Source: Synechococcus sp. WH 7803
GTDB lineage: Bacteria > Cyanobacteriota > Cyanobacteriia > PCC-6307 > Cyanobiaceae
DNA length: 64,000 bases
Reading direction: 5' to 3'
Assembly (NCBI GenBank): GCA_000063505.1
Contig: CT971583.1
Location: forward strand, 837,918 to 901,917
The notes beneath the pieces were generated by a model, which saw only the letters and a list, made by a program, of their open reading frames with translations, did not search any database and was not told where the DNA came from. Positions within the stretch are counted from its first letter, which is position 1. Every line of letters starts with the position of its first letter. Positions 1 through 64,000 of the stretch are shown in pieces. Both the position numbers and the translations under genes were made by a program.

Positions 1-1609
<1,609 letters not shown>

Positions 1610-1641
1610 GTGCTGATGTGGCGAGCCAATCGGGTTCCGCT

Positions 1642-2058
1642 TCAGCAGCTTTCGCCATTGATGTTGTACGACTGAATCTTGAAGTAGAGCGGGTCTGATT
1701 CCATCCCGGGGATGATGTATTTGATGCGTTGTCTCCCCAGGTTGAGAATGGCTTGAAGCCGGCTGTTCTGAATCAATTCCAGATTGATCGACTGTGTGGA
1801 GCGGCGTGTCTCACGGAAGATGAATGGATCCGGGTCGTTGACGCCCATGGTCATTTCCCAAACCCCTGGGCTGATCACCTGAAAGCGCCGTTCCCAGTTG
1901 GCCACGCAGGTCACATCGCGCACGTTGCCGATGCGCGGTCCACGCATCTGGGCCAGTGCTGAGGTGCCGCCCAAAGTGATGCCCAGCCCGACGCCGAGTG
2001 CAACCAAGCCCCTGCTGGCGATGGAGACCGGTGGCCACTGGTGGCGGTGACAACTCAT
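1642..2058 (-). CDS. secreted hypothetical protein
   Basis: Exported protein of about 138 residues from the ATG at 2058 (MSCHRHQWPPVS). A hydrophobic stretch rich in Gly/Leu ends in TSALA-Q, a good signal-peptidase I site. The mature part contains two Cys, consistent with a disulfide after export. An upstream in-frame ATG at 2157 would overlap the divergent MliC gene and precede the signal peptide with a long polar tail, so the internal start is preferred. Function unknown. Confidence 0.65.
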   Translation of the reverse strand: MSCHRHQWPPVSIASRGLVALGVGLGITLGGTSALAQMRGPRIGNVRDVTCVANWERRFQVISPGVWEMTMGVNDPDPFIFRETRRSTQSINLELIQNSRLQAILNLGRQRIKYIIPGMESDPLYFKIQSYNINGESC

Positions 2059-2143
2059 GCGTCCTGCGGGTGATGGTTGCGTCCAGCGGCATGGCCTGTG
2101 GACAACGTCATCATGACCGTGACGCGATAAGCCCTCTGAACCC

Positions 2144-2515
2144 ATGCCTGTGTTCACCGTGCCCGGCAGCCTGATCGCTGGTTTGATCGCACTGTCGGTG
2201 CTGCCGGGGGAGTTGATTCGCTACCGCTGCGGCGGGGGCCAGATCATTGAGGCGCACTACGGCTCGCTCAGTGATCAGTCACTGGCGTTCGTGCGCCTGC
2301 GCCTGCCCGACGGGCGTCGCCTCACCTTGCCCCAGGTGGCCTCCGCCTCCGGTGCCCGCTACAGCGCTGATCATGCCGTGACCTGGTGGAGCAAGGGCAG
2401 CAGTGGTTTCCTGCAGGAACGCGGCAAGAACGGTCGATGGCGCATCACCCTGGATGCCTGCGACGCGCAGAGCAGCGCCAGGAGCGACTCTTCGGCCGGC
2501 TCCTTCAAGCGTTGA
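2144..2515 (+). CDS. MliC-family (C-type lysozyme inhibitor-like) protein
   Basis: 123 residues. The N-terminal 20 or so are hydrophobic (uncleaved or cleaved export signal), followed by the MliC/PliC signature: YRCGGGQIIEAHY, a strand pair, then the central motif SASGARYSADHAVTWWSKG and GFLQERG, and a late Cys. Known family members bind and inhibit C-type lysozyme in the periplasm or outer membrane. Whether this one inhibits a lysozyme is inferred. Its TGA overlaps the ATG of the next gene, so the two are probably translationally coupled. A decayed copy of its C-terminal half lies 3 kb downstream (5335-5488). Confidence 0.75.
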   Translation: MPVFTVPGSLIAGLIALSVLPGELIRYRCGGGQIIEAHYGSLSDQSLAFVRLRLPDGRRLTLPQVASASGARYSADHAVTWWSKGSSGFLQERGKNGRWRITLDACDAQSSARSDSSAGSFKR

Positions 2516-2760
2516 TGAAGCCCCTGATCGCGCTCGGTTTGTCGTTCGGCCTGACCTTGTTCGATGGGAAGCAGGCTTTCTCCCAAACCAACCAACAGCT
2601 TCTGCAGGACGGTTTGATCAGCCCACTGGTGTTTGCGCTGCTGGAACAAGAGGGAGCCAACACGCCTGAGCAGCGACTCGTCGTGATCCAGGAGGCCTGC
2701 CGTGCACGCAAGCTCTCTCTGATCGATTGTGGGGCGTTGAGGCGCCGAAGGTACGACTGA
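2515..2760 (+). CDS. small secreted hypothetical protein coupled to the MliC gene
   Basis: 81 residues starting MKPLIALGLSFGLTLF, with the start codon sharing its A with the preceding TGA. A short signal peptide probably ends near KQAFSQ. The mature part is helical with two Cys (EACRARK and IDCGAL). No family recognised. Coupling to the MliC-like gene suggests a shared envelope role. Confidence 0.65.
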   Translation: MKPLIALGLSFGLTLFDGKQAFSQTNQQLLQDGLISPLVFALLEQEGANTPEQRLVVIQEACRARKLSLIDCGALRRRRYD

Positions 2761-2882
2761 TCAGGAAGTGGATTAAGAGGTGGTTGTTTTTTCGTGTTAT
2801 GACAATCGCCCTGGTGTTGCGTTTGACAGCTTCGGGATCAGGGGCTCCTCATTAGGTTGCACAAAATTGAGCTGGAAGCCCC

Positions 2883-4814
2883 ATGGCGATTCGCTACACG
2901 ACTTGGGCTGATCCCCTTCTCGATTTCATCAATAACGATCTTGCCGTTACCACCGGTGGTGCTTCATCGCTTTTGACGCCGATCAATTACAACGCGGATC
3001 TGTTTGCCGATGAAGCAAAGTTCTTTACCGGTAATTTCGGATTTGATGGCTATATGGGGGTTCCGGGTTTGCAGGGCAGCAATGCCCAGCAAGCTGCTGC
3101 TGCTTCCAACGTTGCCTGGGAATTGGTTGACCCCAGCCTCAATCCAGCCACGCGTGCGCTGACCTCTGGTGCCAGTGTGGTTGGGATTGCTGCTCAATAT
3201 GGCGTCAATCTGCTGCTGCAGGACACCATGCCATTGGTGTTCAGTTATCCGGTGCTGCCAACCACGCTGGACAGCGACGGCAGTGATTTTGAAGTGGTCT
3301 TGAACGATGGATCGGTGGTGTCACCGGTTCTGGCTGGTTTCCTGCCCAACCTTGAACAAAATGAACGGCAGACGGTTGTCATTGTTGGCGATTTTGGCAA
3401 CAGACTTGCGCCCGATGTGAGTGGTTCCAGATTCCCCGTTTCAGTGCGCATTGTGAATAACACAACACCATTGCAGATGCTCTCGGCTCAGGGGCCTGTG
3501 GACGCAGTGGGTTTGAGCATTGCCAGCCAAAATCCTTATGTGGAGGGCAATGGTCCGAAGCTTGTTGCAGCTAAACTTAATTATTACAGCCCTCTTGGTG
3601 AAGGTGGTCCTGCTGCTGTGGGCGGGACTTCGGCAAATAATGATGGCGCCGATCTGTATGGAGTAGCGGCTCAGTATCGACTGCGGTTGTACACCAGCGC
3701 CGGGTTTTCACCGGATGGCATTGCCAGTCTTCTTCCTGGAGATTTCAGCAACTATTTCATTCTGGAAGCCCAGAGCCGCGATGGGTCTGTTGTTTCGATC
3801 ACTGAGGCTGACCAGCACTACGACATCGGGCCAGACGGGTCGCTGAAAGTGATCGGTCTGGCCGATCTTGCCCCTGCTGGAACCACGGTGAATGCTGCCT
3901 ATGTTGAAGATCACGATAATTACTACGACATCATTCTCGAAGGTGATCTCGAGGCGATTCGCAGGTTGACGTCGGTGCGGATGCCTTCCGGGGATGGCTA
4001 CCAGGTTGTTTACAACCCCGGCGGGCCTGGCAATGCTCCCGATGCACCCGGGGCCGCCGCCGGACCGTTCACCGTTCCAAGCCAGGATCACACGGTGCCC
4101 ATCACATTGGATCTTGATGGTGCGATGACATCCACCTATGTGGAAATTGATGGCCCTGTGCTTCGCAATCCCTGGAACCTTCAGCCTGTTGGCGCCTTGC
4201 TTGGCACGGCGATTCACGACACGACGAGTGGGCAAACGATTGACGCTTATCAGGACCCGGACGGTCGTCGTTTCTATGCCAGTTTTGTCGCTTCAACGGA
4301 TCAAGCAACAGACTTGCCCCGCGGTCGAGAGAACCTCAACCCTGTGGATCTGATCGACACCACGTCGCTGCCTGCCGGTGCATCGGTGACTGTGTCTGGA
4401 TCCATCAGCCGTTCAGCCGCTGATGACTCAACGCTGTTGTTTTACATGGTGACCGGTGAAGACGGAGGGGTGCTTGATCCGATCAGTGGTGTCACTCTGC
4501 TGCCGGGTGATCCTGGGTATGCGGCTGCGGCTCGCAGCACGGCCAATCGCCTGAGCACCAGTGGCAGCACCCTCCAGCCGGCTGATCAGGCGATTGAATC
4601 GTTTGCGTTTGAGGCTGAAGCGGGCCGGCTGTATGCACCCATGCTCATCAATGCGACGCAGCGGGAGGAGTACTTCGCGTTTGCAGCTGCCAATCGCGAT
4701 GGACAACAGCATTTCAATGGTGTCGGTGCGAACGGCTGGGGGATTGAAGATCTGTTCGGTCTCGGCGATGCCGATTACGACGACATGATCGCGCGCTTCA
4801 CGGTTGCGAGCTGA
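2883..4814 (+). CDS. large extracellular-type protein with C-terminal DUF4114 domain
   Basis: 643 residues, acidic, nearly Cys-free and rich in Ala/Gly/Ser/Asp, with no Sec signal peptide, which fits type I secretion. The C-terminal 85 residues form a DUF4114-like module: FEAEAGRLYAPMLINA, a glycine/Asn-rich middle, then FGLGDADYDDMIARFTV, whose Asp-rich DYDDMI segment is typical. Just before it is LLPGDPGYAAAA, which recurs as LSPGDPGYLQAA ahead of the DUF4114-like module in the 1744-residue multicopper oxidase at 44.3 kb. No repeats of the RTX nonapeptide type are seen. Role unknown; probably a surface or secreted protein. Confidence 0.7.
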   Translation: MAIRYTTWADPLLDFINNDLAVTTGGASSLLTPINYNADLFADEAKFFTGNFGFDGYMGVPGLQGSNAQQAAAASNVAWELVDPSLNPATRALTSGASVVGIAAQYGVNLLLQDTMPLVFSYPVLPTTLDSDGSDFEVVLNDGSVVSPVLAGFLPNLEQNERQTVVIVGDFGNRLAPDVSGSRFPVSVRIVNNTTPLQMLSAQGPVDAVGLSIASQNPYVEGNGPKLVAAKLNYYSPLGEGGPAAVGGTSANNDGADLYGVAAQYRLRLYTSAGFSPDGIASLLPGDFSNYFILEAQSRDGSVVSITEADQHYDIGPDGSLKVIGLADLAPAGTTVNAAYVEDHDNYYDIILEGDLEAIRRLTSVRMPSGDGYQVVYNPGGPGNAPDAPGAAAGPFTVPSQDHTVPITLDLDGAMTSTYVEIDGPVLRNPWNLQPVGALLGTAIHDTTSGQTIDAYQDPDGRRFYASFVASTDQATDLPRGRENLNPVDLIDTTSLPAGASVTVSGSISRSAADDSTLLFYMVTGEDGGVLDPISGVTLLPGDPGYAAAARSTANRLSTSGSTLQPADQAIESFAFEAEAGRLYAPMLINATQREEYFAFAAANRDGQQHFNGVGANGWGIEDLFGLGDADYDDMIARFTVAS

Positions 4815-4852
4815 CGTTCTTCATCGACAGGCAGGGTTCATGGCTGCAGCGC

Positions 4853-5105
4853 TCAGGCCCATCTCTGTGATGGACGCACCTCCAGTTTGAAGAGCTTGGC
4901 GGCCTGATTGCGTCGCCGATCGAAGCAGGCGTAGTCATCAGCAAATCGCCCAGCTGTTTCCATCAATGGTTGCCATTGCTTCGGCCTCGGTGATCCCGCA
5001 GACCGCGATGGCATCAACAGTGGTGCTGATCTGTCGCAGCTGCTCTGATTGGGCTTCGTCAACCAGCAACTTCATCAAGTCACTGGTGTGACAAAAGAGG
5101 ATCAC
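4853..5105 (-). pseudogene. decayed PIN-domain (VapC-like) toxin
   Basis: The reading from GTG 5105 is VILFCHTSDLMKLLVDEA, close to the usual PIN start with LDTSALVKLYVDE, followed by a region ending in ITEAEAMA, matching the second acidic motif (WAEAMAAL). Two lesions are visible. The first catalytic Asp (normally in LDTS) is His. The frame then stops after NSWAIC, while an adjacent frame continues RFADDYACFDRRRNQAAKLF to 4853; loss of one G in the TGGGCG at that point restores one reading frame. It lies directly after a Phd-like antitoxin remnant. PIN identity is inferred from motif alignment. Confidence 0.6.
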
Positions 5106-5122
5106 CAGCTCAACCCCGACCC

Positions 5123-5275
5123 TCAATCACGATGTTGCTCAGCAACGTCGTTTGCCCCCGCAACTACACGGGAGGCGACTTCCACCACCTCACCGGATTG
5201 CACGCGGCCGAGCCATTCGGATAGGTGGGTCTTGAGATCCCGCACCGACACCTGGCTTGTAACTACATCTGCCAT
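5123..5275 (-). CDS. Phd/YefM-type antitoxin, short or truncated
   Basis: 50 residues starting MADVVTSQVSVRDLKTHLSE, then WLGRVQSGEVVEVASR. This matches the N-terminal DNA-binding half of Phd/YefM antitoxins (V-x-x-LK-x-x-LSE-x-L-x-x-V-x-x-GE). The sequence after ASR no longer looks like the usual RPVARI segment and ends soon after, so the toxin-binding tail is lost or frameshifted. It directly precedes the decayed PIN toxin on the same strand, the normal order for such modules. Confidence 0.6.
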   Translation of the reverse strand: MADVVTSQVSVRDLKTHLSEWLGRVQSGEVVEVASRVVAGANDVAEQHRD

Positions 5276-5334
5276 GGCTGTCTTAAGGCCGGGTTTGAGT
5301 GTTCAGGCTTCACCCCACACCATCGTGGGACGGC

Positions 5335-5488
5335 CGCCCTCGTGGTGGACACCGCCGGTGTCCGCTACAGCGCGGATCAAGCCGTGACCTGGTGGAGCAA
5401 AGGCAACAGTGGCTTTCTGCAGGAGCGAGGCGACAACGGCGAATGGCGCATCACCCTGGATGCCTGCGACGCGCAGAGTCCTGGCTGA
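5335..5488 (+). pseudogene. fragment of an MliC-like gene
   Basis: Bases about 5356-5478 are nearly identical to 2350-2472 of the intact MliC gene, including the segment coding VTWWSKG, GFLQERG and WRITLDACDAQS, and the frame ends at TGA 5488. The 5' half of the gene and its signal are missing. It is a partial duplication or a remnant of a second copy. Confidence 0.75.
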
Positions 5489-5497
5489 TCGCGGATC

Positions 5498-6130
5498 TCA
5501 GGCGCTGCGTTGTTCTGGTTTGCGCCAGAAGCCAAGCCACTCCTCACTGCGGCCGGCCACCGAGCCCCGGGCCGGCTCCCAGATCAGGGGGTAAAAACCG
5601 ATCTGCGCCCAGCTCGCAGCCAGTTGCTCCGGGTCGCTGCCGAAGGGGGGACCGCCTGGGCGGGGGTGGCAGAAGAACAAGCCCAGCAGCCAACCCTCGG
5701 CCCGCAGCAGGCGATCCACTGTGCTGCGGTAGTGCGCCCGTTGGCTGGGGTCGATGGCGCAGAAGCAGGTGTGCTCCAGCACGCCGCTGAGGCTGCCGCT
5801 GGCCAGGCCTGCCCCGCTGAGGGCATCGGCATCGAAGAGATCGGCCTGCAGCCAACGCAGGCGTGGGTGCTCGCCATGCAAGCGCCGCGCTTCGCGGATG
5901 GCTTCGCTGCTGAAATCCAGCCCGATCACCTCAAAGCCCAGGCGGGCCAGCAGCGCGGCTTCATGGCCGCGTCCGCATCCAGGAACAAGCACCGTCCCCT
6001 CGGGTTGGGGTGCCCTGGGGTGGTGCTCAAGAAAGGCCTGCAGCGGAGGAGCGGCCTTGCCCAGCTCCCAGCCGTCCGTCCCGTGCTGGTAGCGGGCATC
6101 CCATGCCTGGGGCAAGTGCACGTTGGTCAT
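5498..6130 (-). CDS. TPMT-family SAM-dependent methyltransferase
   Basis: 210 residues from ATG 6130 (MTNVHLPQAWDARY). N-terminal WDARYQHGTDGWELGKAAPP is the TPMT-family entry, followed by the SAM-binding motif VLVPGCGRGHEA, the acidic residue after strand 2 (GLDFSSEA) and QADLFD. The family methylates thiols, halides or similar small nucleophiles; the substrate here is unknown. An upstream in-frame ATG (6157) adds nine residues of no evident use. Cytosolic. Confidence 0.85.
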   Translation of the reverse strand: MTNVHLPQAWDARYQHGTDGWELGKAAPPLQAFLEHHPRAPQPEGTVLVPGCGRGHEAALLARLGFEVIGLDFSSEAIREARRLHGEHPRLRWLQADLFDADALSGAGLASGSLSGVLEHTCFCAIDPSQRAHYRSTVDRLLRAEGWLLGLFFCHPRPGGPPFGSDPEQLAASWAQIGFYPLIWEPARGSVAGRSEEWLGFWRKPEQRSA

Positions 6131-6268
6131 TGCAAAACCCTGGCTGGCCCGGTGCACACCCAGGATTCGGCGAGCACTGCCCTACCCACAACCGGTGCAA
6201 TGCGGATCATGTTGAGCGTGACGCTGTGGCTTTCAACCATCATCATCCGACGAGCTACTGCATCGCCC

Positions 6269-6640
6269 ATGCGTCGTTTGTTTCGTTCTGGGCTCGCATT
6301 GATGCTGCTGCCGTTGCTGAATGCAGCGGCTTCGGCAGCGCCGATTCCGGTGGTGCCGATTCAATTCGCAAGGGGATCCAGTTGCGGCACTTACGCCGGA
6401 GCAGCGCCGGTGGAGCTCACGCTGCAACTGGGTGGCGCTCAGGAGTGGCGGATCGAGCCACGCCTTGATCCACGCCCCGAAGCGGTTCCTTTGCAGGTGA
6501 TGGTGCTCTATCCGGGCGAGGAGGCCGATGCCATGGCCGAACCCGCGGGCTATCGGCGGATCCGAACGCCCCGTGCCGGCCTGTACCGCTACAGGGTGCT
6601 CAATGGTGATGCTGTGGATGTGCGCTTTTGCGTGTTCTGA
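6269..6640 (+). CDS. secreted hypothetical protein
   Basis: 123 residues. MRRLFRSGLALMLLPLL then a signal cleavage near ASAAP. The mature domain is beta-rich, with single Cys residues at SSCGTY and at the very end (RFCVF), which could pair after export. An earlier in-frame ATG (6200) is possible but lies before the charged n-region. Function not recognised. Confidence 0.65.
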   Translation: MRRLFRSGLALMLLPLLNAAASAAPIPVVPIQFARGSSCGTYAGAAPVELTLQLGGAQEWRIEPRLDPRPEAVPLQVMVLYPGEEADAMAEPAGYRRIRTPRAGLYRYRVLNGDAVDVRFCVF

Positions 6641-6708
6641 GTTGCTTCAACGCAATCGTTGCCTTCTGCAGGAGCGAGACGCCAAGCCAGTGCTCTTGTT
6701 TGAATTCT

Positions 6709-6900
6709 TCAGATCGAACCGCATTCGAGGAGATGGTCCATCAAGGCTGCATACAGCTGGGTTTTCATGTTGAGCAGGCAGGCTTGCTCATTGGGGTCGC
6801 CGCCGGGCCACTTTGCGTAAGCTTCAGCCACAGCAGTGTGAAGTAGACGCAATGCGTCAATTTCCATCGTAATTGTAGTGACCATTTGATTGGTGTTCAA
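6709..6900 (-). CDS. small helical hypothetical protein
   Basis: 63 residues from ATG 6900, or 52 from the in-frame ATG at 6867 (MEIDALRLLHTAVAEAYAK). Almost entirely helical with conserved-looking hydrophobic spacing and the segment WPGGDPNEQACLLNMK. No known family. Codon use fits the flanking genes. Precedes another tiny gene on the same strand (6942-7118). Confidence 0.55.
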   Translation of the reverse strand: MNTNQMVTTITMEIDALRLLHTAVAEAYAKWPGGDPNEQACLLNMKTQLYAALMDHLLECGSI

Positions 6901-6941
6901 TGTTTTTTGAAATGGTGGAGTCGGAATGGTGAAAACAGTAT

Positions 6942-7118
6942 TCAGAGGCCATAGGTTTGACGAAGAACCCAGGCTGAGGCGGCTTGCTGCTGTTTCCAGG
7001 CGACTAAAAGATCCTTGGCAATGCTGCGCAATGCCTGCGGATCGTTAGAGCTATCAATCTCGCGGGAGAATTTCTCGATTTCAAATTTCTGTCCCAGAGT
7101 CAATGCGATTGGTTCCAT
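6942..7118 (-). CDS. small NblA-like helical protein
   Basis: 58 residues, MEPIALTLGQKFEIEKFSRE through AWVLRQTYGL. The size and layout (short lead, LTLGQKFEIEKF, then two helices ending in aromatic/Gln) resemble NblA-type phycobilisome degradation peptides (family pattern LSLEQEF-x-L-x-x-F), but identity is low, so this is only suggestive. A clear paralogue lies at 57397-57585 (STEQRFQIEQFNRALD, AATSWIMRQ). Both pattern and pairing argue that it is a real gene. Confidence 0.6.
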   Translation of the reverse strand: MEPIALTLGQKFEIEKFSREIDSSNDPQALRSIAKDLLVAWKQQQAASAWVLRQTYGL

Positions 7119-7578
7119 TGGCTAGTGGCTTTGCAATCGGAACGTAATCCAGAACTTTGGATGAAGCAAATTAAAACCGTAGTGTTTGCAACCAATGGCA
7201 GGGAAACATGGTCAGCTCAATACATTGCGGGCATTACGGAAGGTTTCTGAGTGCAGCTGATCACTCACATCGGAAGAGCTGATCGGTTTATAAAGTACTC
7301 CGACGACTGGGCTGGATGCATTTTTCTTGGGAAAAACATCTGGAGTTATCCCGGAATGTAGCGGTTGCGTCTGACTGCAATCAGGGTTTGGCTCTTGCTC
7401 TGATGGGTCTTGCTCTCACCCTTCTGGCCCAGGATTTGCTTGTCCATGAAATGCGTGCCACGGCTCGGCGATCGTGTTGATCGGTCAGTCAATCCGCTTA
7501 AGGCTTCAGGCTTGTATTGGCTGCCACAACAACGCTTGCTGAGCCGAAGCCATAACGGTGGTTCGCCATTACCTGGTT
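7119..7578. other. intergenic region without recognised gene
   Basis: About 460 bp between the NblA-like gene and the TerB-like gene. Only short frames without plausible starts were found on either strand. The right part probably carries the promoter of the TerB-like gene. Confidence 0.4.
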
Positions 7579-8019
7579 ATGGATTCTCTAACGGCATTTG
7601 CAGCTGTGGGGTTTGCAGCTGTGTCCTGGGACAGTCATTTCACAAAAGCGGGCACGCGGGCCTTTCGTCATGCTTTGGATTATCGCGAGCCTTTTTGTCG
7701 AATGGCTGATGGCGAAATGATTGCCCTGTTGGATGAACTCCTGGAGCTACGGCGTTCTGATGGGGCTCATCAAATGATGCTTCATGCGGCAAAGTGTCTT
7801 ACGAAAGCACAGGGCATGACGGCCTATGCCATGGCCTCAGAACTGATGCGTTCCGATGGCCCTTTTGAACCAGATGAGCGCTACTTTCTCGATCACCTCG
7901 CTGTGACATTGGAGATCTCTAAATTTGAAGCGCAGCGGATCGACACGGTGTTTGAAATTTTTCATGCCAGCCTCACCTTAAGCAGCACGATCGAGGTGAC
8001 TCCTTTCGTTGTTGTCTAG
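7579..8019 (+). CDS. TerB-like helical protein
   Basis: 146 residues from ATG 7579 (MDSLTAFAAVGFAAVSWD). A GTG seven codons upstream (7558) is the alternative. The core MADGEMIALLDELLELRRSD, then LMRSDGPFEPDERYFLDHLA, has the TerB/DjlA-N pattern of paired helices with acidic positions (DG.....E). TerB-like proteins are found in tellurite-resistance and stress contexts and may bind metal; the cyanobacterial role is unknown. Confidence 0.7.
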   Translation: MDSLTAFAAVGFAAVSWDSHFTKAGTRAFRHALDYREPFCRMADGEMIALLDELLELRRSDGAHQMMLHAAKCLTKAQGMTAYAMASELMRSDGPFEPDERYFLDHLAVTLEISKFEAQRIDTVFEIFHASLTLSSTIEVTPFVVV

Positions 8020-8093
8020 GGCTTGCTGAATGGCAACCTCGGTTTTCTACGGGGAATGCCCTTTCTCCGCTGTCGCGATCGTTTGGTTAGGGA

Positions 8094-8489
8094 TCAGCGC
8101 TTGCGCCGCCAGATCCCACTCCAGCCATCGGCTCCTCTGAGCTCAACCATGGTTCCGTTCGCTGAAACGCGGCCTTCAATGGTGGACCCACTGAGATCCG
8201 TGTAAGTGAAGAGGTCGTTGCTCAACCAGCGGGCCGTGTAATCCACGCGTGGATCGGCGCGCCCCGGTTTGGGGAAGACCTGGATCCAGAGACTTTCGGC
8301 CCTTCCTGTGTAGGCAAGAGTGATGTCGGCACCGGAGGAGGACGTCCAATAGCCCACAACGCGATCACTGCGCTGCTGCTGGGTTTGCGACACCTGCACT
8401 GGGCTGGTGGCGGTCTTGCAGGCCGCTGTTCCGCAGAGCGCGCAGCTGAGAACAGCTGCCAGGAGTGGCATGTTCGCCTTCATCAGCAT
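8094..8489 (-). CDS. putative lipoprotein
   Basis: 131 residues (129 from the second ATG, MKANMPLLAAVLSC). A signal with CGTAACK near residue 24 gives a possible lipobox. The mature part is a small beta domain (VVGYWTSSSGADITLAYTG, WLSNDLFTYTD, GWSGIWRRKR) resembling short extracytoplasmic lipocalin-like domains, but no family is claimed. Confidence 0.6.
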   Translation of the reverse strand: MLMKANMPLLAAVLSCALCGTAACKTATSPVQVSQTQQQRSDRVVGYWTSSSGADITLAYTGRAESLWIQVFPKPGRADPRVDYTARWLSNDLFTYTDLSGSTIEGRVSANGTMVELRGADGWSGIWRRKR

Positions 8490-8505
8490 TCAGCGATCCG
8501 TTGTT

Positions 8506-8706
8506 TCAACGCAGCAGCAGCCACGTGGCCAGGGCACCCAGACCCACCCCTTTGCCGAACTGCGCCCAGGTCAAGCCGTAGGTGTCCAGTCCGAACGTGC
8601 GCATCATCCAATTGAGCATCTCTTTGTGCTTGCGGATCAGGAATGGGCTATCGGCCGTATTCAGCTGCTGAACACGTTTGAGCTTGAGTTCTGCCAGCTT
8701 GGCCAT
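8506..8706 (-). CDS. small protein with C-terminal membrane segment
   Basis: 66 residues from ATG 8706 (MAKLAELKLKRVQQLN). The C-terminus GVGLGALATWLLLR is a likely single transmembrane or membrane-associated helix; the N-terminal two thirds are basic and helical. Unknown function. Divergent from the kinase gene that begins about 75 bp away. Confidence 0.55.
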   Translation of the reverse strand: MAKLAELKLKRVQQLNTADSPFLIRKHKEMLNWMMRTFGLDTYGLTWAQFGKGVGLGALATWLLLR

Positions 8707-8780
8707 GGGCTGCATCGGGTTGTCCCTGCTTTTGAGGGTTGAATGGTTCAGTGTTGCGCAAGCCGCAAGCGGATGCCTTG

Positions 8781-9854
8781 ATGCCGGTTCTTCCTTCTGG
8801 TGATGCGGTTGATTCGGACTGGCTCAGCGCGCAATTGAATCTTTGCGTCGAGCTACTTGAGATTGAAGCTCTGGGTGTGCCTCAGGGATTTGCTTCGAAC
8901 ACGATGCGTCTCAAGCCGCGAGGCCCCTCAGGCGCTCTGCCGCCGTCGTTGATTCTCAAGATCGATAGTGATGATCCGGTTGGTCGCGACCTGGCGGATC
9001 GTCTCCATTCCTTTCAAAGGGAGGTGGGCTTCTATCGCGCATTGGCTCCTCAACTGTCGCCGTTGGTGCCGCATGTCTACGCAACGGGCAATGGCATCAG
9101 CGATGCGGGGCGCTGGTTGTTGCTGGAAGACCTCTCGATGATGGCCGCAGGGAATCAGGTGCGCGGCATCAATGCCATGGCCTGCGGGAAGGTTCTCGAG
9201 GCCATGGCCGGGGTGCATGCCCGCTTCTGGACGTCTTCATCGCTGTTGAACCTCGACTGGTTGCCCGATCACCAGTTCTGGTTTCAAGGCAGCAGCGAGA
9301 CGTTGTTGGCGTTTCACCGCAGCTTCCTCGAGGATTACGAGCTGCGTGTGGACCCTGAAGCTCTTGAAGCGATCGCTTCGGTGATCGAGCATTCCCAGGC
9401 CATCGATGCGGCCATCGCCCAGAGGCCCTTCACCCTGGTTCACGGGGATCTGCGGGTTGAAAATGTGTTGTTTGCCAGGAACGCTTCTCAGCGTGATGTT
9501 GTGCTCCTCGACTGGGGCACCCCCACCCGCTCGATGGCTGCGATGGATCTCGCCTTCCTGATCGGCGGCAGCGTGCCGATGCCCGCCAGGCGAGGGCGGC
9601 TGCACGACCTCTGCAGGCAGTGGCACCAGAGCCTGCAGACCCACGGCGTTACGGACTACAGCTTCAGCGATGCCTGGGCTGATCTTCAACTGGCCGCGTT
9701 GCGTTGCCTCAGTTCCGTGCTCTTTCTGCACAACTGGCAGATGGATCCCAACATCACCTCGCGGGCGATGCTGCTCGACGATGAATGGATTGAGCGCTGC
9801 TGCGCTCTGGTGGTGGAGCTGGAGGCACTCGCGCTGCTGAAGACCTTCGGCTGA
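8781..9854 (+). CDS. phosphotransferase of the APH/CHK (aminoglycoside/ecdysteroid kinase-like) superfamily
   Basis: 357 residues from ATG 8781; TTG 8739 and GTG 8751 are in-frame alternatives. Kinase-like features in order: LILKIDSDD (nucleotide-binding Lys), LLLEDLSM (hinge), VHGDLRVENVLF (catalytic loop, Asp and Asn) and VVLLDWGTPTRS (metal-binding Asp). Such proteins phosphorylate small hydroxylated metabolites with ATP; the substrate cannot be told. Cytosolic. Confidence 0.78.
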   Translation: MPVLPSGDAVDSDWLSAQLNLCVELLEIEALGVPQGFASNTMRLKPRGPSGALPPSLILKIDSDDPVGRDLADRLHSFQREVGFYRALAPQLSPLVPHVYATGNGISDAGRWLLLEDLSMMAAGNQVRGINAMACGKVLEAMAGVHARFWTSSSLLNLDWLPDHQFWFQGSSETLLAFHRSFLEDYELRVDPEALEAIASVIEHSQAIDAAIAQRPFTLVHGDLRVENVLFARNASQRDVVLLDWGTPTRSMAAMDLAFLIGGSVPMPARRGRLHDLCRQWHQSLQTHGVTDYSFSDAWADLQLAALRCLSSVLFLHNWQMDPNITSRAMLLDDEWIERCCALVVELEALALLKTFG

Positions 9855-9875
9855 GTGCCCTGCCTCCTTCCTTCG

Positions 9876-10727
9876 CTAAGGGCGAATCGCTAAAGCAGCC
9901 TCCTCCAAGGTGCAGTCGCCATTGGGCTGGGCCTGCCGGGCTCTGAGCGCCTGCACTTCCTGGCGTGCTGCCTGGAGATCGGCCTGGAAGACCGGATCAG
10001 CCTGAAGCCTGGCGGTGGTTGCTGAACCCATCAACTCACCGGCCTGCACATCACTGATCCAGTGCACGTTGCAGATGCTGCGGCTTTCACCGAAGGCCCG
10101 GCCTCTGGCGATCAGTGCGTCGCTGCGTTCCGGCGCGATCGTGCTCAGGATCAATCCCCATCCCCAGCCCACTGCGGTGTGGCCCGAGGGATAGGAGCCG
10201 TTGGCGCTTAGGGCCTGTTCGTCTGCAGGTGTGCAGATGGGCTGGTTGTTGACCATGAACGGGCGCTTGCGCTGGTAGCGGTTCTTTGCGGGGTAGGTGG
10301 AGAGCCCCAGATCGGTCATGCTGCGGCGCATCAGCAGCAGCAATCTGGGCGTGTCTGTTGCGTTGATCGGCACGCCCAGGGCGCAGGAGAAGCTGATCGC
10401 CGCTGCCGGGAAGTGCAGATCGGCATCCCTGGCGGCGAGCGTCCAGCGGGCTGAGTCGCGCAGCGCAAAGCTGGCGTTGGCCTGGGCTTGATCGAGGGCT
10501 GCAGCGGCGCTGCCTGCAGGCGGCGGACCCTCGAGCAGGGCCAGGGCATTGGCCATCGCCTCCTGCTCGAGATAGCCCTTCAGGAATCCCGGCTTGATCT
10601 CCGGGACCGTTGCGGGTGATCCGGGCCCGAGCTCACAGGGGGTGGCTGCGCGGGCCGGCGCGGGGACCCCCGCCAGCAGGGCGAGCAACAGAGCGATCAC
10701 GGCTGAGCTGCAGCAGAACCTGACCAT
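9876..10727 (-). CDS. class A (PhoN-type) non-specific acid phosphatase, PAP2 family
   Basis: 283 residues from ATG 10727 (MVRFCCSSAVIALLLALL) with a signal peptide ending ARA-A. The three PAP2 motifs are present: KNRYQRKRPF (K-x6-RP), GSYPSGHTAVGW and SRSICNVHWISD (SR-x5-H-x3-D). These give a periplasmic vanadate-sensitive phosphomonoesterase, suited to scavenging organic phosphate. A longer in-frame start (10886) would overlap the divergent lipoprotein gene and is rejected. Confidence 0.88.
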   Translation of the reverse strand: MVRFCCSSAVIALLLALLAGVPAPARAATPCELGPGSPATVPEIKPGFLKGYLEQEAMANALALLEGPPPAGSAAAALDQAQANASFALRDSARWTLAARDADLHFPAAAISFSCALGVPINATDTPRLLLLMRRSMTDLGLSTYPAKNRYQRKRPFMVNNQPICTPADEQALSANGSYPSGHTAVGWGWGLILSTIAPERSDALIARGRAFGESRSICNVHWISDVQAGELMGSATTARLQADPVFQADLQAARQEVQALRARQAQPNGDCTLEEAALAIRP

Positions 10728-10843
10728 GGTTCCCGACGAGATCTTGTAGGTACTGGTAGCGCCAGAGGCGCCTTGGCCGTTGCTGGGTTCAGATCGATAG
10801 CTTGAAAGAACACCATCTGAAGCGACCCAACGCTTTGGTACCA

Positions 10844-11155
10844 ATGCGTCGAATAGCAGTGTTAGCAACGGCTCTCCTACTGGCAAGTTGTCAGCAGCCA
10901 GTGGATCGAGCCGCGCAATGCGCCAACTTCAAAATCGCAAGAGACCGACTGATCGGACAGCACTTGCAAACCAAGCGTGGGGAAAGACCAATCGGTAGGG
11001 ATGTGATTGATGGAGCTTTTTGGGAAAAGGAGCAGTTAGACCTTCTTCGCCCCCAACTCGATGCTCTCGAAGATCCCTATGAGAAGCGGCTAGGCACGAC
11101 TGATGCAAAGGTCTTCTGCGAGAAAACAGAAGGAACCAAATTCCGCTCCCTCTAA
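10844..11155 (+). CDS. small lipoprotein
   Basis: 103 residues, MRRIAVLATALLLASCQQP: charged n-region, hydrophobic core and a canonical lipobox LASC. The mature domain is charged and helical with Cys residues at QCANF and FCEKT. Function unknown. Divergent from the acid phosphatase, with about 115 bp between starts. Confidence 0.65.
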   Translation: MRRIAVLATALLLASCQQPVDRAAQCANFKIARDRLIGQHLQTKRGERPIGRDVIDGAFWEKEQLDLLRPQLDALEDPYEKRLGTTDAKVFCEKTEGTKFRSL

Positions 11156-11243
11156 CAAGCCTTTGGCCAGCTGGGTGACTGCGGCTTGTTTGCTGCAGAT
11201 ATGCAGCAAATTTGCTTCAATTGGTTGGTCTGATGTGCACACG

Positions 11244-11816
11244 ATGTCTGTTTTGGCTCCATTCAAGGCCAATGCCCGGCTGTCGGTGACACCCACCGCG
11301 CCAGCCCATGGCGTGCTGCTGTGGGCTTGGGCCGAAGTGACGGGCCGCTCCATGTCTGGTCTGGCGGCGATGCTGCTGGAAAACGGCATCACCCAGGCAC
11401 TGCGTGACGGCGATGTGCCAATGGAGGCGGTGCGGGCGATGGAGCGCTACCAGGCCGCCCAGGCATTGCGGGTGGAGGAGGAGTTTGAGGCCTTCATGGC
11501 CGTGGAGGGTCATCCTCCCGCAAAGAGTCGCAGATCTGCTGCGGAATTGCTGCAGATGCTCGAACCGCGGTTGCAGCCAGAACGGCTGCGGGAGCTCGTG
11601 CGGCAGGCGACTCCTGAGCAGCGCCACTGGCTGAAGGCTTATCTGGAGCATGTGCGCCGCCACCCTGATGTAGAAGCAGCCCGTGAAGCCGGCGGTGAGG
11701 TGATCAGCTTTCTGTTTCAGGAGCTGCGCGAGGCCTACAGCGATCTTGCGGACGACGACTTCAAGGCGATGGTGCTGATGGCACTGGATGAAGGTGTGGA
11801 GCTGCCGGCGGATTGA
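11244..11816 (+). CDS. hypothetical protein with ribbon-helix-helix-like N-terminus
   Basis: 190 residues from ATG 11244 (MSVLAPFKANARLSV). The segment ARLSVTPTAPAHGVL then WAEVTGRSMSGLAAMLLENG has the strand-helix-helix rhythm of CopG/Arc-type DNA-binding domains (including GRS at the turn and xxLAxxLLE). The remaining 120 residues are helical and acidic. A regulatory role is inference. It overlaps the 3' end of the convergent DUF429 gene by 56 bp. Confidence 0.6.
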   Translation: MSVLAPFKANARLSVTPTAPAHGVLLWAWAEVTGRSMSGLAAMLLENGITQALRDGDVPMEAVRAMERYQAAQALRVEEEFEAFMAVEGHPPAKSRRSAAELLQMLEPRLQPERLRELVRQATPEQRHWLKAYLEHVRRHPDVEAAREAGGEVISFLFQELREAYSDLADDDFKAMVLMALDEGVELPAD

Positions 11817-12642
11817 TCGGCACCCAGATCGCCGCGGTGGCATCCCCCAGGCCAACAGTTCTGCCTTCGAGGTGTTCGATGCCGATCCAGGCGCAGATCA
11901 GGGCATCGAGCATGTCTTCCACGGGCTTGAGCGACGAGAGCGTGGTCACCTCGTGGGGTTGGGGCAGGGTGAGCGGGATGGCGCTGATGTGCTGGCTGAG
12001 GGCCTGGTGGATGGCAGTGAACTCCGCGAGCAGACGTTTGATTCGCTCAGCAATCGGAGGCCGTTCCGCCTTCCAGTACTGAGCCGAGCGGCTCACCTTG
12101 TAGGGCACGCGGTAGTCGCGGTTGAGCAAGGCCAGCAGGGCCACATGGGGATAACACTCGATCAGGGCCGGCTCTTGGCGATGGGGGGGTGTGGTGTGCA
12201 GAAGAACGCCGAGTTCGCCGAAGCGTTCGCGCAGCTGATCGGCGATGGCACCGGGACGCAACGCGGAGGGACTGTGAACGGCGCAACCCTTCGGCCCGAA
12301 GCGGCTGGCGATGGCGGTGTCGGCGGCACGCCGGCTGGTGATCGGTGTTGTGGCCAGAGGCATGTCGACCGACACGCAGTCCACGGCTTGCCCTGCCAAC
12401 TGGCGGCAGGCCGCCAGCAGCGCTTCGGGATCGGGCTCACTGCCCTGGGCTTTCTGGCTCTGCTCCCAGGGAATGCCCGCAGCCAGGGCAAGAAAGGCCT
12501 CATAACTGGGGGCCAAAGCCAGGCATTGCCAGCCCTTAGCAACCCGTTGCACCAGGGCCACGCCACTGGGGTTGTGGGCCGTCCAGGCGGCGTCGATGCC
12601 GAGGACGCACTGTTTGTTGATGGGATCAGGTGGATCGGCCAT
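11761..12642 (-). CDS. DUF429-family (predicted RNase H-like) protein
   Basis: 293 residues, starting MADPPDPINKQCVLGIDAAW. The RNase-H-fold hallmarks of DUF429 are visible: N-terminal GIDAAWTAHNPSG, VDCVSVDMPLA in the middle and a late VEDMLDALICAWIG, with acidic residues in all three. DUF429 proteins are predicted nucleases of unknown role. It marks the left edge of the island that follows. Confidence 0.75.
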   Translation of the reverse strand: MADPPDPINKQCVLGIDAAWTAHNPSGVALVQRVAKGWQCLALAPSYEAFLALAAGIPWEQSQKAQGSEPDPEALLAACRQLAGQAVDCVSVDMPLATTPITSRRAADTAIASRFGPKGCAVHSPSALRPGAIADQLRERFGELGVLLHTTPPHRQEPALIECYPHVALLALLNRDYRVPYKVSRSAQYWKAERPPIAERIKRLLAEFTAIHQALSQHISAIPLTLPQPHEVTTLSSLKPVEDMLDALICAWIGIEHLEGRTVGLGDATAAIWVPINPPAAPHLHPVPSAPSP

Positions 12643-12793
12643 TCAGGCTCCAGGGGTTGATCAGCGACAGGCCGATGGCCGTGAAATCAGCGGTTGTATA
12701 TCTCGACCTAACTAACCAGTAGCAATGGGTCTGCCATCGTTCATGTCGAAACTGTCATCCAACTGCACTGATTTATGCAAGCTTGCATTTAAT

Positions 12794-12826
12794 AAAAACC
12801 CCGCCATTGCTGACGGGGTGAATGTT
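12794..12826 (-). terminator. intrinsic terminator T, copy 1
   Basis: Hairpin CCCCG-CCATTGCTGA-CGGGG. On the minus strand it is followed by a run of five T, so it ends minus-strand transcripts from the 12928-13266 gene. The same hairpin with the same loop recurs at 14446, 16826, 19677, 22016 and 37513. Confidence 0.75.
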
Positions 12827-12827
12827 T

Positions 12828-12919
12828 TGTCGGGAGATCGATAGCGACAACCACGCCCCCTGCTTTCCCCTGTCGGGTCTTGTATAGCTTTCAGCCCTCA
12901 GACTTCAGGCTTCCCGACA
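12828..12919 (-). repeat. island element A, copy 1 (3'-flank repeat)
   Basis: About 92 nt bounded by TGTCGGGA and TTCCCGACA (inverted repeat), with conserved internal blocks GATCGATAGCGACAA, CCCCCTGCTTTCCCC, GTCGGGTCTTGTATAGCTTT and AGGCTTCCCGAC. It lies between the stop of the secreted gene at 12928 and terminator T, so it would form the 3' untranslated region. Other full copies: 14866-14959 and 19711-19802. Partial copies: 16855-16882 and 22050-22098. Confidence 0.7.
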
Positions 12920-12927
12920 CTTTGTTG

Positions 12928-13266
12928 TCAAAAGCGGAATGAAAACGAGTAGCCGGGTGCGCCATGGAGTTGATAATCACCCTGTTTGTCAATACTCCAG
13001 CTAAACCAACGCTTTTGGTAAGGAATATTCTTGTGAAGAACCTCGGCGGTATTGTCATCCCAGATGACAACGGTTCCCGAGTCAATATCAATAACTGTGT
13101 GGCCATTGGCGTTGACTCTTTTGCTCACCCTGCAATATTCACCTTGAACTGTGCGCGACGAGCTTGGATTCCATGCCCAGCATGTGCCAGCCTTGGCAGG
13201 CGTGGTCGAGATAGTGAGAGCCGCTAGGGATAGAGATGCAGCAATAGCAAGATTTTTGAGATTCAT
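12928..13266 (-). CDS. small secreted hypothetical protein (island)
   Basis: 112 residues, MNLKNLAIAASLSLAALT with signal cleavage at AKA-GT. The mature part has Cys in GTCWAWNPS and GEYCRVSKR, then a beta-rich tail ending APGYSFSFRF. Unknown family. First of a series of short secreted island proteins, each with Ala-rich Sec signals. Its 3' side carries element A and terminator T. Confidence 0.7.
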   Translation of the reverse strand: MNLKNLAIAASLSLAALTISTTPAKAGTCWAWNPSSSRTVQGEYCRVSKRVNANGHTVIDIDSGTVVIWDDNTAEVLHKNIPYQKRWFSWSIDKQGDYQLHGAPGYSFSFRF

Positions 13267-13333
13267 GATTGATTAGCGATAAGTAGATTTTTGCGGTTAA
13301 TGGTTGATTTGGCGATAAGTGATAAAGCTGGGA

Positions 13334-13624
13334 TCAATCAAATTGATAACAAGCAATGCCATACATATTTTCCTTGTAGTTGGCTTGTATATGAGTCGGG
13401 CATTCAACCCACATTCCATCGCGAGCGCCACCGTTTACCGAAGCCACCACATACTTCATCCCGTCACGGTAGAAATTTGTAGATTTCCTGACTGAATGGA
13501 TGCAGATGTGATTACCGCTTTCGTTTCTGTAACAGTGATGATATGAAGCATTGGCAGGAGAAGCTGCAGTAATTGACGCGCCGATAGCGACAGCAGCGGC
13601 AGCGATTGTGTTGAAGAGTTTCAT
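13334..13624 (-). CDS. small secreted hypothetical protein (island)
   Basis: 96 residues from ATG 13624 (MKLFNTIAAAAVAIGAS), signal peptide ending ANA-S. Four Cys in the mature part (HHCYRNES, NHICIHSV, WVECPTH, IACYQFD) suggest two disulfides. An in-frame ATG at 13651 (MTSTHHFQL) sits inside the 41-bp element C and directly follows AGGAGG, so translation could begin there. Function unknown. Confidence 0.7.
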   Translation of the reverse strand: MKLFNTIAAAAVAIGASITAASPANASYHHCYRNESGNHICIHSVRKSTNFYRDGMKYVVASVNGGARDGMWVECPTHIQANYKENMYGIACYQFD

Positions 13625-13640
13625 GAGTTGAAAGTGGTGT

Positions 13641-13681
13641 GTGGAGGTCATCCCTCCTGGACCTCTTCACCATCGCCGTTC
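13641..13681 (-). promoter_or_regulatory. element C, copy 1: conserved 41-bp leader with Shine-Dalgarno hairpin
   Basis: Identical over 41 bp to 15383-15423, and both copies end 15-16 nt before a minus-strand start codon. In mRNA sense it holds GAGGTC-(CAGGAGGGAT)-GACCTC, a 6-bp stem that presents AGGAGG in the loop, followed by an ATG in the element itself. A leader controlling translation or a shared promoter tail is the likely role (inference). Confidence 0.6.
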
Positions 13682-13761
13682 CACCCCTCCATCCACATCA
13701 CCCAAAAGTGCTGTCCTGAAGCCAATTTGCTGGTCATAATGGGGGAGACACAAAGCCTGGT

Positions 13762-14445
13762 ATGGAGTTTCCGCTTCGTTCCGCGCAGATCCGCTCAGCC
13801 TTTGACCAGGGCAAGCCTCTCTTGGCTGGTAAGTCGGCGGTGGCTTGTATGGGTGACCTCCTGACCCTTGCTTCCTTCAGTCTTGTTCCTGTCGTCAGCG
13901 AAACCTTGATAGGGGCCTACACCACTCAGGAAGAGGCAGCTGATGCTTGCCAGCAGAAAACCCCTGACCTCTTGTTCGTCACGGAAAACCTTGAGCAGGG
14001 CTACGGCCTCAGCCTTGCAAGACACGTTAAGGAGTTCAGCCCTAAGACAAGAACCTTGTTGTTCCTCCACCGAGAGACGCAGGCTGTTGTGCGAGAAGCC
14101 TTGGATGCCTTTGCAGAGGGCGTGATGTTCGTCAGCTCCTTGGGAAAAGGCATCGATGGTGATTTCATCAGATCCCTGTCAGCCATTGCCGAAGGCGGGA
14201 ACTACTACCCAAAGGACGTTCAGACGGCGGCGGGCTATGAGGACATTGAGATTTTGCCTGAACTATCTGATCGAGAGATGGAGGTACTGAAAGTGCTCTC
14301 CTGCGGGATGACCAACAAGGAGATTGCTGTCACTTTGTTTGTGAGTGCAGAGACAGTGAAAACTCACGTCAGTTCCATCATTGGAAAGATGGGCGTCAAA
14401 GACCGCACCCAGGCTGTGATTAAAGCGATTAAGGCTGGAATCTAA
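13762..14445 (+). CDS. LuxR-type transcription regulator with atypical receiver domain (island paralogue)
   Basis: 227 residues. N-terminal receiver-like domain (about 25-150) and C-terminal LuxR helix-turn-helix (about 165-225: LSDREMEVLKVLSCGMTNKE, then SAETVKTHVSSI). In the receiver the strand-3 segment is PDLLFVTENLEQGYG, with Thr/Glu where the phospho-accepting Asp normally sits, so it is probably not a conventional phosphorylated response regulator. A paralogue at 31084-31791 has Ser there. It is one of the few plus-strand genes of the island and is followed at once by terminator T. It could be the island's own regulator (inference). Confidence 0.82.
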   Translation: MEFPLRSAQIRSAFDQGKPLLAGKSAVACMGDLLTLASFSLVPVVSETLIGAYTTQEEAADACQQKTPDLLFVTENLEQGYGLSLARHVKEFSPKTRTLLFLHRETQAVVREALDAFAEGVMFVSSLGKGIDGDFIRSLSAIAEGGNYYPKDVQTAAGYEDIEILPELSDREMEVLKVLSCGMTNKEIAVTLFVSAETVKTHVSSIIGKMGVKDRTQAVIKAIKAGI

Positions 14446-14470
14446 AAACCCCGCCATTGCTGACGGGGAA
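14446..14470. terminator. intrinsic terminator T, copy 2 (bidirectional)
   Basis: Same CCCCG/CGGGG hairpin directly after the TAA of the LuxR gene and 25 bp from the stop of the convergent 14496-14840 gene. The A-run on its left gives a T-run for the minus strand. Confidence 0.7.
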
Positions 14471-14495
14471 TCGCGCCTGAATCCTTGCCTGATGG

Positions 14496-14840
14496 CTACC
14501 ATTCTGAGATCACAAAAACTGTTTTTGATTCCATAGACTCAAAGACCATCATCTCTTTGCCTTCGTAATAATCTTTTTTAACTATCCATCGTCCGCCCCT
14601 TGAGTCCCTAAGTGATCCCGCCCCAAGCCTTTGAAAGCTATCAGAGACTCCATCGGCCCATTGAACTTTAATTGAGCCATTGCGAGTATGACTTAACCTG
14701 CAATTTATAGACTTTACCGGTTGATTGGGACGCATAAATGCACAATCTGTCCAAGGCGTTGTTACTGCCTGTGCTACTCCTCCGATAACAGCAGAAGCTG
14801 CGACCAATCCAGAGATTGCGATTGAAGTAAAAAGTTTCAT
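14496..14840 (-). CDS. small secreted hypothetical protein (island)
   Basis: 114 residues, MKLFTSIAISGLVAASAV, with signal cleavage near AQA-V. Two Cys (TDCAFMR, INCRLSH), then a beta-rich domain with KVQWADGVSDSF and GGRWIVKKDYY. The signal peptide resembles that of the 13334 gene. Element A lies immediately 5' of it, as the 3' flank of the next gene upstream. Confidence 0.68.
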   Translation of the reverse strand: MKLFTSIAISGLVAASAVIGGVAQAVTTPWTDCAFMRPNQPVKSINCRLSHTRNGSIKVQWADGVSDSFQRLGAGSLRDSRGGRWIVKKDYYEGKEMMVFESMESKTVFVISEW

Positions 14841-14865
14841 TTGATTTGTTTAATGTGTGAGATTT

Positions 14866-14959
14866 TGTCGGGAGATCGATAGCGACAACAACACCCCCTG
14901 CTTTTACCGTAGTCGGGTCTTGTATCGCTTTCAGCCATCAGGCTTCAGGCTTCCCGACA
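14866..14959 (-). repeat. island element A, copy 2 (without terminator)
   Basis: TGTCGGGA...TCCCGACA element, closely matching 12828-12919 throughout, but here no terminator hairpin follows; the next gene on the minus strand begins 25 nt later. Transcripts of the 14972-15367 gene would run through it into the 14496-14840 gene. Confidence 0.7.
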
Positions 14960-14971
14960 AACTCTAAAACT

Positions 14972-15367
14972 CTAAAAACTTGAGAATTTAGCCATTAGAG
15001 CATCAGCCTCTTCTGGCATCGTAATTCCCAACCTACGGCGCTTTTCACTGGAATTAGATATGTGCAAAACAGCTGCAGCAGTGGGTGCTCCGATGCAAAG
15101 AGTTAAGCCATAATCCAAAAATGCAAGGGGTAGTCCAACAACACCAACAGCTGTCCCAACAAGTGTAGGGGTCCAATTCTGGGTTTTAGCACTGTAATAG
15201 ATGCAAGCAATTGGCCCGCCTATTGCATGAGCGATACCGCAAGGAAGCTGGCGAAGTGCTGCTTGTTTAAGGTCAGAAGTCGCAACCATGACATCGTCGT
15301 GATTGTGTTTTTTAATCGACTCGACTTCATGGTGAACTTGCTTCAGAGAAACTTGAGTGTTCGTCAT
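14972..15367 (-). CDS. membrane protein with paired hydrophobic segments (island)
   Basis: 131 residues from ATG 15367 (MTNTQVSLKQVHHEVES). A charged helical N-terminus is followed by CGIAHAIGGPIACIYY, then two hydrophobic segments around LVGTAVGVVGLPLAFLD and TLCIGAPTAAAVLHI, and a polar tail. Resembles small glycine-rich membrane proteins; function unknown. Reading from 15415 would pass through element C; the inner start overlaps the stop of a nine-codon leader (MTSTTSKFK) initiated in element C. Confidence 0.62.
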   Translation of the reverse strand: MTNTQVSLKQVHHEVESIKKHNHDDVMVATSDLKQAALRQLPCGIAHAIGGPIACIYYSAKTQNWTPTLVGTAVGVVGLPLAFLDYGLTLCIGAPTAAAVLHISNSSEKRRRLGITMPEEADALMAKFSSF

Positions 15368-15382
15368 TTGAATTTTGAAGTT

Positions 15383-15423
15383 GTGGAGGTCATCCCTCCT
15401 GGACCTCTTCACCATCGCCGTTC
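15383..15423 (-). promoter_or_regulatory. element C, copy 2
   Basis: 41/41 identical to 13641-13681. Here the ATG that follows AGGAGGG opens a short leader ORF (MTSTTSKFK) whose TGA overlaps the ATG of the downstream gene at 15367, an arrangement suited to translational coupling or attenuation. Confidence 0.6.
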
Positions 15424-15435
15424 TCGCTGAAAAGC

Positions 15436-15500
15436 AAATCCCCCAACGGAGCCATTTACTTTCCCGATTTCAGCCGTCTGCCTCCCCCATCTGGGTCACA
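15436..15500 (-). repeat. island element B, copy 1 (5'-flank repeat)
   Basis: ATCCCCCAACGGAG... core GATTTCAGCCGTCTGCCT ...CCCCCATCTGGGTCACA. Two imperfect dyads (CCCCCAACxGGGG-like and CCCCCATCTGGG) flank a conserved core. It lies between the starts of the minus gene 15367 and the plus gene 15621. Other copies: 18794, 19607, 20671, 21875 and 24004. Confidence 0.68.
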
Positions 15501-15620
15501 GCACTGTTCCCATCTGCCACGCCAGCAGGCGTTCACCTCCTAAGACGGCAGGACTTTTTCAACGCAAGCCTCGCCCACAACTGACTGGTTCAAAGTCAGT
15601 TGGCTGGCCACCATTAGGCG

Positions 15621-16223
15621 ATGAGGATCCCAGTCCTTTTCCTCTCAACAACGATTTTGTTGGCTGCTACTCCTGCTGCCTTCGCGCATGGTGGCGGGTT
15701 GGACTCCAGCGGCTGCCATAACAACAGAAAGACAGGTGATCGTCATTGCCATCGAGGCTCTGGTGCATCATCTAAACGCTCTATTGGACTTGTCTCTGGT
15801 CCAGTTGCCTTGCTCTCTGTCGGTGATGGAGACACCATCAGGGTTAAGGACGGCAAGGGCAATCGAGTCACCATCCGACTGGCTTGTATCGACGCTCCAG
15901 AAACCAGTCAGGGGAACAGTGGTCAATGGGCTACCAAGACCCTCAAGGGGCTGATCAAGGGAAAGTCCATCAGCCTCAAGCCTCAGACCAAGGACCGTTA
16001 CGGGAGAACTGTTGCGGAGGTCTACAGCGGGACTACCAACATCAACCTTCAGATGATCCGTCTGGGTGCGGCGTACCCCTACCGGAAGTACCTCGGTCAA
16101 TGTGATCGCGCTGCTTACCTATCTGCTGAAGCCGCAGCTAGTAAAAGGAGTATTGGTGTCTGGGGTCCGTATCGACCAAACCAGAAACCATGGGACTACC
16201 GTCGTTCACGCCGAAACCGATGA
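15621..16223 (+). CDS. secreted YHYH-SNase (thermonuclease-family) protein
   Basis: 200 residues. Signal peptide MRIPVLFLSTTILLAATPA ending FA-HGG; a His-rich YHYH-type segment 23-45 (HGGGLDSSGCHNNRK, HCHR); then a staphylococcal-nuclease fold 60-180 with the catalytic set Arg86 (TIRLACID), Asp91, Glu94 (DAPET) and Arg126/129 (KDRYGRT). Expected to be an extracytoplasmic Ca-dependent nuclease acting on DNA or RNA. Its stop overlaps the next start (ATGA), so it is coupled to a second small secreted protein. Confidence 0.85.
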   Translation: MRIPVLFLSTTILLAATPAAFAHGGGLDSSGCHNNRKTGDRHCHRGSGASSKRSIGLVSGPVALLSVGDGDTIRVKDGKGNRVTIRLACIDAPETSQGNSGQWATKTLKGLIKGKSISLKPQTKDRYGRTVAEVYSGTTNINLQMIRLGAAYPYRKYLGQCDRAAYLSAEAAASKRSIGVWGPYRPNQKPWDYRRSRRNR

Positions 16224-16444
16224 TCCGACTACTTCTTCCCCTCAGCCTGGGCACACTTCTATTAGCTCCTGCTTTCCCTGCGTCCGCCGCAGTGCTTGCC
16301 GAAGGTGCTCCCAAGAACGGTTACTACTGGCAGAAGACATCGTCTAAATCAGGGTCAATTCGATACCTCTGCAGGTCTACAAGTTCATCTAAGTTTCAAA
16401 AGCACAAAAAGTGTAAGGATGCTGGTGCATCGAAGCCCAACTGA
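16220..16444 (+). CDS. small secreted protein coupled to the nuclease
   Basis: 74 residues from ATG 16220, overlapping the nuclease stop by 4 bp. MIRLLLPLSLGTLLLAP with cleavage at ASA-A. The mature peptide is about 50 residues, basic and Ser-rich (YYWQKTSSKSGSIRYLCRS, KFQKHKKCKDAG), with two Cys. Could be a partner or inhibitor of the nuclease (inference from coupling only). Confidence 0.65.
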   Translation: MIRLLLPLSLGTLLLAPAFPASAAVLAEGAPKNGYYWQKTSSKSGSIRYLCRSTSSSKFQKHKKCKDAGASKPN

Positions 16445-16492
16445 TTATTTGTCGCCATGATTTAACCGAGCTTGCATTTGCCAAATCAATTT

Positions 16493-16792
16493 ATGAAACA
16501 ATTCATGAAAGCATTTTCAGTTGCAATAGCTGGTTCAATTACAGCACTAATGTTAAACACTGCGCCTGCCTCTGCACGATGCCCCACGGGGTTCACGGGC
16601 GAAGCAGGATTTAACTACTGCGTACCCACCAAAGCATCCGATAGAAAGATTTGGCTTGATTGTGCTGATGAACAAAGACGATTAGGGCTGACTGAAACAA
16701 GCCCCTGCATTTCCGAAAATAGACGCATCAAGCTGATCGACAATTATATCTATTACTGTAGGAAGTCAAAACTTCCACACTTAATGCGCTAA
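16493..16792 (+). CDS. small secreted hypothetical protein
   Basis: 99 residues (MKQFMKAFSVAIAG), or 95 from the second ATG at 16505. Signal peptide ends ASA-R; the mature part has five Cys (RCPTGF, NYCVPT, WLDCADE, SPCISEN, YYCRKS). The start RCPTGFTGEAGFNYC resembles short EGF-like or cystine-rich exported peptides. Third gene in the plus-strand set after the SNase. Confidence 0.62.
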   Translation: MKQFMKAFSVAIAGSITALMLNTAPASARCPTGFTGEAGFNYCVPTKASDRKIWLDCADEQRRLGLTETSPCISENRRIKLIDNYIYYCRKSKLPHLMR

Positions 16793-16821
16793 TAGGAACT
16801 GTTGCTTGAAAGAAAATAAAA

Positions 16822-16882
16822 GAAAACCCCGCCATTGCGACGGGGTGAATGTTTTGTCGGGAGATCGATAGCGACAACCACA
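16822..16882 (-). repeat. terminator T copy 3 plus truncated element A
   Basis: Terminator hairpin CCCCG/CGGGG (loop CCATTGCGA) joined to the first 28 nt of element A (TGTCGGGAGATCGATAGCGACAACCA), after which similarity stops 20 bp before the stop of the HNH gene. Serves as the 3' flank of the three-gene minus operon 16904-18745. Confidence 0.7.
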
Positions 16883-16903
16883 AAGCAGCCCAGCAGACGA
16901 TGC

Positions 16904-17935
16904 TTAATATCGGAGCTTGAAGTCCTCGTAATTCTTTTGAAGCCGATGAAGTCTGGCAAACAAATTGGCCTGCCGCTCTGCAGAGCGTGAATTGACGCTA
17001 TCAAGCAAGTCGCTTCGGACATTATGCAAATAGTCTGAGAAGTCCTTTGGCATACAAGGTCGACCTCCAATCCAGGAATGAAATTCCCTATGAAGGGTAG
17101 TGTCCAGAACCAGGATGTTGTCATGGAAATCATCGAGATCTGGTCGGGTATGCCTGTCAAAGAGATGGTGACCGTCAAGCTCTAGATATTGCCCTCTGGC
17201 ACGCTTGCTGCCAGTTACCTGGCACGTTTTATTGGCTGCTCGTTTAGCTGACTCAATTGCCTTGGAAATCCGAAGTTCAGAGCTTTGAAGTCGTTTAATT
17301 TCACGATCAAAGCAAACCTCAACAACGTCACCTACTGCGTCCATCCAAGCTTTCCGTGACTTAGTGATTTTAGAGTTATTTCGCATATCCACAGCGATGC
17401 TGGCAATCCCTTTTTGGCTCCAAGCCTTCCTGCCATTCTCGTCAACAATGAAATGCTTATCAATCTCAATTCCTTCTTGTCCTTCTAAAGAACCAGAACT
17501 GGCTAGTCGACGAATAGAATTATTGATTCCCCTTCCGTTGGTCTGAAGAATTCTGATCGTAGTTCGCTTGTTGACGAAGGCGAGGCCGTCCTTCATTGCC
17601 ACCATTCCACCATGATCGAGCAATTCTTGAGTGATTCGACGGGATACCAACATTTTTTTGCGCTTGTGCCGCCGCTTGGTAAGTAGCTCTAAGACCCCAT
17701 CAAGGATCCCAGGTATTTGAGATTCAAAATATCTTGCCAGAGCCTCAACACCTTCTTCTGTGAACCTGCGTTCTCTGATTTCGCCAGACTTTTGAACGAA
17801 TTCAAAGTGTTCGCCCTCTACTAGATCCCACTCATCATCGTCATAACGATCAAAGAAATCGACGGTGTTGTAGAGAGTGTCAATTCGCTTGCCAAGGATT
17901 TTGGCCGTTTCGCGGTCAGTAAGGAAGTCTCTCAT
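16904..17935 (-). CDS. HNH-type nuclease with N-terminal DNA-binding-like region
   Basis: 343 residues. N-terminal 1-75 (MRDFLTDRETAKILGKR...) looks like a MerR/antirepressor-type helix-turn-helix; the middle is basic (KRRHKRKKMLVSRR). The C-terminal part has an HNH-like motif: Cys238 (CQVTGSK), LELDGHHLFDRH with His256/257, Asn273 (FHDNILVL) and the terminal HREFH (282-286). Such ββα-metal nucleases cut DNA. Last gene of an operon, 15 bp after the J-domain gene. Defence or mobile-element function is inferred from island location and partners. Confidence 0.7.
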   Translation of the reverse strand: MRDFLTDRETAKILGKRIDTLYNTVDFFDRYDDDEWDLVEGEHFEFVQKSGEIRERRFTEEGVEALARYFESQIPGILDGVLELLTKRRHKRKKMLVSRRITQELLDHGGMVAMKDGLAFVNKRTTIRILQTNGRGINNSIRRLASSGSLEGQEGIEIDKHFIVDENGRKAWSQKGIASIAVDMRNNSKITKSRKAWMDAVGDVVEVCFDREIKRLQSSELRISKAIESAKRAANKTCQVTGSKRARGQYLELDGHHLFDRHTRPDLDDFHDNILVLDTTLHREFHSWIGGRPCMPKDFSDYLHNVRSDLLDSVNSRSAERQANLFARLHRLQKNYEDFKLRY

Positions 17936-17950
17936 CGCTATTAAATCCGA

Positions 17951-18508
17951 TTAGTTCATCAAAGCCAGAAGGGAATCGCGCATCTTTTGCAAGCGCTCAA
18001 AGACTCGTGCGTCACCACCAACATCTGGGTGATATATCTTGACAAGGTCTCGGAATACCCCTTTGACATCGTTTGGAGTCGCCGTTGCAGAATCAAGACC
18101 AAAGATGTGCCATGGCCTGAAATTCTCAAGTACGTCAATACCGTTGATACAGGTGTCGCCGCTTTGATTGCGCTCATCAACTGGTACAGCAATCCACTTT
18201 CGATATTGAATTCGCCAATCTTCGGTTGACTTAAGGTTGACTTTCTCTCCCGTGAATGCCATTTCAAAGGTGCGATTCTTCCTTAGCTCCGTTACTGTTT
18301 TGCATCCAAACTTGGCTAGAACTTCTTTCTTCATTGTTGCCATAGTTATTGTCTTGGGCTTTCTTGCAGTTGGCTCAGCGAAAGGGCCTCCATTGATTTC
18401 TTCTGCAAAGTTCAGAAGCATCTCAATAGTGATGTTGCCTGACGCCTGAAGTACACTAATCAGCTCAAGTACCTCAGTCTTCTTTAGCTTTTTTTTGCGA
18501 TTAGCCAT
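17951..18508 (-). CDS. protein with C-terminal J domain
   Basis: 185 residues. A basic, Lys-rich N-terminus (MANRKKKLKKTEVLELIS) and a middle with KPKTITMATMKKEVLAKFG, then a DnaJ-type J domain about 130-185: PWHIFGLDSATATPNDVK, VFRDLVKIYHPDVGGD, with the HPD motif at 160-162. J domains recruit and stimulate DnaK; with a client-specific N-terminus, this probably directs Hsp70 to the partner encoded next door. Position between a small membrane protein and an HNH protein is unusual. Confidence 0.75.
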   Translation of the reverse strand: MANRKKKLKKTEVLELISVLQASGNITIEMLLNFAEEINGGPFAEPTARKPKTITMATMKKEVLAKFGCKTVTELRKNRTFEMAFTGEKVNLKSTEDWRIQYRKWIAVPVDERNQSGDTCINGIDVLENFRPWHIFGLDSATATPNDVKGVFRDLVKIYHPDVGGDARVFERLQKMRDSLLALMN

Positions 18509-18538
18509 TTTGCTCCTAGAGAAAAGCTATGCGTAAAG

Positions 18539-18745
18539 TCAGCGATTCAAGATTCTCTCATCGATCCACATCCCACTATGCAAGATGTAGGATTTGCCAT
18601 CCGACGAAATAAAAGCATCTTGATTAAATCGACTCTTGAATATGTCCTCCTTGGCACTTGAATAAGATGAAACCTTTAAAGGCTTCATGGTCAGCACTAT
18701 GAGAGCGGTTACTGCCATCTGGAAAAGAAGTACCGGGTCAAACAT
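18539..18745 (-). CDS. small single-span membrane protein, first gene of J/HNH operon
   Basis: 68 residues, MFDPVLLFQMAVTALIVLTM (one transmembrane helix) then a polar tail with KEDIFKSRFNQDAFISSD and GMWIDERILNR. Starts about 50 bp after element B copy 2 and ends 30 bp before the J-domain gene, so all three are probably one transcript. No family known. Confidence 0.6.
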   Translation of the reverse strand: MFDPVLLFQMAVTALIVLTMKPLKVSSYSSAKEDIFKSRFNQDAFISSDGKSYILHSGMWIDERILNR

Positions 18746-18793
18746 TGAGCTTTGATTGTCTATCTATTAACTATCGCCCAAACCACCAAGTAT

Positions 18794-18857
18794 CACATCC
18801 CCCATTTGGGGGATAGATCCGCATGATTTCAGCCGTGTACTTCCCCTGACTGGGGTT
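18794..18857 (-). repeat. island element B, copy 2
   Basis: ATCCCCCATTTGGGGGAT (perfect dyad), core GATTTCAGCCGTGTAC, then TCCCCTGACTGGGG. 49 bp upstream of the membrane/J/HNH operon start. Spacing to the start codon is like that of the other copies. Confidence 0.7.
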
Positions 18858-18891
18858 AAAGCTCCACACCCATTAGCCATGCACGCAGGCA

Positions 18892-19069
18892 GTGTCGTGG
18901 CCCGGAATGGTGGGACAGATATACAGAGGAGGAGTTACGGCTGATGCAGGAGCGTGGCCGTCAGCTGCGAGAGGGTGGATATGGATTAGTGACGTGGAAC
19001 GACCTGCTGGGTGAAAGGTGATGCCGCAGAAGCTCAAGGCACGAAGAACCAACATCAGGATCTGGTGAT
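18892..19069 (+). pseudogene. repeat D copy 1: 5'-truncated copy of the 21287-21487 gene
   Basis: 178 bp nearly identical to 21358-21536. It encodes only the C-terminal part (PEWWDRYTEEELRLMQERGR, WNDLLGER) ending at TGA 19021, then the same 48 bp of downstream sequence. No start codon in frame at the left boundary. Confidence 0.75.
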
Positions 19070-19191
19070 AACTAGAAAAGCCCCTAGAAACTAAATCTTG
19101 TTATTTGCAGGAGCTGGCGTGATAGTGCAAATACCTTCCGACTTACGACTTGCCTCGCTTTTCTGACTTCCTAAGTTGTATCTTCCGAACT

Positions 19192-19575
19192 TCATTCTTT
19201 TTGAGTCAGAGATGAGTACGAATAAGTGAAAGACAAATCTTTGCGATTCACTTCAACTTGACTTGATGAATAGAAGGAGTCTGCAAGCGAAGGCGGCTCT
19301 TGAGATATTTCAGACAATCTGTAGAATTCAGGTTCAATCGTGAGCTTATACGCTGAACCCTGAATTTGAGACACTCCCGTACTCGTATTGATCATCACTC
19401 TTCGAGTCCATAAGTCGTCTAGATCTTGCGGCATATTTGAGATGCGCCCAGCAGTGTTGATCACATGTGTATCCTCTAGGACCATGGTTTCTTTGCAGGT
19501 CAGGTGGATAGTTTTAGCGGCTGCTGACTGTACAGAAACAGCAACTACCGCAGAGGCAATCAAAAGTTGTTTCAT
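19192..19575 (-). CDS. small secreted hypothetical protein (island)
   Basis: 127 residues, MKQLLIASAVVAVSVQSAAA-K. The mature start TIHLTCKETMVLEDTH resembles that of the 36961-37407 protein (ILFLKCDETRVF), suggesting a family of small secreted beta proteins beginning with a single Cys and ETxV. The remainder is polar and beta-rich. Element B copy 3 lies 31 bp upstream. Confidence 0.65.
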   Translation of the reverse strand: MKQLLIASAVVAVSVQSAAAKTIHLTCKETMVLEDTHVINTAGRISNMPQDLDDLWTRRVMINTSTGVSQIQGSAYKLTIEPEFYRLSEISQEPPSLADSFYSSSQVEVNRKDLSFTYSYSSLTQKE

Positions 19576-19606
19576 GACCTAATTCTTCTAGAGAGACGTA
19601 CCGCCG

Positions 19607-19674
19607 CGCATCCCCCAACTGAGGGATTTTCCACCCCGATTTCAGCCGTCTGCTTCCCCCAACTGAGGGAGCAA
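19607..19674 (-). repeat. island element B, copy 3
   Basis: CATCCCCCAACTGAGGGATT, core GATTTCAGCCGTCTGC, then TTCCCCCAACTGAGGGAG: here both half-sites are the same sequence (CCCCCAACTGAGGGA), showing that B is a tandem site. It abuts terminator T/element A of the next cassette. Confidence 0.72.
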
Positions 19675-19675
19675 C

Positions 19676-19802
19676 AAAAAACCCCGCCATTGCTGACGGG
19701 GTGAATGTTTTGTCGGGGGACCGATAGCGACACCTACGCCCCCTGCTTTCCCCTTGTCGGGTCTTGTATAGCTTTCAGTCGCTAGGCATCAGGCTTCCCG
19801 AC
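19676..19802 (-). repeat. terminator T copy 4 plus element A, copy 3
   Basis: Hairpin CCCCG-CCATTGCTGA-CGGGG followed by a full-length element A (TGTCGGGGGACCGATAGCGA ... GGCTTCCCGAC), differing from copy 1 at scattered positions. 3' flank of the 19810/19938 genes. Confidence 0.72.
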
Positions 19803-19809
19803 TACTTAA

Positions 19810-19953
19810 TCAGTTGCAGTAAGTCTGGTTGCCGAGCGTCTGGCACCAAGTAGAGCTGCCATCGCTGTGATTGATGTAAGTATTGTTTTCGTTCCTGGTG
19901 GATCTTGAAGATCGGCCAGGGCCCTCAGCTCTGGTGATCAGAACAAGCCCCAC
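19810..19953 (-). CDS. 47-residue ORF with C-terminal Cys-rich motif, probably a gene remnant
   Basis: A GTG at 19953, preceded by AGAGGAG, opens MGLVLITRAEGPGRSS..., ending in NTYINHSDGSSTWCQTLGNQ then TYCN. The N-terminus overlaps the end of the GIY-YIG gene by 16 bp. The tail with WCQTLGNQTYCN looks like the end of a small exported protein whose signal peptide has been lost. Either a coupled short gene or a remnant. Confidence 0.4.
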   Translation of the reverse strand: MGLVLITRAEGPGRSSRSTRNENNTYINHSDGSSTWCQTLGNQTYCN

Positions 19954-20624
19954 CTCCTCTTATTGCTGGACTGAAGCTTGCTGATCAACTCTTCTCTACT
20001 TCTCAACTCTTCTTCAAGCCTCTCTTGTTCTGCCCGTAGTGCAGCAACCTCGCCGTCAACAACAGAGTCATCTAAATCATTGTCATTAGGTAGATCCTCT
20101 TCCTCATCGTCATACGCATCAAGAGGTATCAAATCCTTGTGCTTCTCCTTGAACTGATCGATTTCCTGTTGGATCTCTGCGGCTCGAGATTGTATTTCAC
20201 TCATCCACTCTTCGTCTCCAGCTTCAACAGCAAGATCGAATGACGCTTCGAGCCTCTGAGCCTTCTTCCCAAGTTTTGAGAGCACAGTTTCAACCTCATA
20301 GGCCATTTGACTTTCAGGGTTATCAGAGATGAAGTCCCCCAAAGGAACTTCTGACTGCACAGAAAATGATTTCATCAGGTTGCAGCATTCAAGGATGTCC
20401 TGATTTTCAAGTCGAAAGTATTCTGTTTGAGGGATTCGCAGGTGCCTGAAACGAGCGTGCAGCGTTCGCTCAACATCCGCCGCTGTGAAATTCTCGTCAC
20501 CATCAAGATTTAGCCTCGCTTGAACATGATCTGGCTTTAATTCGCGCATCCTCCGTTCAAAATTTGCAGTAATGCCAATTTTGTGGAGGTCTCCATTGGT
20601 GATCAGATAAACGCACTCCTTCAT
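19938..20624 (-). CDS. GIY-YIG/T5orf172-like nuclease domain with coiled-coil tail
   Basis: 228 residues. N-terminal domain 1-85: CVYLITNGDLHKIGITANFE (GIY-YIG-like core with KIGIT), RRMRELKP, then VERTLHARFRHLRIPQTEYF (catalytic-type Glu and aromatic end), as in T5orf172/MUG113 proteins. Residues 110-228 are acidic and form a predicted coiled coil (EVAALRAEQERLEEELRSRE). Likely a DNA-acting protein of phage or island type. Element B copy 4 lies 47 bp upstream. Confidence 0.72.
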   Translation of the reverse strand: MKECVYLITNGDLHKIGITANFERRMRELKPDHVQARLNLDGDENFTAADVERTLHARFRHLRIPQTEYFRLENQDILECCNLMKSFSVQSEVPLGDFISDNPESQMAYEVETVLSKLGKKAQRLEASFDLAVEAGDEEWMSEIQSRAAEIQQEIDQFKEKHKDLIPLDAYDDEEEDLPNDNDLDDSVVDGEVAALRAEQERLEEELRSREELISKLQSSNKRRWGLF

Positions 20625-20670
20625 TGCTCTAAAACTTTTTCACCACTCTCACTTCTGACCAGTCTCTGGC

Positions 20671-20738
20671 GTATCCCCCAACTGGGGGGATTTCCCATCC
20701 CAATTTCGGCCGTCTGTCTCACCCATCTGGGTCACAGG
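20671..20738 (-). repeat. island element B, copy 4
   Basis: GTATCCCCCAACTGGGGGGA, core AATTTCGGCCGTCTGTCT, CACCCATCTGGGTCACAGG. The stop codon of the 72-residue gene E1 lies inside its right edge. It is fused to repeat E as in the 24004 copy. Confidence 0.7.
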
Positions 20739-20950
20739 CTGACCCCCAGGTGCCAACCGACCAGCCTGTCTGCCTCCTCTGTCGTGAGGATTGGGTCCAG
20801 CCCATCACACATCAGCTCAATCACAGCAGGCTCTCCAAGCCGTTCGATGCCTAGAGTCAGCCAAGCCTTGAAGGCATTGGAATCGTTGTCACGCAGCGCC
20901 AGGAGCAGCTCCTGCAGCAGCGCCATGGTCATCTGCGTGTCGAGGGTCAT
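20732..20950 (-). CDS. 72-residue hypothetical protein, repeat E copy 1
   Basis: MTLDTQMTMALLQELLLALR then NDSNAFKAWLTLGIERLGEP and a tail with EEADRLVGWHLGVSL. Acidic, all-helical, no known domain. Differs from the copy at 24064-24282 by only a few residues. About 255 bp of DNA, including 40 bp beyond the start codon, is duplicated. Because both copies keep an intact frame, selection on the protein is likely. Confidence 0.68.
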   Translation of the reverse strand: MTLDTQMTMALLQELLLALRDNDSNAFKAWLTLGIERLGEPAVIELMCDGLDPILTTEEADRLVGWHLGVSL

Positions 20951-21144
20951 TGGTCAGGTGCAACTGCTGAAAGCATTCCCCGCTGACGTACCGCTTTCGA
21001 GGCAGCCGGTCACGGGACACGAAAGTAGACAAACCCGCCAAATCCTTGTCCACCTTGACCCCATTTCTGTCCTCCCCCAAGACCCCCCAACAGGACAAAC
21101 CCTTGATATGACTGGGAAAAGCACTGCCACGACTGGCCACTTTC

Positions 21145-21190
21145 CTGCCTTCTAAGCAGTCGGTCGATGGTTCGAATCCATCAGGGGGCG
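21145..21190 (+). tRNA. 3' fragment of tRNA-Arg(TCT): probable attachment-site remnant
   Basis: Contains an anticodon arm CTGC-CTTCTAA-GCAG (anticodon TCT), variable TCGGT, a perfect T arm GATGG-TTCGAAT-CCATC and a 3' acceptor strand AGGGGGC plus G. No D arm or 5' acceptor strand (expected GCCCCCT) is found upstream, so it is not a working tRNA gene. Such 3' halves mark the distal attachment site of elements that integrate into tRNA genes. Confidence 0.8.
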
Positions 21191-21286
21191 TATACAAAGG
21201 CGCGTCAGGCAGAGGGCTCTTGGTTGTGCCGAGAGCCTTCATTTCGCGTTGTTGATCTCCCGGCGGTTATTGAGCTCATTGCGCTG

Positions 21287-21487
21287 ATGCCAAAGCGCCG
21301 TCACCGGGGCAGACCGGAAGAAACTCAAGAGCAGCAGTGGAAGGATTACCGCCGCCGGTGTCGTGGGCCGGAATGGTGGGACAGATGTACAGAGGAGGAG
21401 TTACGGCAGATGCAGGAGCGTGGCCGTCAGCTGCGAGAGGGTGGATATGGATCAGTGACCTGGAGCGACCTGCTGGGTGAAAGGTGA
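21287..21487 (+). CDS. 66-residue charged hypothetical protein (full-length parent of repeat D)
   Basis: MPKRRHRGRPEETQEQQWKD, then RRRCRGPEWWDRCTEEELRQ and a tail ending VTWSDLLGER. Highly basic N-terminus, Trp-rich middle. Unknown. It begins about 100 bp after the tRNA fragment. Its last 130 bp plus 49 bp downstream are repeated at 18892-19069. Confidence 0.6.
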   Translation: MPKRRHRGRPEETQEQQWKDYRRRCRGPEWWDRCTEEELRQMQERGRQLREGGYGSVTWSDLLGER

Positions 21488-21538
21488 TGCCGCAGAAGCT
21501 CAAGACACGGGGAACCAACATCAGGATCTGGTGATTGG

Positions 21539-21829
21539 TCAGAAGGGGGTGCATAAGCCACTGGTATCGCAGTCGTATTGCTTGCCGTCTTCATCGACCA
21601 AAACCCCACCGCCATACAAGCCGCCCTTCGGTCCATACATGGGATCATCGTCGTAATACCTCCCGCTGGAATCCTGGTAAGAATTGCCGCCGTACTTGCC
21701 ACTACCCGAGTGGTAAAGAGGCTCCGCTCCAGCAGTCGAAGGCATCAAGGCATTCACCGCGAGAAAAGCGGTTGCACTCATAAGGACACCAGCAACGCCA
21801 GTAACAACAGTGCGCGAAAGACTTTTCAT
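21539..21829 (-). CDS. small secreted Gly/Tyr/Asp-rich protein (island)
   Basis: 96 residues, MKSLSRTVVTGVAGVLMSA with cleavage near AGA-E. The mature part is low-complexity (YHSGSGKYGGNSYQ, YYDDDPMYGPKGGLYGGG) and ends KQYDCDTSGLCTPF with two Cys. Resembles short extracellular glycine-rich proteins; role unknown. Stop lies 2 bp from the end of repeat D. Confidence 0.65.
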   Translation of the reverse strand: MKSLSRTVVTGVAGVLMSATAFLAVNALMPSTAGAEPLYHSGSGKYGGNSYQDSSGRYYDDDPMYGPKGGLYGGGVLVDEDGKQYDCDTSGLCTPF

Positions 21830-21874
21830 TAATTTGATTCATCTAATGACAGAATTGCCGAAATGGCACGACAG

Positions 21875-21940
21875 CACCTCCCCCATTCGGGGGATATTTC
21901 TGTCCCTTTCGGTGGGGACACTTCCCTTAGCTGGGGGTTG
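21875..21940 (-). repeat. island element B, copy 5 (diverged)
   Basis: CTCCCCCATTCGGGGGATAT, a diverged middle, then CTTCCCTTAGCTGGGGGTTG: the two half-sites and their spacing are kept, but the core is replaced by the dyad GTCCCTTTCGGTGGGGAC (21902-21919), which recurs with two changes at 21972-21989. 46 bp upstream of the 21539-21829 gene. Confidence 0.6.
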
Positions 21941-22015
21941 ACAAACTTCCCACAGGCAGGAACTTCAGGTTGTCCCAGTCGGTGGGGACAGTGGCTTACG
22001 GAATACCTCTTATGT

Positions 22016-22098
22016 AAAAACCCCGCCATTACGACGGGGTGAATGTTTTTTTCGGGAGATCGATAGCGGCAACAAGGCCCCTTTCTTTTACCTTCTGG
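22016..22098 (-). repeat. terminator T copy 5 plus diverged element A
   Basis: Hairpin CCCCG-CCATTA-CGACGGGG with flanking A- and T-runs, then TTCGGGAGATCGATAGCGGC and CCTTTCTTTTACC, recognisable as the left half of element A; the right inverted repeat is lost. 3' flank of the minus operon 22100-23980. Confidence 0.65.
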
Positions 22099-22099
22099 T

Positions 22100-22444
22100 C
22101 TAGTTTGTGAAATCTGTAAGTAAAAGATTCTTCAACATTACTACTTTCATGAATTGGACAAATGTGATGCCGGGTTGCAGCACTCCAGACCTGACTGCCG
22201 CAAGATATACATCAAGCCATTTGGACTGTTCTTGGTCAGATTTCTCAAGCCACCATCTATCATAATTATCAAGCTCAATATTGACCATCTTCCCCGACGG
22301 AGTTCTCCCTAGAAATTGACCATTTTCATCGATGATCAATTCAGTACCGATTGGGGTGTCGTCCTTCACGTGTTGAATCGGCGCTGCGGTGGACGGTGCA
22401 GCAAGGCAAAGAGCAAATGCGGCAAATGCAAATAACTGTTTCAT
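22100..22444 (-). CDS. small secreted hypothetical protein (island)
   Basis: 114 residues, MKQLFAFAAFALCLAAPSTA-A. The mature part is acidic with IGTELIIDENGQFLGRTPSG and aromatic RWWLEKSDQEQSKWLD; no Cys after the signal. Unknown function. Last of three secreted proteins in a minus operon (10 bp after the 22455 gene). Confidence 0.66.
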   Translation of the reverse strand: MKQLFAFAAFALCLAAPSTAAPIQHVKDDTPIGTELIIDENGQFLGRTPSGKMVNIELDNYDRWWLEKSDQEQSKWLDVYLAAVRSGVLQPGITFVQFMKVVMLKNLLLTDFTN

Positions 22445-22454
22445 CTGTCTGAAA

Positions 22455-23246
22455 TCATGGGGAAGTATTTGAATTAATACCTAAAAGTTCTTGCTTTTTA
22501 TAGGCACATAGTTTTTCCAGTGAGCCATATGTAATTCCTGTCATTTCTGGTGACGTTAGGATTCTTTTGTCGTAGCCATTCCTAAGGCGACTGATTATAG
22601 ATGCGAGCTGCTTACATTCATCGGCTGGATGAGCAAGGGAAGTGTTCGATTCCCCCAACTCTGAATAATAATGTCTGGCCGCAATATTAATTTTGGACAG
22701 GCCGGAGCAAATGCTAAGCCTAGACGTAGCGTCAAGTTGAGAATCTGCAGGCCCCCATGATTTACTGCCTGGCAGAAAAAAGGACGGACATCCTGCTCTT
22801 CCTGCGGCAATCTCTGTGCTTTTAATAACATTTCTCCAAGCCATTGGATTCCTTTTTGCTGTCTCAAGTGATTTGTCGTATGTGATGAGGTGTTTATACT
22901 TAGACAGGACCACATTGTATGAGACCGATGCCTTCCAATCGTTAGATCCTTTCGGGAATTCATCAGTATTGCTCTCTCTTGTCTCCAAAGCACGTACTGC
23001 CCATTTAAAAGCCTTCTCGTATTCACCAAGCTGGTAGTGATGCAAGCTAATCATTAGAGGATATTGCTCGTCTAATGGATGATTTTGATGGCAAATAACT
23101 ATTTTATCAATTGCAGCTGCCCATCGATTCGCATCATAGTCGCCATCCACGATGATAGCGTCGCATGTTTTATTTGTCCTCGCTTGCAGTGGCGAGTGCA
23201 AAAATGAACCAAGGATCAGAAATGTGGCTATTAATTGTTTTTTCAT
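22455..23246 (-). CDS. secreted TPR-like protein (island)
   Basis: 263 residues with signal MKKQLIATFLILGSFLHSPLQA. The segment DGDYDANRWAAAIDKIVICH, then SLHHYQLGEYEKAFKWAVRA, is tetratricopeptide-like; seven or so Cys outside suggest disulfides. Its start overlaps the stop of the upstream HExxH gene by 4 bp, so the two are coupled and may act together. Confidence 0.66.
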   Translation of the reverse strand: MKKQLIATFLILGSFLHSPLQARTNKTCDAIIVDGDYDANRWAAAIDKIVICHQNHPLDEQYPLMISLHHYQLGEYEKAFKWAVRALETRESNTDEFPKGSNDWKASVSYNVVLSKYKHLITYDKSLETAKRNPMAWRNVIKSTEIAAGRAGCPSFFLPGSKSWGPADSQLDATSRLSICSGLSKINIAARHYYSELGESNTSLAHPADECKQLASIISRLRNGYDKRILTSPEMTGITYGSLEKLCAYKKQELLGINSNTSP

Positions 23247-23980
23247 GATTTTTGACAGGCGTAATTTAGAAGAATTGCGACATCAAATGAATCTCCACTG
23301 AATTGTCGCGCCTCTATTTCAAGCTCTTGGTCTTCTGGCTCATATAGTTCTATAACCTCCCGAAATTCAGATGGCCATAACGTCTTCGAAAAGAAGGCCT
23401 TCCTTATTGGTGGAATTTTTTTAAGTGATCCTCCGACGCAATGCTGCGCAGCGTGCACGGCTTCATGAATCATTACTTCCAATCCCCACCCTGTTCCTGG
23501 ATGGCTTTGATTCTGCGTGCATATGACTATTGCTTTGTCCTTTGAAGAGTAAAAGCCTTGTAAGCCATCCTGTTTGCAAAGGATTGCAAGTTCCTTTGGT
23601 GCAGAATTTGGAAATTCTTTTTTGTCGATAAGTACGGGCACTCCTGCCTGGGCAAAGAGATCTGCGACAAAATTTTCTCTCGCGTAGCGAGATAACCCTT
23701 CGTCTAAAGCTTTGAAGTCAGCCACGCATTCATTTTCATGCACTCTGAGTTTTCTTACGCACTTAAGAAATCTTGCCTTGATCGGATCAAAATAACCGTT
23801 CAGGCATTTTGTCCAGTCAGGAGCTTTGAGGCATCGCATGTGTACGTCATCAGGGATGATGGCGTTTGCCGGTCCTGATGTAATTGAAGCAAGCAAAAGA
23901 ACTGCAGTCCAGGAGATGGCACTGCTTATTGGGTGGGATGATTTCCTCAATGGAGGTAACCTCACGGACACCATCATCAT
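23243..23980 (-). CDS. secreted HExxH metalloprotease-like protein (island)
   Basis: 245 residues with an N-terminal export segment (AVLLLASITSGPANA). The motif VMIHEAVHAAQHC is HExxH, followed about 50 residues later by EPEDQELEIEARQF, a plausible third-ligand Glu. Multiple Cys. A shorter relative at 63123-63473 has TLAHEMVHLAQDC and EEEAYQLE, so this is a family of secreted putative zinc peptidases. First gene after element B copy 6 and coupled to the TPR-like gene. Confidence 0.72.
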   Translation of the reverse strand: MMMVSVRLPPLRKSSHPISSAISWTAVLLLASITSGPANAIIPDDVHMRCLKAPDWTKCLNGYFDPIKARFLKCVRKLRVHENECVADFKALDEGLSRYARENFVADLFAQAGVPVLIDKKEFPNSAPKELAILCKQDGLQGFYSSKDKAIVICTQNQSHPGTGWGLEVMIHEAVHAAQHCVGGSLKKIPPIRKAFFSKTLWPSEFREVIELYEPEDQELEIEARQFSGDSFDVAILLNYACQKS

Positions 23981-24003
23981 TTTTCACCAACCTTTTAACT
24001 CTT

Positions 24004-24068
24004 ACATCCCCCAACTGAGCCATAAATTTTCCCAATTTCAGCCCTCTGCCTCCCCCATCTGGGTCAGA
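24004..24068 (-). repeat. island element B, copy 6
   Basis: ACATCCCCCAACTGAGCC, core AATTTCAGCCCTCTGCCT, CCCCCATCTGGGTCAGAGG. 23 bp upstream of the HExxH gene; its right edge contains the stop codon of gene E2, as in copy 4. Confidence 0.7.
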
Positions 24069-24282
24069 GGCTTACCCCTAGGTGCCAGCCGACAAGCCTG
24101 TCCGCTTCTTCTGTCGTGAGGATTGGGTCCAGCCCATCACACATCAGCTCTATCGCAGCAGGCTCTCCAAGCCGTTCGATGCCTAGAGACAGCCAAGCCT
24201 TGAAGGCATTGGAGTCGTTGTCACGAAGCGCTAGGAGCAACTCCTGCAGCAGCGCAATGGTCATCTGAGTGTCGAGGGTCAT
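24064..24282 (-). CDS. 72-residue hypothetical protein, repeat E copy 2
   Basis: Same protein as 20732-20950 with changes such as Ile for Met at residue 9 and Ser for Thr in KAWLSLGIERLGEP. The DNA match runs from element B through 24318 (about 315 bp with B), ending at CCCCGCTGA. Intact in both copies. Confidence 0.68.
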   Translation of the reverse strand: MTLDTQMTIALLQELLLALRDNDSNAFKAWLSLGIERLGEPAAIELMCDGLDPILTTEEADRLVGWHLGVSL

Positions 24283-24366
24283 TGGTCGGGTGCAACTGCT
24301 GAAAGCATTCCCCGCTGAAAAGGCTTCTGGTTCCTCCTCGCCAGACTGGAGGGAGACAGTCAACCC

Positions 24367-24678
24367 ATGGCCACCGCCAAGCCCAGTCGAACCCGCCGGC
24401 AACCATCAGCCAAGACTCCATCCAAGGCGCAACTGCGTCAGCAGCGGAAGCAGCAGAGCCTGGAGACCACGCAGAAGATGGCCGATGCGGCGTACTTGAA
24501 GACCTACCGCCACACCCAGATCGCCATCGCCCGTCAGGAAGCCAAGCAGCAGGCCCTGACCGACGCCGGCATCAAGCAGCAGCAACCACCGGTGGCACCG
24601 CAGCAGAAGCAGAAGCCACTGACCAAGGCACCGTCATCAGGTCGTAAGCCTCAGAACCGGAAACCACCCAGGCGGTGA
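24367..24678 (+). CDS. basic Gln/Lys-rich hypothetical protein
   Basis: 103 residues, MATAKPSRTRRQPSAKTPSK through a Gln-rich helix (QLRQQRKQQSLETTQKMAD) to a Pro/Arg tail (SGRKPQNRKPPRR). Strongly basic, intrinsically disordered ends; likely nucleic-acid associated. No family. Lies at the right end of the island. Confidence 0.55.
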   Translation: MATAKPSRTRRQPSAKTPSKAQLRQQRKQQSLETTQKMADAAYLKTYRHTQIAIARQEAKQQALTDAGIKQQQPPVAPQQKQKPLTKAPSSGRKPQNRKPPRR

Positions 24679-24685
24679 TCTGTCG

Positions 24686-24730
24686 TGGACATCCGTGGAC
24701 ATAAGCGCCCTATGTCCATCTCTATGTCCA
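24686..24730. repeat. four-copy TGGACAT / ATGTCCA cluster
   Basis: Two direct TGGACAT heptamers (24686, 24696) and two inverse ATGTCCA heptamers (24712, 24724) within 45 bp form a symmetrical array right after the basic-protein gene. The layout resembles operator or recombinase arm/core sites; no ORF covers it. Confidence 0.6.
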
Positions 24731-24746
24731 TTCGCGCCAAGACACT

Positions 24747-24773
24747 AAAAAAGGCGACCGCTGAGACCGCCTG
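24747..24773. terminator. probable terminator hairpin
   Basis: AAAAAAGGCG-ACCGCTGAGAC-CGCCTGTGTTT: a 5-bp AGGCG/CGCCT stem with an A-run on one side and T-rich sequence on the other. Would serve either strand. Confidence 0.4.
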
Positions 24774-24937
24774 TGTTTGCAATAGTTGAGGGGGCTTTCC
24801 ACCCCCATTGAGTCACTTGGGTGATAAGGCTGACTTCACCCCATCTCCCCTAAGGGTCAGGCAGCAACAGGGGCTGCTTGACGGGAGAAACGAACGATGT
24901 TGTTCGCAGTTACGGGTTTGCTCTCACCGAGCAGGCT

Positions 24938-25081
24938 TCAGTCACCCTCCTCATGCCCCCGGCTCACCATCAGGCCCCGGTAGTTGTGGCGCAGGTGGAG
25001 ATAAAGCGTTTCTAGCTCGCTCCGCTCGAGAGCCCCTGGATCGGAGGTGAAGCTGCCTGTGGGTGGATAAAGGATCGGCAT
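24938..25081 (-). CDS. 47-residue hypothetical protein
   Basis: MPILYPPTGSFTSDPGALER, then SELETLYLHLRHNYRGLMVS and a GHEEGD end. Preceded by AGGAGA 6 nt before the ATG and starting 12 nt after the stop of a 30-residue ORF, which supports a tiny two-gene operon. Unknown function. Confidence 0.5.
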   Translation of the reverse strand: MPILYPPTGSFTSDPGALERSELETLYLHLRHNYRGLMVSRGHEEGD

Positions 25082-25093
25082 GGTGTGTCTCCT

Positions 25094-25186
25094 TCAGTTG
25101 CCGATGTTGAGCTGGAAGGTGTCGAGGATCAGCAGCGGGTCAAACAGAGGAAGCATCGGAATCGGTGGATGCGTGGGTTCCTCCAT
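25094..25186 (-). CDS. 30-residue ORF upstream of the 47-residue gene
   Basis: MEEPTHPPIPMLPLFDPLLI then LDTFQLNIGN. Very short, Pro-rich. Support comes from the tight spacing and the Shine-Dalgarno sequence that links it to the next ORF. Could be a leader peptide. Confidence 0.35.
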   Translation of the reverse strand: MEEPTHPPIPMLPLFDPLLILDTFQLNIGN

Positions 25187-25210
25187 AGCGTTGGCCGAAA
25201 GGCCTTTTGG

Positions 25211-25230
25211 AACCTCCCCCAATCGGGGGA
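25211..25230. promoter_or_regulatory. B-type half-site
   Basis: AACCTCCCCCAATCGGGGGA: a single dyad CCCCCAATCGGGGG like the left half of element B, about 25 bp upstream of the tiny-ORF pair. Another single copy, TCCCTCAACTGAGGGA, lies at 30820-30835. Confidence 0.45.
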
Positions 25231-25281
25231 GAAAGTTCTGAAAGTTGGATGAGCTGGAAGCCGCCTCGCCGCTGATCTGTT

Positions 25282-26022
25282 TCAGGGGCTGCTCACGGTG
25301 ATTCGGTTGCCATAGCCGCCGATCTCTTCCAGTTCAAAGGAGTGATGGCCGCTCATCGCCCAGCGCTGCCCGGAGCTGTCGACCATCTCCCGGCGATCGG
25401 TCGTGGGCGCACCGACCGGCGTGAAGGTGAAGATCGGCTGCTCGGCGTGGGAGAAGTAAATCGTGAAGCCGTCCTTCGCAGCGGGCTCTGTTCTGCAGGT
25501 GGACGCAATCTCGTTGAGCGTGCATTGCAGTGGCCACTGGGGCTTGCTGGCCTGCTCCTCGCTCAGTGCCGTGAGGTCTGGATACTGGCCGCGAACGGCT
25601 CCTTGGGCGTCGTAGGTCACCACCTTGAGGGTCTCTGACCCATCCAGTGGCTTGGCCAGCTGGATCACAGCCACACCGGTCGGGCAGGGCTCTGGCTGAA
25701 GCGTGAGCCTCACGACGGCATAGGCCAGCTCCGTTGGCTCCGTGGGCGCAATCAGCTGATCGGGGAAGCGACCGTTCTCGCCATTGGGCAGGGTCTCAGC
25801 GCTGTAGTCGCTGTCGCAGACACCATTCAGGTCATTGCCCCATCGCACGCGCTCGGGCTCGACGCTGAGCACATCCAACACGGCGCGCCCAGCGGTGCTG
25901 TTGGCCTGCCAGCGCCCCTGGAACACGCTGTTCAAGTCTGGTGTTGGCTTGGGCTGACGGCAGGCGCCGAGCAGAACGGCCGCCGCCAGCGGGGCTATCA
26001 GTTGGCGGGTGATCCTGTGCAT
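25282..26022 (-). CDS. lipoprotein
   Basis: 246 residues from ATG 26022 (MHRITRQLIAPLAAAVLLGAC), lipobox LGAC. Mature part has five further Cys (GVCDSDY, PEPCPTG, LQCTLNE, STCRTEP) and a central PTELAYAVVRLTLQPE. Beta-rich; no family recognised. The longer start (26076) adds an 18-residue polar tail before the signal and is disfavoured. First gene right of the island. Confidence 0.65.
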   Translation of the reverse strand: MHRITRQLIAPLAAAVLLGACRQPKPTPDLNSVFQGRWQANSTAGRAVLDVLSVEPERVRWGNDLNGVCDSDYSAETLPNGENGRFPDQLIAPTEPTELAYAVVRLTLQPEPCPTGVAVIQLAKPLDGSETLKVVTYDAQGAVRGQYPDLTALSEEQASKPQWPLQCTLNEIASTCRTEPAAKDGFTIYFSHAEQPIFTFTPVGAPTTDRREMVDSSGQRWAMSGHHSFELEEIGGYGNRITVSSP

Positions 26023-26105
26023 CGCAGCCAGGCCTTTGTCTTTCCCAGTGTGATCACTCCCTGATGGCAATGACATCGTGGAACCAGCCCTCCGCCTGAT
26101 GTCCC

Positions 26106-26714
26106 TTGGCCAGCCCCGCCGATGCCGACGCCAACCTCAAGCGGGCTCTCGAGCAGCTCACTGAAAACGAAGCGGCGGTGGCCGAGGCAATCAATGAGGC
26201 CCGGGCTGAACACTCCCGCAGCGAACCGCCGCTCACCGGCCCGGAGTTGCTCGAACGCATTGATGAACTGGCGGCACAGCGCTCGCTCGACAGCCAGGAC
26301 GTCGCGATTCTCTGCCATTGGCCCGATGCTGCCTCCATCGGCCAGGCCTGGTTTGCGCTCAAACACCCCGGCCAGAGCGTGCCCAGCCCGATGCTGGTGC
26401 TCGATGCCTATCTGGTGGGGGCGCCACCGTTTCTGAGCAAGGCCCAGCGGGATCAGGTGAGCGACTGGTACCGCAGCCAGGTGTCGGCCAATCCCGAGTA
26501 CACCGATGCGGTGACCGGTGCGGCCAAAGCGTTTGTGCTCATCGGTGATCTCAACGCCAGTGCCGCCGGCATGGCCTGGCAGACGATCATTCCCGATCTG
26601 CTCGCCAAGGGCCACGACCTGGAGTTCAACGTCACTAAGGAACAGGTGACGGCGGCGGCTGCTCGCTGGATCGTGGCGGTGGCCGACACTTTCACGCCAC
26701 CGTTGCTGGATTGA
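26106..26714 (+). CDS. hypothetical protein, all-helical
   Basis: 202 residues from a TTG start (MASPADADANLKRALEQLTE). Mostly acidic helices with PPLTGPELLERIDELAAQ, DVAILCHWPDAASIGQAWFA and AKAFVLIGDLNASAAG. The start codon is uncertain because no ATG in frame lies nearby. No known domain. Confidence 0.6.
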   Translation: MASPADADANLKRALEQLTENEAAVAEAINEARAEHSRSEPPLTGPELLERIDELAAQRSLDSQDVAILCHWPDAASIGQAWFALKHPGQSVPSPMLVLDAYLVGAPPFLSKAQRDQVSDWYRSQVSANPEYTDAVTGAAKAFVLIGDLNASAAGMAWQTIIPDLLAKGHDLEFNVTKEQVTAAAARWIVAVADTFTPPLLD

Positions 26715-26731
26715 GGCCGCCTCGCGTGCAC

Positions 26732-27979
26732 TCAGTCCCTGCCGGCCTGCGTGCGCGGCAGGGCAAGATTTAGCAGCACGCCCGCGATGGCGGCAAGGCT
26801 CAGGCCTTCGAGGCTGAAACGACCGGCTTCGATGCCGAGTCCGCCAATCCCCAGCACCAGAATCGTTCCCACCACGATGAGGTTGCGGGAATCGCTGAGA
26901 TCGGCACCGGCGCGCACCAGGGTGTTGATGCCCAGGGTGACGATGGTTCCAAACAGAATCACCAGCACCCCGCCCATCACGGGGTCGGGAATGGTGTTGA
27001 GCAAGGCATTCAATTTGCCCACGAACGACAGCCCGATGGCGAACAGGGCGGCCCAGATCATCACCACCGGTTTCACGGCCCGGATCAGCGCCACGGCGCC
27101 CACCACCTCGGAGTAGGTGGTGTTGGGGGGGCCGCCGAGGGCCGCAGCCAGGCTTGTGGCCAGACCATCACCGAGCAGGGTGCGCTGCAAGCCAGGACGC
27201 TTCAGGTAGTTCTCGCCGGTCACGGCGCCGATGGCCAGGATGTCGCCCACGTGTTCGATGGCCGGTGCGATCGCCACCGGCAGGATGAACAGGATTGCCG
27301 GCAGGCTGAACCGGGGTGTGGTGAAGCCCGGCAGCGACCACCACGGTGCCGTGGCCACGTTGGAGAGGTCGATCAGCCCCAGAGGCAGGCTGATGCCGTA
27401 ACCGAACACAATCCCGATCAACACTGGGATCAAGCGCCAGGTGCCCCGGCTGAGCATGGCCGTGAGCACGGTGACCAGAAACACGGCGCTCGCCACCAGC
27501 AGATGGCTGGCGGGATGGTCGCCGCTGAGGTTGCCCCCGGCTTTTTCAACGGCGATCGGGGCGAGCGACATGCCGATCACCATCACCACCGGTCCGGTGA
27601 CGATCGCTGGAAGCAGCCTCTGAATCACACCGTCACCACGCCAGCGCACCACCTGCGCCAGCAGCACATAGAACACCCCGGCAGCCATCAAGCCCCCGAG
27701 GGTTTCCGCCAGTCCGAACTGCTGGATGCCGTAACTGGTGGGGGCAATGAAGGCGAAGGAGGAGGCCAGGAATACAGGGATTCGTGCTCCGGTCACCAGC
27801 TGAAATAGCAGCGTGCCCGCGCCGGCGGTGAACAGTGCCACCGATGCATCGAGACCCATCAGCACGGGCACCAGCACCAACCCGCTGAAGGCCACAAACA
27901 GCATCTGGGCGCCAACCACGATGTTGCGCGGTTGAGCGAGCTCCCGCAGTAAGCCTGCACGGCGCGAGGTGGAGGGCAT
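26732..27979 (-). CDS. uraA: uracil/xanthine permease, NCS2 (UraA) family
   Basis: About 415 residues from ATG 27979 (MPSTSRRAGLLRELAQPRNI); 28072 is an alternative that nearly abuts the divergent gene. About 14 transmembrane segments, with the NCS2 signatures VGAQMLFVAFSGLVLVPVLM, FAFIAPTSYGIQQFG (TM3), EHVGDILAIGAVTGENYL (TM8, His/Glu of the substrate site) and GGPPNTTYSEVVGAVAL (TM10). Proton-coupled nucleobase importer in the plasma membrane; exact base specificity unresolved. Confidence 0.88.
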   Translation of the reverse strand: MPSTSRRAGLLRELAQPRNIVVGAQMLFVAFSGLVLVPVLMGLDASVALFTAGAGTLLFQLVTGARIPVFLASSFAFIAPTSYGIQQFGLAETLGGLMAAGVFYVLLAQVVRWRGDGVIQRLLPAIVTGPVVMVIGMSLAPIAVEKAGGNLSGDHPASHLLVASAVFLVTVLTAMLSRGTWRLIPVLIGIVFGYGISLPLGLIDLSNVATAPWWSLPGFTTPRFSLPAILFILPVAIAPAIEHVGDILAIGAVTGENYLKRPGLQRTLLGDGLATSLAAALGGPPNTTYSEVVGAVALIRAVKPVVMIWAALFAIGLSFVGKLNALLNTIPDPVMGGVLVILFGTIVTLGINTLVRAGADLSDSRNLIVVGTILVLGIGGLGIEAGRFSLEGLSLAAIAGVLLNLALPRTQAGRD

Positions 27980-28087
27980 CGGCGGCTGTTTTGAACAGTC
28001 TGCCGCGCTGGCGACCACAGCCTTGCCAAGCGTGCCGCTGTCGATCCCATGCACTGACATCACCGCAGGCACTGGCTATCTGAGGGT

Positions 28088-28363
28088 GTGTGCTGCGCGA
28101 TCGCCGTGGATGTCAAGTTGTTGGTGATGGTGCTGATCTCCCATCTGATCAGTGCTGGTCTGGCCAAGACCGTTGCCGCTCAGAAGGCCCGCAACAGCAA
28201 TCGCTGGTTGCTGGCTGGCCTCCTGTTCGGGCCCCTGGGTCTGATCGCTGCTGTGGGTCTGCCCGATCGGCATCAGATCGTTTACCTCCGCTATCTGGCC
28301 GAGCATCAGGGCTACCAACCACGCCGAGCCTGTGGCGGAGCGCAGGGCTCGACCGGGGAGTGA
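28088..28363 (+). CDS. small membrane protein
   Basis: 91 residues from GTG 28088 (MCCAIAVDVKLLVMVLISHL). Hydrophobic segments LLVMVLISHLISAGLA and RWLLAGLLFGPLGLIAAVGL, then a polar tail QIVYLRYLAEHQGYQPRR. The RWLLAGLLFGPLGL pattern is common in small two-span proteins of unknown function. Confidence 0.6.
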   Translation: MCCAIAVDVKLLVMVLISHLISAGLAKTVAAQKARNSNRWLLAGLLFGPLGLIAAVGLPDRHQIVYLRYLAEHQGYQPRRACGGAQGSTGE

Positions 28364-28437
28364 GCTTGAGGGAGCTGCGAGCTTGCCTGTCCCCTGGCAG
28401 GGGACGTGGCTAGCAAGAGGGAGTCATCTCCAGACCC

Positions 28438-28644
28438 ATGACGCTCGGCGACCTCCTTCGCATCATCCTGGCTTTCATTTTGCCGCCTCTGGCGGTGGCC
28501 ACCCAGGTGGGTCTCACCGGGGCGTTCTGGCTCAACCTGCTCTTCTGGTTGCTCAGCTTCGGAGGGCTGGGGCTGCCGCTGCTGGCCATCATGTGGCCTG
28601 TGGCTGTGATCCATGCGATCTATATCTGCGTCACCCGCAAGTGA
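28438..28644 (+). CDS. YqaE/Pmp3-family membrane protein
   Basis: 68 residues, MTLGDLLRIILAFILPPLAV, then GLTGAFWLNLLFWLLSFGGL and a C-terminal VIHAIYICVTRK. Two membrane spans with the family pattern AFILPPLAV...FWLNLLLWLL...PxxIHAIYI. Pmp3/YqaE proteins modulate membrane potential or stress tolerance. Confidence 0.85.
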   Translation: MTLGDLLRIILAFILPPLAVATQVGLTGAFWLNLLFWLLSFGGLGLPLLAIMWPVAVIHAIYICVTRK

Positions 28645-28655
28645 GGGTTGGCGGG

Positions 28656-28778
28656 ATGGCAGCAGAGGCGCTTCCCTGGCGCACCATGGCGGTGTTCCGT
28701 GAGAAATCGCCTGGCTACCTCGAGGCTGTGGACGCCTACTTGCCTGCGCTCAGGGCGCTGAACGAAGAGCAGCGCTGA
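28656..28778 (+). CDS. 40-residue hypothetical protein
   Basis: MAAEALPWRTMAVFREKSPG then YLEAVDAYLPALRALNEEQR. Starts 11 bp after the YqaE stop; helical. Similar short peptides are frequent in picocyanobacteria, but no family name is claimed. Confidence 0.45.
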   Translation: MAAEALPWRTMAVFREKSPGYLEAVDAYLPALRALNEEQR

Positions 28779-28787
28779 AATCTGGCG

Positions 28788-29525
28788 GTGTTCAAGGCGG
28801 CTGAGCTCCTCAATGCGTTGATTCAGATCCGCGAGCGCAGGCAGGCCCCGGATCGGCTTGGAGACGCCTTCGCCAAAGCCTCCTTCCAGCGCGTGCGCCA
28901 GGTGATCCGGGATCGGCGCATCGTGTTGCAGGGGGGCGAAGTGATTGATCTTCGTGATCCCGTGCTCCGCGATCTGATCGACGAAGGCTGCCGCCTGTTC
29001 CATGCCGGACGCAAGGATGCCGAGGTGTATCAACGGGCCCTGGCCCTGGCGGCGGCCTGGTTGATGCTGCGGCCGCCACAGGCGCCTGAGCCTGCGCGTC
29101 AACGGGAGGGCCGGATTCAGCTGCTGGTTCAGGGTTTGGGGGTGGGACTGCTCACGGGCATCGCCGGTGTGGGTGGGGGCTTCGCCATTGTTCCCGCCCT
29201 GGTGCTGCTGGCCCGTCTGCCGATGACCCTTGCCTCCGGCACCAGCCTGTTGGTGATCTGCGCCAGTTCCTTGATGGCCCTGGTCCGTCATGGCCATTGG
29301 CCGGCAGCCAGTCTGCCCCTGTTGCTGCCCTTGCTCCTCGGTGGTGGCATCGGCATCCTCCTCGGCCAGCGTTGGGTGTCCCGTGTGTCTGAGCGCAGGC
29401 TGCGCCAGGGGTTTGCAGCCCTGCTGCTGGTGTCAGCCATCAGCACCGGTCTGGAAGCCCTGCAACCGCAGAGGCCTTCAACCGAGGCGGGCTTGCGCAT
29501 TTCGACACGTTGGCCTGAAGCCTGA
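28788..29525 (+). CDS. half-size TauE/SafE transporter fused to an unrelated N-terminus
   Basis: 245 residues from GTG 28788. Residues 1-85 are soluble and charged (LNALIQIRERRQAPDRLGDA, RVRQVIRDRRIVLQGGEVID). From about 87 the sequence becomes TauE-like: ALALAAAWLMLRPP, then the second-half signature GLLTGIAGVGGGFAIVPALV and SGTSLLVICASSLMAL. A normal TauE/SafE sulfite/organosulfonate exporter has two such halves (about 250 residues, 7-8 spans); the first half is absent here. It looks like an in-frame deletion joining two genes. Confidence 0.7.
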   Translation: MFKAAELLNALIQIRERRQAPDRLGDAFAKASFQRVRQVIRDRRIVLQGGEVIDLRDPVLRDLIDEGCRLFHAGRKDAEVYQRALALAAAWLMLRPPQAPEPARQREGRIQLLVQGLGVGLLTGIAGVGGGFAIVPALVLLARLPMTLASGTSLLVICASSLMALVRHGHWPAASLPLLLPLLLGGGIGILLGQRWVSRVSERRLRQGFAALLLVSAISTGLEALQPQRPSTEAGLRISTRWPEA

Positions 29526-29580
29526 TGACAGCGGGGTTCTTGATGCTTTAGCTGTAAAGACGGTGTGCAGTGCAACGCGC

Positions 29581-29799
29581 ATGGTGGCGACTCCCTTGGC
29601 ATCCGTGCCAGCAGAAGAAACTCTGATCAATGCCCTCCGCGGCTGCCGCGATCAGCAGGAACTCAAAGACCTTGAACAGCGGCTCGCTGCGGTGGAGGGT
29701 GCCCCGCCCCTGTTCGACTGGATCTGCGATCTGCTGGTGAAGCGCCGCTTGTCCAGCATCCTTGCCGCGAAACTGCTCCGGCAATTGCATCAGTCTTGA
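29581..29799 (+). CDS. small hypothetical protein
   Basis: 72 residues, MVATPLASVPAEETLINALR, then EGAPPLFDWICDLLVKRRLS and ILAAKLLRQLHQS. Helical, no known domain. Ends 1 bp before the DUF411 gene, suggesting co-translation. Confidence 0.6.
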   Translation: MVATPLASVPAEETLINALRGCRDQQELKDLEQRLAAVEGAPPLFDWICDLLVKRRLSSILAAKLLRQLHQS

Positions 29800-29800
29800 G

Positions 29801-30238
29801 ATGCCTTGGCGTTGCCGTCTGCGGTTTGTGTGCGCCCTGTTGTTGGCGTTGATCCTCGCCTCCCCCCTGCCGGTGTGGGCTGAGGCCGAGGGTCCGCTGA
29901 TCACGGTGGTGCGATCGGCCAGTTGTGAGTGCTGCCGGCAGTGGGAACGGCACCTCGAAGCAGCGGGCTTTCGCATCAACGATCAGATCAGCGACAGCAT
30001 CGATCCCACCCAGGCTTACTGCCACACCGCCAGCGTTGCGGGCTACAGGATCGACGGCCATGTGCCGGCGGCGTCGGTGCAGCGACTGCTCGCCGAACGA
30101 CCCGACATTCGCGGCCTGGCCGTGCCGGGAATGCCGATCGGCTCTCCCGGAATGGAGATGGAAGGGGTCGAAGCGGATCCCTACGTGGTGGTGGCCATCG
30201 CCCACGACGGCAGCACCCGGGTGCTGGAGCGTTATTAA
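29801..30238 (+). CDS. DUF411 secreted metal-binding-type protein
   Basis: 145 residues. Signal peptide (LRFVCALLLALILASPLPVWA). Family motifs: SASCECCRQWERHL (CxCC), YCHTASVAGYRIDGHVPA, and GLAVPGMPIGSPGMEMEG. DUF411 proteins are periplasmic and often occur in copper or mercury resistance loci; the Cys, His and Met motifs fit soft-metal binding. Followed by a strong terminator. Confidence 0.85.
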   Translation: MPWRCRLRFVCALLLALILASPLPVWAEAEGPLITVVRSASCECCRQWERHLEAAGFRINDQISDSIDPTQAYCHTASVAGYRIDGHVPAASVQRLLAERPDIRGLAVPGMPIGSPGMEMEGVEADPYVVVAIAHDGSTRVLERY

Positions 30239-30257
30239 CGGGTCAGGTCGTCCCAGG

Positions 30258-30300
30258 CAAAACCCCCGCAAGTCCCTGTTGGTGGGAGACCTGCGGGGGT
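30258..30300. terminator. strong hairpin terminator
   Basis: AAAACCCCCGCAAGTC...GACCTGCGGGGGTTGC: a 9-10 bp GC stem (CCCCCGCA/TGCGGGGG) with flanking A and T. Ends the 28.4-30.2 kb plus-strand genes, and could also end minus-strand transcripts coming from the 30.4-30.7 kb element. Confidence 0.75.
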
Positions 30301-30442
30301 TGCAATCAGCATTGGGCTGATTTATGGAGGCCGTCGTCCCAAGGCGGGACAGGCGGCCTAACGCGCTCGTTTGTGCATCACGACCATGCGATTTTCAGTG
30401 TTGCCATACGGTTGTTCAACCTCCAGCAAGTGGACTGAAAGA

Positions 30443-30745
30443 AAGGGTCGAAGCGACTGGCTGTGGCGCCTGGGGCCAGGTTCCTAGGTGGGAGGGTTGT
30501 GAACTCCTTGGGGCACCTGGAACGGTGCAGATGGAGTGCCGATCGACGTGGCGAACCTCAGTGCCTGCCGAAGGGCGATCCCTCTCTGATGCGTGAAAAC
30601 TGTTGGAGCAGGGGCCAGAAAGTCAGCGAGCTTCTTGTGTTGGCTCGGGTGGAGTGTCGGCCGTCATCGGTGCCTCCGATCTCGATGCACACAGTGTTGG
30701 TGTTCCAGGCGACAAGTGCAATCAGTGAAATCGCGCATTGCCGAT
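30443..30745. repeat. element F copy 1: diverged non-coding repeat
   Basis: Roughly 300 nt alignable with 37569-37892. Shared blocks in order: GGCGCCTGGGGCC, GGGGCACCTG, GGAACG-TGCAG, TCGACGTGGCG, TGCCTGCCGA, AAACTGTTGGAGCAGGGGCC, GTCATC-G-GCCTCCGATC and TCGATG, and GCAATC-GTG...GCGCATTG. Indels between copies are not multiples of three and no frame is conserved, so it does not look protein-coding. Upstream at 30329-30358 is a nested hairpin (GGCCG..GTCCC-AAGGC-GGGAC..CGGCC). Confidence 0.6.
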
Positions 30746-30885
30746 CGGTCGCAGACCGCTGAGAGTGAAAACGGCGTGCCTAATGCGAGGGGAACCGGCA
30801 GCAGAGTGCTGCAGGTCTCTCCCTCAACTGAGGGATGTGCAACCCGTTGATCTCTGCCTCAATGAAGGGGCTGCACGATCCGGCG

Positions 30886-31059
30886 ATGTCCCCCGCCTAC
30901 GACCTCATCCTTGAGCGCGATGGTCAGCTGACCACCCACACCGTGGAGGTGGCTGATGCGCTCGAGGCCTGGCGGCTGGCCCGTGCGCGCTATCCATCCC
31001 GCATCCGCGGCGTGGTGTGGCGTGATCCCCAGCAGGTGCGTGCCGACCATCCGCGCTAA
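30886..31059 (+). CDS. 57-residue hypothetical protein
   Basis: MSPAYDLILERDGQLTTHTV then EVADALEAWRLARARYPSRI and RGVVWRDPQQVR. A small alpha/beta peptide; an in-frame ATG at 30862 would add eight residues. A B-type half-site (TCCCTCAACTGAGGGA) lies 51 bp upstream. Confidence 0.6.
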   Translation: MSPAYDLILERDGQLTTHTVEVADALEAWRLARARYPSRIRGVVWRDPQQVRADHPR

Positions 31060-31083
31060 ACATCGGGTATCCGTGTGCCGACC

Positions 31084-31791
31084 ATGGAGCTTCGGCTCGA
31101 CTCCCGTGCCAATCAGGAGGCGATCGCTCAGGCTTCTGAGTTGTTGAAGGAGCGCCGCATTGTTGTGGTGTTCGGCGATCGCCTGGCGCTGATTTCCTTT
31201 GTGCTGGTTGATGCGATTGCCTCGAGCCTGGTGGGTGCGGCCACCACCGAAGATGAGGGCTTTGAGCTGGTGTTGCGCACCCAGCCGGATCTGCTGATCT
31301 GCAGCTCGGATCTCGAATCCGGCTATGGCATCAACCTGCTACGCCGGGTGAAGGCGGAGTTGCCCACCTGTCAGCTGCTGATCGTGCTGGTGCGTGAAAC
31401 CCAGGCGGTGGTGCAGGAGGCGATGGAGGCCTTCGCGGATGGCGTGGTTTTCAAATCCAGCCTGGGCGCCGGCCGCGGTGATCTGATCAAGGCCCTGCGC
31501 ACCCTCGCTGATGGCGGTGTGTACTTCCCAGAGCAGATCCGCCGCATTGCCGCCTCCACACCGCAACCCGATCTGCCGCCGTTGGTGGAGGAACTCACTC
31601 CGCGCGAACTGGAGGTGGCCGCCGGGGTGGCGCGCGGTCTTAAGAACAACGCCATCGCAACCCTGCTCGGCCTTTCGGTGGAAACGGTGAAAAGCCACGT
31701 GGGCAATGCCATGGACAAGCTCGGTGCCCGGGACCGCACCCAGATGGCGGTCACGGCCCTGCTGTATGGCCTCATCGATCCCCTGCAGTGA
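31084..31791 (+). CDS. LuxR-type regulator with atypical receiver domain (core paralogue)
   Basis: 235 residues from ATG 31084 (MELRLDSRANQEAIAQ); a GTG three codons earlier is possible. Receiver-like domain with PDLLICSSDLESGYGINLL: Ser at the usual phospho-Asp position. Shared with the island paralogue: RETQAVVQEAMEAFADGVVF. C-terminal GerE helix-turn-helix: LTPRELEVAAGVARGLKNNA, LSVETVKSHVGNAMDKLGA, RDRTQ. Probably a DNA-binding regulator whose input is not His-Asp phosphotransfer. Confidence 0.83.
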   Translation: MELRLDSRANQEAIAQASELLKERRIVVVFGDRLALISFVLVDAIASSLVGAATTEDEGFELVLRTQPDLLICSSDLESGYGINLLRRVKAELPTCQLLIVLVRETQAVVQEAMEAFADGVVFKSSLGAGRGDLIKALRTLADGGVYFPEQIRRIAASTPQPDLPPLVEELTPRELEVAAGVARGLKNNAIATLLGLSVETVKSHVGNAMDKLGARDRTQMAVTALLYGLIDPLQ

Positions 31792-31797
31792 GCAACG

Positions 31798-32292
31798 TCA
31801 GCTGCAGCGTTTGAAGATCACGATGCTGCGGGTCGGGCCCTGTTTCGGCCAGTTGGGCATCACCCGCCATGGCGTTCGCACCGTGAGCTGGTCAGCGTCA
31901 ATCGAGAAGTGGCGCATCTGTTCGGTACCCACCCATTCCGGCTTCCAAGCCACATCAACCGCCGTGATCCAGCGGTCGTCCTCCAATCTGTAGGTTCCGG
32001 AGTAGGCCACCAGGCTGCTGAGCAGAGCCGCGTCGCCTTCGCGGTCGGTTGTGGGTGTGCGGCCTTCAGCCGTGAGCGTGAACGACACCCGTCCAGCCGG
32101 GGTAAACAGCGCATAGCCCGTGGGGTGGTCACCCATCGGCCTGAAGGTGTTGCCGCTGATTTGTTCCTCCACCAGGTAGCTCACCAGTTGCCAGGCGCCA
32201 TGGATGCAAGGGGCTTCAACGGCACTCAGTGATTGCAAAGGCGTTGCGTTCACAATTGATGGATGGCTTAGGCGGAAATTACCAATGGTCAC
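31798..32292 (-). CDS. lipocalin-like domain protein
   Basis: 164 residues. Motifs of the lipocalin-like (Lipocalin_5-type) family: HGAWQLVSYLVEEQ, PMGDHPTGYALFTPAGRVSF, LVAYSGTYRLEDDRWITAVD, and FSIDADQLTVRTP. No signal peptide; cytosolic small-molecule binding is expected. Convergent with the LuxR-type gene, 6 bp apart. Confidence 0.72.
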   Translation of the reverse strand: MTIGNFRLSHPSIVNATPLQSLSAVEAPCIHGAWQLVSYLVEEQISGNTFRPMGDHPTGYALFTPAGRVSFTLTAEGRTPTTDREGDAALLSSLVAYSGTYRLEDDRWITAVDVAWKPEWVGTEQMRHFSIDADQLTVRTPWRVMPNWPKQGPTRSIVIFKRCS

Positions 32293-32293
32293 T

Positions 32294-32392
32294 TCAGCGC
32301 CTCAGCGGCTCAAGGCGCTGAATGAGCAGATCGACATCCATTTGTTGATGGTTGGTATCAACCACAACTGAGTCATTCCGTTCAGTCCGCAC
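32294..32392 (-). CDS. possible 32-residue ORF
   Basis: GTG 32392 opens VRTERNDSVVVDTNHQQMDV then DLLIQRLEPLRR, overlapping the stop of the upstream 50-residue gene. Only the overlap argues for it. Confidence 0.25.
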   Translation of the reverse strand: MRTERNDSVVVDTNHQQMDVDLLIQRLEPLRR

Positions 32393-32534
32393 GCTCGCAG
32401 TGCTCGTCGTCGCAGCGCACTGTGCAGCTGGGGGCTTTCTCGCCGTAGCTCTGCGGTTCGCGCATGGTCCAGTACTCATCCACCAGGCCCATCAGGTAAG
32501 AGCCGAGTCGCTGCAGCAGGGAGCGCTGTTTCAT
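32382..32534 (-). CDS. 50-residue hypothetical protein
   Basis: MKQRSLLQRLGSYLMGLVDE then YWTMREPQSYGEKAPSCTVR and CDDEHCERAD. An amphipathic N-terminal helix and a Cys/acidic tail (three Cys), which could bind metal. Unknown family. Confidence 0.5.
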   Translation of the reverse strand: MKQRSLLQRLGSYLMGLVDEYWTMREPQSYGEKAPSCTVRCDDEHCERAD

Positions 32535-32593
32535 GATTTCAAAATGCCATTGCCCATGGCCTGTTGTCATCAGGCGCAGTGGGAAGAGGCCGG

Positions 32594-32782
32594 TTAACCC
32601 GCTTGCGGCCGCGGGCATGGCATCAGGGGCAGAGAATCGCCGGTGGGGTTCAGCCATTCATCGAACTCTCGGCGGATGGCTTCTGCGTCGGAGAGTCGCT
32701 CTCTGCTGGCGAGCAACTTGCTGCGTTGTTGGCTGTAGTCCACAGCGGATCCGATCAAGGCAATGGCCTGTTCGCTTGTCAT
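32594..32782 (-). CDS. small hypothetical protein
   Basis: 62 residues from ATG 32782 (MTSEQAIALIGSAVDYSQQR), then SKLLASRERLSDAEAIRREF and EWLNPTG. Helical; the in-frame ATG at 32794 is an alternative. No domain recognised. Confidence 0.5.
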   Translation of the reverse strand: MTSEQAIALIGSAVDYSQQRSKLLASRERLSDAEAIRREFDEWLNPTGDSLPLMPCPRPQAG

Positions 32783-32965
32783 GGCTGAATCCATCGATCA
32801 GCCCATGGTTAGGGGGGCAGGGCAAAGCGGCCGTGCCAACGGCGACAACTTTGCAGGTCAAGCCTGGAAGATTTCCTGAACTTGGCTCGTCAACAGCCTC
32901 TAAATCCGCGAGGCTGCCTTTAGGAATCAAGCCAACAGGGATTCCGTTTCACAACCGGTTTGACG

Positions 32966-33124
32966 ATGAAACTCAATCTGGCCCATTCCCATCCGATGGG
33001 AACTCTCATTGTTGAGGGTGTGCATCAGCCCTTTCGAGCCTTGGCGTGCGCATTGAAGCCCGCAGCGATTCGCATTCAACCCAGCCCCAGATCGCTGCAT
33101 CTCTCAACAAGCAACCAATCCTGA
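32966..33124 (+). CDS. 52-residue hypothetical protein
   Basis: MKLNLAHSHPMGTLIVEGVH then QPFRALACALKPAAIRIQPS and a Ser-rich end. A plausible beta-rich peptide lying convergent to frp; the evidence is only an open frame with fitting codon use. Confidence 0.4.
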   Translation: MKLNLAHSHPMGTLIVEGVHQPFRALACALKPAAIRIQPSPRSLHLSTSNQS

Positions 33125-33137
33125 ATTTGGGTTGACC

Positions 33138-33458
33138 TCAGAACATGGCCATGGCTTTGATTTTGCTCAGCTTGGTTGTGTCAAGGCCTTCAAGATCTTC
33201 GTAGGTGATCAAATTCTGTTTGATCATGTCGGCCAGATTGAAGAGAATATTGGCGGTATCGAATTCAGCACGGCCTTCATATTGATAGCGCTCGCTGCTG
33301 AGAAAATCGTGATAGCGCCAGATTGATTCCGGAGTGTCGAGCAATGCACTCTGTTTCCTCAGGATCACAATCAGTGCTTCGATGGAACGTTGTTTGCCTG
33401 TTTCAAAGGCATCTTTGGCGATTGATTGTTCCTGGTGTGTCCAGTCAGCTGCTGACAT
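33138..33458 (-). CDS. frp: fluorescence recovery protein
   Basis: 106 residues. Conserved FRP features: IWRYHDFLSSERYQYEGRAE, the helical middle NILFNLADMIKQNLITYEDL and the end KLSKIKAMAMF. FRP binds the C-terminal domain of red OCP, detaches it from the phycobilisome and speeds its return to the orange form. Third gene of the ocp-crtW-frp minus-strand cluster, about 45 bp after crtW. Confidence 0.88.
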   Translation of the reverse strand: MSAADWTHQEQSIAKDAFETGKQRSIEALIVILRKQSALLDTPESIWRYHDFLSSERYQYEGRAEFDTANILFNLADMIKQNLITYEDLEGLDTTKLSKIKAMAMF

Positions 33459-33503
33459 GGTGTGGGAGGTGTGAGGTGTAAGTGCAGAGGTGCTGAACCA
33501 GGT

Positions 33504-34253
33504 TCAGGATTGAGCAACTGCAGTGCGCAGCCTGGGGAGCTGATGCCAAGGCACTGCTGGGTAACTGTGGTGCTCGCGATGATAGCCAAAGTGGTAACAC
33601 GCTGCGAACGACAGAACCGGGTGAAAATTGAGGCTGATTGGTTGATGGAAACCCTCAGTGGCCTGGCGATTATTGCGATGGGGAAGAAACGTTCCCACCA
33701 CAAAGAGTTGCCAGGAACTGATGATCAAAGGCAGCACATAGATCAACACAAGCGCGAGCAGGGGCTGCTGCTGATTCGCGGGCATGACCGCCAGCATCAG
33801 GCCCATACAACCCGCCATCTTGAACAGCTGCATCGGGTTCAGATAGTGACTGAGAAAGCGTGCATACCAGGCCAGTGGTGAGGAATCAGCCGCGGTGCAG
33901 TAGTCGGGATCCGTGGCCGATCCAGGCGAATGGTGATGCTGAATGTGATGGTTCAGGCATGCCTGGAAGTTGAGGCCGGCGTAGGCCCAGAGGCAGCCTT
34001 GGCCGATCCGTTGATTGAGGTTGGGACGGCTTGCAGGGGCAAGGGTGCCGTGCATGGCGTCGTGAGCCACGATGAACAGTCCGGTGTGCAGAAAGCCGCG
34101 CAGGATCACGAAGGCCATGAGGGCCAAAGGGTGGATCTGCTGAAAGGGAAGGCGAAGCCCCACCGCGAGGGTGAACAACCAGGCACAGCCGATCAGCCCC
34201 GCCAGTTGCAGCCCCCTCCAGTGATTGGTCCCCGAGGGATCACTTGCCACCAA
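33504..34253 (-). CDS. crtW: beta-carotene ketolase (CrtW type)
   Basis: 249 residues, integral-membrane di-iron fatty-acid-hydroxylase fold. His motifs: FIVAHDAMHGTLAP, NHHIQHHHSPGSATDPDY and HFGYHREHHSYPAVPWHQLP. Introduces 4-keto groups on beta-ionone rings, giving echinenone/canthaxanthin, the pigments OCP needs. Its start overlaps the ocp stop by 14 bp, so the carotenoid-binding protein and its pigment enzyme are co-expressed. Confidence 0.92.
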   Translation of the reverse strand: MVASDPSGTNHWRGLQLAGLIGCAWLFTLAVGLRLPFQQIHPLALMAFVILRGFLHTGLFIVAHDAMHGTLAPASRPNLNQRIGQGCLWAYAGLNFQACLNHHIQHHHSPGSATDPDYCTAADSSPLAWYARFLSHYLNPMQLFKMAGCMGLMLAVMPANQQQPLLALVLIYVLPLIISSWQLFVVGTFLPHRNNRQATEGFHQPISLNFHPVLSFAACYHFGYHREHHSYPAVPWHQLPRLRTAVAQS

Positions 34254-35196
34254 GCTTCAGCAGCTCGGCGGGTGAAGCGAGCAGGTCGATCGCCACGAAA
34301 TAGATCTTGTTGTTGTCGTCGAGCAGGAAGCGCCAAGCCACATTCATGCCCACTTCCCGGCCGAACCAAGGGGTTTGCACCTTGCCGGTGACCTTGATCT
34401 GGGTGAATCCACCATCGGCAGGTTCACCGAAACCACCCTGGGGGATCAGCTTGAGGTTCTGGCAGTCACGCTTGAAGAACTTGAGGATGGCCTCACGCCC
34501 CACGATCGGACGCTGGAACGGAGGTTGCAGCGCGCCGTCATCGAGGAAGAGATCGATGAGGTTGTCGAAGTCGTTGGCGTTGAGCAGCTGCATGTAGCTG
34601 AGGATCGTCTGATTCAGCACGCCGGGAATGAAGATCTCTTCACGTTGATCTTCAGGTGTCGGCGCCACGATCGGCTCAGTCACCACCTTGCTGTCGTCCA
34701 CGCCGGGGTCGTATCCCATGTCGACCACGAAATTGCGCAACAGGGTGATCTGCTGGCCCTGCTCCACCTTCTTCACCGCTTCCAGCACCGAGTTGGCGTT
34801 GGCAGAAAGCTTGTAGCCCTGGGGGATCGGGGCCACCTTGCCCTGACGCATGAACTCTCCCAGTTCGTACCAGAAGCAGAGCTTCACATTCACCGACCAG
34901 AAGGCGTAACGGCTGGAGATCGGGCTGTTGATCTTGGCCGCCAGGTCGCACATCACCTTGGTTTGCTCGTCGAAGCTCATCGCCACGATTTCATCGAGGG
35001 TGGGCTTCGCCAGGGCCATGCGGGCGGCGCCGGGGGCTGCCACGGTGATGGTCTGACCCATCTCCAGATAAGCGAACCAGATCAGGGCCAGCTGGTCTTC
35101 AGCGCTGAGCAGCTTGAAGCGTGCGGTGATGGCTGGAACCGCATCGGCGGTCATGGTCTCCGGAAAAATCTGACGAGCCTTGTCGAGCGTGAACAT
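34240..35196 (-). CDS. ocp: orange carotenoid protein
   Basis: 318 residues from ATG 35196 (MFTLDKARQIFPETMTADAV). All-helical carotenoid domain (about 15-165, PAITARFKLLSAEDQLALIW) plus NTF2-like C-terminal domain (about 190-318). Tyr201 and Trp288, which hydrogen-bond the 4-keto group, are at the expected places (ILSYMQLL, NVAWRFLL). The inter-domain salt bridge is formed by Arg154 and Asp244 (FKRDCQNL), where Glu is usual. Blue-light-activated quencher of phycobilisome energy. Upstream in-frame codons (to 35277) are untranslated. Confidence 0.95.
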   Translation of the reverse strand: MFTLDKARQIFPETMTADAVPAITARFKLLSAEDQLALIWFAYLEMGQTITVAAPGAARMALAKPTLDEIVAMSFDEQTKVMCDLAAKINSPISSRYAFWSVNVKLCFWYELGEFMRQGKVAPIPQGYKLSANANSVLEAVKKVEQGQQITLLRNFVVDMGYDPGVDDSKVVTEPIVAPTPEDQREEIFIPGVLNQTILSYMQLLNANDFDNLIDLFLDDGALQPPFQRPIVGREAILKFFKRDCQNLKLIPQGGFGEPADGGFTQIKVTGKVQTPWFGREVGMNVAWRFLLDDNNKIYFVAIDLLASPAELLKLGGK

Positions 35197-35299
35197 CCGG
35201 AGCGATCGAGGATTGCGAGACTGTAACGCTATGTTGCGATTCTGGCGATGTGCGAAAAAATTTTGTACGTGGTGCACTGCTCGGGCGTGTTCGGCGCCG

Positions 35300-35959
35300 T
35301 CAGGCTTGCTGTGTCCGTTCTGTGCTGGACAGCAGCTTGGTCAGGAACTGATCCATCGCACGCACCGCCAAAGCCCAGTTTGTGGATTCGCTGTGGCCTG
35401 AGCTTTTGCGCGGTTTGAAGCTGTGATCCCCGTCCGGCATCCAGGCCAGCTGCAGCTGTTCGGAGAGGGGGTAGTGGCTCACCTCGTCGTGTCGACCCAT
35501 CGCGTCACGTTCTCCTTGAACGATCAGCGTTGGTGTGCGCAGGCCGGCGAGGTGCTCCGTGCGCAGCCGGTCGGGCTTGCCGAGAGGATGAAACGGGTAG
35601 CCAAGGCAGATGCAGGCCTGGATCGCTTGCTCATCGAGCAGCGCATCAGCCAGAAGGCTGGCCATGCGGCCACCCATTGATTTACCGCCGATCACCAGGG
35701 GCTTGTCCTGAACCAGGGCTTCCACCTGCTCGCGAAAGCTGGTCAGCAGAACCTCCGCCTTGTCAGGCGGCCGCTTCTTGCCGCTGCTGCGTTGCCGTTG
35801 CATGTAAGGAAACTCGAAGCGCAGCACCTGCCAGCCGTTCTCGGCGAGGCCCAGGGCCATCGCCTCCATGAAGGGGCTGTCCATGCCGGCACCGGCTCCA
35901 TGGGCCAGCAACACCCTCAGGGGTGCTGAGTCGGCTCCCGATACCAACAGGTTGTCCAT
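35300..35959 (-). CDS. alpha/beta hydrolase (KANL3/Tex30-like, dienelactone-hydrolase type)
   Basis: 219 residues from ATG 35959 (MDNLLVSGADSAP). LLAHGAGAGMDSPFM (oxyanion loop), VIGGKSMGGRMASLLADALL (nucleophile elbow GKSMGG), LIVQGERDAMG (catalytic Asp) and MPDGDHSFKPRKSSG (catalytic His). Esterase of unknown substrate, in the cytosol. Lies upstream of ocp on the same strand. Confidence 0.82.
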   Translation of the reverse strand: MDNLLVSGADSAPLRVLLAHGAGAGMDSPFMEAMALGLAENGWQVLRFEFPYMQRQRSSGKKRPPDKAEVLLTSFREQVEALVQDKPLVIGGKSMGGRMASLLADALLDEQAIQACICLGYPFHPLGKPDRLRTEHLAGLRTPTLIVQGERDAMGRHDEVSHYPLSEQLQLAWMPDGDHSFKPRKSSGHSESTNWALAVRAMDQFLTKLLSSTERTQQA

Positions 35960-36003
35960 CCCCTCTCCATTGCCGCTCAGCATGATCTCTCAGTCGGGCG
36001 GCG

Positions 36004-36237
36004 TTAAAGGCCGATGGCCTGAAGCAGTCCTTCTCCTGTGAGCAGTTCCGTGGCGATGGCTGCGACAAATCCCAGCATGGCCAGGCGTCCATTCAGTCGT
36101 TCGGCCCGTTCGTGGAAGCCCCATCCAGCCTCCGGGCTGGTGAGCTGCATCGGTGGTTCCTTGGCGTAAACGTTGTCGCGGCCCTCAGCATCGTGCGTGA
36201 TCAGTCCTTTGGCTGCCTGCGTTGTGGATGCCGTCAT
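36004..36237 (-). CDS. hli: high-light-inducible protein (single-helix CAB-like)
   Basis: 77 residues from ATG 36237 (MTASTTQAAKGLI). The chlorophyll-binding helix ERLNGRLAMLGFVAAIATEL contains the ExxNGRxAMxGF signature; the N-terminus has PEAGWGFHERAER. Binds chlorophyll/carotenoid around photosystem assembly intermediates under excess light. Located beside the OCP cluster. Confidence 0.92.
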   Translation of the reverse strand: MTASTTQAAKGLITHDAEGRDNVYAKEPPMQLTSPEAGWGFHERAERLNGRLAMLGFVAAIATELLTGEGLLQAIGL

Positions 36238-36414
36238 GGTTGTTTCTGAGCGGGATCTGATCGGTCTATCCCTCCTGAAAACGTCACACACAGTGGGAGA
36301 GCCGACTGTTGTGGTTCGGTTTCAGGACCTCGCCTGTCGGGCTAGGGGCGGGTCGATGCAGTGAGTGCGCGCGTTCCCAAGGCCTCTTAGGCTGATCTTC
36401 TCTTTCATCTATTC

Positions 36415-36633
36415 ATGAACTCCCGGCAAGTTGGTGCGATCAGGCGTGCGGTGATCTACTTCGTTGTTGGATACGGCGGCTTGGCTGTGATTAACAACAG
36501 CGGTTTGGCTCCTGAGCGGATGTGGACTGCTTATCTGCCTCTGTTCGTGGGTGTGTATTTCTTTGCCCGTTGGGCTGACGCCAAGATCGGCGCCATCCAG
36601 AACAACGGCGACGATACGAATCAATCCAATTGA
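36415..36633 (+). CDS. two-span membrane hypothetical protein
   Basis: 72 residues, MNSRQVGAIRRAVIYFVVGY, then LAVINNSGLAPERMWTAYLP and LFVGVYFFARWADAKI, polar tail. Two hydrophobic helices. No family recognised. Confidence 0.6.
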   Translation: MNSRQVGAIRRAVIYFVVGYGGLAVINNSGLAPERMWTAYLPLFVGVYFFARWADAKIGAIQNNGDDTNQSN

Positions 36634-36724
36634 GAAGCCGGCTCTTGCCAAGAGAACAACCCGTTCTGTCTCGAATTTTTCTGAAAGGACCTGCGTAGGT
36701 CTAAATGATCAATCTTGAGGGTAT

Positions 36725-36877
36725 TCATTCATTGGCAGTGATCGCACTTCCCCAATGGTCTGCTTGTCTTATGAGGCGACGATTGGAAGGATTCACCTTG
36801 AACAAACCTTGCTCTTCGATCTGTATTTTCTCTAGCTCTTGATTCGTGCTCACTTGCTTGGTGATGAGGGAGGCCAT
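36725..36877 (-). CDS. 50-residue hypothetical protein
   Basis: MASLITKQVSTNQELEKIQI, EEQGLFKVNPSNRRLIRQAD, HWGSAITANE. Mixed charge, plausible real peptide; support is the open frame and amino-acid pattern only. Confidence 0.45.
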   Translation of the reverse strand: MASLITKQVSTNQELEKIQIEEQGLFKVNPSNRRLIRQADHWGSAITANE

Positions 36878-36960
36878 GGCATCACACCTCAAATCAACGA
36901 AGTTGTCTGCCAGTGCTGTTGACGCTTAGAGAAGCAAGGCTTCAAGTAGAGGCGAGGGTT

Positions 36961-37407
36961 TCATTGGTTGAGGAATTTTTCGAAGTCTGCAGAGTCAATC
37001 TTGGTGCAATCTGCCGTGATCGCTACGTCAGTAATGGTCGTGACAAAGTCTTCTTTTATAACGACCTTTCCATTGCCGTATCTTATATGTGGAGGCGAAA
37101 GTGTCGTGTGTATAACACGTGCATCCTTTGTCTTGCCGTTATCAAATGTACCTGAGTCAATTGCCTCATCATTCTTAATCACGATATCAACTTTACTGTT
37201 GTTGATGAGCATCGTCTCTTTCTTGCGGTCAATTCCGAGTACAAGCACCTCTTTGTCTTCATTCTCTAAATGTGTTGTGTCGCCGTCGCGCCAGTGTGAT
37301 TTCGTCGTGAACACTCTCGTTTCATCGCACTTCAGAAAAAGAATGCCGTCAGCAAGGGCAGGTGATGCTGAAAGGAGCAGGGCTGCAAGGAAAAGCGGGA
37401 GATTCAT
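36961..37407 (-). CDS. small secreted hypothetical protein
   Basis: 148 residues from ATG 37407 (MNLPLFLAALLLSASPALA-DG). The mature start ILFLKCDETRVF parallels the island protein 19192-19575. Rest is beta-rich and charged; second Cys in TADCTKID near the end. Together with terminator T on its 5' side (37513), it looks like an island-type cassette outside the island. Confidence 0.65.
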   Translation of the reverse strand: MNLPLFLAALLLSASPALADGILFLKCDETRVFTTKSHWRDGDTTHLENEDKEVLVLGIDRKKETMLINNSKVDIVIKNDEAIDSGTFDNGKTKDARVIHTTLSPPHIRYGNGKVVIKEDFVTTITDVAITADCTKIDSADFEKFLNQ

Positions 37408-37512
37408 TGATGGAGTCCAGATCAATGAATCTTGTTATCTGCATGGCTAAGAAAAGAGAGGTTTCTGCCAATTCAGATATCAGAACGTTCGTCGATCAGC
37501 CGTCTTGTCAGC

Positions 37513-37550
37513 AAAAAACCCCGCCATCGCTGACGGGGTGAATGTTTTTG
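37513..37550 (-). terminator. terminator T copy 6
   Basis: CCCCG-CCATCGCTGA-CGGGG with A6 on the left and T5 on the right; same hairpin as the island copies. It would terminate a minus-strand transcript covering element F copy 2. Confidence 0.72.
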
Positions 37551-37568
37551 TCGATCGATCGACTGTAT

Positions 37569-37892
37569 GACGTGTTGAAGCGTCTGGCTGCATGGCGCCT
37601 GGGGCCTGAAGTCCAGGGGTAAGGCTGATGGGGCTCCGGGGCACCTGTGGCTGCTTGCTGCGGCCGGAACGATGCAGTGGAGTGTCGGTCGACGTGGCGT
37701 ACCAGTGATTGCCTGCCGAGGGACAAAGCCTCACGGATGGGTGGAAACTGTTGGAGCAGGGGCCGTTTGAGTCAGGCTGCTTCGTGATTGGGCTGGGGTG
37801 GAGTCTCGGCTGTCATCAGCGCCTCCGATCTCGATGTGCTTAGTTTCGTTGGCGTGAGCCGCTGGGGCAATCGGTGTTAAGGCGCATTGTTG
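37569..37892. repeat. element F copy 2: diverged non-coding repeat
   Basis: Counterpart of 30443-30745 with the same ordered blocks; one extra 17-nt insertion after GGGGCACCTG. Frames are not conserved between copies. On its minus-strand 3' side sits terminator T; on its plus-strand 3' side begins the 37955 gene. Confidence 0.6.
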
Positions 37893-37954
37893 CTCTGGTT
37901 AAAAGGAGCGAGAGTTTGGGGGATGTGCCTGCCGCGTCCGGCAGATCAGAGCGG

Positions 37955-38179
37955 ATGGCCCTTCAGCTGCATTCGGCGGATTTCGTTCACGACGACGGCA
38001 TCACCTACTGCATCCGCCGCAACTCCCTGGAGGAGGATTTCACGATCTACGAGAAACGTGGCGATGCCTGGGTGGACTGCGGCCTCGATCAGGCCGTTCA
38101 AGAGTTGAACTTCTCGGAGTTCAAGCGGTTGGGGTTGTTGATCAAGCGAATCATGGATGCCGATCGTTGGCTGAGCTGA
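37955..38179 (+). CDS. hypothetical protein
   Basis: 74 residues from ATG 37955 (MALQLHSADFVHDDGITYCI), then RRNSLEEDFTIYEKRGDAWV and FSEFKRLGLLIKRIMDADRW. Small alpha/beta domain; the open frame extends upstream to GTG 37874, but that part falls in element F. Overlaps the glycosyltransferase start by 13 bp. Confidence 0.6.
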   Translation: MALQLHSADFVHDDGITYCIRRNSLEEDFTIYEKRGDAWVDCGLDQAVQELNFSEFKRLGLLIKRIMDADRWLS

Positions 38180-39408
38180 GCGTTTCTTGGGCACAGCTCC
38201 TCGCTCTGCTGTTGTTCGCCACGTCCGCGGCATCCTGCGGCGGTCTCCTCCTGCTTCAGCTGGGGTTGATGCGATGCCTGGCCAGCGCTCCGGTGCTGCG
38301 CCCGGATGCATCCCCCAGTGCCGGAAGCGCCAGCCTGACCGTGGTGATTCCGGCTTACAACGAGGCCGTCAACATCGGCCCCTGCCTCCGGCATGTGCTT
38401 GCCAGTGAGCCTCCCTGCCGCGACTGGCGGGTGTTGGTTGTCGATGATGAATCAACCGATGCAACGGCGGAGCTGGCGACTGCCGTGCTGAAGGCTCACG
38501 CCACTGCTGGGATCCGTGGCGAGGTGGTGCATGCAGGCCCTCGTCCGGAGGGTGAACACTGGGTTGGCAAGAACTGGGCCTGCACCCGGGCGATGGAGCA
38601 GGTGCAGTCCGGGTGGGTGCTGTTCGTGGATGCGGATGTGCGTCTGAAGCCCGATGCCCTGCGCCGAGCCCTCGCGCAGGCGATCGATGAGGAGGCCGAT
38701 CTGTTCAGCCTTGCTCCGCGCCTGGGCTGCGACTGCCTGGCGGAATGGATGGTTCAGCCAATCATGGCCAGCCTGCTGGGGCTTGGCTTTCCAATCGAGG
38801 AAGCGAACGATCCCGCCTCGCCGGTGTCGTTCGCAGCGGGCCCGTTCATGTTGTTTCGGCGTACGGCGTATGAGGCCATCGGTGGGCACCGCGCCCTCGC
38901 CGCTGAAGTGGTGGAGGATCTGGCTTTGGCCCGGCGTATCAAGAGCGAAGGCCTGCGCCTGCGTTATGTGCTGGGCCTTGATGCGGTGGATCTGCGCATG
39001 TACCCCAACCTTGCCTCCCTCTGGGAAGGCTGGACCAAAAACTGGTGCCTCGGCCTGGATCGCAACGTGCTGAAAGCCCTGGCCGCTGCAGCCGTTGTGG
39101 TGCAGATGTTCAGTGTTCCCTGGATTCTGGCTGGAGTTCTGCCCGCTCTGTTCCTGTTTTTCCCAGCTCAGTCGATCTGGTGGACGAGCAGTGTCGTCTT
39201 GGCGTTCTTGGCGATTGCTCAGCAATGTCTGCTGAGGCTTTACACCAGCAAAACGTTCGGAATTCCCACAACCCTGTGGTGGTTGATGGGGGTCGGTGGT
39301 CTGCTGGTGGGTGCGATCGGACCGGTCTCGGTCTGGCGGACTCTGACCGGTCGGGGATGGACCTGGAAAGGTCGTCAGCTCAGGCCGAGCACACCGAAGG
39401 TGATCTGA
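38167..39408 (+). CDS. membrane-associated family 2 glycosyltransferase
   Basis: 413 residues from TTG 38167, which preserves an N-terminal membrane helix (QLLALLLFATSAASCGGLLL). GT-A domain: VVIPAYNEAVNIGPCL, VLVVDDESTDATAELA, EHWVGKNWACTRAME, LFVDADVRLKPDAL (DxD) and EDLALARRIK. C-terminal 4 hydrophobic helices (from about 305). Resembles HpnB/CruC-type enzymes that glycosylate lipids or carotenoids; acceptor unknown. 3' end overlaps the convergent hli gene by 34 bp. Confidence 0.8.
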   Translation: MAELSVSWAQLLALLLFATSAASCGGLLLLQLGLMRCLASAPVLRPDASPSAGSASLTVVIPAYNEAVNIGPCLRHVLASEPPCRDWRVLVVDDESTDATAELATAVLKAHATAGIRGEVVHAGPRPEGEHWVGKNWACTRAMEQVQSGWVLFVDADVRLKPDALRRALAQAIDEEADLFSLAPRLGCDCLAEWMVQPIMASLLGLGFPIEEANDPASPVSFAAGPFMLFRRTAYEAIGGHRALAAEVVEDLALARRIKSEGLRLRYVLGLDAVDLRMYPNLASLWEGWTKNWCLGLDRNVLKALAAAAVVVQMFSVPWILAGVLPALFLFFPAQSIWWTSSVVLAFLAIAQQCLLRLYTSKTFGIPTTLWWLMGVGGLLVGAIGPVSVWRTLTGRGWTWKGRQLRPSTPKVI

Positions 39409-39575
39409 CTGAGGATGCCGTGGCCGGTGAGGGCTTCGGTGAGAACGCCGATCACGAAACCGAGCATGGCCACGCGGCCGTTGAGCAGCTCAGCGCGCAC
39501 CATGCGCTCACCTTTGATCTGGGCGGCAGCGGCGTCCTGGAACCAAGCGTCCTGTTTGGTTGAAGTGGAGTCCAT
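39375..39575 (-). CDS. hli: high-light-inducible protein
   Basis: 66 residues from ATG 39575 (MDSTSTKQDAWFQDAAAAQI). CAB helix AELLNGRVAMLGFVIGVLTE with the NGRxAMLGF signature, short C-terminal tail. Chlorophyll-binding photoprotective protein. Second Hli in the window. Confidence 0.92.
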   Translation of the reverse strand: MDSTSTKQDAWFQDAAAAQIKGERMVRAELLNGRVAMLGFVIGVLTEALTGHGILSQITFGVLGLS

Positions 39576-39636
39576 GGGCTTCCGTTCGATTAACAGAACG
39601 TTACGACTCTTTGTTAAGGAATGCAACGTCCTGGCG

Positions 39637-40251
39637 TTACGGCCAGGCCGGGCTCAAGGGCAGCAGGCCTCCCTGGGTGTCGTAGCGGCGCACCATCTGC
39701 CGCACGGTTCCACCCGGCAGGGTCCAGCGCAGCCCGCAAGCAGTGGCGTCTCCGCTCTGGCGATCGCGCTGGTCGAGAAGCAGTTCAACGCCGTCTTCAG
39801 GTTCCCAAATCATCAGCTCCGCCGCGCTGCGCGTGCGGCACTGAAGACGCTGCACAGGCGCCTCAGGTGTTCTGCTGCCTTCCGTCTCCACCACGTACAC
39901 CACTTGTTCCAGCCCGCTCACTCCATGACGGACCACGATTCGTCTGCGAGCCTTTTGATGCACCACGCAAAGTTCCGCCACCCAGTTCCAGGGCGTGATG
40001 CTTGTGGGACCCAGAGACCAACCGCCGTTGGCGCTGACCTGCATGGATGGAGGCAGGGTCTGAAATGACATCGAGCGCTGCTGGCCGGTTTGCTGATAGG
40101 TGAGGCAGGTCTGAATCAGCCCATCGCACTCTTTAACAGACAACGCCGTGGGGAAGCGTTCCTGCTCGTGGCCATCGCCGTTGAGACGGATAAAGCACCC
40201 CGCCCACTGGCCGATGTTGTGCTGCAGCAACGCTTCCCGTTGGTCGTGCAT
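39637..40251 (-). CDS. DUF3598 family (CpcS/T-lyase-like fold) protein
   Basis: 204 residues from ATG 40251 (MHDQREALLQHNIGQWAGCF). Family pattern: HNIGQWAGCFIRLNGDGHE, SANGGWSLGPTSITPWNWVA, VYVVETEGSRTPE and a late CGLRWTLPGGTVRQM. DUF3598 proteins are cyanobacterial/plastid beta-barrels related to bilin lyases; a role in pigment or stress biology is inferred. Confidence 0.72.
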   Translation of the reverse strand: MHDQREALLQHNIGQWAGCFIRLNGDGHEQERFPTALSVKECDGLIQTCLTYQQTGQQRSMSFQTLPPSMQVSANGGWSLGPTSITPWNWVAELCVVHQKARRRIVVRHGVSGLEQVVYVVETEGSRTPEAPVQRLQCRTRSAAELMIWEPEDGVELLLDQRDRQSGDATACGLRWTLPGGTVRQMVRRYDTQGGLLPLSPAWP

Positions 40252-40328
40252 GGCGTGGTCAGGAGCTGAGCGGCTCCAGGTTGGCGCGCCGTCAGGGACG
40301 ATGGAGCCCACTGTTCCTGCTCGGCGCG

Positions 40329-40556
40329 ATGGACTCCTCCCCAGTGCAGGCGTTTCTGGCCCATCTCGGCCGTGACCCTCGCCTCCAGGCGCAGGTGCAG
40401 GCCGTCGTCACAGCCGATGAGGTGGCCCTGCTGGCTCAGGAGCTCGGCTACGCAGTGTCTGGGAGTGATCTGCTGCTGCTCTCAGGCCGCAGCGTTGATG
40501 GCGTGCGGGTGACCCGCGTGGATCACCCGGGGGAATACCCAGGCCGGTATTACTGA
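40329..40556 (+). CDS. Nif11-domain peptide
   Basis: 75 residues, MDSSPVQAFLAHLGRDPRLQ, AQVQAVVTADEVALLAQELG, YAVSGSDLL. Matches the Nif11 helix-loop pattern (F-x-x-L...DPxL...A...vvalAxxxGyxfs...dL). Nif11 domains often serve as leader peptides of ribosomal natural products, but here the tail ends HPGEYPGRYY, lacks a Gly-Gly cleavage motif and is Cys-free, so a stand-alone role is likelier. Confidence 0.75.
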   Translation: MDSSPVQAFLAHLGRDPRLQAQVQAVVTADEVALLAQELGYAVSGSDLLLLSGRSVDGVRVTRVDHPGEYPGRYY

Positions 40557-40563
40557 ATCCGGC

Positions 40564-40872
40564 TCAGCTCACGTGCAGGGCCAGAAAGGCATCGTCGAGG
40601 GCGGTCATCTCGGCTTCGTCGTCTTGAAAGCAGCTTCCGTAGAGCAGGTTGAGAATGCGACCCACCTCAAGGTCGCGGTCGGCGACCTCCTGCCAAAGGC
40701 GCTGGCTGAGCTCACCATCGGCCAAAACGAACTGCGCTTGCACGAGCTCGCGTGTGATGGCGAAGTAGCTCTGACGGTCATTGCGCAGGCGGCACTCGGC
40801 ATTCGGCTGGGCTGTCGTCAGCTGATCCTGTTGCTGGCGAAGGCCGGCCGTTTTGGTTGAGGACTGGTTCAT
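40564..40872 (-). CDS. hypothetical protein
   Basis: 102 residues from ATG 40872 (MNQSSTKTAGLRQQQDQLTT). Helical; AQFVLADGELSQRLWQEVAD, RDLEVGRILNLLYGSCFQDD. The start at 40926 would add an 18-residue tail. No family recognised. Convergent with the Nif11 gene. Confidence 0.6.
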   Translation of the reverse strand: MNQSSTKTAGLRQQQDQLTTAQPNAECRLRNDRQSYFAITRELVQAQFVLADGELSQRLWQEVADRDLEVGRILNLLYGSCFQDDEAEMTALDDAFLALHVS

Positions 40873-40941
40873 ACTGCGCTCCGTGGACCTTCCCTTCAGT
40901 GTTGTGCCCTGTATCGAAAGGCACAATCAGCGTTCTTACCC

Positions 40942-41160
40942 ATGCCTTCAAGCGAGCTCACTCACGAATTGAACGGCAAGTCCATCAGGATCTCCGTGCC
41001 CAGTGATCGCCTGGTGGTGGATCGGGTGGCCCGGCACATGCAGCGCCGTCTTGCTGAGAACGACTGGCGACCCTATGGCTCGCAGGCCGACGCTCTTCAG
41101 GCCTGGTCACGCCTGGGGGGGATCCGCGTGGATGTGCTCCGGGCCTTGGATCTGCTGTGA
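40942..41160 (+). CDS. small hypothetical protein
   Basis: 72 residues, MPSSELTHELNGKSIRISVP, then RLVVDRVARHMQRRLAENDW and a Leu-rich end. Overlaps the TIGR03643 gene start by 4 bp (GTGA), which implies co-translation. Confidence 0.6.
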   Translation: MPSSELTHELNGKSIRISVPSDRLVVDRVARHMQRRLAENDWRPYGSQADALQAWSRLGGIRVDVLRALDLL

Positions 41161-41408
41161 GTCGTTCCGTTGATCGTTTTGATTCCGCTGATCTCGACCG
41201 GATCATCGAAATGGCCTGGGAAGACCGCACCACCTTTGAGGCCATCCAGCATCAGTTCGGTCTCGGCGAACCGGAGGTGATCGCCATCATGCGCAGCGCG
41301 CTGAAACCCTCCTCCTTCAGGATGTGGCGCAAGCGTGTGAGCGGACGTCGCACAAAGCACGGCATCACGAGTCGGTCGTCGCGCTTCCGGGCCAGCGGCC
41401 ATCGTTAG
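41157..41408 (+). CDS. TIGR03643/DUF2805 family protein
   Basis: 83 residues from GTG 41157. DLDRIIEMAWEDRTTFEAIQ, then HQFGLGEPEVIAIMRSALKP and SFRMWRKRVSGRRTKH match the family (helix-turn-helix-like, IIxMAWEDRTPFEAI...MR...KPSSFxxWRxRV). Small basic protein, possibly nucleic-acid binding. Confidence 0.82.
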   Translation: MSRSVDRFDSADLDRIIEMAWEDRTTFEAIQHQFGLGEPEVIAIMRSALKPSSFRMWRKRVSGRRTKHGITSRSSRFRASGHR

Positions 41409-41438
41409 TGGCAGGCTGAAGAGGAAGCTCCCCTTGCG

Positions 41439-41708
41439 ATGAAGCAGCTGCCGGGCCGTCGCCGGCCGAAGTGGATCCAACAACTGGCCGCAACGGGTGT
41501 CGCCGTTGTCGCCACGATCTGGCTGATCACCCTGCTTCCCGTTCTGCTGTTCGTAGGTCTGATCGCGGGGGTGCTGCTCATCCCTGTTCTCAGGCAATTG
41601 AAGCTTGAGGTGGAGCAGCTGGAGCGGCGTCAGCGGGGGGAGCCTCCTCTTCCGAGAGATGTCACGCCGTGGCATCGCAGGATCTGGAATCAATGGCGCG
41701 GCCGCTGA
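41439..41708 (+). CDS. small membrane protein
   Basis: 89 residues. A basic start (MKQLPGRRRPKW), one long hydrophobic stretch (TGVAVVATIWLITLLPVLLF and onward, probably two spans) and a basic amphipathic tail. Unknown function. Confidence 0.55.
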   Translation: MKQLPGRRRPKWIQQLAATGVAVVATIWLITLLPVLLFVGLIAGVLLIPVLRQLKLEVEQLERRQRGEPPLPRDVTPWHRRIWNQWRGR

Positions 41709-41753
41709 ACCGCGGTCAGCATGAAGGTTGAGCCCGTTTGGTCTTGATCGTTC

Positions 41754-42203
41754 ATGGAGTTCACCCTTGAGCAGCTCTCCCCCGACAACGTCACGTCGTT
41801 GTTCGATGGAGCCTTCTACAAGGCTGAGACCAACCGGGTGCGCAACCAGGATGATCAAACAGATGTGGCTGTCACCACCACGGTCTGGTCGGACGGTCGC
41901 CCTGTGCAGGTGTATGCCAGCCCAACCGATCAGGTGTTTGTGTTCCGCTACAGCGCCAATTACGGCGAGGCGACGGAGGCCCAGGTGCTCAGGGCTTGCA
42001 ATTTGATCGATGAATTCCCCGTCCACGCCCGTGCCGAGAAGGACGAGGGTGGCGACTGGGTGATCTCCTTCATCTATAAGCACATCGTGCCGGAGGGGGT
42101 GGGCCTTGGTGCCCGCGAAATCGTGGGTGTGTTTCGGGTGTTCGAGAAACTGCTCACGGCCCATATGCAGAACTTTCACGCCCTGGTGATGCAGGCGGAG
42201 TGA
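41754..42203 (+). CDS. hypothetical YbjN-like protein
   Basis: 149 residues, MEFTLEQLSPDNVTSLFDGA, then VQVYASPTDQVFVFRYSANY, ATEAQVLRACNLIDEFPVHA and FRVFEKLLTAHMQNFHALVM. The strand-helix alternation with a central LRACNLIDEF resembles YbjN/type III chaperone folds. No firm family. Overlaps the convergent gene by 50 bp. Confidence 0.55.
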   Translation: MEFTLEQLSPDNVTSLFDGAFYKAETNRVRNQDDQTDVAVTTTVWSDGRPVQVYASPTDQVFVFRYSANYGEATEAQVLRACNLIDEFPVHARAEKDEGGDWVISFIYKHIVPEGVGLGAREIVGVFRVFEKLLTAHMQNFHALVMQAE

Positions 42204-43269
42204 TCCAGGGGTAGTCCGCCAGGATCCGCTGCAGGGAACAGAGCATGGCCAGAACGTCGTGTTGTTCCACCCGGCGGCTCCGGCCTGTGTCCTGGGGATG
42301 GCCCATCCAATTCCCGAAGGTGCGCACCTGATGCATGCAGCTCAGCAGCCAGGGGTCCAGCCCCAGGCTGCGCAACTGCTGAATGCCGTTGTTCAGGCCT
42401 CGCTGCTGCTGGTCTCCGCACTGGTGCAGGCAGTGGGTCACCAGACGCTCCAGCAGCCGGCGCGAATGCAGTCCCAACGAAATCGGTGAAACCTGATCGC
42501 TTTGTAGTAGTTGGATCAGTTCTGTGAGGTCCGCGGCGACCCGCAGTCGCTTCAGGCTGTCGTCTTCCAGAACGCAGCGGCAGAGATGGCGCAGGCTCTC
42601 CAGAGCGTCGAGATCTCGGGGCAGTTCCACCAGGGTGTGGTGGGGATCCTTGCGCTGAATCGTGCGATCGATGGTGGCGCCGAGCGGGCGCAGCACCTGA
42701 TCATCCCGATCAAACAGGATCAGCCTGTGCAGCTCAGGCAGATGCCGGAAGGCCTGTTTGCAGATGTCCAGCAGGTGGGGGTAATCGGCGGCAGCGTCGG
42801 GACCGTTGGGGTGGAGACCAAACAGCGGCGCAGCCACGGTGCGGCAGTGGATTCCCTGCATCGGCAGGATGGCCAGAAGCGAGAACAGGCGGTTGAACGC
42901 ACTCCAGGGTTGATCCCGCTCCTGTTCATGGCCTAGACCTCCGGCCACCACCGCCACCCGCTGAAAGTGGCTGTTCACCGGCCGTCCTCCCGCTCCTGAG
43001 AGGACAGGGTGCAAGCTCAGTTCAGTGCTGACCCAGCTGTTCACCAGGCTGCCGCTGAGATCCACAGCGCGTTGTGTGCTCTCAAGCCTGAGCCCATAGG
43101 CCCGTTGCAGCCTGGTGAGGAAGGCGTCCTCTGCAGTGCCATCCGCCTGGCCATCGGACGACACGGCCAGGAGATCGGCTTCGATTCCCAGGCCGACAAA
43201 CGCACCGGCGCGGAGCTCCAGGTTGCGCGTGCCGCTGCTGGTCTCCAGATCGAAGGCATTGAGCAGCAT
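42154..43269 (-). CDS. hypothetical protein with DUF4145-like C-terminus
   Basis: 371 residues from ATG 43269 (MLLNAFDLETSSGTRNLELR). N-terminal two thirds look like a macro-domain-type or related alpha/beta fold (AFVGLGIEADLLAVSSDGQA, FQRVAVVAGGLGHEQER, RTVAAPLFGLHPNG). C-terminal 100 residues have SRRLLERLVTHCLHQCG and MHQVRTFGNWMGHPQD, the pattern of DUF4145 (seen in restriction and defence proteins). Function unknown. Confidence 0.6.
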   Translation of the reverse strand: MLLNAFDLETSSGTRNLELRAGAFVGLGIEADLLAVSSDGQADGTAEDAFLTRLQRAYGLRLESTQRAVDLSGSLVNSWVSTELSLHPVLSGAGGRPVNSHFQRVAVVAGGLGHEQERDQPWSAFNRLFSLLAILPMQGIHCRTVAAPLFGLHPNGPDAAADYPHLLDICKQAFRHLPELHRLILFDRDDQVLRPLGATIDRTIQRKDPHHTLVELPRDLDALESLRHLCRCVLEDDSLKRLRVAADLTELIQLLQSDQVSPISLGLHSRRLLERLVTHCLHQCGDQQQRGLNNGIQQLRSLGLDPWLLSCMHQVRTFGNWMGHPQDTGRSRRVEQHDVLAMLCSLQRILADYPWITPPASPGRESSAYGP

Positions 43270-43367
43270 CGCTGCGTTCCCGACATCTCGCTTCAGGATG
43301 GCGACCAAGGCGGATCGACGCCCGCAGCGCGCTCCTGGCAAAGTGATGCAGCGCATGCGGCAGTGCC

Positions 43368-43613
43368 ATGGATGCCACCACCCCCCTCGACCAGGCCAAG
43401 GCCATCGCTGAGGCCATCGAAAGCATCGCCAACCAGCTCACCCCAGCTGTGATCCGCGCCGCGCGCAACGATGGCGGGGGACGAAACGATCTCGATCGGA
43501 TCGAATATGCCCTCGGCACCATCGGCAAGGCGTTGATCCTCACCGACTACACGATCGATGAGGAGAAAGACATGGACAAGCTTCAGGCCTTTCGGGAATC
43601 CCAACAGACCTGA
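43368..43613 (+). CDS. small hypothetical protein
   Basis: 81 residues, MDATTPLDQAKAIAEAIESI, ANQLTPAVIRAARNDGGGRN, LGTIGKALILTDYTIDEEKD. Helical and acidic. Divergent from the DUF4145-like gene. No domain known. Confidence 0.58.
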   Translation: MDATTPLDQAKAIAEAIESIANQLTPAVIRAARNDGGGRNDLDRIEYALGTIGKALILTDYTIDEEKDMDKLQAFRESQQT

Positions 43614-43655
43614 GGGGCGCAGCGGGTGTAGACCAGAAACAGACGAGGAGGAACG

Positions 43656-43805
43656 ATGAACAATCTCTTCAAACGCCCGCAGGCTCTCAACACCAAGCCC
43701 GTCTCCCGCCCGCCCCTCGACCACCGCGGTGAGGATCTGGAGTACTGGACCCGTCGTTGCGCTGCTGATCCAACGGCGCCCGGGTGCAAGTTGTACGACG
43801 TCTGA
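43656..43805 (+). CDS. 49-residue hypothetical protein
   Basis: MNNLFKRPQALNTKPVSRPP then LDHRGEDLEYWTRRCAADPT and APGCKLYDV. GAGGAG lies 5-10 nt before the ATG. The C-terminal RxCxxDPxxxGCxxYD pattern, with two Cys about ten residues apart, resembles short CP12-like pairs. Starts upstream of MIF and ends 7 bp before it. Confidence 0.6.
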   Translation: MNNLFKRPQALNTKPVSRPPLDHRGEDLEYWTRRCAADPTAPGCKLYDV

Positions 43806-43812
43806 ATCGACC

Positions 43813-44151
43813 ATGCCTCTCATCAACGTGCGCACGTCGTTGGCCTCTGTCGACGATGGCGATGGATTGCTGCAGCAGCTGTCGTCGTTGCTGGCAGAGC
43901 AGACCGGCAAGCCTGAGGCTTATGTGATGGCGCTGCTGGAGACCGGTGTGCCCATGACCTTCGCCGGCAGCCCAGAACCCTGCGCCTATGTGGAGGTGAA
44001 GTCCATCGGTGCCCTCCGTCCCCCAGCCATGAGCGCGGCCTTTTGCGATCTGATCAGTGCGCGAACAGGGATTGCTGCAAACCGCATCTACATCGGTTTT
44101 GAGGATGTTCCGGCGAGCTGCTGGGGCTGGAACGGGTCCACATTTGGCTGA
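43813..44151 (+). CDS. MIF/tautomerase-superfamily protein
   Basis: 112 residues, MPLINVRTSLASVDDGDGLL. Pro directly after the initiator Met (catalytic base), GKPEAYVMALLETGVPMTFA and CAYVEVKSIGAL, IYIGFEDVPASCWGWNGSTF match macrophage migration inhibitory factor homologues of cyanobacteria. Keto-enol tautomerase fold, trimeric; physiological substrate unknown. Confidence 0.9.
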   Translation: MPLINVRTSLASVDDGDGLLQQLSSLLAEQTGKPEAYVMALLETGVPMTFAGSPEPCAYVEVKSIGALRPPAMSAAFCDLISARTGIAANRIYIGFEDVPASCWGWNGSTFG

Positions 44152-44269
44152 CAAAATGTTGTCTACATTGATGAAAAGTACAAGCCATTGATCGCCTGAT
44201 TTTTTTTAGATAATAATTTTTCTTAAATAGTTGCTTTCTCGGTCTTGGTAGCTAAGGTGCGAATGGTTA

Positions 44270-47200
44270 ATGGCGACGAAGCTGATCATGAATCCTCTCG
44301 ATTTTCTTGCTTCGGGATGGCTGAATCGAAGTCTTCTGGGAACCGATCAACCGTATCAATTCAAAATTGCGGCTGATACTTATATAGACTTATTGCGTCT
44401 TGATACCCAGGGAAGGGATCTTGACTTTGGCTTTGAAAGCCTATCCGAACAGACCTGGCTCTCGGAATTTCAACAGGCGAATGCAAGCTCTCTTGACTTA
44501 GAGAAAATTCGAACTGACCGTTGGCTGCAAACGGAAGGTGTGTCACTCGGTGGACGAAGGGCGACGCCGATCAGTGCTGATAACTGGCGGCCGATAGCGA
44601 GAGATTCCTCAGGTGAGCTTCTCTCTCTCGAAGAGGTGACTCTTACTGGAAACAGCGCTTTGGCTCGTTTCTCTGGTGGTGTTGAGGCGGTGTATTCGGT
44701 TGGAGGGTCTGGGTTGCTTGCGAATGCAATTCCGGAGGGGCCTCAAGTGGTCGTTGAGGGAACTGTCCGCAGACTTGCTAACTACAATAACGGGATTGCA
44801 ATTTATGAGGCAGACCCTCTCAATGGGGCTGTTGATGGTCTTTCTCCTGGGGATCCGGGATATCTCCAGGCTGCGCTTCGGGATGCAAAAGAGTCTGGTC
44901 TTGTTTTTTCTGCATTTCAATTGCCTGAGAATGGTTCTATTGGATCTATTAATCTTAACCTTTCTCCGGATAAAAATTATGGCTTCCTTTTGCTTGTTGA
45001 TGGTGATGAATCAAATCTCTTTAGTTCTTATTCGAGTGCCAACCCTGACAATGCAGTTCAAGTTGTCAGCTTTACGACGTCAGATGGTTCCCTGGCGTTA
45101 GGGTTTGAAGATCAATTGGTGACTGGTGAGTCTGATCAGGATTTCAATGATGTCATTCTTACGCTGCCAATCACAACTAGTACGGATATTCTTTCTGAAG
45201 TAAATTACCGGATAGGCTCTTTGTTTCCAACCCTCGAGGATGGGAGTCCTAATCTGATTCTCTCCTCTGGTCTTGAGCTGAGGACCATTGATGGTGAAAG
45301 TCGTGTTGTTTCCTCGCTGCAGTCAGGAACACTCGATACGCCGATGCGCATTAGCTCCGATCCAGTACGCATCCCTGGAATCGATCGCTTTTTGCGCGAC
45401 TGGTTTATTCCTCAGCTGACGGATACTGCAAATTCGCAATCACTGTTTAATGCTTATAAGAAAGGCGTGCTCAGTAAGTGGACGACTCACGCGCGCAATC
45501 GATCCATGGAGGATTTACTTAAAATTGGCTATGTAGGGCCCGGTAATGATCAAAGTGCCACAAACGACGATTATTGGAACGCAGTTGGAGTTGTTGGTAG
45601 TGACCTCTATAAAGCTGCTAGTGATTCAAGTAATTACAAGCCTGCAGAGCTTTGGGATGCTTACGACGGGAGCACAACTGTCTTTTCTCGGTTTGATACC
45701 GATGCCCTCCTGCAGAGACTTGAAGCTTTAACTGATCCAGAGGCAAATCCCAATCCTGATCTCTGGTACCCCTCGATGCTTTACACCTTCGGGGTTCCGG
45801 GTGAAGGAACGAGTTACCCCGCTCCGGTGTTGATGATGCAACCCGGAGATGGGATGAACCTCAATTTCACTAACGATATCAAGGTTGATGGCCTTAACGA
45901 AGAGCAAAATCAAGCGGCTTCATTGGTTAGCAACAGCACCTATGGCAATGCAGCTGGCGATGGTCTGGGTGCTCTGAATGCTGTGAATTATCACTTGCAT
46001 GGCTCGCACACGAATCCCGGTGGATTTGGCGATAATGTCGTCGCTCGCTACACCACGGGCCAGCAGTGGACAACGGAGATCGATCTCCCTGCTGATCATG
46101 GTCAAGGTTCTTATTGGTATCACCCTCACTACCATCCTTCCGTGAATCAGATGGTTTACGGCGGGATGTCGGGGCCATTTCAAGTGGGTGATCCGCTCAG
46201 TAAAATTCCTTTGTTTAAGGACATTCCCCGCAATTGGGCTGTTCTTAAGACCATGGATGTGGGGATTGACGCTGAAACAGGCAAGCTTCGCTTGGATGGT
46301 TTTGACAATCTCGGCGGTGTCGTCAATCGGATGACGATGGTCACGGTGAATGGCGAATTTCAGCCCACGGCCGAGGCGGGAGAGGGTGGTTGGCAGGCGA
46401 TTACGCTCTCAAATCAAACGAATCAAGCGTTTCATAACATCTCGCTGATTCATACGGATTCAGATGGCAACCGCACAACATTGCCTCTCTATCTTTATGG
46501 AGAAGATGGCCATCAGTATCCACAAATCCGCGCTGCAACTGATGGGATTTTTGGTGCATCTGGTGCTTCTAATCAGTTGCCCACGGGATATACGCAAGCG
46601 GTGGATCTGCTCAGTTTGCCTCCGGCCAAGCGTGTGGACGTGCTGGTGTATCTACCGGAGGGAAAAACCGAGATGGCCTCGACCTACTCATTCGAGCAGG
46701 ATGGTGTTGATTACACGATCAACAATGCAGGCTCGTATCCCGATTTAACCGAGATCAATACCGGATTTGGCTCTAAAACCGGAGCCGGTCCTCTCGCCTT
46801 GTTCAACGTTGAGGGCGGGCAGGCTTTGCCCACCACTGCGGAGTTGGATGCGGTCATTGCTCAGGCCAATGCCGGGATTGATGTTCAACAGATTCTCCCA
46901 ACCACCTCCCAGGCTGACTATGACCCCCTTCAGGTTCCTTCCGTCGATCTGTTCGCCCAGGATGCTGACGGCTCCGATCTTTGGGATCCAATTCGTCAGC
47001 GTCAGTTCAACTGGACCAAAGGCACGCTAGTTGGGCCTGCCAGTGAGTACGACGCCGCCACTGTGGAGCTGCTTAAGCACTACAGCATGATGAATGATGG
47101 TGCTACTTACGAGCCTTACACCAGTCTTCCTGTTGGTAAGCCAGGGGTTGACAATTGGTTGGGTTATAACAATCCTTTCTTGATCAACGATCATGTTTTC

Positions 47201-49504
47201 CCCTATGGAAATATGACCATTGCCCAGCTTGGAACGATTGAGGAGTGGGTGAATCGTAATTGGAGTATAAATAGTCCTTCGAAATACATTGGTCATCCTT
47301 TCCATATTCACATTAATGATTATCAGGTAAAGGATAGTGATACGGAGCTTCAGAATAAGCGCAATCTTGAAGATACGACATCACTCAACTCCTCTGGGTA
47401 TGAGTTCTATGATCCGGCAGCAAAAGAGGTTGTTTCTTTAGAGCCACAGCGTGGTGAGTTTCACTCCATACCTGAAGCTCAAGATCCTGAGAAGATTGCT
47501 TCTTTGGCAACGTTCGGGGCTAACGATCAGACCATTCGCATGCTGTACCAGGATTATTTAGGAACGTATGTTTTCCACTGCCACATCCTTCCCCATGAGG
47601 ATGCTGGCATGATGCAGATTGTGACGGTGGTTGAGAATACCGATTCCAGTTGGTTGGTGGAAGCACAAGGCTTTACGCAGAACGAATCCGGTGTTCGCCT
47701 TTATCAGGCTCAGACCTTCGACTCGGTGCAGCTTCAGGCGCTTCCTGATTCCGGTCAGACCTGGACGCGTGCTCAAGCGGGAGATCTTGGTGCTGATTTT
47801 GTTCAGGACATTGCCCTTGCTGCAGGGGGAGGTGGAGAGGCCGGCATCATCGAACTGTTTGATGGCGCTGCGCTTCTTCGTGGAGAGACTCTCAGGACCT
47901 CCAGATTGACTCCCTATGCCGATTCCAGTTTGGCGCCCTGGGTCTTCATCGAAGATTTCAGTGGGGATGGTCAGAGAGATCTGGTTACCGCCGGTTTCGA
48001 TCAGGTGCAGTCGGATGTGGTGAACCTTAAGGATCTTGAAATCAAGGCGTTCTTGCCAGGTGAGGCGCCCGGTAGCTGGGACGAGCAGTTCAACTTCGAC
48101 CCCTTTGATGACATCTCCTTGATGGCCCCCCACAGTGTGATGCCCCGAATGGGGCTCAGCGCTGACCAGGTGAGTGTGGCGATGGCTGATATGAATCTCG
48201 ATAACTTCCAAGATGTCGCGATCGCTTATGCGGTTGAAGGAGGCGTGCGACTCGTCGTGATTGATGGAGCTGCACTGTCACTCATGTTCCAGACTGGAGA
48301 AATGGAAGGAGGCTTCTTCGCTGACAGCAACGTGCTTGCCGATGCGGTGTTTTTGGATTCTGGCCTCAGTGATCTTTCTCAGTTGGTGTTGACCTCTGGA
48401 TTCAACAGCTATGCCCAGTCGGCACTGGAAAATCTGGTGCTCACGACACAGTCTTCTGCAGGCTCACAGCAGTTCACGCTGCAACTCCAAGCCGGTCATT
48501 TCATCGCCACCAATCTTCCCGATTCTTCAGAATCTGGCGGTCATGGCGGTCATGGTGGTCATGGTGGTGCTGGCTTATCTCCTGATGAACGCATCACAAA
48601 CCTGCGGAATAATTCATTGCCTCTGTTCCTTGTGGATGAGTTGCAGCTTGCGAACGGAACTGAGGCCGTCACTCCCACGATCAGTGCAGGCCTTGGTCAT
48701 GGCGGCACTCTCTTGGACGGTCATGCCGTTATCGCCCAAGGCAATGAAGTGAACGGAAATGCCTCCAATTCAGACATCCTGATCAACACAACCCAGCAGC
48801 TGGTGATACCGCTGGATGGGTTGAATCTGATCAATGCCGATGATCTCACCGGAATCGTTGATACCACCAGCAGCAGCACGTTCACGGCTGAACAGGTTCA
48901 GCAGCGTTATCAACTCACGTCGATGACCTATCTGGCGTACACCGGAAAGCTGCTTTGGCCTTCGGCTCTTGCTTCTCAAGCTGCATCGATTTTGGGAACA
49001 GGGGAGCAGGCGTCCGCGTTGGTCACGAATCTCTTGTCCTCGCCGGCTTATGCCGGTGAGATCGAGGCGTTGTATGGAGGCCCCCTTGCTGATCAGAGTG
49101 TTAACGACATTGTTGAAATTGCCTATTCCACGCTCTACAAACGCTCGGCGACAGCTTCTGAACTTCAGAGTTGGCAAGATCAGGTGAGTGCTGGGTTGGA
49201 TCAAACCCTTCTTCCTCAGGCCATCCTTCAGTCCACGCAAGAGGCGGATCGCTTCCGCGTGGCCCTGCTCAGTGACATCACCCAGTGGACCGCTTTGCAA
49301 TGGGGCACCACTGCGGAAGTGAGTGGTTCTTATGGTCAGGGATTGGTGGGAGATGAACAGGTCTCCAATCAGTTGGATGCGTTGGCATCCTCCCTTGGAA
49401 GCTATGCCTCATTTGAGGATGCACAGCAAGGATTTGACCTCTTCACCACTGAGGCTTTGCAGGAGTTGATTGGTACCCCTGTCTCGAAGAGTGGCTTCTT
49501 CTGA
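44270..49504 (+). CDS. giant multicopper oxidase mosaic (DUF4114 - cupredoxins - FG-GAP-like - DUF4214-like)
   Basis: 1744 residues, no Sec signal. Order: N-terminal region; DUF4114-like module about 200-300 (SPGDPGYLQAA, SDQDFNDVILTLP); cupredoxin domains with copper motifs YHLHGSHTNPG (about 572), YWYHPHYHPS (about 616), HPFHIHINDYQV (about 1008) and HCHILPHEDAGMMQI (about 1103); FG-GAP/VCBS-like Asp-rich segments 1180-1335; a GGHGGHGGHGG linker near 1425; DUF4214-like C-terminus 1540-1665. The type 1, 2 and 3 copper ligands appear complete, so oxidation of Mn, phenols or bilirubin-like substrates outside the cell is plausible. C-terminal DUF4214 fits non-Sec secretion. The 5' half is AT-richer than its surroundings. 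Confidence 0.85.
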   Translation: MATKLIMNPLDFLASGWLNRSLLGTDQPYQFKIAADTYIDLLRLDTQGRDLDFGFESLSEQTWLSEFQQANASSLDLEKIRTDRWLQTEGVSLGGRRATPISADNWRPIARDSSGELLSLEEVTLTGNSALARFSGGVEAVYSVGGSGLLANAIPEGPQVVVEGTVRRLANYNNGIAIYEADPLNGAVDGLSPGDPGYLQAALRDAKESGLVFSAFQLPENGSIGSINLNLSPDKNYGFLLLVDGDESNLFSSYSSANPDNAVQVVSFTTSDGSLALGFEDQLVTGESDQDFNDVILTLPITTSTDILSEVNYRIGSLFPTLEDGSPNLILSSGLELRTIDGESRVVSSLQSGTLDTPMRISSDPVRIPGIDRFLRDWFIPQLTDTANSQSLFNAYKKGVLSKWTTHARNRSMEDLLKIGYVGPGNDQSATNDDYWNAVGVVGSDLYKAASDSSNYKPAELWDAYDGSTTVFSRFDTDALLQRLEALTDPEANPNPDLWYPSMLYTFGVPGEGTSYPAPVLMMQPGDGMNLNFTNDIKVDGLNEEQNQAASLVSNSTYGNAAGDGLGALNAVNYHLHGSHTNPGGFGDNVVARYTTGQQWTTEIDLPADHGQGSYWYHPHYHPSVNQMVYGGMSGPFQVGDPLSKIPLFKDIPRNWAVLKTMDVGIDAETGKLRLDGFDNLGGVVNRMTMVTVNGEFQPTAEAGEGGWQAITLSNQTNQAFHNISLIHTDSDGNRTTLPLYLYGEDGHQYPQIRAATDGIFGASGASNQLPTGYTQAVDLLSLPPAKRVDVLVYLPEGKTEMASTYSFEQDGVDYTINNAGSYPDLTEINTGFGSKTGAGPLALFNVEGGQALPTTAELDAVIAQANAGIDVQQILPTTSQADYDPLQVPSVDLFAQDADGSDLWDPIRQRQFNWTKGTLVGPASEYDAATVELLKHYSMMNDGATYEPYTSLPVGKPGVDNWLGYNNPFLINDHVFPYGNMTIAQLGTIEEWVNRNWSINSPSKYIGHPFHIHINDYQVKDSDTELQNKRNLEDTTSLNSSGYEFYDPAAKEVVSLEPQRGEFHSIPEAQDPEKIASLATFGANDQTIRMLYQDYLGTYVFHCHILPHEDAGMMQIVTVVENTDSSWLVEAQGFTQNESGVRLYQAQTFDSVQLQALPDSGQTWTRAQAGDLGADFVQDIALAAGGGGEAGIIELFDGAALLRGETLRTSRLTPYADSSLAPWVFIEDFSGDGQRDLVTAGFDQVQSDVVNLKDLEIKAFLPGEAPGSWDEQFNFDPFDDISLMAPHSVMPRMGLSADQVSVAMADMNLDNFQDVAIAYAVEGGVRLVVIDGAALSLMFQTGEMEGGFFADSNVLADAVFLDSGLSDLSQLVLTSGFNSYAQSALENLVLTTQSSAGSQQFTLQLQAGHFIATNLPDSSESGGHGGHGGHGGAGLSPDERITNLRNNSLPLFLVDELQLANGTEAVTPTISAGLGHGGTLLDGHAVIAQGNEVNGNASNSDILINTTQQLVIPLDGLNLINADDLTGIVDTTSSSTFTAEQVQQRYQLTSMTYLAYTGKLLWPSALASQAASILGTGEQASALVTNLLSSPAYAGEIEALYGGPLADQSVNDIVEIAYSTLYKRSATASELQSWQDQVSAGLDQTLLPQAILQSTQEADRFRVALLSDITQWTALQWGTTAEVSGSYGQGLVGDEQVSNQLDALASSLGSYASFEDAQQGFDLFTTEALQELIGTPVSKSGFF

Positions 49505-49854
49505 TTGCTGAACGCCACTCCATCGGTTCAACGCTGACCAAGCAGGTCATCCCAACTGATCAGCTGGGATGACCGTTCGGTCACAGGATCTGAAGAGCGG
49601 TGCGTGCCAGGCCTGTGGGTGCCTGAGCACGTCTCAGGGCCAGTTGCTCCAGCAGAAATCAGAGCATCCCTCCGGTGGGACGAGGTCTTCATGGTGGTTT
49701 CTCCATTGAGGTATCTGGATCGCGCTGAATGTTTGTTTCAGGCTCTCTCTGCGCGCAGCTGACGTCAGTCGAAGCTGCTTCACCTCAACATCTTGCCACG
49801 AATCAGAGTTTCTGTGGTGTTCAGGTCATACTTTGACCCCCTTGCACAAGCCCC
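49505..49854. other. 350-bp intergenic region with 30-bp palindrome
   Basis: Holds GGTCATCCCA-ACTGATCAGC-TGGGATGACC at 49545-49574, a near-perfect inverted repeat that probably terminates the oxidase transcript, followed by sequence without plausible genes and presumably the dcd promoter. Confidence 0.55.
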
Positions 49855-50379
49855 ATGGCAGTTCTGGGACGGCAGGCCATTCTTCAGGCGATTGACTCCG
49901 GGGTGATCACGATCACACCCTTCAAGCCTGAGCTTGTGGGTCCAGCCTCAGTGGATCTCACGCTGGCCAGCAGCTTCCGGGTGTTCCGCAAAGTGCATGA
50001 GGTGATTGCGGTGTGCGAGCACACCGATTACCGGCAGTTCACCGACAAGGTGGAGGTGTCCGAAGGAGAACACATCCTGATCATGCCCGGTGAAACAATC
50101 CTGGGGATCACCCGGGAGCGCCTCAGGCTTGGACCGGGATTGTGCGGTTGGTTGGAGGGGCGCAGCCGATTCGCCCGTTTGGGATTGATGGTGCACATCA
50201 GTGCTCCCTTCATGGGACCCGGGATCGACAGTCAGCAGGTGCTGGAGATGAGCAACTTCGGCCCGGCACCGTTGGCCGTGGTTCCTGGTACCGCCATCTG
50301 CCAGTTCATCTTTCAGGAGCTGGATGGTGAGGAGCACTACGACGGTCGTTTTGCTGGCCAGACCCAGCAGAGCTTCTGA
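49855..50379 (+). CDS. dcd: dCTP deaminase family protein
   Basis: 174 residues, MAVLGRQAILQAIDSGVITI. Family features: GPASVDLTLASSFRVF, GETILGITRERLRL, GWLEGRSRFARLGLMVHIS and LEMSNFGPAPLAVVPGTAIC. The Glu of LEM aligns with the catalytic Glu, but the usual H(V/T)TA-x-IDPG segment reads HISAPFMGPGI, so this is a divergent branch. Deaminates dCTP to dUTP in pyrimidine supply. Confidence 0.85.
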   Translation: MAVLGRQAILQAIDSGVITITPFKPELVGPASVDLTLASSFRVFRKVHEVIAVCEHTDYRQFTDKVEVSEGEHILIMPGETILGITRERLRLGPGLCGWLEGRSRFARLGLMVHISAPFMGPGIDSQQVLEMSNFGPAPLAVVPGTAICQFIFQELDGEEHYDGRFAGQTQQSF

Positions 50380-50391
50380 TCGCGCGTTGAT

Positions 50392-51213
50392 TCAGCCGCC
50401 GATCATCTGACGGCGCACCAGGGAGTCCCAGAGACGGGTGGGGATGAACCGTTGGATCAAGGCTGATTCCGACGAGCTGCCGCAGCGGTAGCGCGGGCTT
50501 GGATCAGCATCCGTGAGAGCGCGCTCGATGCAGGCGGCCACCACCTCAGGATCGGATCCTTGTCGGAAGCCTTCGCCCCACGCTTTTGCGACGTTGCGCA
50601 TCATCGATCCCCATACCGGATCATCGCCGCCGGCCTCGAGTGATGGCTTGCTCACGGCTTCAAATCCTGTGCGGATCAATCCTGGCTCGATGACCACCAC
50701 CTTCACGCCGAAGCTCTGAAGTTCCATGCGCAGGGCGTCGCTGATGGCCTCAACAGCGAATTTGCTGGCGCCGTACCAGCCGGCCCCCGGCGTCACGAAT
50801 TGTCCTGCGATGGAGGAGATGTTCACAATCCGGCCCTGACCGCGCTTGCGCATCGCCGGAAGCAGCGCCTGGGTCAGGCCCATGAGCCCGAACACATTCA
50901 CGTCAAACATCGCCCGTGCCGCATCAAGCGGCATGGTTTCCATTGGACCGATGGATCCATATCCAGCGTTGTTCACCAGGGCATCCAGGCCTTCGTGCTG
51001 GTCTGAAACTGCATCACTCAGTGCTTGTCGTGATCCCGGGTCCGTGATGTCGAGCGCATGCACGAAGGCACCGCGGCTGCGCAGATCCTCCATGGCATCG
51101 ACCCGTCTCGCGGCTGCATGCACAGTCCAGCCCTTCTGCAACAGACGCAGGGCCGTGATTCGGCCGATGCCGCTGGAGGCACCGGTGATCAGAACGGTTC
51201 CAGGGGTTGTCAT
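50392..51213 (-). CDS. short-chain dehydrogenase/reductase
   Basis: 273 residues. Rossmann motif TGASSGIGRITALRL, LDALVNNAGYGSIGPME, Ser of NISSIAG, catalytic YGASKFAVEAIS, and EPGLIRTGF. Classical SDR with an Arg-containing cofactor loop (AAARRVD), suggesting NADP(H). Substrate unknown. It starts 3 bp after the sodC stop on the same strand. Confidence 0.85.
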   Translation of the reverse strand: MTTPGTVLITGASSGIGRITALRLLQKGWTVHAAARRVDAMEDLRSRGAFVHALDITDPGSRQALSDAVSDQHEGLDALVNNAGYGSIGPMETMPLDAARAMFDVNVFGLMGLTQALLPAMRKRGQGRIVNISSIAGQFVTPGAGWYGASKFAVEAISDALRMELQSFGVKVVVIEPGLIRTGFEAVSKPSLEAGGDDPVWGSMMRNVAKAWGEGFRQGSDPEVVAACIERALTDADPSPRYRCGSSSESALIQRFIPTRLWDSLVRRQMIGG

Positions 51214-51216
51214 TCC

Positions 51217-51741
51217 TCAGCCCACGCCGCAGGCGATGCGCGCTCCACCACCACCCAGGGGTGGCACATCGCTGTAGGTGTCACCACCGGCGTGCACGAC
51301 AAGGGCCCGTCCGCGCAGATCGGAGGTGCTCAGGCGCGGGGCGACCACGGTGGTTGTGGTGTTGCCATCGGCATCCACCACAAGCCTGCTGAGGTCGCCG
51401 CGGTGACCATTCCCGAATGGCCCGAGATGGGTGTTGGTTTCGTCGGGGTCCCAATGCCCTTTCGCCGCGAGGCCCGCCACCATCACGCCTTCGGCATTCA
51501 GAGCTGCATCGCAGGAGTCGCCGGCGTGCAGGTGGAATCCGTGCTCACCCTCGCTCAATCCCTGGAGTGATGGCGTGATCACGAGCCCTTGGTCGCTGTC
51601 ATGGGCCTTCACGGTGCCGATCGGGTCTCCAACCCCCTCAGCGCTGATGGCGTGGAGTGTCACCTCCAGCGAACCGGCCGAGGCCTGGCCTGGCACGCAC
51701 AACAACAGGATCAACGCGATCAGTGGCACGAGACGCGGCAT
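51217..51741 (-). CDS. sodC: Cu/Zn superoxide dismutase, secreted
   Basis: 174 residues from ATG 51741 (MPRLVPLIALILLLCVPGQA), signal cleavage ASA-G. Metal sites: GEHGFHLHAGDSCD (two Cu His), AAKGHWDPDETNTH, GPFGNGHRGDLSRL (Zn/Cu His and Asp), and GRALVVHAGGDTYSD. Cys pair for the intrasubunit disulfide (DSCD/IACG). Periplasmic superoxide defence. Confidence 0.93.
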   Translation of the reverse strand: MPRLVPLIALILLLCVPGQASAGSLEVTLHAISAEGVGDPIGTVKAHDSDQGLVITPSLQGLSEGEHGFHLHAGDSCDAALNAEGVMVAGLAAKGHWDPDETNTHLGPFGNGHRGDLSRLVVDADGNTTTTVVAPRLSTSDLRGRALVVHAGGDTYSDVPPLGGGGARIACGVG

Positions 51742-51938
51742 GGAGAGTGTCCAAGTTGTTTCATTGTCGTTCAAACGGCGCTAGCGCGGTGTCGGTAGCG
51801 GTACCGCTTTGAAGTCAGCCAGCACCAGAGCAGCAGAAAGAATGGTCATGGGATGGCAACGGCGTAACGATCTTCGCGTCCGCCCTTGATGGCCATGGAG
51901 CGATCGGCCACGCTGGAGATGACCCATCAGGTCGCACC

Positions 51939-52040
51939 ATGAAACGCTGGTTTCTCAAGGTTGCCTTTCGCATCGGCATGCCGCTTGCGCTCTGGCCGCT
52001 CAAGCTTCTCGATACGCCGCGCTCGCAGATTCAGCGTTAA
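51939..52040 (+). CDS. 33-residue hypothetical peptide
   Basis: MKRWFLKVAFRIGMPLALWP then LKLLDTPRSQIQR. Hydrophobic/basic, like a short membrane-anchored peptide. Supported only by open frame and composition. Confidence 0.35.
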   Translation: MKRWFLKVAFRIGMPLALWPLKLLDTPRSQIQR

Positions 52041-52100
52041 GACCTCGAAGTCGCTAAGAGGGCAACGCTGCGATTGGAGTGGGACAATGGTTGGTCAGGT

Positions 52101-52316
52101 TCAGTCTTTTGCCCAACGTTGATTGCAACGGCTGCTGCATTTCATTTCTCCATCCGGGTAGTCATAGCCTGCCTTCCGAGCATTTTTTTCGACTTCGCCA
52201 GGGTTGGAGCCGCTGAATGTGCGGGTTGTTCTGGCACCAGCAGGGACAACCAACGCAAACGTCAAAACAACTGTTGCAGCTCCTGCACTGAGCCTGACTG
52301 GTAAAGAACCTTTCAT
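52101..52316 (-). CDS. small secreted peptide
   Basis: 71 residues. Signal (KGSLPVRLSAGAATVVLTFA) with cleavage near AGA-R, then TFSGSNPGEVEKNARKAGYD and CSSRCNQRW with two Cys. Unknown function. Confidence 0.6.
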   Translation of the reverse strand: MKGSLPVRLSAGAATVVLTFALVVPAGARTTRTFSGSNPGEVEKNARKAGYDYPDGEMKCSSRCNQRWAKD

Positions 52317-52389
52317 GTCCGATCGAGCAATGCAATCGGCGCCAGATTAGTGCTGTTGGACCGTTGAAAACCCTGCGCTAAGCACCTTG

Positions 52390-53241
52390 GTGTTCCGAAT
52401 CAACCAGTGCTGCATCAATTGCGGCACGTGCTGGCAATTCGATCCCGATCATTTCGCCCCCGAGGGTGAGAGGGCATTCGTGCACGCGCAGCCCGTTGGC
52501 CAGGAGGCCACAGAGCAGGCGCTTCTGGCTTTGCAGGCCTGCCCTGTGGCAGCGATCGAAACCGAGCGCCGCCTGCTCCAGACCACGCCGGTTGATGGCT
52601 TTCCTGCTCTGATCCAGGAGCATCCCGAGGGAACGATCTACTACTGCGGCTGGGCGTCGCGGCGCAGTTTTGGCGCCTGCAGTTGGTTGATTACCAGGCC
52701 CTCCGGAAACGTAATGGTGGATGTTCCGCGTTGGAGCGCGCCTCTGGCCCGGCGGATCCAGGCCCTGGGTGGCTTGCGCTTCATCGTGCTCACCCACCGC
52801 GATGATGTGGCGGACCACGCGCGTTGGGCCAGCGCGTTGGGTTGTGAACGCTGGATTCATGCGGCGGATGCGGACGCGGCCCCGGAGGCGGAACATCTGA
52901 TCACAGGCGGCGATGCGCTGGCGATTGCCGAAGGCTTCCAGCTCATCCCCACGCCAGGGCACACCGAGGGATCGCTCTGCGCGTTGCTGGGGGATGAACG
53001 CGCTGTGCTCTTCAGTGGCGATCACCTCTGGTGGAACCCCGAGCATGCGGTGGTGGTGGCTTCAGAGCGCTACTGCTGGTGGGACTTTGCAATCCAGCTT
53101 GCGTCTGTGGAGCGGCTGCTGAACCTTGATGTGGCCTTGCTGCTGCCCGGGCATGGCCGCCGGCATGCCTTTGCACCGGGAGCCTGGCGTAGCGCTCTTG
53201 AGCAGACCTTGCGCTGGAATCGGCGCCATCATGAAACCTGA
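52390..53241 (+). CDS. ferredoxin-metallo-beta-lactamase fusion protein
   Basis: 283 residues from GTG 52390; TTG 52387 is alternative. N-terminal 4Fe-4S ferredoxin with CCINCGTCWQFDPDHF and QACPVAAIE; C-terminal MBL-fold domain with TPVDGF, LTHRDDVADHARW (HxxDxxDH), PTPGHTEGS and SGDHLWW. The fusion is typical of cyanobacteria. Hydrolase or flavodiiron-type oxidoreductase role cannot be decided. Overlaps the DUF427 gene by 11 bp. Confidence 0.8.
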   Translation: MFRINQCCINCGTCWQFDPDHFAPEGERAFVHAQPVGQEATEQALLALQACPVAAIETERRLLQTTPVDGFPALIQEHPEGTIYYCGWASRRSFGACSWLITRPSGNVMVDVPRWSAPLARRIQALGGLRFIVLTHRDDVADHARWASALGCERWIHAADADAAPEAEHLITGGDALAIAEGFQLIPTPGHTEGSLCALLGDERAVLFSGDHLWWNPEHAVVVASERYCWWDFAIQLASVERLLNLDVALLLPGHGRRHAFAPGAWRSALEQTLRWNRRHHET

Positions 53242-53539
53242 TCAGGACCAATTGATGCAGGCTGTTTTCAACGGCACGGTGATTGCCGAGAGCGACGACA
53301 TCGTGATGGTGGATGGCAATCCTTATTTCCCGCGCGCGTCGATGCACGCCGACTACTTCCGCGACTCCAGTCACACCACGGTGTGTGGTTGGAAAGGCAC
53401 CGCCCGCTACTGGGATGTGGTGGTTGGTGATCAGGTGATCAGCAATGCGGTTTGGAGTTATGAGTCGCCGAAGCCCGAAGCCGAACAGATTCGCGAGCGT
53501 TTCGCCTTCTATCGCGGCAAGGGTGTGGAGCTGAGCTGA
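53231..53539 (+). CDS. DUF427 protein
   Basis: 102 residues, MKPDQDQLMQAVFNGTVIAE. Conserved DUF427 pattern: DGNPYFPRASMHADYFRDSS, HTTVCGWKGTARYWDVVVGD and AVWSYESPKPEAEQIRERF. Small beta-rich protein of unknown function, coupled to the MBL gene. Confidence 0.85.
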   Translation: MKPDQDQLMQAVFNGTVIAESDDIVMVDGNPYFPRASMHADYFRDSSHTTVCGWKGTARYWDVVVGDQVISNAVWSYESPKPEAEQIRERFAFYRGKGVELS

Positions 53540-53543
53540 GGAT

Positions 53544-53771
53544 TCAGCGTTTTCGCTGCCGGCGGCTCGCCTTGCGCGTGCCTCCGTACTGATACCCGGG
53601 TTGGCGTTCAACCTGCAACCAGCACTGCGGGCAGATCAAAGACCAGTCTTTGATCAGATTGCTGCGCACGCGGTAGTGCACAGGGCCAGGGCTCTGGCAC
53701 AAGGCGCAGGCAATCATCTGCTGCTTGTGTTGACTCGGGCTCGCCGCAGGCGTGTCGTCGGGGTGGGGCAT
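53544..53771 (-). CDS. zinc-ribbon protein
   Basis: 75 residues from ATG 53771, or 57 from 53717 (MIACALCQSPGPVHYRVRSN). Two CxxC knuckles, CALC and CPQC, 26 residues apart, plus a basic tail (GGTRKASRRQRKR). Probably binds zinc and nucleic acid. Confidence 0.62.
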   Translation of the reverse strand: MPHPDDTPAASPSQHKQQMIACALCQSPGPVHYRVRSNLIKDWSLICPQCWLQVERQPGYQYGGTRKASRRQRKR

Positions 53772-53809
53772 GCACAGCGTGGCTACCTTGCAGAAGCATG
53801 CATCGACCC

Positions 53810-54052
53810 ATGAGTAAGGCCACAAAACTGCTGATGGCGCTGGATCGAGTTCTGCTGGCGATCGACGACTTCGGCGACGATCCTCTGAGCGAAATTGACG
53901 CTGTGCTGACCCGGCTTGAACCTGACATTCAGCAGGTGGAGATCAGGGGCCGTGACAAACACCAGGCTGAGATTTACGTGGCCAGGGACCGCGCCTCCGT
54001 CAAGGTTGAGGTTCTCAATCGGGTGATGGAGCGATGCCATCAGAAACGGTGA
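53810..54052 (+). CDS. hypothetical protein
   Basis: 80 residues from ATG 53810 (MSKATKLLMALDRVLLAIDD). Two amphipathic helices and EIRGRDKHQAEIYVARDRAS. No domain known. Its 5' end lies close to the divergent zinc-ribbon gene. Confidence 0.55.
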   Translation: MSKATKLLMALDRVLLAIDDFGDDPLSEIDAVLTRLEPDIQQVEIRGRDKHQAEIYVARDRASVKVEVLNRVMERCHQKR

Positions 54053-54124
54053 TGGCTGGCCTGATTTGTGCGTGATTGCTGAAGAGCGCGTTCGTTGTCT
54101 TGGGGGTCTCGACAGGATTCACCC

Positions 54125-54394
54125 ATGTGCACCTCCCATCCCGATCGACGCCAGAAACCCCTGATCTCCAGCGCTCAGGGCTGGTTGTTGAACCGCCAGG
54201 AGGGACTTGTCGTGCGCTTTCAGCAAGCCATGCCCCCGTCCAGTGCCGAGTGGGTCTGGGTGGAAACGGGGCGTTTTCTTGCACCAGGCCAGGCCACGCC
54301 TGAGCAGCGCAGACGGTTGTTGCGCGTGAATGCCATCAAGGCGTTCGAAACGATGCGCTTGACGGGATGGGAGCGAACGATCGCCCATTGGTGA
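54125..54394 (+). CDS. hypothetical protein
   Basis: 89 residues from ATG 54125 (MCTSHPDRRQKPLISSAQGW). SSAEWVWVETGRFLAPGQAT, RRLLRVNAIKAFETMRLTGW. Mixed alpha/beta; no family recognised. An earlier ATG (54095) is possible. Confidence 0.5.
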   Translation: MCTSHPDRRQKPLISSAQGWLLNRQEGLVVRFQQAMPPSSAEWVWVETGRFLAPGQATPEQRRRLLRVNAIKAFETMRLTGWERTIAHW

Positions 54395-54544
54395 GGCCGC
54401 TTAATGAGTACTTTTACTCAGTTTGTATGAATACAGTGTTTTTCGCTACGCAACGTCCAGAGGATTGGTTATCTGTGATGGAGGGAGCGAAACATCTCCT
54501 TTGCGTCGAGTGGGTGAGCTGAGGGGCTTGCCCATTTTTTTGGC

Positions 54545-55045
54545 TCACTGATCGCGCCAGGGATACCGCCCCTCCTGAAGCAGCATCTTGAGATTGCGCT
54601 GGGCGATGGCAGCCGTGGCAGGGTCTGCCCAGCGGTCGAGCAGGGGGATCGCACTCTCAACGGTGGCGATCTCCTCGCTGTGCAGAAGAGGCATCAACCA
54701 GAACTGCCGCCGGGGGCGTTCCGGTTCGTTCTGAATCCAGCCCCGCCGCAGTGCTTCGCGGCTGAGGTTCACGGCGCGTGCATCCCCTGCAAAGGCTTGG
54801 GCCTGTCCGCGCCAGACATGACGGCTGAACTGATCCAGCAGCAGAACCAGCGCGAGTGCGGAACACGCGTCTTGCTCCCAGGCGATCAGACCGCCTGTTT
54901 GCGCCGATAGGCAAAGAGCGCCGAAGCGATCTCTGATGCGTTGATCGAAGCTTGGATTGCGCTTGAACCACTGCCAAGGGCGACAGTCTTCAAACCAGAA
55001 TCGGAGAATCGCGTCGGAATCTCGCTCCGGTTCAGTCAGAACCAC
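54545..55045 (-). CDS. DUF924 family protein
   Basis: 166 residues. DAILRFWFEDCRPWQWFKRN, FDQRIRDRFGALC, LVLLLDQFSRHVWRGQAQAF and FWLMPLLHSEE match DUF924 (TPR-like helical bundle found across bacteria and fungi). Function unknown. Last gene of a three-gene coupled set. Confidence 0.85.
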   Translation of the reverse strand: MVLTEPERDSDAILRFWFEDCRPWQWFKRNPSFDQRIRDRFGALCLSAQTGGLIAWEQDACSALALVLLLDQFSRHVWRGQAQAFAGDARAVNLSREALRRGWIQNEPERPRRQFWLMPLLHSEEIATVESAIPLLDRWADPATAAIAQRNLKMLLQEGRYPWRDQ

Positions 55046-55349
55046 GCACCCGCTTCACGGCCAGGCCTGCTTCGCTGGCTGTCACTGCCGACAGCAGGAC
55101 AAGTCCAAGAAGCCCGATCAACTGATTCTGGGGATCGGCGTCTGGCTCAGCGTTCAATCCCAGAGCTGCACCGGCAACAAACCAGGCGGTGGCCAAAGCC
55201 GAGGTGAGCCAATAAGCCTTCCAGCGACGTTGGTAGAGATACCCCGCACCCAGGCCTGGAACCACGTTCAACACCACGGCGACCCATCCGGCGGATGCCG
55301 CAAGGATTTGCTCCGGGCTGGGACCTGCGTTCGATTCCGGTGTTGTCAT
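55032..55349 (-). CDS. membrane hypothetical protein
   Basis: 105 residues. Three hydrophobic segments (GWVAVVLNVVPGLGAGYLYQ, YWLTSALATAWFVAGAAL, LIGLLGLVLLSAVTASEAG). VVPGLGAGYLYQRRWK is reminiscent of TM2-type domains. Starts 4 bp before the end of the upstream gene and overlaps DUF924 by 14 bp. Confidence 0.6.
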   Translation of the reverse strand: MTTPESNAGPSPEQILAASAGWVAVVLNVVPGLGAGYLYQRRWKAYWLTSALATAWFVAGAALGLNAEPDADPQNQLIGLLGLVLLSAVTASEAGLAVKRVRGSD

Positions 55350-55588
55350 GCCTTGCTCCGGCTGGCAGCGGCATAGGCCACGGCGCCACCGGCAACGAGG
55401 GTGAGAACGCCGGTGCTCAGGAGAAACCCGGTCAACATGATCAAGCCGAGAAAGGAGCCGAGCAGCGACATCTTCACGCGCAGAAGCTTGGACTTGATCA
55501 GAAGCACCAGCAGCAGCGTCACTGTGGCCTTGAGGCCTGCGATCTTAGCGGCGCTGATCGGGCAGAGGGGAAAGAAGGGGGGGAGCAT
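55346..55588 (-). CDS. small membrane protein
   Basis: 80 residues from ATG 55588 (MLPPFFPLCPIS...). Two spans: LKATVTLLLVLLIKSKLLRV and LGLIMLTGFLLSTGVLTLVA, ending AYAAASRSKA. First of the minus-strand coupled set with 55032 and 54545. Confidence 0.55.
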   Translation of the reverse strand: MLPPFFPLCPISAAKIAGLKATVTLLLVLLIKSKLLRVKMSLLGSFLGLIMLTGFLLSTGVLTLVAGGAVAYAAASRSKA

Positions 55589-55645
55589 CGACGGAGGGTG
55601 CACAGGGGTGCGACTCTTTCACTCTGACGTGTTCGCTCGTTCGCT

Positions 55646-56017
55646 GTGGCTCAATGTCTGCGATGGCTTGTCTTGAACGTCGTGCTTCTGGTTGGCCTTG
55701 CTGTTGCCTCAACACCGGTCTCAGCGGCCTGGATCTGTGATGGCGATCGACTCACGGCGGAACCACTCACCCTCGGACAGGACGCCATTGGTGTGACGGA
55801 GTCTCCGCTGCCCAATAGCGCCGCAGGCACCGTGCCGGGTGATGGGGTGTTGCTCCACTGGCGCGGCGTCACCCTTCAGCTTCCCCGCACCAACAATGCA
55901 GGGACTCCGAGTTACACCGATGGGCGTTGGTGGTGGCAGGTGGAGGATCCGCTGCACCCCGACTTTCGCGAGCGGCGCGGTGCCGTGATCAGCTACGCCT
56001 GCGACGCCTCGGAATGA
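55646..56017 (+). CDS. secreted hypothetical protein
   Basis: 123 residues from GTG 55646. Signal (LVLNVVLLVGLAVASTPVSA-A), then WICDGDRLTAEPLTLG, a beta-rich middle with GVLLHWRGVTLQLPRTNNAG and YTDGRWWWQVEDPLHPDF, and a terminal Cys (SYACDASE). Unknown. Confidence 0.62.
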   Translation: MAQCLRWLVLNVVLLVGLAVASTPVSAAWICDGDRLTAEPLTLGQDAIGVTESPLPNSAAGTVPGDGVLLHWRGVTLQLPRTNNAGTPSYTDGRWWWQVEDPLHPDFRERRGAVISYACDASE

Positions 56018-56019
56018 GC

Positions 56020-56118
56020 TCAGGCTGCGGGAGCCAAACCCTGAAGCAGCAGGTATTCGTACACCGTCACAGCCAGCACCACGAGTCCGATTCCACTGAG
56101 AAGTAGTCGTCCGTCCAT
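56020..56118 (-). CDS. 32-residue single-span membrane peptide
   Basis: MDGRLLLSGIGLVVLAVTVY then EYLLLQGLAPAA. One transmembrane helix. It does not match PetL, PetM, PetN, PsbM, PsbX, Psb30 or PsaM as I recall them. Very short; supported by composition only. Confidence 0.4.
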   Translation of the reverse strand: MDGRLLLSGIGLVVLAVTVYEYLLLQGLAPAA

Positions 56119-56139
56119 GGTGGTGTCGGCTCAGCCGCA

Positions 56140-56376
56140 GTGGGCTCAAGATCGCTTCATGATGGTGTTTTGCGCAGCTGCGTGCACGATCCCCGTTGGA
56201 TTCTTGTTGCTTGGGGGGTCGTGGCTTTGGCGGCGGCCCTGCGTTTCTGGCGCATGACGCAGCCTTTCCGGGCCGGATTGTCGGCGCAGAATCGCTTGGG
56301 GGCTACCGATCTCGATCAAGCACGGGCGTCGTTGGAGCGCTCCTGGCGACAAGGAGAGCGTCACGGCTCCAGCTGA
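56140..56376 (+). CDS. hypothetical protein with one membrane span
   Basis: 78 residues from GTG 56140. One hydrophobic stretch (WILVAWGVVALAAALRFW), then a basic, Gln/Arg-rich tail (RAGLSAQNRLGATDLDQARA, LERSWRQGERHGSS). No family recognised. Confidence 0.5.
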   Translation: MGSRSLHDGVLRSCVHDPRWILVAWGVVALAAALRFWRMTQPFRAGLSAQNRLGATDLDQARASLERSWRQGERHGSS

Positions 56377-56407
56377 GCATTGCTTTCAGCGCCATTACAT
56401 TGAACGA

Positions 56408-56761
56408 ATGAATCCGTCGATGTCACGCCAGCAGATCGAAGAGGAGCTTGAGCAGGCCCGGGCGATGGGGCGCTGGCTCAGCGACGAGGAACGCGATCAG
56501 CTGGCAGCGCAGAAGCAAGGTGAACGCCTCGCTCTCGAGCGCGATCAGCACTTGCGCAAGCGCCTCATGGTGTTGACAGGTGTGTTTCTGCTGATCCCAC
56601 CGTTGTGGCCCGCTGCTGCTGGCCTTGCGGTGTATCTGCTCTTCCCGCAGTCATTCCGTCGGCTGATGTTGTTGGCGGGTGGAAGTCTTCTGGTGCTCCT
56701 CGCCCTGGGCGTGGGCACTGTTGGGATCGCTCTGGCGCTTCTCTGGGCTGTTCTGAACTGA
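56408..56761 (+). CDS. membrane protein with charged N-terminus
   Basis: 117 residues. Acidic/basic helix 1-50 (QQIEEELEQARAMGRWLSDE, ERDQLAAQKQGERLALERDQ), then two or three hydrophobic segments. Unknown function. Confidence 0.55.
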   Translation: MNPSMSRQQIEEELEQARAMGRWLSDEERDQLAAQKQGERLALERDQHLRKRLMVLTGVFLLIPPLWPAAAGLAVYLLFPQSFRRLMLLAGGSLLVLLALGVGTVGIALALLWAVLN

Positions 56762-56875
56762 CGCTCACAGCAGCGTCAGGATCTGTAGACATTGTGTTGT
56801 TCGGTACAGACGATTGTTATCTGCATCACTATCAGCTGGTCCGCGCGTGTGGTGACGCAGACCGCGGTCGAGGGC

Positions 56876-57139
56876 TCACCTCTCGGATGCATCCGGGGGC
56901 GGAGCCTTCATGGTTGGGGCATCCGGGTCAAAGTCGACCGGTTCAGCATCCTGGTTTTGGATCATGTCCTCGTCGTCCAACGTGGCCGCAGCAGGGATGG
57001 CGCCCGTGATGAGCACGAGGCAGGCCGTGATGATCAGAGCTGCAGGATGACCCAGGCGAGTGAGCAGCCCACGACGAGGGATAGGACCCCCAGGAGTGCC
57101 CGCCAGAACCTGGGATCGTTGGGTTGAAACACCAAGCAC
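56876..57139 (-). CDS. small exported hypothetical protein
   Basis: 87 residues from GTG 57139, 1 bp after the stop of the 57141-57308 gene. Hydrophobic signal-like segment (PAALIITACLVLITGAIPAA) with cleavage AAA-T, then an acidic tail (LDDEDMIQNQDAEPVDFDPD). A later start near the signal is possible. Confidence 0.5.
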   Translation of the reverse strand: MLGVSTQRSQVLAGTPGGPIPRRGLLTRLGHPAALIITACLVLITGAIPAAATLDDEDMIQNQDAEPVDFDPDAPTMKAPPPDASER

Positions 57140-57140
57140 G

Positions 57141-57308
57141 TCAGGCGCAGCTGTGAATCAGTTTGATCGAGCCGTTGTCCACCTGGCGGAGAAGATCCGT
57201 GCGCAGGCGTTGGTCCTGGTCGTCGAGTTCCTGAAGCATCAACACCGAGCGATAGCTGTCGACGCTGATGCGACTGTGCAGCTTGGCCTTCAAGTACAGC
57301 TCAACCAT
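57141..57308 (-). CDS. 55-residue hypothetical protein
   Basis: MVELYLKAKLHSRISVDSYR, SVLMLQELDDQDQRLRTDLL, RQVDNGSIKLIHSCA. Charged, helical; the short spacing to the next gene supports it. Function unknown. Confidence 0.55.
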   Translation of the reverse strand: MVELYLKAKLHSRISVDSYRSVLMLQELDDQDQRLRTDLLRQVDNGSIKLIHSCA

Positions 57309-57396
57309 GGTTGAAACCTTTCGGCATCAACGCTAGTCAACGCCAACTGGGCAGCGTGATGGAACGAGCGGGCTCCATCGGCCTGTCTTCCTGTCT

Positions 57397-57585
57397 TCAG
57401 CGCATCAAGGGGGGCGGACCCTGGCGCATGATCCAGCTGGTGGCCGCTTTCTGGGTCTGCCAGGCCTGCATCAGTTGCTTGGCAAGCTGCCGAAGTTGAT
57501 CCGGATCCTGAGTGGTGTCGAGAGCTCGGTTGAACTGCTCGATCTGAAACCGTTGTTCGGTGCTGAGTTGAATGCTGCCGTTCAT
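57397..57585 (-). CDS. small NblA-like helical protein (paralogue)
   Basis: 62 residues from ATG 57585 (MNGSIQLSTEQRFQIEQFNR), then ALDTTQDPDQLRQLAKQLMQ and AWQTQKAATSWIMRQ. Same family as 6942-7118 by the aligned F-I-x-x-F, L...LAK-L...AW...Q-AA-W-x-x-RQ pattern. Weakly NblA-like in size and order. Confidence 0.6.
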   Translation of the reverse strand: MNGSIQLSTEQRFQIEQFNRALDTTQDPDQLRQLAKQLMQAWQTQKAATSWIMRQGPPPLMR

Positions 57586-57700
57586 CGCGATCTCCGGTTG
57601 CGGATGCACGCAAGGTACGGGTCTTAATCAAACGATTTGTTGCAGATCACACGCTTGCACCCGCCTGTCAGCAGTCGCGCACCTGCAATTTGTTAAGCGC

Positions 57701-58360
57701 TCAAAGGAGGCCGCGGTGTTGCACAAAGCGCTGGATCATCGCCCAGGAGCCCAGGGTCACCTTCAGGGCCACCAGCAGATTCAGCAGCGGAATCCAGCCT
57801 CCGCTCAGCAGGCTTCCGAACTCACCGGCCCCTGGCGATAGTCCTTCGAGGGCCAGAAAGGACAGAACCACAAAACCCATCACCGCCGCCTTTTCCCAAA
57901 GATCTGCATGCCAGCGTTCGTGGAGCCGGCGACTGCGTTCACTTCCGCCGCTAATCAGCACCAGACCGATGGCGGTGCCGCCAGCAACCCCTGCGGCGAA
58001 TCCACCGCCCGGGCTCAGGTGGCCTCGCACTGCCAGCTCAACTGCCACAAGGGCGGCCAGCGTTGCCACCTGTTCGCAGACCACGCGCGAGGGAATGTCG
58101 CTCAAGCTCCGGATCCGTGTCCGCAGGGGTTCGTCACGCAGCAGCATGCGCACACCGATGGACGCCAAGGTGAACACCACCACTTCGCCGATGGTGTCGA
58201 ACAAACGGATGTGCAAGATCACCCCCGACACCAGATTGGGCACGTCCCCCTCGGCCGCCAGCCCACGGATCAGCTCACCCATGCCACCCACCTGAGGTAA
58301 CGGTCCCGTGAGCGGTGCCGCGAAGAGCGCAATGGCAGCCAGCACATAAAGCCAGATCAT
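57701..58360 (-). CDS. mnhB: Mrp antiporter subunit B (MbhE/MnhB type)
   Basis: 219 residues from ATG 58360 (MIWLYVLAAIALFAAPLTGP). N-terminal MbhE-like part (PQVGGMGELIRG, PNLVSGVILHIRLFDTIGEV), then MnhB domain with AVRGHLSPGGGFAAGVAGGT and WIPLLNLLVALKVTLGSW. About six spans. Last gene of the antiporter operon, overlapping the preceding gene by 4 bp. Confidence 0.85.
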   Translation of the reverse strand: MIWLYVLAAIALFAAPLTGPLPQVGGMGELIRGLAAEGDVPNLVSGVILHIRLFDTIGEVVVFTLASIGVRMLLRDEPLRTRIRSLSDIPSRVVCEQVATLAALVAVELAVRGHLSPGGGFAAGVAGGTAIGLVLISGGSERSRRLHERWHADLWEKAAVMGFVVLSFLALEGLSPGAGEFGSLLSGGWIPLLNLLVALKVTLGSWAMIQRFVQHRGLL

Positions 58361-58890
58361 GGTGTCGGCTCCTCTGGTGTGATCAGCACCCCGCCGCTCT
58401 TGCACCAATGCTTGAATCCGGGAGTGTTCTGGAGACGTTGCTTCAGAGATGGCTGCAGGATTGTGAGTCGACCTTGATCCTCCAGCCATCCATGGGGTGC
58501 TGCGCCCTGCCGAACCAGTCTGAGCCGCAGGTGCAAGGGCTGAATCCATTGGTTCAGAACCTGGGCTTCAGCGTCGGCTGATGGCTCCAGTTCGGTGCTG
58601 CGCCGATCCTCGAGGCGGAGGGTCATCGACGAACGCAGAGCAATCACATAAAGGGTGGTGGACAGCAAGGTTCCCACCATCGCCTCGGTGAGAGCCACAT
58701 CCGGTGCACCCAGGAGCACATACAGCAGTGTGGCCACTGATCCAAAGACGCCCCGCAGCATCAGGGCCTGATAGGGGTTGTCTTGGCAGACCATCAGTAC
58801 GGACACCAGCGGAAGCAACGCGGTGATCGGCAACAGCAGACCGAGGGAGCCTTGAAGACTCAACAGGGAGAGATCGAAATCAGGAAGCAT
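58357..58890 (-). CDS. MbhD/DUF4040-like antiporter subunit
   Basis: 177 residues from ATG 58890 (MLPDFDLSLLSLQGSLGLLL). NPYQALMLRGVFGSVATLLY and LLGAPDVALTEAMVGTLLST match the DUF4040 module normally found in the C-terminus of MrpA or as MbhD. A soluble 90-residue tail (from about RRSTELEPS) follows. Overlaps mnhG by 11 bp. Confidence 0.78.
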   Translation of the reverse strand: MLPDFDLSLLSLQGSLGLLLPITALLPLVSVLMVCQDNPYQALMLRGVFGSVATLLYVLLGAPDVALTEAMVGTLLSTTLYVIALRSSMTLRLEDRRSTELEPSADAEAQVLNQWIQPLHLRLRLVRQGAAPHGWLEDQGRLTILQPSLKQRLQNTPGFKHWCKSGGVLITPEEPTP

Positions 58891-59203
58891 CACCCAGCTC
58901 CTGCGCTTTGGCATTCAGCAGTCGGCTCTGGTGAACCCCCCGGGCGACCACGTATCCGAAGATCGTGTTCCAGAGCATCAGTCCCAGCATGGCCAGGCCG
59001 TAGAGAGGCCACCAGTCGGGACGTCGAATCAGAAGCCCCAACAGCATCAGCAGCGACCCGAGGGAGTCGGAAACCGTGAGCTTGTGCAACCGGTCGAGCA
59101 GGGGACGCACCTCCAGCAGAGGCCAACTGCCCCAGAACCAGAGAAACAGTCCCGCAAACAGAAACAGCAGGCTTGCAGCCTCCTTCAGAAGCACAACACT
59201 CAT
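58880..59203 (-). CDS. mnhG: Mrp antiporter subunit G
   Basis: 107 residues with three spans: SLLFLFAGLFLWFWGSWPLL, RLHKLTVSDSLGSLLMLLGL and LYGLAMLGLMLWNTIFGYVV. The RLHxxTxxDxLG motif is typical of MnhG/PhaG. Overlaps mnhF by 4 bp. Confidence 0.88.
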   Translation of the reverse strand: MSVVLLKEAASLLFLFAGLFLWFWGSWPLLEVRPLLDRLHKLTVSDSLGSLLMLLGLLIRRPDWWPLYGLAMLGLMLWNTIFGYVVARGVHQSRLLNAKAQELGDAS

Positions 59204-59448
59204 GGTTCTCTCTCCTCCAGAAGCCTGGCCAGCAAAAGCATTCCGGCATCACCGGCGCTGAGCATCAAGGCGCCAACCAAGGCGATCATGCGATCGCCGC
59301 GCATCACGGCCACCACCAGGGCCAGCATCGCCACTTTGGTGCCGATGCTTCCAAACGCCGCCAGGCGATCCCACACACTGCCGTTGCGGCAGAGAAGCGC
59401 GATCGGAATCAACAGGGCGATCACCATGCCCCAGAGCAACAAGGTCAT
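59200..59448 (-). CDS. mnhF: Mrp antiporter subunit F
   Basis: 82 residues, three spans (LLLWGMVIALLIPIALLCRN, KVAMLALVVAVMRGDRMIAL). The GSVWDRLAAFGSIGTKVAML segment with D and R matches MnhF/PhaF. 4-bp overlaps on both sides. Confidence 0.86.
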   Translation of the reverse strand: MTLLLWGMVIALLIPIALLCRNGSVWDRLAAFGSIGTKVAMLALVVAVMRGDRMIALVGALMLSAGDAGMLLLARLLEEREP

Positions 59449-59894
59449 TGCGGTGTCCTCCCGCCAGTCGGCGCCTGCCCCCGGCGTGGTGCAGGGCGCA
59501 AGCGATGGATCCTGTAGCGATGGTGCGATCCTTCCACGGCATCCTCAACGCGCACCAGGTCGAGCACCAGGGTGAAGGGTGTGAGCGTGATCGCCAGCAG
59601 TTCCAGAAACACCACCAGCGGTGTGGCGGTACCACTGGCACGATGCTCGGTTTCATCGCAGTGTTCGCGCCCACCGGCAACGATCAACGCCACTGCTTCG
59701 CCGTAGGCCTGGGGAATGGCGACCAGGCTCTGGCCGACTGCCTTGAGCAGCGGTGCCACCCGTTCGCCGTGGTGGTGCGCTCGTGGCAGAAGAATCGCCA
59801 CCAGCAGGCCAAACAGCAGGTTGGTTCTGTTGGTTTCGCCTGTGAGCAACACCCACAGCAGCAACCGGAACCCCAGGCTGAATACCACGGTCAT
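59445..59894 (-). CDS. mnhE: Mrp antiporter subunit E
   Basis: 149 residues from ATG 59894 (MTVVFSLGFRLLLWVLLTGE). N-terminal spans with NRTNLLFGLLVAILL, then LLKAVGQSLVAIPQAYGEAV and LELLAITLTPFTLVLDLVRV. Weakly conserved family; identity also from position between D and F. Confidence 0.8.
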   Translation of the reverse strand: MTVVFSLGFRLLLWVLLTGETNRTNLLFGLLVAILLPRAHHHGERVAPLLKAVGQSLVAIPQAYGEAVALIVAGGREHCDETEHRASGTATPLVVFLELLAITLTPFTLVLDLVRVEDAVEGSHHRYRIHRLRPAPRRGQAPTGGRTPQ

Positions 59895-61405
59895 CCCCAA
59901 CCCTCCATGACATGAAGGCTCAGCAGCATTCCTGCTCCAACCACAGCCAGGCTGCCGATCAGGTCCTGGAGTGATTCCAGATCCGGCCAGCGACGTTCCA
60001 GTGCAGGCCGCCACCGCTGCAGACCCCGGTCCAACAGCAGACCGAGGGCGAAGATCAGTCCGGTCACGGCGAGCTTCTCAGCATCGTGGCTGGGAGCAAC
60101 GGCGAGGCTGATCAGAGCCGATGCACCGATCAGCACCACCACGAGCAGGGTGATGCTGCCCCCTGATGGTGACTGGACAGCGTTGCTGCCTTTGTTGCTC
60201 CCGTTGGGGGCACACCACGGAGCACCCCAGAGCCTGGCGTACACCGCCACACTGCCGATGGACGCCAAGAGCACGGCCGCGGCCCAGAACGGTGGCAACG
60301 CAGACTCCAGCTCCGATTTGGCGATGGACCCGATCAACCAGGGGAAGCCGGCGATGGAGAGGGATCCGATCCAGAGGGGAACCTGCAATCTGGCCGGCAG
60401 GGGACGCTGACGCCAGCTGTTGAGGTGGGTGGAGTCGACGCCTCCGCTCATCAGAAACAACAGGGCTTTGCCGAGTCCATGCGCGAAGGCCATCAGTCCT
60501 CCGGCCATCGGTGAGAGGGCCACAAGCCCCATCTGGGACAGCGTGCTCCAGGCCAGCAGTCGGCGCAGGTCGGTTTCGGTGAGCGCCCGCAACAGGCCGA
60601 GCACCGCACTGGCGATGCCGATCCAGCGAACGAGGGGAGTCAGTCCTGGGTCGATCTGCATCAGTCGCAACAGAGGCAGAACCCCGGCGGTGACCACAAC
60701 CCCTGAATGCAATGCGGCCACTTCCGGTCTGGCGGCTGCATGACTGCGAGGCAGCCAGAGCCCTGGCAGGAACAGTCCGCCCTTGCTGAAGAGGCCGAGA
60801 AGAATCAGCACCTGGGCGCTGCCCAATTCCAGGCCTGCCAAAGCCTCCATGCTGAAGCTGCCAGTGCGCACGTACACCAGTCCGGTGCCGATCAGATACA
60901 GGGTCATGGCCGTGCTCGCGACCAGCAGATACCGGAGCGCGATCCAGAACGAACGCGGTGCCTCCCGGCGCAGTTGCAGCAGGAACGCTGCAATGCCCAC
61001 CACTTCCAGGGCGACATAAAGACTGATGAGGTCTGTCACCACGAAGCAGGTGTTCAGTCCTCCGAGCATCACGGCAGGCACCAGGGGGCCACTGGCACCC
61101 TCGAGGTTGCGGCTGGCCAGTCGGGTGGCGCCCAGCACCACGCCATTGAGCAGCAGAAACCAGGCCGCTGTGGCATCGATGCTCAAACTGATGCCGTTGC
61201 TGCCGACCAGGTTGAGGCTGATGCTCTCGCCCAGCAGCAGAGAGGGCAGGGCCATCAGCACCGTGGCCAGACAGCAGAGCAGCAGGGGCCATTCTCCCAG
61301 CTCTGGTACGAGAGCACCGAAAAAGGCCAGCAGATAAGGCGCCAGCAGCCAGCCCACCACCACCGCTGGGGTGAGCAAGGACACCAGAATCGCCTCAGGG
61401 GTCAT
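59891..61405 (-). CDS. mnhD: Mrp antiporter subunit D (NuoN-like)
   Basis: 504 residues from ATG 61405 (MTPEAILVSLLTPAVVVGWL). 13-14 spans with conserved proton-path residues: VALEVVGIAAFLLQL (TM5 Glu), LLGLFSKGGLFLPGLWLPRS (TM7 Lys/TM region with HAAARPEVAALHSG), LAWSTLSQMGLVALSPM and HGLGKALLFLMSGGVDST (Lys). Main ion-translocating subunit of the complex. Confidence 0.88.
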   Translation of the reverse strand: MTPEAILVSLLTPAVVVGWLLAPYLLAFFGALVPELGEWPLLLCCLATVLMALPSLLLGESISLNLVGSNGISLSIDATAAWFLLLNGVVLGATRLASRNLEGASGPLVPAVMLGGLNTCFVVTDLISLYVALEVVGIAAFLLQLRREAPRSFWIALRYLLVASTAMTLYLIGTGLVYVRTGSFSMEALAGLELGSAQVLILLGLFSKGGLFLPGLWLPRSHAAARPEVAALHSGVVVTAGVLPLLRLMQIDPGLTPLVRWIGIASAVLGLLRALTETDLRRLLAWSTLSQMGLVALSPMAGGLMAFAHGLGKALLFLMSGGVDSTHLNSWRQRPLPARLQVPLWIGSLSIAGFPWLIGSIAKSELESALPPFWAAAVLLASIGSVAVYARLWGAPWCAPNGSNKGSNAVQSPSGGSITLLVVVLIGASALISLAVAPSHDAEKLAVTGLIFALGLLLDRGLQRWRPALERRWPDLESLQDLIGSLAVVGAGMLLSLHVMEGWG

Positions 61406-61767
61406 CAGCACGGGTCCTCACTGTCAAAGGTGCGCACGTCCAGCAGGGGGTCGCGCACGGAGAGGCGGCTGATCACCGCCAGCAGCAGGGCTTGGCTGGA
61501 GAGCCCGATCACGATGGCTGTGAGAATCACGGCCTGGGGAATCGGGTCTGCGACAGCGGCCAGGGCCTGATCGGTCTCGCCGTTGGAGAGAATTGGACTG
61601 CGCAGACCCGTGCGGGCCGCGAAAAGAACAAACAACGACACCACCGATCCGCCCATCACATCCATGGCCAGAACCTTCAGGTAGAGGTTGCGGCGGAGCA
61701 GCAGTCCGAGAAATCCACTCAGCAGGCTGAGCAGGATCAGCAGCTCCAGGAGGCGGATGGTGGCCAT
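61405..61767 (-). CDS. mnhC: Mrp antiporter subunit C (NuoK-like)
   Basis: 120 residues, three spans: LELLILLSLLSGFLGLLLRR, VMGGSVVSLFVLFAARTGLR and DPIPQAVILTAIVIGLSSQA. DPIPQAxxLTAIVIG is the MnhC signature. Stop shares a base with the mnhD start. Starts directly after the stop of the 61768 gene. Confidence 0.86.
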   Translation of the reverse strand: MATIRLLELLILLSLLSGFLGLLLRRNLYLKVLAMDVMGGSVVSLFVLFAARTGLRSPILSNGETDQALAAVADPIPQAVILTAIVIGLSSQALLLAVISRLSVRDPLLDVRTFDSEDPC

Positions 61768-62793
61768 TCAATGATTAACCGCTAACGGCTCGGGGTACTG
61801 GGGGCTGCGACCCCTTGCAGGGATTGCAAATCGATCCCTCACCACCGCGAGCGGGTCACTGAAGTGATCCCAGGGATCGATGTCGCGAATCAGGTCGGTG
61901 TTCACATGACTTCCGTGCTCGAGGCCTGCAAAGACCCTTTCGGGATCCAGTTGTCTCCATTCCCCCGGGATGAACGGAGAAACGCCGATGCCGAGTTCAA
62001 ACTCAGCCATCACAAACATGATCACATCGAAGGGATCGAGGCGCTCAAAACCGGCCTGGAAGCCCACCACACCGCCTTCCTCTGCGGCCGTCGTTCCATA
62101 CCCTCCGAGCACATGGCAGCAGTCATGGCGAAACACCGGTGGTGGAGGTCCTCCCGTTGCTCCAGGGAATGCGAAGTCGTTGCGCTCGATGAAGTCGGCA
62201 TAGGCCTTGCCGAAGCTTCCGGGTGGATAGCCGCGGAGGGTTTGAAAGCGCTCGAGCATGCTGCGGTCCTCATGGCCGCTGAGCACCTTGAGGGTTGATG
62301 CAAACGCGGGAAGACCACCATCACGCACGGTGGCTTCAATCGCCTGCCGTAAAAAACCACGTCGGGCGATGTCGAAGCGAACGATCATCTGGCGATCCAG
62401 CATCACGTTCCTGTAGGTCTTCACCGGTCGGGCATCGACCCCGAATGCCTCGGCAGCAGCATCCAGCAGGGAGAGGATCTCGGAGTCAGGCTCACCATCG
62501 AACATGGCGACGAGCGTCATCCCCCGCAGGATCCGTTCTTTCCATTCAGGATCGGGATCACAGGCACTGACCGCCTGCGCCATGGCCGCGGGCGTGAGGC
62601 TGGGGCGCTGTTGTAAATCGCAGTCCACCTGAAGAAGGTGGTCGCGGATGGCGCAGATCCCAGCCAAAGCACGTTGAGACGGCTCACCCCGCAGGCGCGC
62701 CACTGTCATCAGACATGACAATCCGCTCTCCGCCAGACAACGCCGAAGCTCGCTGCTGAGGGGACGTCCGGGATGAATGACCATGGCGATCAC
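61768..62793 (-). CDS. TerB-like/Coq4-like two-domain protein, first gene of antiporter operon
   Basis: 341 residues. N-terminal TerB-like helical domain (about 15-140: LSCLMTVARLRGEPSQRALA, MTLVAMFDGEPDSEILSLLD). C-terminal part has FRHDCCHVLGGYGTTAAEEG, an HDxxH-x10-E motif as in Coq4, the protein that organises quinone synthesis in other organisms, followed by AEFELGIGVSPFIPGEWRQL. Adjacent with zero gap to mnhC, so co-translated. The combination of a Coq4-like domain with antiporter genes is unexpected. Confidence 0.65.
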   Translation of the reverse strand: MIAMVIHPGRPLSSELRRCLAESGLSCLMTVARLRGEPSQRALAGICAIRDHLLQVDCDLQQRPSLTPAAMAQAVSACDPDPEWKERILRGMTLVAMFDGEPDSEILSLLDAAAEAFGVDARPVKTYRNVMLDRQMIVRFDIARRGFLRQAIEATVRDGGLPAFASTLKVLSGHEDRSMLERFQTLRGYPPGSFGKAYADFIERNDFAFPGATGGPPPPVFRHDCCHVLGGYGTTAAEEGGVVGFQAGFERLDPFDVIMFVMAEFELGIGVSPFIPGEWRQLDPERVFAGLEHGSHVNTDLIRDIDPWDHFSDPLAVVRDRFAIPARGRSPQYPEPLAVNH

Positions 62794-62836
62794 CGGCGCT
62801 CATCCACCAGTGATAGCCATGGGGTGAGAAACAGCC

Positions 62837-63013
62837 TCAGATGCTGTAGCGGTAGCCGCGATACCGCAGCTCAGTGGTTTTGCGTTCAGCCTTTTCGGGC
62901 TGATTGGCATCCAGTGATTCAGCGTCGCGCTGATCTTTTGCCATCAGCTGTTGGGCCTTTCTAAGGGCCTCAGCTTTGACAAGGCGAGATTTCGTTAGTT
63001 GAAGAGTGTTCAT
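62837..63013 (-). CDS. DUF4278-like small protein
   Basis: 58 residues, MNTLQLTKSRLVKAEALRKA, then QQLMAKDQRDAESLDANQPE and TELRYRGYRYSI. The terminal LRYRGYRY matches DUF4278, a cyanobacterial motif. Basic and helical; role unknown. Confidence 0.72.
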   Translation of the reverse strand: MNTLQLTKSRLVKAEALRKAQQLMAKDQRDAESLDANQPEKAERKTTELRYRGYRYSI

Positions 63014-63122
63014 CGCTGAACTCCACAGTGTTCACACCCCCGTTGCTTGGTGTGAAACGAACTGCAGCCCGAAGGCTCAACGTGTATTGACTTTAATCGG
63101 ATCGGCATGGAATTGTCACGCG

Positions 63123-63473
63123 GTGGCTGGTTTGTATTCCCTACTCCTGTCGGTTGCCGTGGCTTCAGGGGCAATGCTGATCGAACGCCCCTTCTGTGAT
63201 GGGGTGAAAAAGGCTGGCCAGTATTTCACTGGCTCCAATGTCTTCTGTTTATCCACCGCTCTTGTGAACACCGAGGCTCGGGCTGTGGAAACCCTTGCCC
63301 ATGAAATGGTTCACCTAGCCCAGGATTGTGCCGGGGGTGGATTGCAGACCGACGCCTATGCCCTGCTTCTTTCAGAGCAGCCACCCAGCGTGGCCGCGGC
63401 TGAAGAAGAGGCCTATCAGCTAGAACGCGATCCCCGGCGCGTGGTGGAGCTGGTGCGTCTGCACTGCTATTGA
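63123..63473 (+). CDS. secreted HExxH metalloprotease-like protein (core relative)
   Basis: 116 residues from GTG 63123 (the open frame extends to 63006, opposite the DUF4278 gene). Export segment LYSLLLSVAVASGA, Cys-rich start, then VETLAHEMVHLAQDCAGGGL and AAAEEEAYQLERDPRRVVEL. Same order (HExxH, Cys, Glu-rich, late Cys) as island protein 23243-23980. Probably a zinc peptidase outside the membrane. Confidence 0.68.
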   Translation: MAGLYSLLLSVAVASGAMLIERPFCDGVKKAGQYFTGSNVFCLSTALVNTEARAVETLAHEMVHLAQDCAGGGLQTDAYALLLSEQPPSVAAAEEEAYQLERDPRRVVELVRLHCY

Positions 63474-63500
63474 TCACCATCCAGCGTTTTTGATCAACAG

Positions 63501-63674
63501 ATGACCCGTCCCCGCGATCGCCCCAGCAAGATCTGTCCTGTGTGCGGGCGCCCTTTCCAGTGGCGGCGCAAGTGGAAGGATGTGTGGGACGACGTGAAGT
63601 ACTGCTCGGAGCGCTGCAGACGGCATAAAAAATCCTCCGCCATGACGTCGGAGGATGCTTCGCCGGCTTCGTGA
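63501..63674 (+). CDS. DUF2256 zinc-binding protein
   Basis: 57 residues. [32 protein letters not shown]: the DUF2256 pattern with CPxCxRPFxWRRKW and YCSxRCR. The normal family ends near RRHK; here a further 15 residues read through a hairpin (ATCCTCCG...CGGAGGAT) that looks like a minus-strand terminator. Confidence 0.88.
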
Positions 63675-63798
63675 AACCCATCACCCGGCCGTCGAATGAA
63701 CGCTAGAGAGAAGTGTCTCCAGTGCCAATCTTGCAGTTATCAATAGGCCTGGCGTGAGGATTTGCGCAAGCCCCAGATCTGGTGTGGACAAGGGGGCA

Positions 63799-63873
63799 AT
63801 GAATAAATTTGCAGTTGCTCTGGCGCTTGGTTTCTTGAATGCCCCACATGTGGTGTTCGGTGCACCTCAATGA
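63799..63873 (+). CDS. 24-residue ORF resembling an isolated signal peptide
   Basis: MNKFAVALALGFLNAPHVVF then GAPQ and stop. It has a charged start, a hydrophobic core and FGA cleavage-like end, and nothing follows. Either a remnant of a secreted protein or a free peptide. Confidence 0.3.
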   Translation: MNKFAVALALGFLNAPHVVFGAPQ

Positions 63874-63895
63874 AAGAACGCTGCCCAGTTGCAAC

Positions 63896-63925
63896 AAAAA
63901 AACCCCGCCGAAAGGCAGGGTTTAG
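63896..63925 (-). terminator. terminator hairpin
   Basis: AAACCCCGCC-GAAA-GGCAGGGTTT with a T7 run on the minus strand. Ends a minus-strand transcript coming from the right edge. Confidence 0.7.
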
Positions 63926-63926
63926 G

Positions 63927-63979
63927 GCCGGCAACACAAAGACGTCTGACCTTGTTTCGACTCTTTGGGGTTGCCGGTT
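63927..63979. ncRNA. long stem-loop, candidate structured RNA
   Basis: GCCGGCAAC-A-CAAAGA ... TCTTTG-GG-GTTGCCGGT: a 9-bp outer and 6-bp inner stem around a 19-nt loop, directly upstream (minus strand) of the terminator. No ORF fits. Could be a short RNA or a 3'-UTR structure of a gene beyond the window. Confidence 0.4.
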
Positions 63980-64000
63980 CCTCACACAAATGCACTGTCA

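Follow-up and report, generated by a model that had tools for sequence, protein, structure and literature searches.

Swappable gene cassettes beside the tmRNA gene of Synechococcus sp. WH 7803 may each carry their own antisense-type 3′ RNA

Introduction

Several described systems keep a variable gene next to a constant element. Integron cassettes end in attC sites with the core RYYYAAC...GTTRRRY. Islands targeted to tRNA and tmRNA genes, tycheposons included, occur in picocyanobacteria, and the 3′ side of tmRNA is a usual integration hot spot. At the RNA level, phages P1 and P7 have C4 (RF01695), an antisense RNA that is transcribed together with a gene and fits that gene's start region. A further RNA family, sRNA-Xcc1 (RF02221), is treated mainly for Xanthomonas and Xylella in the literature drawn on here, with reports of it in genomic islands and in integron cassettes as well (PMC12444791, PMC12189769). 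A 2025 integron paper places it upstream of symE and suggests divergent regulation (PMC12444791). Picocyanobacterial strains have exported proteins less in common than cytosolic ones, according to one report (PMC4949707).

Here we describe an island of repeated units in a 64,000-nt stretch of the Synechococcus sp. WH 7803 genome (contig CT971583.1, positions 837,918 to 901,917), hereafter the window, and compare it with 31 genomes of the genus (own included), with other genera and with viral contigs. Coordinates are those of the window; elements A, B, C and T, the tags and the cargo genes all lie on its minus strand.

Layout of the island and its cargo

The island lies immediately 3′ of the tmRNA gene (ssrA, 24791-25018, minus strand, 153.6 bits). 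Its recurring pieces are an upstream element B, a leader C, the cargo, a structured element A and a terminator T. T is an ordinary terminator with a hairpin and T-run that are alike at all five sites (12798-12819, behind the first copy of A; 14449-14468; 16826-16846; 19681-19702; and 22020-22040). The island holds 13 terminator-like sites against 13.4 expected from shuffles, with the five T copies ranking top, and a promoter scan gave 12 sites against 11.3 expected. Full copies of B, a 57-nt element that is perhaps a promoter/operator, are found at 15439-15495, at 18798-18854, at 19611-19667 directly behind the T of the preceding cassette, at 20674-20731, where it begins at the stop codon of a 72-aa ORF (S72), and at 24007-24063 behind a second copy of that ORF. 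The two S72 copies are at 20732-20950 (minus strand, between A/T and B) and 24064-24282. A third shared piece, overlooked in an earlier note on this DNA, is the 42-nt 5′ leader C, which contains a short upstream reading frame overlapping a GGAGG/CCUCC hairpin and is identical at 13640-13681 and 15382-15423.

Cargo varies widely. One cargo operon encodes 245-, 263- and 114-aa proteins (22100-23980), the first two of which were scanned and gave no Pfam hit. A GIY-YIG-type protein (T5orf172/MUG113; 19938-20624) is followed by a 47-aa ORF (19810-19953, minus strand) that lies between its stop codon and A and perhaps is what remains of the end of a former secreted cargo. The gene of a 127-aa secreted-type protein (19192-19575) follows the B at 19611, with no A between it and the next B. 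Next are a J-domain-like 185-aa protein (DnaJ below cut-off) with a 343-aa protein lacking a Pfam hit (16904-18508), a 131-aa protein (14972-15367) and a 114-aa secreted-type protein (14496-14840) that begins 25 nt past the second A. The last cassette encodes a 96-aa secreted-type protein as its first gene (13334-13624) and a 112-aa one (12928-13266), whose mature part is 95% identical to that of a protein from genome G006 with a different signal peptide. On the opposite strand are a LuxR/GerE-type regulator (13762-14445, plus) and the 3′ end and downstream flank of tRNA-Arg(TCT) (21145-21487, plus), which match the intact locus of the same genome (1752692-1753035) with 93.6% identity. Among 42 scanned loci, 6, from six genomes, have this tRNA gene at a distance of 0.4-7.1 kb from A or from an A remnant.

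The earlier note had six gene starts shortly after B and five gene ends in A and/or T. Its repeats are real and A is placed non-randomly, but five of the starts have full B copies, and the sixth, at 21875, holds only a short CCCCCATTCGGGGG palindrome and no B copy. Of the five ends, three have full A (12828, 14866 and 19711) and two partial A (16855 and 22052), and at 14866 no T lies directly behind A, the next being one gene further on. Several units depart from a clean cassette: the two with partial A, the GIY-YIG unit with its 47-aa ORF before A, and the gene after the B at 19611, which lacks A.

The ATG(G/C)TG leader lies within 90 nt of 17 of 35 B copies (42 fetched loci plus the own genome). 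Of two copies examined elsewhere in the own genome, one is followed by leader C and a secreted-type start; the other lies after an end like that of the 72-aa ORF and before a small ORF that lacks leader C. Neither of the two 3-kb loci contains A. Since the leader accompanies only 17 of the 35 copies and A is absent near these two, B is tied to cargo less strictly than A.

Structure, spread and placement of element A

Element A is a predicted RNA of about 97 nt. Full copies lie at 12828-12919 (copy 1, 8 nt past the stop codon of the 112-aa gene; 113.3 bits), 14866-14959 (copy 2, 99.1 bits) and 19711-19802 (copy 3, 98.9 bits). Only the 3′ part remains at 16855-16881, behind the J-domain/343-aa operon, and the 3′ half at 22052-22104, behind the operon 23980-22100. 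A model search recovered A in 27 of the 31 genomes. In an alignment of 106 copies fitted to the structure, we counted 144 double-changed cells against 33 expected, a number reached in none of 500 shuffles; an alignment of 30 copies made with MAFFT only agrees (17 against 3.7). A helix control was uninformative, as 66% of shuffles passed it too. A contains G-U pairs, which we count as an RNA-specific signal, and a GNRA tetraloop is exchanged for UUCG in two copies. Judged by this covariation, A is a conserved structured RNA.

The position of A is also non-random. Of 100 copies from the genus, 61 have an ORF of 75 aa or more on the same strand that stops 0-30 nt upstream (three of the 106 model hits, one partial and the two weakest, were left out beforehand). 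At 16 shifted positions the count was only 0-12 of 97-102, and on the flipped strand 6 of 101, so A is not scattered over unrelated positions or orientations. The 39 copies without a closely preceding ORF of this size count against the explanation that we favor below. In other genera, A lies 0-30 nt past an ORF end in 26 of 44 copies, a plain count without shifted control, from which 3 of 47 model hits were left out as repeat hits of overlapping stretches. The ends of A are inverted (TGTCGGGA / TCCCGACA, read from the aligned copies), as in a mobile MITE, yet the copies keep a fixed distance behind stop codons, and we rejected that assignment.

Complementarity between the A loop and the leader

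The P4 loop of A copy 1, GUGGU, is complementary to the tag ACCAC (13634-13638) in the leader region of the same cassette, and GUUGU of copy 2 to ACAAC (15380-15384). In the genus, the P4 loop appears to be matched by base-pairing to a tag in the leader of the cassette to which it belongs. With broader windows (36 cassettes, three windows) there was no such signal, 285, 823 and 658 of 1000 re-pairings doing as well. A second test gave 2 of 2000 re-pairings (48 pairs), and refined windows 0 of 5000 (42 pairs), or 67 of 5000 with one entry per loop and tag, and 0 and 1 of 5000 in later runs (n = 50 and 59); since the windows were refined after the first negative test, these P values do not come from a single preset test. 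The signal (z 3.8-4.3) is restricted to tag nucleotides 1-8, with controls at -1.8 to 1.3. In other genera, the parallel control was equally high at the first attempt (n = 6), and re-pairing gave 668 (n = 30, z 1.1), 2527 (n = 15, z -0.04) and 461 of 5000 (n = 26, z 1.3). Letter-shuffled tags fit worse in the genus (0 of 1000) and in other genera (7 of 1000), a control that preserves base composition only and not AC/GT repeat patterns. Cassettes without a recognizable leader, loop or start were dropped from these tests; in the last re-pairing run, 46 of 106 genus and 18 of 47 other-genera hits were unusable, and duplicates and one hit excluded by name were also removed.

The complementary runs are mostly 5-6 nt long and ACAAC/GUUGU is dominant, so pairing would not be cassette-specific within a genome. 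This dominance, the non-significant re-pairing in other genera and the terminator that often stands behind A would also be expected if A were a mere conserved 3′-UTR stabilizer or terminator module. The cassettes would then form a regulon in which promoter, leader, signal peptide and 3′ end are shared, with the complementarity as a by-product of shared ancestry or of composition. We regard this as the most serious alternative, if a rather unlikely one. Against it, non-standard loop/tag pairs change in concert (CTACTCA/TGAGTAG, ACATTCATC/GATGAATGT and ACACCTA/TAGGTGT in the genus, CCGCTTT/AAAGCGG in another genus), neither the parallel nor the identity control shows a signal in the genus, and the letter-shuffle test is positive both there and in other genera.

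Cargo at a homologous site in four genomes

For comparison between strains we used the site marked by the LuxR-type gene rather than the island site, because the left-flank gene 11761-12642, present in 6 of the 31 genomes, the own one among these 6, does not lie beside their A clusters by coordinates, and the gene 26732-28060 occurs in the own genome only. The LuxR-marked site is homologous in four genomes (own, G006, G009 and G025), with shared flanks 77-97% identical and most cargo DNA without match between strains. Different cargo occupies the same slot between closely similar flanks in different strains. In the first slot, the stretch that matches between the own genome and G006 opens in each with the first base of A. 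Two features of the second slot count against exchange of this kind: the two genomes have the last gene in common (91.7% over 424 nt including A and T), and nothing upstream of the first cargo in G006 matches. Among 15 cassettes, 37 pairs have leaders at least 70%, signal-peptide DNA at least 65% and A at least 80% identical, with mature proteins that lack detectable homology.

Such pairs could be read as a fast-evolving secreted family whose mature part diverges in place while signal peptide and UTRs are kept, with no exchange at all. We consider this improbable, as the slots hold proteins that differ in kind and size (656-aa, 161-aa, 131-aa, 90-aa secreted-type and GIY-YIG) and as one cassette pair shows the reverse pattern, a mature part 95% identical with different signal peptides and upstream genes. 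The earlier note had proposed either a mechanism that adds cargo between standard flanks or shared regulation that rides with each gene. Swapping is seen at one site in four genomes, but nothing shows a dedicated mechanism, and homologous recombination suffices. The second proposal gains from the predicted structure of A, its fixed place behind stop codons and its complementarity to the leader.

Cyanophages were considered as a vehicle and rejected. A pattern scan of viral contigs, blind to A copies with other sequences, gave four hits whose ORFs are unlike those of cyanobacterial cassettes and which we take as chance.

The earlier note's remark that the island is unlike an integron holds. No TIGR02249 (IntI) match was found in the own genome, and 3 of the 31 genomes have one above the cut-off; the only PF00589 (tyrosine recombinase) match of the own genome, at 643217-643633, is about 207 kb away, with none in the window. 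A reading of A as a site of DNA recombination, either attC-like or for another tyrosine recombinase, in an integrase-less cassette array is more improbable still: A does sit right behind stop codons with inverted ends, several cassettes do stand in a row and three relatives (G013, G017 and G027) do have full integron integrases, but these carry two, none and none A matches, the attC core was not seen by eye in the aligned copies, and the G-U pairs, tetraloop swap and loop/leader complementarity are signals specific to RNA.

Element A and the sRNA-Xcc1 family

At or near A, Rfam gave weak matches to RF02221 and also to Trp_leader, Yfr1 and terminator-bearing sRNAs. We regard RF02221 as the relevant match, since it recurs and has its core in common with A. 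Matches are listed at E ≤ 5 in 6 of 20 A loci, at 25.4-32 bits, the other 14 having none listed, and A stays below the gathering cut-off of 53 bits (25.9 bits for window copy 1). In the Rfam alignments the core is fixed and P1 is not. Conversely, the A model finds some full-length matches of up to 34 bits on RF02221 loci, which were picked by their core; for comparison, local core-with-stem matches reach 25.8 bits and the bare core about 16.

The 22-nt core was found in 98 stretches of genome sequence, where about 2 would be expected at equal base use, and in 94 viral ones. Of 20 core loci tested, 17 reach the RF02221 gathering score, and the type extends to viral contigs. In proteobacteria and phages, an ORF preceded by a Shine-Dalgarno (SD) sequence begins 95-135 nt past the core in 144 of 157 cases, against 2-43 of 133-161 at shifted positions. 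P4 fits the start region of the next gene there (0 of 1000 re-pairings; n = 72, after removal of cyanobacterial-type cores, of those lacking a suitable start codon and of repeated P4). On these counts, the sRNA-Xcc1-type RNA of proteobacteria and phages is a 5′ leader and fits the next gene's ribosome-binding site. The genes it precedes we take, from their translations without profile search, to be Rha/BRO/KilA-like and SymE-like.

Discussion

Our preferred reading, which we hold to be somewhat more probable than its opposite, is that the island contains exchangeable genes, that each of them is accompanied by an antisense-type 3′ RNA of its own, and that homologous recombination swaps them. 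The cassettes beside the tmRNA gene, many with cargo encoding small exported proteins, would run in the complete form from B, perhaps the promoter/operator, through leader C with its short tag and the cargo gene or genes to A and the terminator. A would form the 3′ end of the cargo transcript, from which it may be cut off as an RNA of about 100 nt. Its P4 loop would pair with the tag just past its own cassette's leader hairpin and limit translation, and sRNA-Xcc1/C4-type RNAs appear to act likewise from the 5′ side. Movement would take place between the shared flanks, without an integrase.

More tentatively, a phage- or integron-type antisense RNA may have been relocated to the cassette 3′ end to give self-labelled genes. 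A gene between tag and anti-tag would arrive silenced or tuned, costly secreted cargo might thus be tolerable, and exported proteins could be swapped without an integrase. The cassette offers a concrete unit for the swapping of exported-protein genes, with a testable control travelling along. Element A would also connect an abundant ocean cyanobacterium to the sRNA-Xcc1 family, for which we propose a mechanism in which a loop fits the ribosome-binding site of a neighboring gene.

Like integron gene cassettes, the island has constant sequence around variable cargo and a 3′ element just behind the stop codon. Unlike them, it has no integrase, is conserved at the RNA level, and its units come with a terminator, and perhaps a promoter, of their own. 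Its position 3′ of tmRNA and the tRNA-Arg(TCT) 3′ fragment inside it recall tRNA/tmRNA-targeted islands. Unlike tycheposons, the window lacks a tyrosine recombinase, which a decayed element may account for, and the cassette flanks are not att sites. The C4 fold differs from that of A, and no Rfam match to RF01695 was found at E ≤ 1 in positions 10000-28000; A also stands at the 3′ end. Between sRNA-Xcc1 and A the likeness is closer, with the near-identical core AUACAAnACCCGnAAGGGnAAA and, compared by eye, the layout P1{P2{P3}P4} in both. A differs by an extra hairpin between P1 and P2 and by its position, which is not that of a 5′ leader before a controlled gene: sRNA-Xcc1 lies about 100-130 nt 5′ of a start codon, whereas A sits 3′ of its gene.

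Results

At a site marked by a LuxR-type gene (window 13762-14445) and found also in three same-genus genomes, G006, G009 and G025, different cargo genes lie between matching flanks. The earlier note had claimed that the island (about 12794-25230) is built of cassettes with shared flanks, a claim that cargo swapping between otherwise matching sites would support; such swapping was seen at this one site, in four genomes. Between the window and G025, the matching blocks are the 57-nt upstream element B plus leader (92.9%), the stretch from terminator through LuxR to the 42-nt 5' leader C (94.6%), and the ~97-nt structured RNA element A, at the cassette 3' end, plus T, a terminator hairpin and T-run (96.7%), while the cargo stretches between them have no match. 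In the first slot, the window and G006 both start to match at base 1 of A, with 89.7% identity across 97 nt, and in the second slot they have the last gene in common, with 91.7% identity over 424 nt including A and T. Upstream of the first cargo in G006, no match was found at this site. Common flank blocks are 77-97% identical across all six genome pairs.

Another comparison covered 21 cassettes whose signal peptides are MKLF-like. No mature-protein homology was detectable in 182 of 210 pairs, and in 37 of those 182 the leader is at least 70%, the signal-peptide DNA at least 65% and A at least 80% identical (thresholds of our own choice), with, for example, a leader at 100% and A at 97%. One cassette pair shows the reverse, with mature parts 95% identical and different signal peptides. 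The shared flanks supply identity for homologous recombination and so remove any need for a special enzyme. Three same-genus genomes encode complete integron integrases (453-466 bits): G013 (C1:262021), G017 (C1:374659) and G027 (C1:1465112), which have two, no and no A model matches, respectively.

Iterated profile and covariance searches found three full and two partial copies of A in the island. The element is present in 27 of 31 genus genomes (own included), at up to 13 copies per genome, and in 37 of 251 family genomes (E≤1e-4, stricter filters). Aligned copies have the ends TGTCGGGA and TCCCGACA, a variable hairpin, the core AUACAAnACCC-GNRA-GGGnAAA, and a final hairpin, P4. Double-changed cells numbered 17 versus 3.7 expected in a MAFFT alignment of 30 copies, and 144 versus 33 in 106 model-aligned copies, an alignment that leans towards structure; two copies have UUCG in place of the GNRA loop. 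On this covariation and loop replacement, A appears to function as an RNA rather than a DNA site. In 61 of 100 copies, an ORF of 75 aa or more on the same strand ends 0-30 nt upstream of A, versus 0-12 at 16 shifted positions and 6 of 101 on the flipped strand (ORFs were taken without a gene caller); in other genera, an ORF end is close upstream in 26 of 44 copies. Two further carriers of A-type copies, L202 and L212, are assigned to Planctomycetota and Gammaproteobacteria MAGs but are probably misbinned cyanobacterial contigs. In locus L027, a Glutamine-II riboswitch (308-367) lies roughly 1.2 kb from a copy of A.

An ORF is close at 73 of 103 A copies, and the encoded genes differ. By a crude rule, 27 of the 73 look signal-peptide-bearing, often MKLFxxIAAAAVIG-like; the rest include type I secreted-like ends and double-glycine-like leaders, both labelled by eye. 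Many Nif11-like leader peptides (MSEEQLKAFLEAVKAD...) adjoin A/B cassettes in loci L058, L059 and L048. The 72-aa ORF family S72 (window 20732-20950 and 24064-24282), which has no Pfam match, recurs between A/T and B across several genomes. In element B, two motifs of the CAGTTGGGGGA type are spaced by about 44 bases, and its position suggests a putative promoter or operator. Of 35 copies, 17 precede the leader, 7 come after a terminator-like run, and 8 come after an S72 end. Of two copies examined elsewhere in the WH 7803 genome (1937431 and 999192), one stands ahead of leader C and a start of secreted type and the other after an S72-like end; the A core pattern was not found further along either 3-kb locus.

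The window occupies 837918-901917 of a single-contig genome of 2,366,980 bases. GC content is 0.43-0.56 at 13-24 kb versus 0.60-0.64 at 10-13 kb and 0.59-0.65 at 24-32 kb, and the low-GC region starts directly 3' of the tmRNA (24791-25018, minus strand; Rfam 153.6 bits, missed by an ARAGORN run on the window). Inside the island is a copy of the tRNA-Arg(TCT) 3' end with ~300 bases of tRNA flank; its identity to the intact locus (1.7527 Mb) is 93.6%. At this second locus, T, C and B are also present, along with a remnant of A. Given the tmRNA junction, the tRNA fragment and the second locus, the island appears to be an integration hot spot holding remnants of tRNA-targeted elements. The genome has a single PF00589 match, ~207 kb from the island. 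Another A 3'-end remnant with T lies far from it (window 37514-37562; genome 875431-875479).

Leader C (13640-13681 and 15382-15423) ends in a GGAGGnnnnCCUCC hairpin, and the bases directly behind it, the tag, are complementary to the P4 loop in the A of that cassette: ACCAC/GUGGU in window copy 1 and ACAAC/GUUGU in copy 2. Changed pairs elsewhere include CUACUCA/UGAGUAG and ACAUUCAUC/GAUGAAUGU. An earlier, cruder complementarity test failed. Within the genus, tag and loop fit better than re-paired partners (z 3.8, 4.3 and 4.3 for 42, 50 and 59 cassettes), with the signal confined to tag nt 1-8 and control z values (flanking, parallel, identity) of -1.8 to 1.3. Outside the genus, many tags and loops resemble one another; re-pairing there gave z of 1.3 (461/5000) or lower, but letter-shuffled tags, which keep composition only, fit worse (7/1000). 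Judged from sequence, A likely pairs with its own cassette's leader. The leader also encodes, overlapping the hairpin, a short frame (MVNxSEG*, other loci) or else an extension (MVKRSRRDDLH), and this may couple translation.

The recurrent, though weak, Rfam match of A is sRNA-Xcc1 (RF02221). The conserved 22-nt core, in which 19 bases are fixed, turned up in 98 stretches from the genome collection, where our arithmetic predicts about two, and in 94 viral stretches, with 80 of each listed. The RF02221 gathering score was reached by 17 of 20 tested core loci; of the other three, two are cyanobacterial and one is a truncated contig. On nine non-cyanobacterial loci the A model gave full-length matches of 26-34 bits. 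The best local match to core plus stem scored 25.8 bits and the bare core about 16, so homology beyond the core is modestly supported. Counting from base 1 of the core, an ORF with an SD-like site starts 95-135 nt downstream at 144 of the 157 non-cyanobacterial cores that had sufficient sequence (eight shifted controls, 2-43 of 133-161). P4 and its following bases fit this downstream start region, with a mean duplex energy of -16.3 versus -11.0 for mismatched partners (0/1000 re-pairings; 72 distinct non-cyanobacterial leaders). No statement of this fit was seen in the sRNA-Xcc1 literature consulted.

Discussion

Complete cassettes appear to be self-contained, each made up of B, leader with tag, cargo, anti-tag RNA and terminator. 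The best explanation overall, which we favour by a modest measure, is that these are exchangeable cassettes, each with its own antisense-type 3' RNA, swapped by homologous recombination; the level of the flank identities and of the A-model match to RF02221 loci tempers our confidence. Exchange would occur between shared flanks with no dedicated enzyme. With the tag and P4 pairing so near the start region, the simplest effect would be less translation.

A may be listed as an unnamed transcript in transcriptome work on WH7803 or elsewhere in the subscription literature. In the mostly non-subscription literature, we found no case in which exchangeable cassettes of a free-living cyanobacterium end 3' in a phage- or integron-type antisense RNA. 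The individual parts have known kin. The model for A action would be the C4 RNA of P1, which regulates the antirepressor (PMC8201110). For sRNA-Xcc1, the Xanthomonas RNA precedes symE in the integron cassette that is most widespread (PMC12444791), and seven homologues are found in Xylella, five within one island (PMC12189769). In a Halodesulfovibrio locus (L255, 7357-7818), three weak A-model matches lie within ~0.5 kb, reminiscent of the clustered RNA copies reported in Xylella.
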